Source of the DNA: a virus
Reading direction: 5' to 3' (one strand)
Virus record (IMG/VR): IMGVR_UViG_3300008450_000423
Coordinates: 1-24,705 of that record
DNA: 24,705 nucleotides
A model generated the notes under the pieces. It saw only the letters and a program-made list of their open reading frames with translations, made no database searches and had not been told where the DNA came from. Both the position numbers and the translations under genes were made by a program. Position 1 is the first letter of the stretch. Each line of letters starts with the position of its first letter. Shown here piece by piece: positions 1 to 24,705 of the stretch.

Positions 1-300
1 GGTGTTACTACGTCCTCCACTAACTGTTGACCTATCACCACTTGCGGTGTTACCATATCCACCACTTACGGTTGAGTAATAACCACTTGAGGTGTTACCA
101 CGTCCACCACCTACGGTTGAGGAACTTTTACTTGCGGTGTTTTGTCGTCCTCCACTTACGGTTGAATAATAATTACTTGCGGTGTTACCAAAACCTCCAC
201 CTACGGTTGAGTGGTAATTACTTGCGGTGTTACATCGTCCTCCACCTACGGTTGAATAACTATTACTTGCGGTGTTAAATCGTCCTCCACCAATGACCGA
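1..300 (-). repeat. Tandem 45-bp coding repeats (15-residue YadA-like head repeats)
   Basis: The plus-strand word cttgcggtgtt, or a one-base variant, recurs at 41, 86, 131, 176, 221 and 266, an exact 45-base period. On the coding strand each unit reads approximately VGGGRxNTASNxxST. The anchor codons AACACCGCAAGT and TCAACCGTA are almost invariant, while two short positions per unit vary (TTT AAC, TGT AAC, GGT AAC, CAA AAC; AGT TAT, TAC CAC, TAT TAT, AGT TCC). The array continues past the left edge of the window. Nucleotide-level identity of the anchors implies recent expansion or homogenisation by recombination. It also creates spurious open frames on the other strand. Confidence 0.9.
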
Positions 301-2154
301 ATATCCTACTTTTCCTGAAATATTATTACAGCTACCTCCGTTGATTACAGAATTAGGTGTTGTTACTTTGTTTAAAAATCCACCACCAATGAATGAATAA
401 TAAGCCGATTGTGTAATATTATTGCCAAGTCCACCAACAATGCCTCCGTAGTTTTGAGCACCACCTGGACTTATTGTCGTTAAATTAATAATTGCCCCAC
501 CGTATAAATTTGAACCAGTCGGACTACTTAAATCCAAACAAGTATATCCACCACTATAAGTTGAGTTTGTTATACTACTTCTAATAAATGTATTATCCAC
601 ACAATTATAAAATTGAACAGTGTCACTAATTGAATAACTCGGTGTTACATCACCTAAAATTACTACTCGATTGTATAAAGAGTTTGTATTATAAATTGAA
701 TAGGTTGATGATGTACTACCAATAACATTTGTAACACCACCACCAATAACACTTTGATTTTCAGCAACAACATTACCAACACCCCCTAATATCGACGAAT
801 GATAATATGCGGATGATGTATTTCCAATCCCACCTCCGATAACACCATAATATCCTGATGATGCCCCACTATATCCACCACCAATAAAGCTATAACTACC
901 TGAAGCGGTGTTATAACTCCCTGCAAGTGCCGCCGCGTAACTTCCTGATGCAGTATTATTAACACCGCATCTTATTGTTGAGTTAATACCCGTACCTGTG
1001 ATATATAGGTTTTGAGCAGTCACACTTGACAAACTAACATCAAATTGAGCATATTGACCAACTCTATTTTGAGTTAAAGTCAAAGTTTCATTACTCAAAG
1101 TAAAACCTGTAACATAGGTATCACCACTATTATTAAGAACCGCATTTCCAATTGCTTTAGCGACAATAATTAAAGAAGGTGAATCAGGTCTTGTCGGTGA
1201 TGTTAAACCTGAAAGAGTTGTAATTTGAACATACTGACTTGGTGATGAAAAATAAAACTGAACATAATCACCAGCGTTAAGTTCAAAAATATAAGAAACA
1301 AACGGTAACTGATACACACTATTAGATACAAGACCAAGTGTAGATGAACTTCTTATAACAGGATTTCCATTGATAGCCGCCCAAATTGTTACTTCAGTAT
1401 TAGTTCCTTGTGTTTTTTCAATCTGTGCGGAATAACCTATTTCATAAATTGAAGTGTTTGAAACTGTAATTTTTGAACCATCTTGAATATAAATTCCATT
1501 AGATATTTCAGTTGTATTTGCGGACCAAGCTGTAGCCGTGTTAGCGGCACTTACAGCTTGGTTTGTAGTATCAGAAAAACTACCATAATAATTTTGTAAA
1601 GTTCCACCAGTTGAGGAACTTCCTGTTGTAAACTTTCTCCAAACCGCAGTTGTGTGTGTCGCTCCACTTACATCTTCAATAGTCGTTGCGGTCCAAGCGT
1701 TAATAAAGTTTTGTCCAGCAGCGGTTGTGTTCTTTACAGTTGTTCCAAAATCAGAAATGGTAACTGTATTAGTCGCAGCAGTTGCCGCATTCCAAAGAGT
1801 TTCGTAGTTGTCAATGTAGTATTGATAAACTTGGTCTTCTTCATAAACATAAGCTAACATACCAAGTCGTCGTCTACCTGATGAAACATTATCTGAACCA
1901 AGTACTAAAACATCAGGTGACCAAGCATTACCTGTACCTTTTGTGAACTCAATCGGAATAGTGTTACCTGAATATTCAATACTACCAGTGGTACCAACAG
2001 GTATGGTATAATAAAGGTCAGATAAACTGAAAACTTCCATATAACCACCAATATTATTAACACTAGAAGTTACACCAAAGGTATTACTTCTTGGTACACT
2101 TTGTGTTCCTTGTGATTGTATTGAGGATATTGGATTTTTGTATGGGAAACTCAT
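1..2154 (-). CDS. Tail fiber / trimeric adhesin-like protein, 3' end beyond the window
   Basis: I translated this frame by hand from the ATG at 2154-2152 (MSFPYKNPISSIQSQ...). It stays open for 718 codons to base 1, so the C-terminus lies outside the window. The N-terminal ~200 residues look like a virion-attachment part. Residues ~218-315 are rich in beta strands and resemble a C1q/TNF-like jelly roll (segments such as YEIGYSAQIE, YIFELNAGDYVQFYF). From residue ~398 on, Gly/Asn/Ser-rich repeats of the type VGGGxxNTASxxYST appear, first irregular and then strictly every 15 residues at the end. Such repeats form the left-handed beta-roll heads of YadA-type trimeric adhesins and also occur in phage fibers. 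The gene follows a 333-aa tail protein after 9 bases and is last in the adhesin cluster. The role inferred is host recognition. Confidence is high that it is a fiber-like virion protein, lower for its exact place on the particle. Confidence 0.85.
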   Translation of the reverse strand, partial: MSFPYKNPISSIQSQGTQSVPRSNTFGVTSSVNNIGGYMEVFSLSDLYYTIPVGTTGSIEYSGNTIPIEFTKGTGNAWSPDVLVLGSDNVSSGRRRLGMLAYVYEEDQVYQYYIDNYETLWNAATAATNTVTISDFGTTVKNTTAAGQNFINAWTATTIEDVSGATHTTAVWRKFTTGSSSTGGTLQNYYGSFSDTTNQAVSAANTATAWSANTTEISNGIYIQDGSKITVSNTSIYEIGYSAQIEKTQGTNTEVTIWAAINGNPVIRSSSTLGLVSNSVYQLPFVSYIFELNAGDYVQFYFSSPSQYVQITTLSGLTSPTRPDSPSLIIVAKAIGNAVLNNSGDTYVTGFTLSNETLTLTQNRVGQYAQFDVSLSSVTAQNLYITGTGINSTIRCGVNNTASGSYAAALAGSYNTASGSYSFIGGGYSGASSGYYGVIGGGIGNTSSAYYHSSILGGVGNVVAENQSVIGGGVTNVIGSTSSTYSIYNTNSLYNRVVILGDVTPSYSISDTVQFYNCVDNTFIRSSITNSTYSGGYTCLDLSSPTGSNLYGGAIINLTTISPGGAQNYGGIVGGLGNNITQSAYYSFIGGGFLNKVTTPNSVINGGSCNNISGKVGYSVIGGGRFNTASNSYSTVGGGRCNTASNYHSTVGGGFGNTASNYYSTVSGGRQNTASKSSSTVGGGRGNTSSGYYSTVSGGYGNTASGDRSTVSGGRSNT

Positions 2155-2163
2155 TATATATAA

Positions 2164-3165
2164 TTATGTGTCAACCTTACTTCCTCTAAAATAAAGGTCG
2201 TAAGTATTATCCAATTCAAATGTATTTGATGGGTATGTAGTGTAAACCCTATATGTTGTTCTTGCAATAGTACTTCCTGTGTAAGTAAATGTGTTCGTAT
2301 ATATTGTCGGTTCCATTTTAACACTTGTAAAGACATTTGGATTAACAATACCCAAATCAATTTCCATTTGGTATTTGTTGTTTGTATAAATTGTAGGTAT
2401 AATCCAAGTGTACCAAGCTTTACACCCTACAGTATTTTCAGGAACTTTTGTTGTTGAGAAATTCCAAAGTATTTTTGGATTACCATAAGAATCCAAACCA
2501 TTCGCACTAAAGACAACATTTTGTTTTATTATTACCGGAAACTGTCCATTAGTCCATCCTGAAAAATTAACATACTTATTCATATCCAAATCAAATGTAC
2601 TAGCAGAACTACTCGGTTGTGTTGTATTTGTAAACCCGTAAAAACTTGAGCCAAGTGAGTTCATGTACGAACCAATACTTGATGAACCTGAATAAGGTTC
2701 AATAAAAAGATAAGCGTAAGGTGATTCAGATGTAACACTCGGAGTCGGTGTATTTGTAACCGTAGGAGTAATTGTTTGTGTTGGAGTGTGTGATGGTGTA
2801 ACTGTTTGAGTTGGTGTAATACTCGGAGTTATACTTGGGGTAGGAGTAAACGATGGTGTAATACTCGGAGTTGGGGTATTTGACGGTGTTAAAGATATTG
2901 TAGGGGTGACACTTGGTGTAATACTTGGTGTTGGTGTTGGTGTTGTACACATGTACTCTTGTGTGAATACGCACCCTGTTGAATCAACTATTTTGATTAA
3001 AACTTTTGGTACGGTAGAATATGGTGAAGGTAAATTAAAACTTACAGATGGTGGTATATAGTCGTAAATCGTCGTAATTGTCTGACAAGAGTATTGGAAT
3101 ATGTCACAGGCATAAACAACATACGGAGGTATACCACCTAAATTATCTATTGTTACTAAACTCAT
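2164..3165 (-). CDS. Tail/adhesin protein with one SprB-like domain and a Thr/Pro-rich stalk
   Basis: 333 aa with an ATG start. Residues ~1-70 resemble a single SprB-type Ig-like repeat: [12 protein letters not shown] at the start, FNLPSPYS in the middle, IKIVDSTGC near the end. Residues ~73-147 are a low-complexity stretch of [13 protein letters not shown] and TQT units, expected to be an extended, possibly glycosylated stalk. Residues ~150-333 form a separate domain rich in aromatic residues, Thr and Ser, which I do not recognise; it is probably the distal or receptor-facing part. The gene lies between the seven-repeat SprB-like gene (27-base gap) and the fiber gene (9-base gap), so all three are probably co-expressed surface-contact proteins. 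The function as an accessory tail fiber or adhesin is inferred from architecture and neighbourhood. Confidence 0.75.
2724..2950 (-). repeat. Low-complexity Thr/Pro-rich coding stretch
   Basis: Imperfect repeats of short units such as actcggagt(t/a) and ggtgt(a/t)at on the plus strand encode about 75 residues dominated by Thr, Pro, Ser and Ile (TPTPSITPS-type units). Alternative frames here also stay open (for example an Asn/Thr/Tyr-rich one), which is a by-product of the repeat. Confidence 0.85.
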
Positions 3166-3169
3166 TTAA

Positions 3170-3193
3170 TAATAAATAGTTTTTTAACTATTT
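3170..3193 (-). promoter_or_regulatory. Intergenic hairpin with the ACTATTTATTA motif before the 333-aa gene
   Basis: On the coding strand ACTATTTATTA (3180-3170) ends 4 bases before the ATG at 3165. It overlaps a perfect 8-bp inverted repeat AAATAGTT-AAAA-AACTATTT (3193-3174) with a 4-base loop, starting in the stop codon of the upstream gene. The same 11-mer is present at 18691-18701 and 22030-22040. It could be a phage promoter -10 element, an mRNA processing hairpin or a translation signal; the sequence alone does not decide. Confidence 0.5.
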
Positions 3194-5373
3194 TAAGTAC
3201 GACAAGAAATAGAGTATTGTATTCTTACCGATATTGTTAATACTTCATCTTTATAAACTTCAACACCCCCAACAACGTCAGATTCAATACTTACTGTATT
3301 TGTTGATAAATTAATGTCATATGATTTAATATCAGGAATGGTGTTGAGTAAAGTTTCAATCACTGTTTTGAATGACGTAACTGTAGGTGAACTGGATAAA
3401 GAAGTTGTTGTAAAAAATGTTCCTGAATAAACTGTACCCACTAGCTCAATGTCACAATTGAATATTGCGTAGTTTAACTTACAATCCTCATGACCGCTTA
3501 TTAGTGATAAGTAACCGTCATTCAACATTTTTGTAAAATTGAATATCGTTGACGGTAGATATGTTTTACTACCAAAAGTATACACAAATTTTGAACTAGC
3601 TTGTTGCAAAGGATTACAAGTAATGTCTATTGATTTTGTTGTTTGACAATTATTAGTGCCACTAACAGTTAACACATATGTTCCAGCAGTCAATCCTGTA
3701 ATAAATGTACCTGACTGTCCATTAACATTATCACTCCAAGTAAGGTTAAATGGCCCCGTACTATCATTAAGTAATACACTAATTGTACCTCCACTACCAT
3801 TAATACAATTTGTACCGTAAAGAGCAAATTGATATGGTGCTAAATAATCAACTGTGGTTATTTTTGTTTGTGAACATCCTGATAAATTTGTAACTGTAAC
3901 ATCATACGTGTCAGCCGGTAAGTTATTAAAAGTATATGTTGTTGATGTTGTCGGATATGAACTTGCTCCATTTGATAAAGAATAAGTATAAAATGTTGAG
4001 CCTGTGTAGTTTGGTGAAACATTTATATTAATCGAGCCATCATTTAACCCACAATAAGTACTATTACCTGTTATCGAAAAATCAAATGAAGTGTCATTTG
4101 ACACTACCAAAGTATTTGTATAAGTACATGCACTACTACTATCATTTATAGTCAGAACATAAGTACCTGACTCAAGTTGGTTAAATGTATTAGTTTGTAG
4201 TGTTGATGTGTTAGTTGTTGTCACACCACTATTATTAGATAAAGAATAAATAAATGGTGGTGTCCCTCCTTGTAAAAGGATATTAATAGAACCACTATTG
4301 TATGAACATTGTGAATTAGTAATTGTTTCAGAAACTAATGTAAAACTTTTCGGTACAAAAACATCCGCGGTTGTAGAAAAACTACAAAGTGAAACATCAG
4401 TTACTGTAAGTGTATAACTTCCAGCGCCAATACTGTTAAATGTGACCGATGAACTATATGATGTAATGGAATCACCGTTACTTAACAAATAAAAATATGG
4501 AGCGGTCCCACCAGTAATATTAAATGTAATTGTACCATTTGAATTAAAGCAAGTCGGGGATGTTAGTGTGTAGGAAATTAGAGAAATGGGTGTTGCCCCG
4601 CTTACATAAGTTACCTTATTTAAAATACAATTATTTGCATCTGTAACTGTAACATTGTATGACCCTTCAGTTAATCCCGTCACATAAGTACTTCCCGTTC
4701 CCCCAACTGCGGGTGACCACTGATAATAATAAGGTGGAGTACCAGTCAAACCTGTTATGTAAATTTGACCACTTGACTGTGAACATGCTGGATTATCAAT
4801 AACATAAAATCCAAAATCTAAAATATTAGGGTTTTCATGAATAATAACTGTTTCAGTTTCACAAGGACAATTTCCTTCACCTGTAATTTCAGCATAATAC
4901 ATTCCTTCACCTAAATTTACAAACGATGCAATTTCCGAAATAGAAGTTGCGGAAGAGTAAAACACATAATCTTTAAACAGATTAACTGTTGCCCCTTGAT
5001 ATGAACCCCCACCAGTATTTATTACACCATTAGTTACACCAGTTACTATTACTTCAAGATACGAATTGTTTGTACCACATCCTTCCAAAGAATAACTGTT
5101 AATATAAGCAGTACTAGCTGAAACAATATTAAAATAAATTGGACCTATAACTTCATTAATTGGAATTGTTGAAGCAGTTATATTAAAACCATATGTGCCA
5201 GCGGTTAATCCTGTTACAGAATAAGAACTCGTATAAAAAGTTGCAGGTGGTAAAACATTGTTTACCCATCCTATAGTATATGGACTTGAACCAATTAGAT
5301 TAATTGTCGCCGCACCTAATGAACTATTTGTACAATCACCCGTTAAACTTATCGTATATAAAGTATCTGCCAT
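3193..5373 (-). CDS. SprB-like repeat adhesin, putative tail fiber protein
   Basis: 726 aa with an ATG start 2 bases after the upstream stop. Seven copies of a roughly 80-residue beta-sandwich repeat can be counted from the closing signature LxxGxYxVTVTDxxxC: near residues 53-68 (no Cys), 151-169, 228-248, 309-328, 394-416, 479-500 and 555-576. The units open with CxxxNGSIxxxxxGGTPPYxYxxS-type strings (for example GGTAPYFYLLS). This matches SprB repeats, known from the gliding-motility surface adhesin SprB of Flavobacterium and from many Bacteroidota surface proteins. Residues ~593-726 form a non-repetitive C-terminal domain with no match I recognise. There is no signal peptide, sorting domain or membrane segment, so it is not itself secreted like the bacterial adhesins. 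It sits in a phage tail cluster, so I infer an elongated fiber or spike whose repeats were shared with host surface proteins. Confidence 0.8.
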   Translation of the reverse strand: MADTLYTISLTGDCTNSSLGAATINLIGSSPYTIGWVNNVLPPATFYTSSYSVTGLTAGTYGFNITASTIPINEVIGPIYFNIVSASTAYINSYSLEGCGTNNSYLEVIVTGVTNGVINTGGGSYQGATVNLFKDYVFYSSATSISEIASFVNLGEGMYYAEITGEGNCPCETETVIIHENPNILDFGFYVIDNPACSQSSGQIYITGLTGTPPYYYQWSPAVGGTGSTYVTGLTEGSYNVTVTDANNCILNKVTYVSGATPISLISYTLTSPTCFNSNGTITFNITGGTAPYFYLLSNGDSITSYSSSVTFNSIGAGSYTLTVTDVSLCSFSTTADVFVPKSFTLVSETITNSQCSYNSGSINILLQGGTPPFIYSLSNNSGVTTTNTSTLQTNTFNQLESGTYVLTINDSSSACTYTNTLVVSNDTSFDFSITGNSTYCGLNDGSININVSPNYTGSTFYTYSLSNGASSYPTTSTTYTFNNLPADTYDVTVTNLSGCSQTKITTVDYLAPYQFALYGTNCINGSGGTISVLLNDSTGPFNLTWSDNVNGQSGTFITGLTAGTYVLTVSGTNNCQTTKSIDITCNPLQQASSKFVYTFGSKTYLPSTIFNFTKMLNDGYLSLISGHEDCKLNYAIFNCDIELVGTVYSGTFFTTTSLSSSPTVTSFKTVIETLLNTIPDIKSYDINLSTNTVSIESDVVGGVEVYKDEVLTISVRIQYSISCRT

Positions 5374-5375
5374 TC

Positions 5376-8342
5376 TTATCCTTGAATTTGTATATCATAT
5401 AAAACGCTTATTTCAGAAATAACAACATCATCAAAACCACAAACCACTGAAACAACTTGTAGTTGTTCGGTGTTACTATCATAAATAATCTGAACACCAG
5501 CTTCAGTATTTATTCCACTGTTTGCAAAATAAATTAAACCTTGGTTTATTGTATTAGTCCATTGTGTTTCAGTAGGTAAAATGGATGTATAATAATAAGT
5601 AGGTCCATCATTATATTCAAAAGTGAAAACTTCACCAGTATTAATATGTGTTAAATCAAAACTAAAACCGTATTTGGCAGAAACAGTTGTAAACCCATTT
5701 GTAAATCCTTGAGAAGATGCCAAATTTTGAGCGGCCTGTCCAAGTCCGTCACCTATATTTTGAATAGATGGTACATCAATGTTAAATGTAAATGAGTCAC
5801 AAGCGTTTGTTTGTAAAGTTCCCGTAGTAACTGGTCCAACCACCTCTTGTAAAACTAATTGACATCCTCTTTGTCTTCTATAAATAAACTTTTGTCTATG
5901 GAAAATAGAATTTTCAAATTTTGTACCCGTATTCCATATTGTCGTTGCCGGTACAAATTGTTCAATAAGTTTAATCCAAAAATCACCTAATCCTGTTATG
6001 TAGTTAATTAAATTTTGGTAACTAAAGTTATCATTTGATAAACCAGTATCTTGGTACATTGTTAGATATTTCCAAAACATAGATTGTAATGTCGGATATC
6101 CACTTGTTTTACCATCTGATGAAAATTGTCTATTTCTAACATTAATCATGTTAAACCAAAACGTTTTATAAAACTCATAGAATGTTTTGTTTTGTGGTTG
6201 TGGATTTATAAAAGTCCAATCAGTACCGCCTGTTTGTGGATAAGGTGATGATAATCCAGTAAATGGTATTGGGTAATTTTGAGTATTAGAAACATACCAA
6301 ACATCATATACCAATCCTTGAGCAGGATTTAAAAATATTTCAGTATTTTTTACATTCAATAACAATTTATCCGTTGGGATAGTATAGTAAGCATTGAATA
6401 GGTTATCTGTGTTTTTTCTTAAATCATTTGTATCGTTGGTCCAACTTTTTTTGTTATCCTGAACTTTTTTCAAGTTGAATCCTAAATCCATATAAGGGAA
6501 ATTTCTAAACCTGTCCAAAAACTTTGACCCATAAGTAAAGGGTTCTAATGAAGTTTGGATATCAATATTTTGACCTGTAAATACACTTGTTGTAAAATCA
6601 ATTTGTTCGGGACTTCTATGTTGGGTTGTTGATTCAATCCACCCTTCACCTTTCTGAAAATAAAAACTTGGTCTACTTGTTGTTCCATTTGTAAATTGAG
6701 GATTAGCAGGATAACCTTCATCATCTATAGGATAATCCGCCAATGTAGTATTCGTTGGGATTAGTTGACTAGTTTGTGTATATGCACTATAAACAACACC
6801 CTGAAAACTATACGTGTTATTTTCATCTAATGTAGTAAATTCAGGAACGTATGTACCTCCCGAAATTTGGGAATATAAATTATCGAATTTTTGAATGTTT
6901 ATTTTAGAATCTGCTAAATAGACATTTTCATTAAACTCAATTAAAGCATCAGGTGCACCAATAAAATTTAATAAGAATTCAATCGCCTTTCTTGTTCCTT
7001 TTGAACGATATAGATAAGATGAATTTAGAATTAAATTTCTAAAATATTGATTATTTAAATCTTGTCTTGTTTGTGATGTCGAATAAGCAGGAAAAGCGTT
7101 TTCTGTAGTACCATAAACAGATTCTAAATAATCTGAATTTGCAATCGGTGAAATTCTAATTGACCATCCTAAAGTTTCAGCTAAATTTGTAACTAAACCT
7201 GATGGAATATCATTACCAATAGTGTAATTTACAGAATTAGCATACTGAATACCATCAATATATTTTTTTGTTTCGTCAAAACTTCTACCATAAATTTTCA
7301 AAGTTTTATCTACTTTTTCATCTTGAGTATCAAATTCTTTTAATGCATTTGTGGTATAAAATCTTGATATAACATTTGTTTCAGAATTGTCATAATCAGT
7401 ACCAATTACTTGTAATTCTGCAATATAATTTTCATACCCAATTGATAAAATATCTAAATTCCAAGTACCGTCTAATGGCCATGTAATTGAACGAATCGTA
7501 TCATAGATGTAACCATCATCCGATTCAGTCGGGATTTGAAATTGATAAGTATAAACTGGAACTGAATATCTATTCAATAACGCCTCTTCAATTTCACCTA
7601 ACTCAAGATTAAAAACTTCATTTACAATTGTATCATTAGGCCTTACTAAAAAGTTTTGATTATAATTAGTCAGTCCACTGAAAGGATTACCTTTAACATA
7701 AATTGTTAAATCAGTATTAAAGTTTGGTGTGGTGTTAATAGAAATTAATTCATAACTACCACCCCCTGTCAAAACTAAAGAATAACTTGGGAACTTACTT
7801 GTTAAGTTTCTGTACTTTGAAACAGGGAACCCTAAACTATTAATATAAACAGTTGCGTTCGTTCTGTAGTCAATGTTAAAAGGATTTCTAATGACTTGCC
7901 AAGGAATCGTTAAAACTGTTTCGTCTTGGTTCGCATCGTAACTTATATTATTAGCAGTTATCGCACTTGTTGCACCACTTGTATAATTTCTTACATCTAA
8001 CGCAGCTGGAAAATAATTTAAAATATTATTTATCGCAGATTCTAATCTTTTGGTTAATGAACCGTATGATACAAAACTTGTTAAATCCGTTTCATCAAAG
8101 TTAGGATAAAGACGAAAGTTATTATTATAAACTGAAGCAGCAAATTCTGGATTTAAATTTAAATCATTATTATTAAACAATGATGAAAAATTACCAGTTT
8201 CAAAGTTTCTAGTAACCTTTTCAGTAATAGCTGTACTAAATTCAAAAACACTATATGTAAGTCCACCACCATCAGTTATTTGTAAACCAACGTAGTTATC
8301 AGAAAAGTTCCTATTTTGTGGAGGACATTTATAATTAGCCAT
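5376..8342 (-). CDS. Tail protein I-like (P2 gpI / T4 gp7-type) baseplate protein
   Basis: 988 aa. The ATG overlaps the upstream stop by one base (TAATG), implying translational coupling. Residues ~345-475 carry the pattern of phage tail protein I: a helical segment (KTLKIYGRSFDETKKYIDGI), an IPSGLVTNLAETLGW stretch near residue 390, then YFRNLILNSSYLYRSKGTRK (residues ~430-450) continuing as AIEFLLNFIGAP. The R-KGT-Ai-ll-G core is the hallmark of that family. In contractile tails this protein pairs with the gp6/J-type protein in the wedge core bundle, fitting the gp6-like and gp25-like genes upstream. It is much longer than P2 gpI; the N-terminal ~340 residues and the C-terminal half are beta-rich additions, and the last ~150 residues look like a separate domain with conserved-looking Cys. 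Identification as the T4 gp7 counterpart is inference. Confidence 0.65.
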   Translation of the reverse strand: MANYKCPPQNRNFSDNYVGLQITDGGGLTYSVFEFSTAITEKVTRNFETGNFSSLFNNNDLNLNPEFAASVYNNNFRLYPNFDETDLTSFVSYGSLTKRLESAINNILNYFPAALDVRNYTSGATSAITANNISYDANQDETVLTIPWQVIRNPFNIDYRTNATVYINSLGFPVSKYRNLTSKFPSYSLVLTGGGSYELISINTTPNFNTDLTIYVKGNPFSGLTNYNQNFLVRPNDTIVNEVFNLELGEIEEALLNRYSVPVYTYQFQIPTESDDGYIYDTIRSITWPLDGTWNLDILSIGYENYIAELQVIGTDYDNSETNVISRFYTTNALKEFDTQDEKVDKTLKIYGRSFDETKKYIDGIQYANSVNYTIGNDIPSGLVTNLAETLGWSIRISPIANSDYLESVYGTTENAFPAYSTSQTRQDLNNQYFRNLILNSSYLYRSKGTRKAIEFLLNFIGAPDALIEFNENVYLADSKINIQKFDNLYSQISGGTYVPEFTTLDENNTYSFQGVVYSAYTQTSQLIPTNTTLADYPIDDEGYPANPQFTNGTTSRPSFYFQKGEGWIESTTQHRSPEQIDFTTSVFTGQNIDIQTSLEPFTYGSKFLDRFRNFPYMDLGFNLKKVQDNKKSWTNDTNDLRKNTDNLFNAYYTIPTDKLLLNVKNTEIFLNPAQGLVYDVWYVSNTQNYPIPFTGLSSPYPQTGGTDWTFINPQPQNKTFYEFYKTFWFNMINVRNRQFSSDGKTSGYPTLQSMFWKYLTMYQDTGLSNDNFSYQNLINYITGLGDFWIKLIEQFVPATTIWNTGTKFENSIFHRQKFIYRRQRGCQLVLQEVVGPVTTGTLQTNACDSFTFNIDVPSIQNIGDGLGQAAQNLASSQGFTNGFTTVSAKYGFSFDLTHINTGEVFTFEYNDGPTYYYTSILPTETQWTNTINQGLIYFANSGINTEAGVQIIYDSNTEQLQVVSVVCGFDDVVISEISVLYDIQIQG

Positions 8343-9247
8343 TAAGCAGTTATATTGTCAAAGTTTTTAGTTGTATCAATATTAGAACCTCTATCTTGTC
8401 TAACTTCATAAAGTAATTCATTAAACTGACTTCTAATTTCATACAAGTTGTATTGTTTGTAAATGTTGTTGTTAGTATCGTAAATGGTATAAATTCCATC
8501 TTCAATAGATTTAGTTTGATTACCGTACAACGCAATTGCAAGTGTTGAAATATCTTGTTCAACAATTTCAATTTCTATCATGATAGGGTCAAAAAAAGTA
8601 TTTGTTAAAATAATGTTTTGTCCTGCAGAACCAATGTATGGGGTAGCATTTGGTTTGTTTGATGGTGATGAGCTAGGTGAAACTGTACAAAATAATAAGT
8701 TTGTTTCAGCATCAGTATAAATCCATCTTTGAGCTTTATCTGAAGTATTGTTTGTATTTGCAACAACAGCTTCACAGAAAAAACTTGATGTTATTATTCT
8801 AAAGAAATTTGTATTTTTTGTTCCATCATTATTTAAATACTCCACTCGATATCCAACAAGTCCTTGTGTCACAAATCTATTTAAGAATTCTTGTGGTACA
8901 GTTGATAAGTCAATAATAATTCCTTTTACATTAGGTAAAGATTGTAAAACTCCACAATCATAAATTTGTGTTCTAATTTGTACAGGTCTAATTAATAAAT
9001 TGTAAATTCCAATATTGTTGAATTCGCTAGCCGGTAACTTCAAATTATATAAACCACCTAAAATTTCATTGGTCTGGCCTCCAATTGCAGGATTACTAAA
9101 ATAAGGTTGTAAAAGTTCTTGAGCGTTTAATTTTTTTAAAACAAAATCGTTAGTTAAATCCCTTGATGGGGTATAATTCATTATTATTTCTGTGTCCGCC
9201 GGACTCACATCCGACAACCTTACCGTTCCGTAATTACCTGTAGCCAT
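8342..9247 (-). CDS. Putative virion (baseplate/tail) protein, unknown
   Basis: 301 aa with an ATG start. This is one of the few genes here with a Shine-Dalgarno-like AAGG about 6 bases upstream. No family is recognised. The protein looks soluble, mixed alpha/beta with many Asn and Thr. There is a short Ser/Pro linker (VSPSSSPSNKP) around residues 190-200 and a C-terminal segment with a charged helical look (YEIRSQFNELLYEVRQDRG). There is no signal peptide or membrane segment. The stop overlaps the start of the gpI-like gene by one base, so the two are probably made together and may act as partners in the baseplate periphery. The structural role is inferred only from position and composition. 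Confidence 0.65.
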   Translation of the reverse strand: MATGNYGTVRLSDVSPADTEIIMNYTPSRDLTNDFVLKKLNAQELLQPYFSNPAIGGQTNEILGGLYNLKLPASEFNNIGIYNLLIRPVQIRTQIYDCGVLQSLPNVKGIIIDLSTVPQEFLNRFVTQGLVGYRVEYLNNDGTKNTNFFRIITSSFFCEAVVANTNNTSDKAQRWIYTDAETNLLFCTVSPSSSPSNKPNATPYIGSAGQNIILTNTFFDPIMIEIEIVEQDISTLAIALYGNQTKSIEDGIYTIYDTNNNIYKQYNLYEIRSQFNELLYEVRQDRGSNIDTTKNFDNITA

Positions 9248-9262
9248 TTTTTACCTTATTAG

Positions 9263-9280
9263 TATAAATATTAATTTATA
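9263..9280 (-). promoter_or_regulatory. Intergenic inverted repeat containing a TATTTAT core
   Basis: On the coding strand TATAAAT-TAAT-ATTTATA forms a perfect 7-bp inverted repeat with a 4-base loop, in the 37-base gap between the 361-aa and 301-aa genes. Its 3' arm repeats the TATTTAT core seen before several other genes in the window. No T-run follows, so a terminator is unlikely. The candidate role is promoter or processing site. Confidence 0.4.
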
Positions 9281-9284
9281 TTTT

Positions 9285-10370
9285 TTATGGATTGTTTTCT
9301 ATATTGAAAAAGTTATATCCATAGTTTACCAAATCATTCATCGTTGAAACTTCACCGATTCTTCTAAAATTTTCCAAAGCAGAATTTTTACCTCTTTCAA
9401 CAAACACACTTGAAAACAATTGAGGTTGGTCAATCACATTCATTAAAACTTCATTTTTTGTGATTGCACTTTGTACTAACATGTCTGATGTTAATCCCGA
9501 TGAACCAACAATAAAAATAGATATACCACTTGGGTAATCAATATAATCGGTATTATTAATAGTATACCCTGTATATTGTGAAGTAATATAATTCACAACT
9601 CCGTAACCACCACCCGCTAAATTAACAGTTTGCCCTACCTGATACTGATTAGAACCATACATCTGTAAATCAGTTAATCTTGATATAGTTGAGCCAGTTA
9701 TAAAATAAGGTACCTCACCATAAAAAGAACCTATCTGATAAGCAATTTGATTATATGAATCAGCGGTGTAAATAAAATTATAGGTTTGAGGACTTGCACT
9801 CCAACTTCCAGTTGTATTAGCAAAGGTTACAGTACCAAATGGATTGGTATTTTCTACTAAAGAATATGGAATTACAACTGTTTTATTAATTGTAACAATA
9901 CCCCATATATTTTCTTGTGTTAAAGTTATTGTATAACTAGTCGGGTTTGGTAATGGTCCTGCGTAAGTATGATTTATAAAATCAGGATAGAATGAATTAA
10001 CTGTTTCAGATGTACCGTCACCCCAATTAATAGTATATGTTGAGTCCGCTAAATAAACTGTTCCTTCACTTGAATTATTAAATAAACTTACAGTATATGG
10101 ACTTTCCGTTGATGATGTAAATGAAAAGTTTGCGGATATTACTTGTTGTGTTATGTTACCATCAAATCCATCATAATACCCAATGTCTTGATACTTTTGT
10201 TTAAGTAATATTGGAAAAGTTATCCCTGTAAACAGTGAAGAACCGCTAGGTCCACCTTGTAACATACTTGTTAATCCTGAATAAATCCCAAAGGTATATC
10301 CATCAACAGTTTCACTAACAATGTCAGTATTTAAAAATTCGGGTGATATTTTAATTTTGTAAACTTCCAT
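9285..10370 (-). CDS. PKD-like domain virion protein
   Basis: 361 aa with an ATG start one base after the stop of the 251-aa gene. Residues ~78-170 resemble a PKD (Ig-like) domain: a strand pair followed by INWGDGTSETVN (residues ~113-124), then HTYAG and SYTITLTQENIWG, matching the family's WGDGT...HTY...Y.V.L pattern. PKD domains mediate protein-protein or carbohydrate contacts in surface proteins and are known in phage tail proteins. The C-terminal ~190 residues hold further beta structure (QYQVGQTVNLAGGGYGVV) and end in a charged stretch (ERGKNSALENFRRIGEV) leading to a YGYNFFNI end, which could be a docking segment. It is one of a run of abutting structural genes, so I infer a baseplate or tail accessory protein. 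The PKD call is fairly sure, the exact role is not. Confidence 0.7.
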   Translation of the reverse strand: MEVYKIKISPEFLNTDIVSETVDGYTFGIYSGLTSMLQGGPSGSSLFTGITFPILLKQKYQDIGYYDGFDGNITQQVISANFSFTSSTESPYTVSLFNNSSEGTVYLADSTYTINWGDGTSETVNSFYPDFINHTYAGPLPNPTSYTITLTQENIWGIVTINKTVVIPYSLVENTNPFGTVTFANTTGSWSASPQTYNFIYTADSYNQIAYQIGSFYGEVPYFITGSTISRLTDLQMYGSNQYQVGQTVNLAGGGYGVVNYITSQYTGYTINNTDYIDYPSGISIFIVGSSGLTSDMLVQSAITKNEVLMNVIDQPQLFSSVFVERGKNSALENFRRIGEVSTMNDLVNYGYNFFNIENNP

Positions 10371-10371
10371 T

Positions 10372-11127
10372 TTAAACTATTGGTGGATTTTTATACTCAT
10401 ACCAATTTAACGTTGATAGTACGTTTTGACTATTTATGTTTTGAATAGTATATGTTTTATTAGTAAAATTAAAATTTACTTCCCTCATAAAATAATCGGT
10501 TGTTAATTTATAAGGAGTTGTAGAATCAGTTTGTTTTTTTGTAGTAAAAACGGTAAATGTTCCGTCGGCTCCATCAAAAAACTTAACAGTCATGTATAAC
10601 TTTGTTAAATTTAAAATGTCAGGATTTTCAAACCAATATAAATAAAAACCTTCAGGATTTGTTAAAGGATTTAAACTGTAAGACGGTACAGATAATTTAC
10701 CTATACCTTGGTTGTTTGGTAGTTCAATATCAATAGTGTCATTTTTTTTATTTAAAATTATTGTTAAATAATTTTTTCTTCTTCTTGTATTTTGACTATC
10801 ATAAAAATCAATTTTAAAAAATGACTTTTTAAATGCGTTTGTCTTATTTAAAACCGCATTTTCTGAAAATCTTCCTGAATCAACGTAACTATTTACCCAA
10901 TCAGTGTCACCAGTATTTTTGAAATTAAAAACTTGTTTAAAAGGAAAACGATATGAAAATCTTGATGTCTCATAATTTTCAGGATTTCCAATTATTTCAG
11001 TTATGATTGATTCTTCATAAACATTTAAAGCATCTTCCCTGTCCAAAAAATCCCAATTCATGTTAATAGGAACAATAAGATTTCTATCACCATTAAACTT
11101 TAATATTTTATAATTATTCACAATCAT
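10372..11127 (-). CDS. Putative virion protein, unknown
   Basis: 251 aa with an ATG start, overlapping the end of the preceding 601-aa gene by 14 bases and followed by the PKD-like gene after one base; tight translational coupling is likely. No family is recognised. The protein is rich in Asn, Phe, Tyr and Lys, with alternating strands (for example LYMTVKFFDGADGTFTVFTT) suggesting a beta-rich fold. There is no signal peptide, membrane segment or Cys motif. A structural role in the tail or baseplate is inferred from position only. Confidence 0.65.
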   Translation of the reverse strand: MIVNNYKILKFNGDRNLIVPINMNWDFLDREDALNVYEESIITEIIGNPENYETSRFSYRFPFKQVFNFKNTGDTDWVNSYVDSGRFSENAVLNKTNAFKKSFFKIDFYDSQNTRRRKNYLTIILNKKNDTIDIELPNNQGIGKLSVPSYSLNPLTNPEGFYLYWFENPDILNLTKLYMTVKFFDGADGTFTVFTTKKQTDSTTPYKLTTDYFMREVNFNFTNKTYTIQNINSQNVLSTLNWYEYKNPPIV

Positions 11128-12919
11128 CTATTGCTGGGTCATTAACTTGTGAAGAGTTTATTCCGTTTATGTTACTTCCTTCAGGTATTAATCTAAAATT
11201 AAAGTTTTCATGAACATAATGTTTATTATTCAAAAAAGGTCTATCAACACCTCTACCAAGATTATCAATAAAACCATATGGATATATATCCTTCCATCTA
11301 AAATCTAAGTTATAAAAAGAATAATAGGCGTAAGACGGAAGATTAACTATTGGGAAATTTTCAGGGTTATTTTCATCACTTTGTTCAATATAGTCAGAAA
11401 ATACTCTAATTTGATATTTGTAATGTGGTTTATAATAATAACCTTCAGTATTAGGATTTGACTCACCAATTGGTGATGTCATAAAAACTTTTTGATTAAA
11501 ATTTATTTTATGATAATATTCCGATAACACAGTTTCTGTTTGAGTTATATCATTCCATTCACAAATGTCCCCATCCAAAGAATCACCAATATTATATGGT
11601 AAATTATAATAAAATCTTAATGTTGTTCCAGCAGGTGTTGTTCTATTATAGTATGAAGTTTGAATATTACTTATATTAAGTAAATTACTATCATTCCACC
11701 ATGAATTCAAATTAGGTCCAATATTAAATTCCCATCCTTGTTTCAAACCAATATTATTAAATGTTGGTTTATTAAAAAAACCAAAGTACCCTCTATTAAC
11801 AACCGTAACATAATATTCGGTGACAGGTCTATTTAAATTGTCTAAAACATTATTAATATCAATATCATTTTTAAATGATAGATTATAACTTTGGGTACCT
11901 TCCTTTAATGAAATTCTTGGTGATAGGTTGGGAGTTAGTGCTCTTGTTTCAAATTTTGTAACGTTTCTAAAAGGATTATTTTCAAAACCAGTTTTAGTAA
12001 GTTGACTATCAGTATAAGTAGAAATAATTTTATGTCTTCTTACATAATATTTTGATTTTGACTCTATAGGATTTTCTCTAACTACCACTTTTTTTAACAA
12101 TCCAATCGCACCATCATAAAAATTTCCACAGATAGAATATCCAATGTTATATATTGTAAAAATTCTATCCTGATTATTAGCATAGTCATCACCAATAGTA
12201 TAAACATCATATACACTAACTGAATTACAAGAAATAGTTAATTCAACACTATCACCAACTGATAAATTATGATTAAACGGACAAGTCAATTGTATAACTT
12301 CTTTTCCATTTATAGTTGTATTTTTTACAACAAATGGAATTCCGTTTCCAATTTGCCAATTAAATGTTTCACCACTATCCGTAGTTATTTGTAATGTTTT
12401 CGTAAAATCGTTTTCAAATGGATATGTTAAATAAAAAAACCAATTATAATTCGATGATTGCATCACATCAAAATTTACGTGGGCAGGTTGGTCAACTGTA
12501 CTTACGGTATAACCTGTAACATTGTAGTCCGTTCTAATAAATTCAAACTCATGGTACTGTGGTAAACCAGCCCAAGCAATTTCAAAATTTGGGTCTAAAC
12601 TGTTGGTTTGTTGGATTCTATAAAATTCAGGGTTAATATAATATAAATTTCTGTTGATTGGAGCATATGGGTTATTAACAGGTTGTGTTAGTCCTGAATA
12701 TGCGTTTTCAAATAATAAAGTAAACTTACATGTAAAATTAAATATTGTCGATTTTTGTCTTTCGGTGTCAAACCTTCTAACTAAATCTATTCCTAAATTC
12801 CTGTCGTACTCTGTAAGTTCTTTGTCAGTATTATCCAACACCAAAGAAACTTTATGGTCAATATCAGGAGCACTAGCATACCTAGCAGACCCTTTTAATA
12901 TTTGAAAATTATCATTCAA
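11114..12919 (-). CDS. Putative baseplate/tail structural protein, TTG start
   Basis: 601 aa. The frame begins at a TTG codon (12919-12917) directly after an in-frame TAA, and overlaps the last 8 bases of the 1922-aa gene. No in-frame ATG occurs until about residue 154, and the residues after the TTG look like real coding sequence, so TTG initiation coupled to upstream termination is the best reading. No family is recognised. The protein is beta-rich, with many aromatic residues, and ends in a stretch with WKDIYPYGFIDNLGRGVDRP around residues 548-567. There is no membrane segment or signal peptide. It sits between the giant baseplate-type protein and smaller tail genes, so I infer a wedge or peripheral baseplate component, possibly filling the place of T4 gp8-gp10, without sequence proof. 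Confidence 0.7.
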   Translation of the reverse strand: MNDNFQILKGSARYASAPDIDHKVSLVLDNTDKELTEYDRNLGIDLVRRFDTERQKSTIFNFTCKFTLLFENAYSGLTQPVNNPYAPINRNLYYINPEFYRIQQTNSLDPNFEIAWAGLPQYHEFEFIRTDYNVTGYTVSTVDQPAHVNFDVMQSSNYNWFFYLTYPFENDFTKTLQITTDSGETFNWQIGNGIPFVVKNTTINGKEVIQLTCPFNHNLSVGDSVELTISCNSVSVYDVYTIGDDYANNQDRIFTIYNIGYSICGNFYDGAIGLLKKVVVRENPIESKSKYYVRRHKIISTYTDSQLTKTGFENNPFRNVTKFETRALTPNLSPRISLKEGTQSYNLSFKNDIDINNVLDNLNRPVTEYYVTVVNRGYFGFFNKPTFNNIGLKQGWEFNIGPNLNSWWNDSNLLNISNIQTSYYNRTTPAGTTLRFYYNLPYNIGDSLDGDICEWNDITQTETVLSEYYHKINFNQKVFMTSPIGESNPNTEGYYYKPHYKYQIRVFSDYIEQSDENNPENFPIVNLPSYAYYSFYNLDFRWKDIYPYGFIDNLGRGVDRPFLNNKHYVHENFNFRLIPEGSNINGINSSQVNDPAIDDCE

Positions 12920-15900
12920 TTACTTCTTCTGTATTAACATATTTTATGATAAATCTATCTAATGCACTTGCACCTTTCTTCAAACCAAAATAGAAGTGAT
13001 TGGGAGCTCCAACCAAAAATTGTGGATTAAAGTTTTGAGTTGGGATTGTTTCTATAGGTACTCCATCGGTATCAAAATTGATAAGTGTTGACCTATAGTT
13101 AGCTGCCAGGTTACCATCTACTTGGAAGTATCTACTTGCAACATTTATTCTATCTAATTTCTGATATTTGTATGTAAAGAAAGATGTACTAAATTGTCCT
13201 GACGAATCCGGATAATTAGTTACCCAATTATTATTTTGTGAACCAAATATGGTTCCATAATCCATAGGTTGACCTGTTTCATCATTATTCATTTTAATAA
13301 GTTTCCATAAATAAAACGGAACATTTTGTGGATAAACAGGTATTTCAGTAAAATTATATTGTTGTGGCGTATCAATAGTCGCTTGAGGATTCCATATAGT
13401 TCTCCTTGGTGTTATATAATCACGGTCTTGGGTATTACCAGTTAACAATAATCCAAAAAATGGAAAATTATTTTCATCACCCAAAATTACGGGTTGATAT
13501 GCAGAATCCGCAGGTTGGGCGTAATTTGAAACGTTGAATGGTGAAATTCCAAATTCAGAATTAATTGATATGATTTGAGCGTAATCAGCATCAACCATAG
13601 CCGGTAATGTACTAGTACCGTCATTTTCCCATCTTCTATTTTTGAAAAATCCTCTAACAGTAGGGTCGTCAGTACCTTCATTTACACCAGGTGATGTGGG
13701 AAATAAAAATTGTAAAAAATTAGGATTAACTAATCTACTTAAAATAAATAAATTTAAAATTTCACTAACATTATTATAACTAGTTGGTTTAATTTTTGAA
13801 ACTATATAGCCATCGTAATCATCGTTATTAACAAGTTCTTGAATAAAATATGATTTTGGTCCTAAATCTAAAATTGTAGTTGGTGATTGCAAAAATTTAT
13901 AATTACCAAAACCAGTATTACTACCAATAATAGATGTATTATCTTTACCTATAAAACCTTCTGTCGTTGACCAAGGAGAACTTCTGTAATAAAAATTATT
14001 ACTTGTTTCATGAAAATATATTGTTTCTTTACAAAATATACTGTACGGTCTTTGAGTTCCTGTTGTAAATACTCGTTTATTATTGAAAGGATATGCATAT
14101 AAAGTCCCATTAATCCACTGATTTGAAAACGAGTGTGAAAATACATTAAAACAAACTGCGTTGTTAACTTTAATTCTTTGTGACCATTCTATAATTGATT
14201 TAGTGTCTTGTCCAATAGTTAAAAATAATCTTGATACTAAATTGTAACAACCTGTACCATAATTAAAATATTGTTCCCTACCTTGAGGGTTCATTATTTC
14301 ATTACAATTAGGTTTGATTGTTGGTACACCATCAATCAATTCATAACATTGTAACATGACAGCCTTTTCACATTCAGATAATGATTCCGAAACTTCAGCA
14401 TAAGGAATAAATTGTGTTGTACTATCATTAATTGAGAAATTTTGTTGGTTAACATTAGTAAGTTCTGAGGGGTCACCACTATCAGTTAAAGTATAAACTG
14501 CAAAAACGGGATTTTGATGGACCATAAAACTATTTGACCCATACAATGATTCACTTGTTGATGATGGTAATCTATCAGTTCTCATAACAATTTTTGAATT
14601 ATCTGACATTACAATTTGGTCATATGTTTGACCATTATATCCACCATTTTGGTATGAACCTGTTGTTCTATATGTCGGTGAAAAAAATCTCATTCGTCCT
14701 AAAGCATTTCCATATGAACCGTAACGTAATCCCAAAGTACCTTCAACTTCACAAGATTCACCAGCGTTCCAAGCGTTATATGTCCATTGGTAAAAAGCTC
14801 CCCCTTCAAGATATTGATTGGTTCTATATGCATCATATTCAATATTATCATAATCCTCAGATGTGTTTCCAGGATTACCATTAGCGGTTAAAACACTATT
14901 AGTCGCTTGTTCTCCCGGTACCCCTCCATTTAAAGTAATTACAGTATTAACTGGACAACTACCACCAGGTCCTCCACAACCATTGTTTTCAGTTAATAAC
15001 ACAAATCCCATCCTGTTATTATAGGATTTTCGTAACCATCCAATGCTTGTATCAAGAGCACTTGCGGTATATCCTGAATTAACAAAACCAGGTGGTACGT
15101 TATTTGAACTAGGTCCAAAAGTTAAAATATCAAGTGAAGAATAATAATACGGTAATGTTGTGTTAAATTGTTTATATCTACCAAGAGACCAAACATTTTG
15201 ATTTAATTGTGGTAAATATGAAAACGCATAACTATTAAAAAATATTCTACCACCCCATTGGTCTGTTGAATTATTATTAGCAATTTGATTGTGTCTTGTA
15301 CAAACTTTGGTTGAGGATGTGTCGGGTTGTAAGGGTATGTTCATTTTATAATAACCTTCAACATACATAGTTGTTGATTCATATGGAATATTTGGTAACG
15401 TACCGTCGTTATTTGGTTTTAAAATATTAGCATAAGTAGGTTTTAACGCCGAGGTAATATCAATTCTTTGTTTTACTCTAGGTGAATGTACGTCAACCCC
15501 TCTCATGAGTATCAATATGATATAATTGTCCATATTAGGAACAACTTGTTCTATTGTAGAATATCCATAATCACTTTTTCTGAATCTTCCGTCATAACAA
15601 TTCATTTCAGTATCTGTAGAAAATTCGTACAATTGCATTTTATGTCTATAAACTTGATTCAGTGTTGAGTATTCATAACCACCAAACGTATTTTCATATT
15701 CTATTTGAAGTTGATTAAGTAATATTAACTGTTCTAAAGTTACAGTATTTAAATCAATACCTAATTCCGCAGCAACTGCCGCAGTATCAAATTCTGGTTC
15801 AATTGGACCAAAAGTTTGATTAGTCACAAAACTTTTATATTCACCAATTGTTAATCCTGTTATAATTTGAAAATATTCAATATCCGCAGGAAAACTACTT

Positions 15901-18680
15901 GTTTTTTTAAGTTCAGTAAACCCTGTTAAATTGTAAGTAGTATATAAAGGTTGCGCATTATTAGGATTTGTCCATTTATACGTTACGTTATTTAAATTAT
16001 TTGTTTTTCCACTTGTGAATATGTTATCGTTTTGAGTATTATAATAATTTAAATCTGTTGACAAATTTTTATCTTGGAATGATATAATTGTACCAGCCGC
16101 TGGTATTTCAGTTTGTCTATCCAAAACAAGTATTTGGAAATTATCCATATGATATACTGTACTTGGGTTATTAAAATCAGGCTCCAAAGTAACCCTCATT
16201 CTTGTACTTCCATAAAAATATCTTGGTTTTGTTATAGTATTAGACGCACCCCCCTCATCATTCTCTGGTTCAAAGTATCTTCCTTTAGACCACCACGAAT
16301 TCAAATATTCAGAATAAGGTATTTGTGAAGAAAAATGCCAATTTGGAAAAGTGTAACTATCTCCAGCGTTACTTTCAACTGTTATGTCTCCAACACTAAC
16401 AATAGGACATCTGTTTTGCGGATACCCATTAATTGAATCGGCTAAGTTACCGGCATATAATCCTGCCAAAAACTGCTGTACATCATCAACATTTCTATAA
16501 AGTTCAAAATCCGTACTGTTAATTAAAACAGAACTTTGGGTTACTGTTGTAAGTTGAGCTTGTCCTAAACTTTCACCAATAGAATCACCCAATTTACAGT
16601 TACATCTTTCACATCCATCTTCAGTATATAATAAAAGTGGTAATCCAAGATTTTTAAATGGGTTTTCATTAACATATTGTGATAAATCTATCACTTCAGG
16701 ACATGGTAAATTAGGTCTATTAAAAATACCTCTTACCCAATTTCTAAAGTTACACAATCCAATAATAATTAATTGTATAAACGTTAAAACTAATAATATA
16801 ACAGGTAACAAAACAACCCAAAAATACCCCATAATATGCGCAAGAATCATTAAGAGTAATGCAACATATCTAAAAACTTCAAAAATTATATTATAAATTA
16901 TGTAAGTAAAATTAACTCTAAAAAAAGCATCGTTAGTTGGGAATTTATTATATTGCCCAGTGCATTTGTCGTCTAAAATATTTTTAATGCCTGTAGTATT
17001 CCACGGTCTTCTTTCGGAAACAAACCTATCCATCAACTGACTAACAGTATAAACTTTATTATACTGAAGTTTCATAAATGTATCTTCACAATTTATAGCC
17101 TCCTGAACATTAGCATAATCAGTCCAATCTAAACTAAATGCGTAAGATTGTTCTAATAAAAATCTATCTTTGTCAATTTTAAGAAAGTTGATTGTTGCAT
17201 CTACTCCATCATCAATTCTTGTATAAACAAAATATAAATTTGTTAAATCTTCTGAATAAATGTTTTGTGAAAGATACTGTGTACCATCAGAATAAAATAT
17301 TTGAAAATCTTGAATATTTTCGGTATTAACCAATCGATAAACAAAATTTGGTGATTGTGACAAATACTGTGAAAGAAATATATAAGTTCCATTACTATCA
17401 GGTGAATTAGAAGGAATTGAAACTTCAACAGGCTGTCCAATTTGTTCATTAAAATTATATCCCAAATAAGGGTCACCTGAGTCACCCCATCCATATTCTT
17501 TCACATTAGGAACTAAAAAATAAGCCCTCTTTGTTGATTCTGAAAGTTCAGGACCTTGTTCCCATTTTACTTTAAATCGATATTTCCCTTTTGTTGGAAT
17601 ACCGACTTCAGGGTTATTACTTGTTTGTTGGTTTCCTTCTTCATCAGTATAAACATAGTCAAGATTCATTGGTACTTCTAGTACCCATGTACCATTTTCA
17701 TCAATAACTTTACCACCATTTTCTAATTCGACGGTTTCCAAAATAGGTAATCCGCTTGAATCTGTTCTATAACTTTGTCTTATCGCCAAAATTTGTCCCG
17801 GTCCTGTCGATAAATCACACAAGTCACCCATTGTTTTAGGTATCTTACATTTACCGTAAACATCATTATACCCTAATTTAGTTTCATCCGTAGCCGAAAT
17901 TAACGAACCCATAAACACCGCAGTTGGTCTTATGGAAATCTGAGCTTCAGCTGTTAAGTCAAAGTCATTCCTTGATATGTAATAGTTACAAGTTTCTTGT
18001 TCCCCATAAAATGGAGCAACTTGTATTGTTTTACTTATTGTAACAATCTGTGGTAATTCACTATAATTTTCTGAAAACTTAAATTGAGCACCGTTAACTT
18101 GAGCTTCTGTTGCCCTACCTATTCTTATCAAGTCAGCAGGTGTAAAAGAAAACTCACCAATATCCGATAAGTCAACTTGCATAAATAAAGTATGTTGACC
18201 AGGTGGTACACCTAATATCATAAAGTCACCTGAACCATTGGTACTAACAACATACTTAAAATATTTGTCGTATACCTGAATTACAGATTTGTTTGTTAAA
18301 ACATCATTTCTATCAGGAAAAGTCCCAACAGGAATGTGTCCTGTGTAAGAGGGTGTGTAAGGTAATAGATTGTATTTGTAACCATCTTCATTAACATCAT
18401 TGTAAGTTTTATAAGGATATAAAGTACTGATTATTGTATCATTAATATCAGCATCGTCTAAAGCAATAAAAATAGAAACTTTAGCATTCGGAAGTCCAAA
18501 ACCATTATTACAAAAAACTCTACCAACTACAACTCCGTAGTCAGCACATGCTCTTGTATAAACATCGTTTGGGTTAATGTTTAAAGACAATAACTCAAGC
18601 GTATCAAAGTTTTGTTCAAGTTTAACCTGAATAACTTTATCAATCCCTAACTCCGTTCTGATTCTATAAGATGAAGACAT
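12912..18680 (-). CDS. Giant baseplate-associated virion protein with carboxypeptidase-regulatory-like domain and membrane hairpin
   Basis: 1922 aa with an ATG start. Residues ~46-175 look like a carboxypeptidase-regulatory-like beta domain: GVVVGRVFCNNGFGLPNAKV opens it and GSGDFMILGVPPGQHTLF closes it, with a long insertion between. Residues ~588-643 are strongly hydrophobic and read as two membrane helices separated by a short turn (around HIMGYFW). A Cys-containing segment follows, PCPEV near 660 and CERCNC at ~688-694, which may bind metal or form disulfides. The rest (~700-1922) is beta-rich, Tyr/Asn/Ser-heavy virion-type sequence. The gene directly follows the gp6-like gene, where T4 has gp7, but it is nearly twice the size of T4 gp7, and the gpI/gp7 signature is instead in the 988-aa protein downstream. 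I infer a large wedge or baseplate hub/periphery protein. The membrane segments suggest possible contact with a host membrane. Confidence 0.7.
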   Translation of the reverse strand: MSSSYRIRTELGIDKVIQVKLEQNFDTLELLSLNINPNDVYTRACADYGVVVGRVFCNNGFGLPNAKVSIFIALDDADINDTIISTLYPYKTYNDVNEDGYKYNLLPYTPSYTGHIPVGTFPDRNDVLTNKSVIQVYDKYFKYVVSTNGSGDFMILGVPPGQHTLFMQVDLSDIGEFSFTPADLIRIGRATEAQVNGAQFKFSENYSELPQIVTISKTIQVAPFYGEQETCNYYISRNDFDLTAEAQISIRPTAVFMGSLISATDETKLGYNDVYGKCKIPKTMGDLCDLSTGPGQILAIRQSYRTDSSGLPILETVELENGGKVIDENGTWVLEVPMNLDYVYTDEEGNQQTSNNPEVGIPTKGKYRFKVKWEQGPELSESTKRAYFLVPNVKEYGWGDSGDPYLGYNFNEQIGQPVEVSIPSNSPDSNGTYIFLSQYLSQSPNFVYRLVNTENIQDFQIFYSDGTQYLSQNIYSEDLTNLYFVYTRIDDGVDATINFLKIDKDRFLLEQSYAFSLDWTDYANVQEAINCEDTFMKLQYNKVYTVSQLMDRFVSERRPWNTTGIKNILDDKCTGQYNKFPTNDAFFRVNFTYIIYNIIFEVFRYVALLLMILAHIMGYFWVVLLPVILLVLTFIQLIIIGLCNFRNWVRGIFNRPNLPCPEVIDLSQYVNENPFKNLGLPLLLYTEDGCERCNCKLGDSIGESLGQAQLTTVTQSSVLINSTDFELYRNVDDVQQFLAGLYAGNLADSINGYPQNRCPIVSVGDITVESNAGDSYTFPNWHFSSQIPYSEYLNSWWSKGRYFEPENDEGGASNTITKPRYFYGSTRMRVTLEPDFNNPSTVYHMDNFQILVLDRQTEIPAAGTIISFQDKNLSTDLNYYNTQNDNIFTSGKTNNLNNVTYKWTNPNNAQPLYTTYNLTGFTELKKTSSFPADIEYFQIITGLTIGEYKSFVTNQTFGPIEPEFDTAAVAAELGIDLNTVTLEQLILLNQLQIEYENTFGGYEYSTLNQVYRHKMQLYEFSTDTEMNCYDGRFRKSDYGYSTIEQVVPNMDNYIILILMRGVDVHSPRVKQRIDITSALKPTYANILKPNNDGTLPNIPYESTTMYVEGYYKMNIPLQPDTSSTKVCTRHNQIANNNSTDQWGGRIFFNSYAFSYLPQLNQNVWSLGRYKQFNTTLPYYYSSLDILTFGPSSNNVPPGFVNSGYTASALDTSIGWLRKSYNNRMGFVLLTENNGCGGPGGSCPVNTVITLNGGVPGEQATNSVLTANGNPGNTSEDYDNIEYDAYRTNQYLEGGAFYQWTYNAWNAGESCEVEGTLGLRYGSYGNALGRMRFFSPTYRTTGSYQNGGYNGQTYDQIVMSDNSKIVMRTDRLPSSTSESLYGSNSFMVHQNPVFAVYTLTDSGDPSELTNVNQQNFSINDSTTQFIPYAEVSESLSECEKAVMLQCYELIDGVPTIKPNCNEIMNPQGREQYFNYGTGCYNLVSRLFLTIGQDTKSIIEWSQRIKVNNAVCFNVFSHSFSNQWINGTLYAYPFNNKRVFTTGTQRPYSIFCKETIYFHETSNNFYYRSSPWSTTEGFIGKDNTSIIGSNTGFGNYKFLQSPTTILDLGPKSYFIQELVNNDDYDGYIVSKIKPTSYNNVSEILNLFILSRLVNPNFLQFLFPTSPGVNEGTDDPTVRGFFKNRRWENDGTSTLPAMVDADYAQIISINSEFGISPFNVSNYAQPADSAYQPVILGDENNFPFFGLLLTGNTQDRDYITPRRTIWNPQATIDTPQQYNFTEIPVYPQNVPFYLWKLIKMNNDETGQPMDYGTIFGSQNNNWVTNYPDSSGQFSTSFFTYKYQKLDRINVASRYFQVDGNLAANYRSTLINFDTDGVPIETIPTQNFNPQFLVGAPNHFYFGLKKGASALDRFIIKYVNTEEVIE

Positions 18681-18709
18681 GTGTGTTTTTTAATAAATAG
18701 TTTACACAC
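18681..18709 (-). promoter_or_regulatory. ACTATTTATTA motif inside an inverted repeat before the giant gene
   Basis: In the 51-base gap after the gp6-like gene, the coding strand carries GTGTGT (18709-18704) and ACACAC (18686-18681) as a 6-bp inverted repeat ending right at the ATG (18680). The exact 11-mer ACTATTTATTA (18701-18691) lies in the loop. The arrangement could be a promoter within an operator, or an mRNA hairpin controlling translation of the giant gene. Confidence 0.5.
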
Positions 18710-18731
18710 GATTTTCAAAAAATAAATGATG

Positions 18732-20603
18732 TTAACTAAAATTGACTGTAGTTAAGTTTTTGACCGACACTCTAATGTCTTTATCGGCAAACCTAACATT
18801 GAATATTTGGTTTGGTTGAGCATATATTGTATCTTCAATTACTTGTATTTCTTTAGTCGTAGTATTTGAATATGACTGTGAAACTTGTGAAGATGAGTAT
18901 AAACCACCAACTCTGTTATAAACATTAATAGATGACACGGTAATCACCCCTTGTTCACTTTGAATTAAAGTTCTTATTGGTGAAATGTATAGATTTTGCC
19001 CCATCCCTCTATTACTTGGACTCATATAAGCATTAATCTTTGAAATAATGTTCGATATAACAACTCCTTGGTTTTGTGAACTATCTAATACAACATATAC
19101 ATCAAATGCTAAATCAATAACGTTAGCCGATTCAATATATATGTAGTCGTTCATCATTCTATAATTTGACAAATATGTTGCTAAATTACTTTTTAAAGTA
19201 TTAGAAACAGTTTCTGTTAACGCTCCTGAAGAATCATAAGAAAGAATTTGAACATTAATTTTATTATCAGTTTCAGTAATTGCAACTTTTGCAGGCGCTC
19301 CAAACTTTGAAGGCATTTTTCTAATTATTGCTTCATAGTCATTTACAGTAACCGCTCTGTTTTGAGCTGCAAAGTTAAATGAAATCAAGTTTCTTATTTC
19401 TTCAATACTTGGGTAGTTAGCCCCACCAATAGCCGCTGTAACGTTAGTACAAGCTAAAGAATTAATAACCGAAGTTACTTTATTTTGGTCACTACCATAA
19501 ACATTAAAGTTAACCGTACCTAACTGGTTAATTGCTCCAGGTCCCAAGTTACTAACCAAACCACCTCCAACTCTATATTGAACAAATAACGTTGAATTAG
19601 CCTTTAATGTAGAACCAAGTGAATAGTTGTTTTGATATTTTGAAATATCCAATGGAACACCATTAACTGTAAAATCCCTCAATAAATCATCCGATGAAGT
19701 ATTTCCACCACCAAAAGTTAATTTTAAAAATCCTTGTGGAGTATATTCAGTGATAAATCTTTGATTGGTTTTATAATATTTCCCAACTTTTATTCCCGTA
19801 GCATCTTTTGGTTTAGTTGGGTCTTCAATAAAAATTCTATCTTGAGCCAAAGCATCAACCTCAAACCATTTATTAGATAAATTTGTCATATCCATAAATT
19901 CTTGAGCCGATGGAACATTATTATAATTTGTTCCGTCTTTAAGTATAACACCTGTAACACCTAATACATTTTTTTCAGGTAAGAAAAAATCAAAAAATGG
20001 TCTTGTTTCAGGAGTATTAATAACTCTTCTGAAAACTTTTGTAATACCATTAATTACAGGTTCTCTTTTTGTAATAGTATAGTTAATAAGGATATTGTTA
20101 GCGTCAAAATTTGGAATAACAGTTCTATTAACAACCCCTTCGTCATTAAAATCTGCACCAAAATCAATATCATATAAAGTTTCAAAAGTTTGCCCTGCAC
20201 CAATCACTTGACTACCCTTTGCTAAAACACCAAAGTATGCCGAATCAGGTGGCTGTAATGTACCAACATTAGATTGAATTGCCGGAGCGTCACCAAAAAC
20301 AGGAACAGTAATTGATAAATCAACAAGAGCAATTGACGGTCTCATCCCTGGTACTTTCAAACCATATGTTCTTGCAATGTTATAAAGTGAACTTGTTTGT
20401 TGTGCGTATTGTAATACAGTTTCTTGTAAACTTCTATCAATGTGATAATTTAAATTGTCTGTTACCGCAGCGTTTAAATCCAATAAAACTGAAAAAACCG
20501 AAGCGTCATTAACATTCTGAATCAAATCAGGATAATAAGTTCTAACGTAATTTATAAGTTCTAACCTAATTGATTGAAAATCTCTTGTAGTATATGATAT
20601 CAT
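18732..20603 (-). CDS. Baseplate wedge protein, gp6 / baseplate J-like
   Basis: 623 aa, close to the 660 aa of T4 gp6. The N-terminus has the typical J/gp6 opening: DFQSIRLELINYVRTYYPDL, then DASVFSVLLDLNAAVTDNLN and a helix with YHIDRSLQETVL (residues ~35-70). The C-terminal half has the family hallmark IEEIRNLISFNFAAQNRAVT followed by VNDYEAIIRKMP (residues ~400-430). In contractile tails two copies of this protein with one gp7/gpI-type protein form the wedge core bundle and join neighbouring wedges into the ring around the hub. The gene starts 4 bases after the stop of the gp25-like gene, matching the conserved gpW-gpJ order of contractile systems. There is no Shine-Dalgarno sequence; only ACAAG precedes the ATG. 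Confidence 0.9.
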   Translation of the reverse strand: MISYTTRDFQSIRLELINYVRTYYPDLIQNVNDASVFSVLLDLNAAVTDNLNYHIDRSLQETVLQYAQQTSSLYNIARTYGLKVPGMRPSIALVDLSITVPVFGDAPAIQSNVGTLQPPDSAYFGVLAKGSQVIGAGQTFETLYDIDFGADFNDEGVVNRTVIPNFDANNILINYTITKREPVINGITKVFRRVINTPETRPFFDFFLPEKNVLGVTGVILKDGTNYNNVPSAQEFMDMTNLSNKWFEVDALAQDRIFIEDPTKPKDATGIKVGKYYKTNQRFITEYTPQGFLKLTFGGGNTSSDDLLRDFTVNGVPLDISKYQNNYSLGSTLKANSTLFVQYRVGGGLVSNLGPGAINQLGTVNFNVYGSDQNKVTSVINSLACTNVTAAIGGANYPSIEEIRNLISFNFAAQNRAVTVNDYEAIIRKMPSKFGAPAKVAITETDNKINVQILSYDSSGALTETVSNTLKSNLATYLSNYRMMNDYIYIESANVIDLAFDVYVVLDSSQNQGVVISNIISKINAYMSPSNRGMGQNLYISPIRTLIQSEQGVITVSSINVYNRVGGLYSSSQVSQSYSNTTTKEIQVIEDTIYAQPNQIFNVRFADKDIRVSVKNLTTVNFS

Positions 20604-20607
20604 CTTG

Positions 20608-21060
20608 TTATATATTAATAATTACAAAGCTAGATGTATTAAATACATTATTTGTAATATTATAATTTATTCTTATTTTTGCAGTATATTCTGATTCAGG
20701 TGTCCCTGGAAATACAAATTCATTCGGGTCTTGTGTTGTAACTTGTAATGAATCATTAACTAAATCAGGTGCTTCAATTTTTACAGATGTTACAGTCAGA
20801 TTAGGAATATAAGTTTCAACCGACTCTTTAATCTCACTTTCAATTTGGTCAAATGTTGGACTGTCCAAAGGTTCAAAAATATATTCATAAAGACGAGTAC
20901 CAAAATTTGGCATAAAGTATCTACTCCCTTTTCTTGTTAATAATAAGTGAATAAGATTACTTCTTACTTCTTCTTCAGTTGTATCTGTTAAATCTAAAAA
21001 TTTTCCATCAAAAGAATCCCTGAAAGGAAAAGTAATACCATATGTAACTCCATTTGCCAT
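20608..21060 (-). CDS. Baseplate wedge protein, gp25 / gpW-like
   Basis: 150 aa against 132 aa for T4 gp25. The N-terminus GITFPFRDSFDGKFLDLTDT is followed by EEEVRSNLIHLLLTRKGSRY (residues ~29-48) and the family signature FGTRLYEYIFEPLD (residues ~53-66), where the E-P pair is the conserved mark of gp25-like proteins. The C-terminal part is a short beta region (LTVTSVKIE, YTAKIRINYNI). In T4, P2 and related injection systems this protein links the wedge core bundle to the sheath/tube junction and primes sheath assembly. The ATG follows a TATTTAT-containing spacer, and the stop is 4 bases before the gp6-like start, so the two are co-translated. Confidence 0.9.
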   Translation of the reverse strand: MANGVTYGITFPFRDSFDGKFLDLTDTTEEEVRSNLIHLLLTRKGSRYFMPNFGTRLYEYIFEPLDSPTFDQIESEIKESVETYIPNLTVTSVKIEAPDLVNDSLQVTTQDPNEFVFPGTPESEYTAKIRINYNITNNVFNTSSFVIINI

Positions 21061-21065
21061 ATTAC

Positions 21066-21089
21066 ATAAATATTGAACATATCAAATTT
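21066..21089 (-). promoter_or_regulatory. TATTTAT core and imperfect hairpin before the gp25-like gene
   Basis: On the coding strand AAATTTGA-TATGT-TCAATATTT (21089-21068) can fold as an 8-bp stem with one bulged base and a 5-base loop, continuing into TATTTAT that ends 5 bases before the ATG at 21060. It starts within the stop codon of the small gene upstream. It resembles the motif/hairpin arrangement before several other genes of the window, although the core is CAATATTTATG rather than the exact 11-mer. Confidence 0.35.
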
Positions 21090-21276
21090 AAATCAATACA
21101 ACAATTTTACCTTCAGTAAGTTTTGGTTTGTTATTTTCAAACTCAATATTAACAAACTCTTGACTGAAAATATATTCCTGAATAAAAGAATTGATTGGGT
21201 AAAAATTAATACAATCTAAATTTGTGTGATTTCTGTTTAAATACTTATAAAAACCAATTTCATAATCCCATATCAT
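21088..21276 (-). CDS. Small hypothetical protein between the oxidoreductase and gp25-like genes
   Basis: 62 aa if started at the ATG at 21276 (MIWDYEIGFYKYLN...), overlapping the end of the flavodoxin-like gene by 17 bases in another frame. The frame is also open upstream to 21390 (100 aa), but that extension lies wholly over conserved-looking oxidoreductase sequence, so the inner start is preferred. The protein is acidic to neutral with a Phe/Tyr/Ile-rich middle (NFYPINSFIQEYIFSQEF) and ends in KLTEGKIVVLI. No family is recognised. It fills what would otherwise be a 200-base gap in a densely packed region and ends just before the gp25-like gene, which supports it being real. It could be a small baseplate-related protein, but nothing in the sequence proves this. 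Confidence 0.5.
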   Translation of the reverse strand: MIWDYEIGFYKYLNRNHTNLDCINFYPINSFIQEYIFSQEFVNIEFENNKPKLTEGKIVVLI

Positions 21277-22027
21277 CAATGAATTTTTTGTGGGATTTTT
21301 TGTAAGAAGATTTGCTTTCGTCGTAAACATCTGTCGTATATTGCCAATTCCAATATAATTTCTTGTTAGGTTTAAATCCATAGAACTCATGAACTTTCAT
21401 TTGAGTATCAGTTACTTCTTCCCCATTCCAGTTTTGTCCAACACAAATAAAACCTGTTTCAACATTTTCAACAATATTTTTTTCACCTAAAGTGTTATGT
21501 CTGTTTTCAATCCAAGTTAATCTTTCGATTAAATTTTGGTAATACATGTTTGCCTGTCCCCATCTTACTGAACTAAAAAATACAACAGCATCTGATTCAA
21601 ATAATTCTTTTGATACCTTCCAAAGTTCATCTGATTTATTGTTCAAACTAGCCCAACATCTATGATAACCTGATGGATTTTTTTTGTCATCTTTTAATAG
21701 TGATTTAATAACACCGCAACTATTACCTTCTTCTCTTGATACATTACCTTCACAAGGAAAAATTTTAAGTTCAGATACATCCATAAAAACAGATTTATTA
21801 CCAAGCTCTTCATTAAGATACATCGCAATAACTTTTGATTTAGGAACATCTATTTGTTTTGGGTCCCAATTAAATCTATTAGAACAACTAAGTAATAAAA
21901 CTTTATCTTTCTTTTTAAGAATATCTAACGTCTCTTTTAGTTTTTTCGCACCACCTTCTTGAACCATGTTCTCAGAAAGCATCATTTTCCTAATCTTATC
22001 TATCTCTTCTTGTATTATATTAGACAT
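21260..22027 (-). CDS. Flavodoxin-fold NAD(P)H-dependent FMN reductase-like protein
   Basis: 255 aa with an ATG start. Residues ~1-27 form a charged helix (IIQEEIDKIRKMMLSENMVQ), a kind of N-terminal tag often seen on phage proteins. The core then follows a flavodoxin-like fold: strand VLLLSCSNR (residues ~43-51) with a Ser-rich phosphate-binding loop, a second strand with IAMYLNEEL, a Cys-containing loop (FPCEGNVSREEGNSCG), strand DAVVFFSSVRWGQANMYYQN (residues ~145-165, typical of the FMN-reductase family's substrate/flavin loop), and strand ETGFICVGQNWNG. The expected activity is FMN-dependent electron transfer; substrate and partner are unknown. The gene follows nrdA but is separated from it by a terminator and a candidate promoter. 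A link to ribonucleotide reductase activation or to redox control in the infected cell is only a suggestion. NrdI is not indicated, since the nrdA is class Ia-like. Confidence 0.7.
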   Translation of the reverse strand: MSNIIQEEIDKIRKMMLSENMVQEGGAKKLKETLDILKKKDKVLLLSCSNRFNWDPKQIDVPKSKVIAMYLNEELGNKSVFMDVSELKIFPCEGNVSREEGNSCGVIKSLLKDDKKNPSGYHRCWASLNNKSDELWKVSKELFESDAVVFFSSVRWGQANMYYQNLIERLTWIENRHNTLGEKNIVENVETGFICVGQNWNGEEVTDTQMKVHEFYGFKPNKKLYWNWQYTTDVYDESKSSYKKSHKKFIDDMGL

Positions 22028-22029
22028 GT

Positions 22030-22040
22030 TAATAAATAGT
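22030..22040 (-). promoter_or_regulatory. Candidate phage promoter motif ACTATTTATTA
   Basis: The exact 11-mer shared with 3170-3180 and 18691-18701 lies just downstream of the nrdA terminator and ends 2 bases before the ATG of the flavodoxin-like gene. A position immediately after a terminator is what a promoter restarting transcription would occupy. If it is a -10 element, the mRNA would be leaderless or nearly so. It does not match the Bacteroidota consensus TAnnTTTG well, so a phage-specific factor is possible. Confidence 0.5.
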
Positions 22041-22045
22041 CATAA

Positions 22046-22072
22046 AATTAAAAACCCCGACCTAGCTCGGGG
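22046..22072 (-). terminator. Intrinsic terminator after nrdA
   Basis: On the coding strand CCCCGA-GCTAGG-TCGGGG is a perfect 6-bp GC-rich stem with a 6-base loop, followed at once by TTTTTAATTTT. It lies 16 bases past the nrdA stop codon and is the only GC-rich hairpin with a T-run between genes in this window. It should end the nrdB-nrdA transcript and separate it from the structural genes. Confidence 0.9.
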
Positions 22073-22088
22073 TAACACATCGGATTTT

Positions 22089-24521
22089 TTAAGAAGAACA
22101 ACCAAAACAATCAAAGTCACTATTCTCAGGTTTTGGAGGTAAATTCATATAACTGTAATCTACCTTCGGTGGTTCGGGTGTTGGTTTAGGTTTTGTTACC
22201 TTTGTGATATCAACCGCCAAGTGTTTAGCTCCTGTTGAAATTGCCCTTGTTCTAACATAGTAACAAAGTGTCTTTAAACCTTTTTCCCATCCGTAGAAAT
22301 GTGATGATGAAATCTTTGATAATGTTGGGTTTGACATGTAGATATTCATTGACTGTGACTGGTCAATAAACGGTGCTCTGTCAGCCGCCATTTCAATCAA
22401 TTCTCTTTGTGATATTTCCCAAATAGTTTTGTATTTGTTAATAAGGTGTTCAGTTCTTTTAACTTTAAAATTATATCTTTTATCCTCTTGGTCAAGGTAG
22501 TTATTAAAGTTAATATTTTGAATTGAACCTTCATTCATGATAATTTCATTCTTTAAATCCTCTGACCAAATACCAATCTTTTCAAAATCATTAATCAAAT
22601 ATTTGTTTACAATCATAATCTCCCCACCTACCACACGTCTGTTAAAGATTGCTGAGTGAGCAGGTTCGGTCATTTCATATGAACCAGTGATTTTAGCTGA
22701 AGACGCTACAGGCATTTGAGCCGTGAATAAAGAGTTACAAACACCATACTTTTTAACATTTTCTTTTAGAACATCCCAAGGCCATCTTCCTGATAAATCA
22801 TCTTCATTTAATCCCCACATATCAAATTGGAATACTCCTTTTGACATAGGTGAACCATGGAAGTAAGTATATGGTTCATACTGACCTTCCATACACAATC
22901 TATTACTTTCAGTGATTGCTGCGAAATAGATAGTTTCAAAAATTTCTTTATTTAACTTACGTGCTTCTTCTGATGTGAAAATATAATCCATCAAATAGAA
23001 TACGTCAGCAAGTCCTTGGGTTCCAATAGCAATTGCTCTTTGCTCCAATCCACCTTTACGTCCTTTTTCAGTTGAGTAGTTGTTGATATTAACAACTTTG
23101 TTCAACGCTCTAACAACCTTACGTGTTTCGTCATATAACCCTTTGAAATCGAACTCACCGTCTTTCACATAGTTCTTCAACACCATAGATGATAGAGTAC
23201 AAATTGCTGTTGTATTTTCATCAGTATATTGGTAAATCTCATTACAAAGATTTGATTGTTTAATTACACCAATGTTCTGATGGTTTGTCTTTTTGTTAGC
23301 ACTATCTTTAGAACATAGATATGGAACACCTGTTTCAACTTGTGATTCAATAATCTTATTCCAAATTTCTTGTGCTTTAACTTTCTTACCAAGACCCATG
23401 TTTACAGCTAATTGGTAATTTTCTTCATATTCAGTACCATAACTTTCTTGTAATGGTTTAATACCCGCTTTTACAATATCGTTAGGACAGAACAAATACC
23501 AATCTTCATTATTTTTAACCGCTCTCATGAAGTTGTCAGGAATCCAAAGTGCCGTGAACAAATCACGAGCTCTTAATTCTTCAGCGCCTGTGTTCTTTTT
23601 AATATCTAACAAATCAAAAATGTCTTTATGCCAAGGTTCCAAGTAGATTGCCGCAGAACCAGGTCTACGTCCTTGTTGGTTAAAGAAACGGAGTGACTCA
23701 TTAACAATCTTCAAGTATTTCAAAAGTCCACCCGCATATCCGCCTGAAGATGTAATACGACTTTCTTTACTACGAATGTTTGACATTGATAGTCCGATAC
23801 CCGCAGCGTCAGATGAGTAAGTAGAGATATCTCTCATGGTGTTTAACAACCCTTCACGAGAATCTGAATCATTATAATGAAGAACACAAGACGCAAGTTG
23901 TGGAACTTTTGTACCAGCATTAATCATAATTGGTGTTGCTGGTGATATTCTTTGACTAGATAGTGCTTGGTAATACTCAACCGCCTCTTCAAATGTATTA
24001 GTTACCCAAAGAGCGACTCTCATATACATATGTTGTGGTCTTTCAACAACTTTACCATCAGGTAATTTCAATAAGTACATTTCAGCTAGTGACCTCCAAG
24101 CAAAATAATCAAAGTTATAATCATTATCGTGATTAATGATTGCATCAATATTGCTAGGTCCATAATCTTCAACAATTTTCATTAATTCATTACTCACAAC
24201 ACCATCAACGTGTAAAGTATGCATGGTATTTGAAAAACTTGGGTCAGTTTCTTTGTGATAAGATGAAATAGCAACTGACGAAGCCAATCTTGAATAATCA
24301 TGATGACTACCAGTAAATGCCGCAGCAATTTCATAGATTAACTTATCTAATTCTTTTGTTGTAATAATACCTTCAGTTGGTACTGAAGTGATAACCTTAA
24401 TAAAGATTTCATCGGAGTTGACACTCAACCCCTTTGAAGCTCTTTTAATACGGTTATAAATTTTCTGTGGATTAAATGACGCATCATCTCCACCTCTCTT
24501 TTTAATTTTAAGTGACATCAT
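22089..24521 (-). CDS. nrdA: Ribonucleoside-diphosphate reductase, class I large (alpha) subunit
   Basis: 810 aa, near the usual 750-850. It reduces ribonucleoside diphosphates to deoxyribonucleotides together with NrdB in the cytoplasm, feeding phage DNA synthesis. Residues ~1-95 form an ATP-cone-like allosteric domain (KIKKRGGDDASFNPQKIYNR). Active-site marks are present: the first redox Cys in ASCVLHY (~211), the loop with SNLCNEIYQY (~424) carrying the Asn, thiyl-radical Cys and Glu of the family, the second redox Cys in ICTLSSM (~439), the radical-transfer tyrosine pair in KTLCYYVRT (~750), and a C-terminal CFGCSS with the two shuttle cysteines, here spaced CxxC rather than CxxxxC as in E. 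coli. The substrate-binding SAKITGSYEM region is present. All key residues look intact. Two ATGs are adjacent (MM); the first is used here. It lies 20 bases after nrdB and ends at a strong terminator. Confidence 0.96.
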   Translation of the reverse strand: MMSLKIKKRGGDDASFNPQKIYNRIKRASKGLSVNSDEIFIKVITSVPTEGIITTKELDKLIYEIAAAFTGSHHDYSRLASSVAISSYHKETDPSFSNTMHTLHVDGVVSNELMKIVEDYGPSNIDAIINHDNDYNFDYFAWRSLAEMYLLKLPDGKVVERPQHMYMRVALWVTNTFEEAVEYYQALSSQRISPATPIMINAGTKVPQLASCVLHYNDSDSREGLLNTMRDISTYSSDAAGIGLSMSNIRSKESRITSSGGYAGGLLKYLKIVNESLRFFNQQGRRPGSAAIYLEPWHKDIFDLLDIKKNTGAEELRARDLFTALWIPDNFMRAVKNNEDWYLFCPNDIVKAGIKPLQESYGTEYEENYQLAVNMGLGKKVKAQEIWNKIIESQVETGVPYLCSKDSANKKTNHQNIGVIKQSNLCNEIYQYTDENTTAICTLSSMVLKNYVKDGEFDFKGLYDETRKVVRALNKVVNINNYSTEKGRKGGLEQRAIAIGTQGLADVFYLMDYIFTSEEARKLNKEIFETIYFAAITESNRLCMEGQYEPYTYFHGSPMSKGVFQFDMWGLNEDDLSGRWPWDVLKENVKKYGVCNSLFTAQMPVASSAKITGSYEMTEPAHSAIFNRRVVGGEIMIVNKYLINDFEKIGIWSEDLKNEIIMNEGSIQNINFNNYLDQEDKRYNFKVKRTEHLINKYKTIWEISQRELIEMAADRAPFIDQSQSMNIYMSNPTLSKISSSHFYGWEKGLKTLCYYVRTRAISTGAKHLAVDITKVTKPKPTPEPPKVDYSYMNLPPKPENSDFDCFGCSS

Positions 24522-24523
24522 AG

Positions 24524-24547
24524 TTCTATTAAAGTAATAAATTAGAA
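24524..24547 (-). promoter_or_regulatory. Weak inverted repeat in the nrdB-nrdA gap
   Basis: On the coding strand TTCTA...TAGAA (5 bp, 14-base loop) brackets CTAATTTATTA, a one-base-insertion variant of the ACTATTTATTA motif, and overlaps the nrdB stop codon. It ends 2 bases before the nrdA start. It is weak and AT-rich, included because it repeats the layout seen before other genes. Confidence 0.25.
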
Positions 24548-24705
24548 ATCGTCTGTAAAGGACAAGGTTTCATTTAACTTAGCCTTTTGGTATTCAACAG
24601 TTCTTGACTCAAAGAAATTACCCTTTGTTTCAACTGCGATTTGTTCCATAAACTTGAAAGGTTGTTCAACATTGAAATGTTTTTTACATCCAAGTTTAAC
24701 TAATA
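24542..24705 (-). CDS. nrdB: Ribonucleoside-diphosphate reductase class I small (beta) subunit, C-terminal end only
   Basis: The last 54 codons can be read from the right edge (LVKLGCKKHFNVEQPFKFME...) to the TAA at 24544-24542. The stretch NFFESRTVEYQKAKLN and the terminal LSFTDDF match the NrdB C-terminus, where NFFE-R---Y is conserved and the acidic/aromatic tail docks into NrdA. The beta subunit carries the di-metal tyrosyl radical cofactor; those residues are outside the window. The stop is 20 bases before nrdA, so nrdB and nrdA form one transcription unit in the order B-A, the reverse of most bacterial operons. Confidence 0.9.
   Translation of the reverse strand, partial: LVKLGCKKHFNVEQPFKFMEQIAVETKGNFFESRTVEYQKAKLNETLSFTDDF

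Follow-up and report, generated by a model that had tools for sequence, protein, structure and literature searches.

The window analysed here, a 24,705-base viral stretch, is 97.5% occupied by called genes, among them two baseplate wedge genes and the gene of a 1922-aa protein (Table 1). The window had no match to phages at the DNA level, and the 1922-aa protein had no tblastn match in phages. Gene starts were taken from a simple custom caller, which misplaced at least the start of the window gene 21260-22027 and that of its ortholog.

The heptamer TATTTAT occurs 16 times in the window against 21.5 expected; position, not count, is what is special. Five of the 16 copies lie in gaps between genes, and all five are aimed at a start codon. 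The core at 21066..21072 is absent from the set of 11-mers described below because its flanks differ. The gp6-like gene has no core of its own in the window, nor in any of 33 distinct ortholog upstream sequences. A longer repeat, CCCCCTACCCCC, stands ahead of some cores.

Table 1. Features of the 24,705-base window
Feature	Coordinates	Strand	Remarks
Terminator-like hairpin behind nrdA, followed by a T-run	22055..22072	-	Just upstream of core 22032..22038; stem 7 bp; -12.6 kcal/mol on a 52-base stretch
TATTTAT core	22032..22038	-	4 bases before ATG of gene 21260-22027; within 11-mer 22030-22040
A/T box	21085..21089	-	5/5 A/T; family offset -17 to -13 from first base of core
TATTTAT core	21066..21072	-	5 bases before ATG of gp25-like gene
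gp25-like baseplate wedge gene	20608..21060	-	phrog_261 5e-19, phrog_43 6e-14; putatively served by core 21066-21072
gp6-like baseplate wedge gene	18732..20603	-	phrog_219 6e-19; 4 bases behind gp25-like gene
A/T box position	18712..18716	-	4/5 A/T
TATTTAT core	18693..18699	-	12 bases before ATG of 1922-aa gene; within 11-mer 18691-18701
A/T box	9283..9287	-	5/5 A/T
TATTTAT core	9264..9270	-	16 bases before ATG of gene 8342-9247; outside the 11-mer set
A/T box	3191..3195	-	5/5 A/T
TATTTAT core	3172..3178	-	6 bases before ATG of gene 2164-3165; within 11-mer 3170-3180

The preliminary description had singled out an 11-mer, ACTATTTATTA, as a possible promoter or translation signal. Our scan recovered its three exact copies, all on the minus strand, at 22040-22030, 18701-18691, and 3180-3170, separated from the ATG by 2, 10, and 4 bases, respectively. 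No exact copy lay inside a gene, as had been described; the three copies with one mismatch were all within genes. The copy said to follow the nrdA terminator directly does have a terminator-like hairpin just ahead of its core. The earlier estimate of well under one expected copy was also borne out (mean of 0.09; three or more copies in 0 of 100 dinucleotide shuffles), a figure that gives no clean p-value because the word was chosen after reading the sequence.

As the unit of the signal, the 11-mer did not survive comparison with relatives. Among 13 related records, the near-identical G001 had three copies, nine others had a single copy each, and the remaining three had none. In distinct ortholog upstream sequences it was retained in 1/5 (gene 22027), 4/24 (18680), and 1/5 (3165), whereas TATTTAT was retained in 5/5, 24/24, and 3/5, respectively. 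The two cores outside the 11-mer set were kept in 27 of 28 (21066..21072, with a distance of 5 in 25 of these) and 16 of 21 (9264..9270). At orthologous genes the flanks vary and the core stays. The patchy occurrence and poor retention rule the 11-mer out in this role; what is conserved is the TATTTAT core read along the genes, and the 11-mer is an accidental extension of it.

An origin of the three identical 11-mers by chance in AT-rich sequence would agree with the lack of overall TATTTAT excess in the window. It is scarcely credible given the 0.09 exact copies expected, and for the core it is already refuted, since the core is present in nine related records and conserved at orthologous sites. 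For the outer four bases of the 11-mer, chance is largely the true explanation.

Enrichment and orientation of the core in related phages

The scan for enrichment near gene starts that the preliminary description had proposed gave a uniform answer: TATTTAT was the top-ranked heptamer in the gaps before genes in 9/9 related IMG/VR records. The counts seen versus expected were 12 vs 0.33 (G001), 58 vs 2.6 (G002), 46 vs 1.65 (G003), 24 vs 0.48 (G006), 19 vs 0.44 (G011), 85 vs 3.4 (G014), 81 vs 3.3 (G015), 95 vs 4.0 (G016), and 36 vs 1.2 (G019). Across eight family records, 421 of 979 gaps held the core. In low-GC bacterial loci, used as a control, 9 of 190 gaps did; these were 24 of 80 loci (GC < 0.40), by title from Bacteroidota, Ignavibacteria, Marinimicrobia, and others, and may not include the true host group of the phages.

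In Flavobacterium phage immuto, a cultured relative that infects Flavobacterium sp. LMO8 (150,000 of 160,366 bases scanned), TATTTAT ranked second among gap heptamers (25 vs 1.4) and was present in 24/93 gaps. Most immuto sites stand farther from the start codon. The distant Mel-JY01 had it in only 2/20 gaps (50,000 of 190,001 bases), and Tenacibaculum phage pT24 in 0/37 (50,000 of 234,670 bases). As a positive control, the same pipeline recovered TATAAATA in the gaps of T4 (8 vs 0.18; 49,001 of 168,903 bases).

The core is strongly oriented. Among deduplicated genes with a heptamer 3-20 bases before the start, TATTTAT preceded 173, its reverse complement ATAAATA 25, and TATAAAT 20; in the gene direction, these sites do not follow the T4 late consensus TATAAATA.

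Position relative to starts, terminators and gene classes

The core avoids abutting genes. It was found at 7 of the 660 starts that have a gap of less than 5, in 91 of 187 co-directional gaps measuring 15-29 bases, and at 113 of 270 head-to-head starts (none of these counts deduplicated). It was also more frequent in gaps with a terminator-like site (52/90) than in those without (122/336; p 3e-4), and in 51 of the 52 gaps having both, the terminator came first.

Structural and packaging (late) genes were preceded by the core in 47/60 cases versus 4/39 for replication and nucleotide genes (p 9e-12); this count covers seven records, was not deduplicated, and uses labels assigned by hand from the immuto and T4 annotation, with unlabelled kinds dropped. 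The gp55-like gene discussed below is in neither class (gap <10 in every row), and the exact core was absent before the major capsid gene in all five cases with a gap >=10. G014 was excluded from the terminator and gene-class tests, and from the second distance test, after two head-gene sets had been seen in it.

The distances from core to start fall into two modes. In deduplicated genes without G014, 85 sites were at 4-7 bases, 13 at 8-11, 39 at 12-15, and 32 at 16-19, and 20 control heptamers of the same composition gave 180/146/147/130 in the same bins (chi-square p 2e-9; dip p 4e-4). With G014 included, the counts were 110/25/43/36 and the dip was weaker (p 0.04). The 4-7 class makes up 85 of the 207 deduplicated core-bearing phage genes. 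Its starts look real, because differences in codons 2-12 are concentrated as 187/103/321 over codon positions 1/2/3. In the far class, offsets 11-13, which in the near class are occupied by the A of the ATG, show A at 84-89%.

Upstream of the core, an A/T box was found at one offset in 110 of the 207 genes, compared with about 43/207 elsewhere. Near, far, and very far sites share this offset; the box is tied to the core and not to the start codon.

The preliminary description had left open whether the repeat acts in transcription or translation, and here its two halves part. An A/U-rich site on the RNA, guiding ribosomes in hosts without Shine-Dalgarno pairing, would account for cores 4-19 bases before start codons, and flavobacteria reportedly do not depend on Shine-Dalgarno sequences (PMC9723704). 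We nevertheless rejected this reading as very improbable, mainly on the 7/660 abutting starts, the core-tied A/T box, and the two distance modes; the late-gene bias, the tendency to follow terminators, and the core in only 9/190 bacterial control gaps also speak against it. Enrichment in gaps, late genes, terminators, and the A/T box all favor the promoter half.

A promoter could still be read on either strand. The reverse complement had been described as T4-like but pointing against the genes, and therefore not simply a T4-type late promoter, and this assessment holds. ATAAATA is an exact 7-base match to the T4 late core, and T4 itself has TATTTAT in 5/22 gaps (6 vs 0.28 in its late gaps; 49,001 of 168,903 bases). 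If these sites were classical T4-type late promoters firing away from the gene, they would produce antisense RNA and leave the late genes promoterless, and in 51 of 52 cases the transcripts would at once meet a terminator. Moreover, the distance is fixed relative to the gene in front, and in T4 the pipeline finds TATAAATA aimed at genes, 15-41 bases before starts. We regard this opposite-strand explanation as marginally less probable even than the translational one.

Candidate sigma factors and the proposed promoter

A phage sigma factor, whose presence the preliminary description had suggested, was found in relatives of the window's phage; the record of the window itself, a 24.7-kb fragment, has none. 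The phrog_234 (late sigma) profile gave weak matches in 4 of 13 records that had been selected through a baseplate gene (E 1e-4 to 1e-3 per record; 0.003-0.005 in a library scan). Searching with T4 gp55 alone by phmmer found no homolog, eight T4 proteins searched against five records gave no listed match, and a PDB sequence search with the gp55-like profile returned none. The AF2 model of the gp55-like protein, of moderate quality (pLDDT 70, pTM 0.41), has a predicted sigma-domain-2 fold, close to domain 2 of E. coli sigmaE (Z 8.7, rmsd 3.0 over 94) and to T4 gp55 (7d7c_F; Z 6.8, rmsd 3.7 over 102 residues), and an additional predicted C-terminal helical domain. In Foldseek, sigma factors headed the list, none at E <= 0.001.

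Immuto encodes a homolog of this protein (25% identity, 3e-6) and Mel-JY01 a weak one. It was found in 10/10 records of one set, a result that is partly circular because six of the ten were chosen for it and seven supplied profile rows. In one scan, at least 597 stretches encoded a gp55-like protein. Its co-occurrence with the core points to a gp55-family sigma as the likely reader.

Most family records also carry a second, RpoD-like sigma (266 aa; regions 1.2, 2, and 4), with clear Pfam regions in G002 and matches above cut-off in 6/13 and 5/9 records, and this protein might instead be the reader, with the core as a gene-directed late or middle promoter. However, no Sigma70_r2 match was found in the complete immuto, which has both the core and the gp55-like protein, or in the 208-kb G018, and in G003 and G006, both fragments, the RpoD-like sigma was not found and TATTTAT was still the top heptamer. 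We consider an RpoD-like reader unlikely.

Among other transcription proteins, an RNA polymerase beta domain was found in 0/12 records; a T7-type polymerase was likewise found in 0/12, in a search whose control gave no signal either. The gp45-type clamp (PF02916) was found in 0/8 records, a weak test with T4 not among the controls.

Our preferred interpretation, to which we give a probability of roughly 70%, is that the jumbo phages of this family have a late promoter with TATTTAT as its -10 element, directed along the genes and probably read by the gp55-like sigma. Bound to the host RNA polymerase, this sigma would recognize TATTTAT, and the transcript would begin with an A some 11-13 bases past the core's initial T. 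Sites with the core ending 4-6 bases from the start codon would place this A in or beside the AUG and yield a message that is leaderless or nearly so; sites at 12-19 bases are predicted to give a short, A-rich leader some 8-12 bases long. The leaderless messages are deduced from the spacing between core and start. The second A/T box, weaker and placed 13-17 bases ahead of the core, would be part of the promoter.

Taken as a whole, the broader picture has about even odds in our estimation: T4-related jumbo phages, probably of Bacteroidota, would have evolved a late promoter of their own (A/T box near -29, TATTTAT near -12), read by a gp55-like sigma that carries an additional C-terminal domain, and about two-fifths of the messages of core-bearing genes would be leaderless, unlike those of T4 and of the presumed hosts.

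The phages concerned form a large and poorly known family of bacterial viruses. The proposed promoter couples a new -10 consensus to a diverged sigma factor and supplies hundreds of contigs of uncultured phages with a promoter map that can be tested. It may also be a natural case of a virus with a preference for messages that have no leader or a very short one, in hosts whose ribosomes do not depend on Shine-Dalgarno pairing; ribosome start on leaderless messages thereby becomes testable in a cultured relative.

Comparison with known promoters

The late promoter of T4 spans -13 to -6 with the sequence TATAAATA, and gp55 reads it together with gp33 and the gp45 clamp. The family core resembles it in several respects: a lone short A/T element roughly one turn ahead of the putative start, A/T-rich sequence downstream, a place ahead of structural genes, and a gp55-like sigma encoded by the same phages. 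In the gene direction, however, TATTTAT agrees with TATAAAT at only 5/7 positions, so it would act like a T4 late promoter and yet has its own consensus. The family core often lies 4-6 bases from the ATG, unlike in the T4 control, and the C-terminal helical domain predicted for the family protein is extra relative to T4 gp55. The family promoter also has the A/T box, whereas the T4 late promoter has no conserved upstream element (PMC2988020).

Phage Aeh1, T4-like, provides a precedent for a diverged late element together with a diverged gp55; its CTAAATA (PMC1524935) differs in bases from TATTTAT, and the passages of that article on Aeh1 mention no leaderless arrangement. The jumbo phages AR9 and phiKZ also have short phage-specific late elements, read by phage multisubunit RNA polymerases (PMC5312081), unlike the family records, in which no RNA polymerase beta domain was found. 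The open-licence PMC literature searched names no TATTTAT promoter for such phages.

The sigma-A promoter of Bacteroidota, the presumed host group, has a -10-like element as well, TAnnTTTG at -7 (PMC9723704, PMC7366714). TATTTAT lacks the TTTG and does not belong with it: the gap frequencies of the two words differ between phage and bacterial loci, and immuto has TAnnTTTG in 0/93 gaps and TATTTAT in 24/93. Leaderless messages are reported to be few in Bacteroidota, with 5.5% in F. psychrophilum and leaders under 10 bases at about 3.7% in B. thetaiotaomicron (PMC9723704, PMC7366714), in contrast to the 85/207 core-bearing phage genes whose 4-7 spacing would make them leaderless or nearly so. 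In leaderless bacterial genes, a TA-like -10 box precedes the start by about 12 bases (PMC3160421), and the first T of the family core is likewise at -12 when the distance is 5.

The conserved heptamer upstream of genes

The window is a tailed-phage fragment, one entire IMG/VR record of 24,705 bases, that encodes gp25-like and gp6-like baseplate genes, an RNR large-subunit gene and a SprB-repeat protein. This gene content makes a Bacteroidota host likely. Two of its open frames (21088-21390 and 21260-22027) overlap by about 130 bases, and where the smaller one begins is uncertain.

The preliminary description placed three exact copies of an 11-mer on the coding strand, at distances of 2, 10 and 4 bases from the ATG codons that follow; they are there as stated, and shuffles predict 0.09 copies in the window. 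The 11-mer was rare among 13 related records, and the conserved unit was the heptamer TATTTAT contained in it (the core). This was the top-ranked heptamer of pre-gene gaps in 9/9 related records; it ranked second in the gaps of the window, behind the overlapping ATTTATT (5 vs. 4 sites), and in those of the cultured Flavobacterium phage immuto, after ATATTTA.

Occurrence of the core, the 11-mer and ATAAATA (reverse complement of the core). Window genes are named by start coordinate; ortholog counts are over distinct upstream sequences, misregistered rows included; start classes are from nine records, related genes kept in.
Sequences	Core	11-mer	ATAAATA
gp25-like gene orthologs	27/28 (distance 5 in 25)	0	
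1922-aa gene orthologs	24/24	4	
Gene 22027 orthologs	5/5	1	
Gene 9247 orthologs	16/21	0	
Gene 3165 orthologs	3/5	1	
nrdA orthologs (control, same window)	0/9		
gp6-like gene orthologs (control, same window)	0/33		
Gene 10370 orthologs (control, same window)	0/16		
Gene 5373 orthologs	0/7		
Gene 2154 orthologs	1/6		
Head-to-head starts	113/270		23
Co-directional starts, gap ≥60	102/401		5
Co-directional starts, gap 30-59	70/216		5
Co-directional starts, gap 15-29	91/187		5
Gap 5-14	30/146		7
Gap <5	7/660		4
Gaps, eight family records	421/979		
Gaps, immuto	24/93		
Gaps, low-GC bacterial loci	9/190		
Gaps, pT24	0/37		
Gaps, Mel-JY01	2/20		

Position and spacing of the core

The core has a direction relative to the genes, its reverse complement ATAAATA giving lower counts in all six start classes of the table. 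Gaps with a terminator-like site had the core in 52/90 cases and gaps without one in 122/336; in 51 of the 52 the core lay downstream of the site, which geometry partly predicts. The hairpin at 22072-22055 precedes the core of gene 22027, in agreement with the earlier remark that one copy directly follows the nrdA terminator. The core stood before 47/60 late genes versus 4/39 replication and nucleotide genes. It was absent in all five cases of the major capsid gene with a gap of at least 10, and the gene preceding the capsid gene usually has it. Of the two roles first proposed, the late-gene and terminator counts favor a promoter, and the 7/660 for the shortest gaps argues against a translation signal.

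Distances to the start codon of 4-7, 8-11, 12-15 and 16-19 bases were found in 85, 13, 39 and 32 of 207 genes (deduplicated, record G014 left out), and twenty same-composition heptamers gave 180, 146, 147 and 130 (p 2e-9 between distributions; dip p 4e-4). Including G014 changed the counts to 110, 25, 43 and 36 (dip p 0.04). This record (L178, 268,739 bases), probably two phages joined, holds two complete T4-like head gene sets, one immuto-like and one window-family-like: terminase (25078, 228247), gp20 (26674, 230046), gp21 (31270, 233341) and capsid (33213, 236064).

A five-base A/T run occupied -17 to -13 from the core in 110/207 genes (elsewhere about 43/207), and its offset did not vary with the distance class of the core (near, far or very far). 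At offsets 11-13 from the core's first T, A makes up 84-89% in the far class (about 12-19 bases), and the near class (about 4-7) has the A of its ATG there. Given these distances, the A and the fixed run, the simplest account would be a single transcription start 11-13 bases past that T. Near-class messages would be leaderless or nearly so, far-class leaders would measure about 8-12 bases, and very short leaders would be avoided. The leaderless bacterial genes described in PMC3160421 show the near-class spacing. Near-mode start codons look genuine, since codons 2-12 had 187/103/321 differences at positions 1/2/3 (71 ortholog pairs) and 89/138 such starts lack another in-frame Met within 30 codons.

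Other patterns were seen in relatives. CCCCCTACCCCC followed by a T-run occurs three times in G002 and twice each in G003 and G016; the copies listed sit shortly upstream of TATTTAT or a similar core. In immuto (L212-L214), TTTAGGTA occurs 26 times; of the 20 copies whose positions were listed, most fall in the 60-77 kb stretch. This promoter-like pattern, TATATTTAGGTA with GTTG some 25 bases before it, stands in front of genes without known function; it differs from the core and is perhaps the early promoter of immuto.

Candidate sigma factors and known late promoters

The search for a phage sigma factor, suggested earlier, yielded a candidate in related records: the profile of phrog_234, to which T4 gp55 belongs, found a 245-248 aa protein in 4/13 records selected by baseplate gene; the remaining records are mostly shorter fragments. 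This gp55-like protein has hundreds of relatives, with a homolog in immuto; the nearest folds to its AF2 model (pLDDT 70) are sigma factors, T4 gp55 included. A profile built from it matched 10/10 records, although six of these had been selected because they encode the protein. Family records commonly carry another sigma as well, an RpoD-like one. It was not found in immuto, which has the core and the gp55-like protein, and the latter is therefore our first choice as reader of the core; should the core be a promoter, we put the odds in favor of this protein at roughly 3:1 against other readers. Alongside its gp55-like sigma, G002 encodes an RpoD-like one (51667-51873; L129:1078-1878, - strand; 266 aa, ~40% identity to bacterial RpoD), and a 185 aa protein (18300-18854, - strand) weakly similar to the immuto gp55-like protein (5e-4).

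Our searches of open-licence PMC papers found none describing a TATTTAT promoter element of these phages. In the T4 late region the same analysis recovered TATAAATA (8 observed, 0.18 expected) as well as TATTTAT (6 observed, 0.28 expected). According to excerpts of PMC1524935 and PMC2988020, the T4 late element is TATAAATA at -13 to -6, with no upstream element. The core shares 5/7 positions with it in gene direction, and on the opposite strand reads ATAAATA, an exact 7-base match to the T4 late core, which bears out the initial view that this is not simply a T4-type promoter. We therefore do not place the core among the T4 late promoters; it would act in the same manner but has a consensus of its own, as is the case in Aeh1 (CTAAATA; excerpt of PMC1524935).
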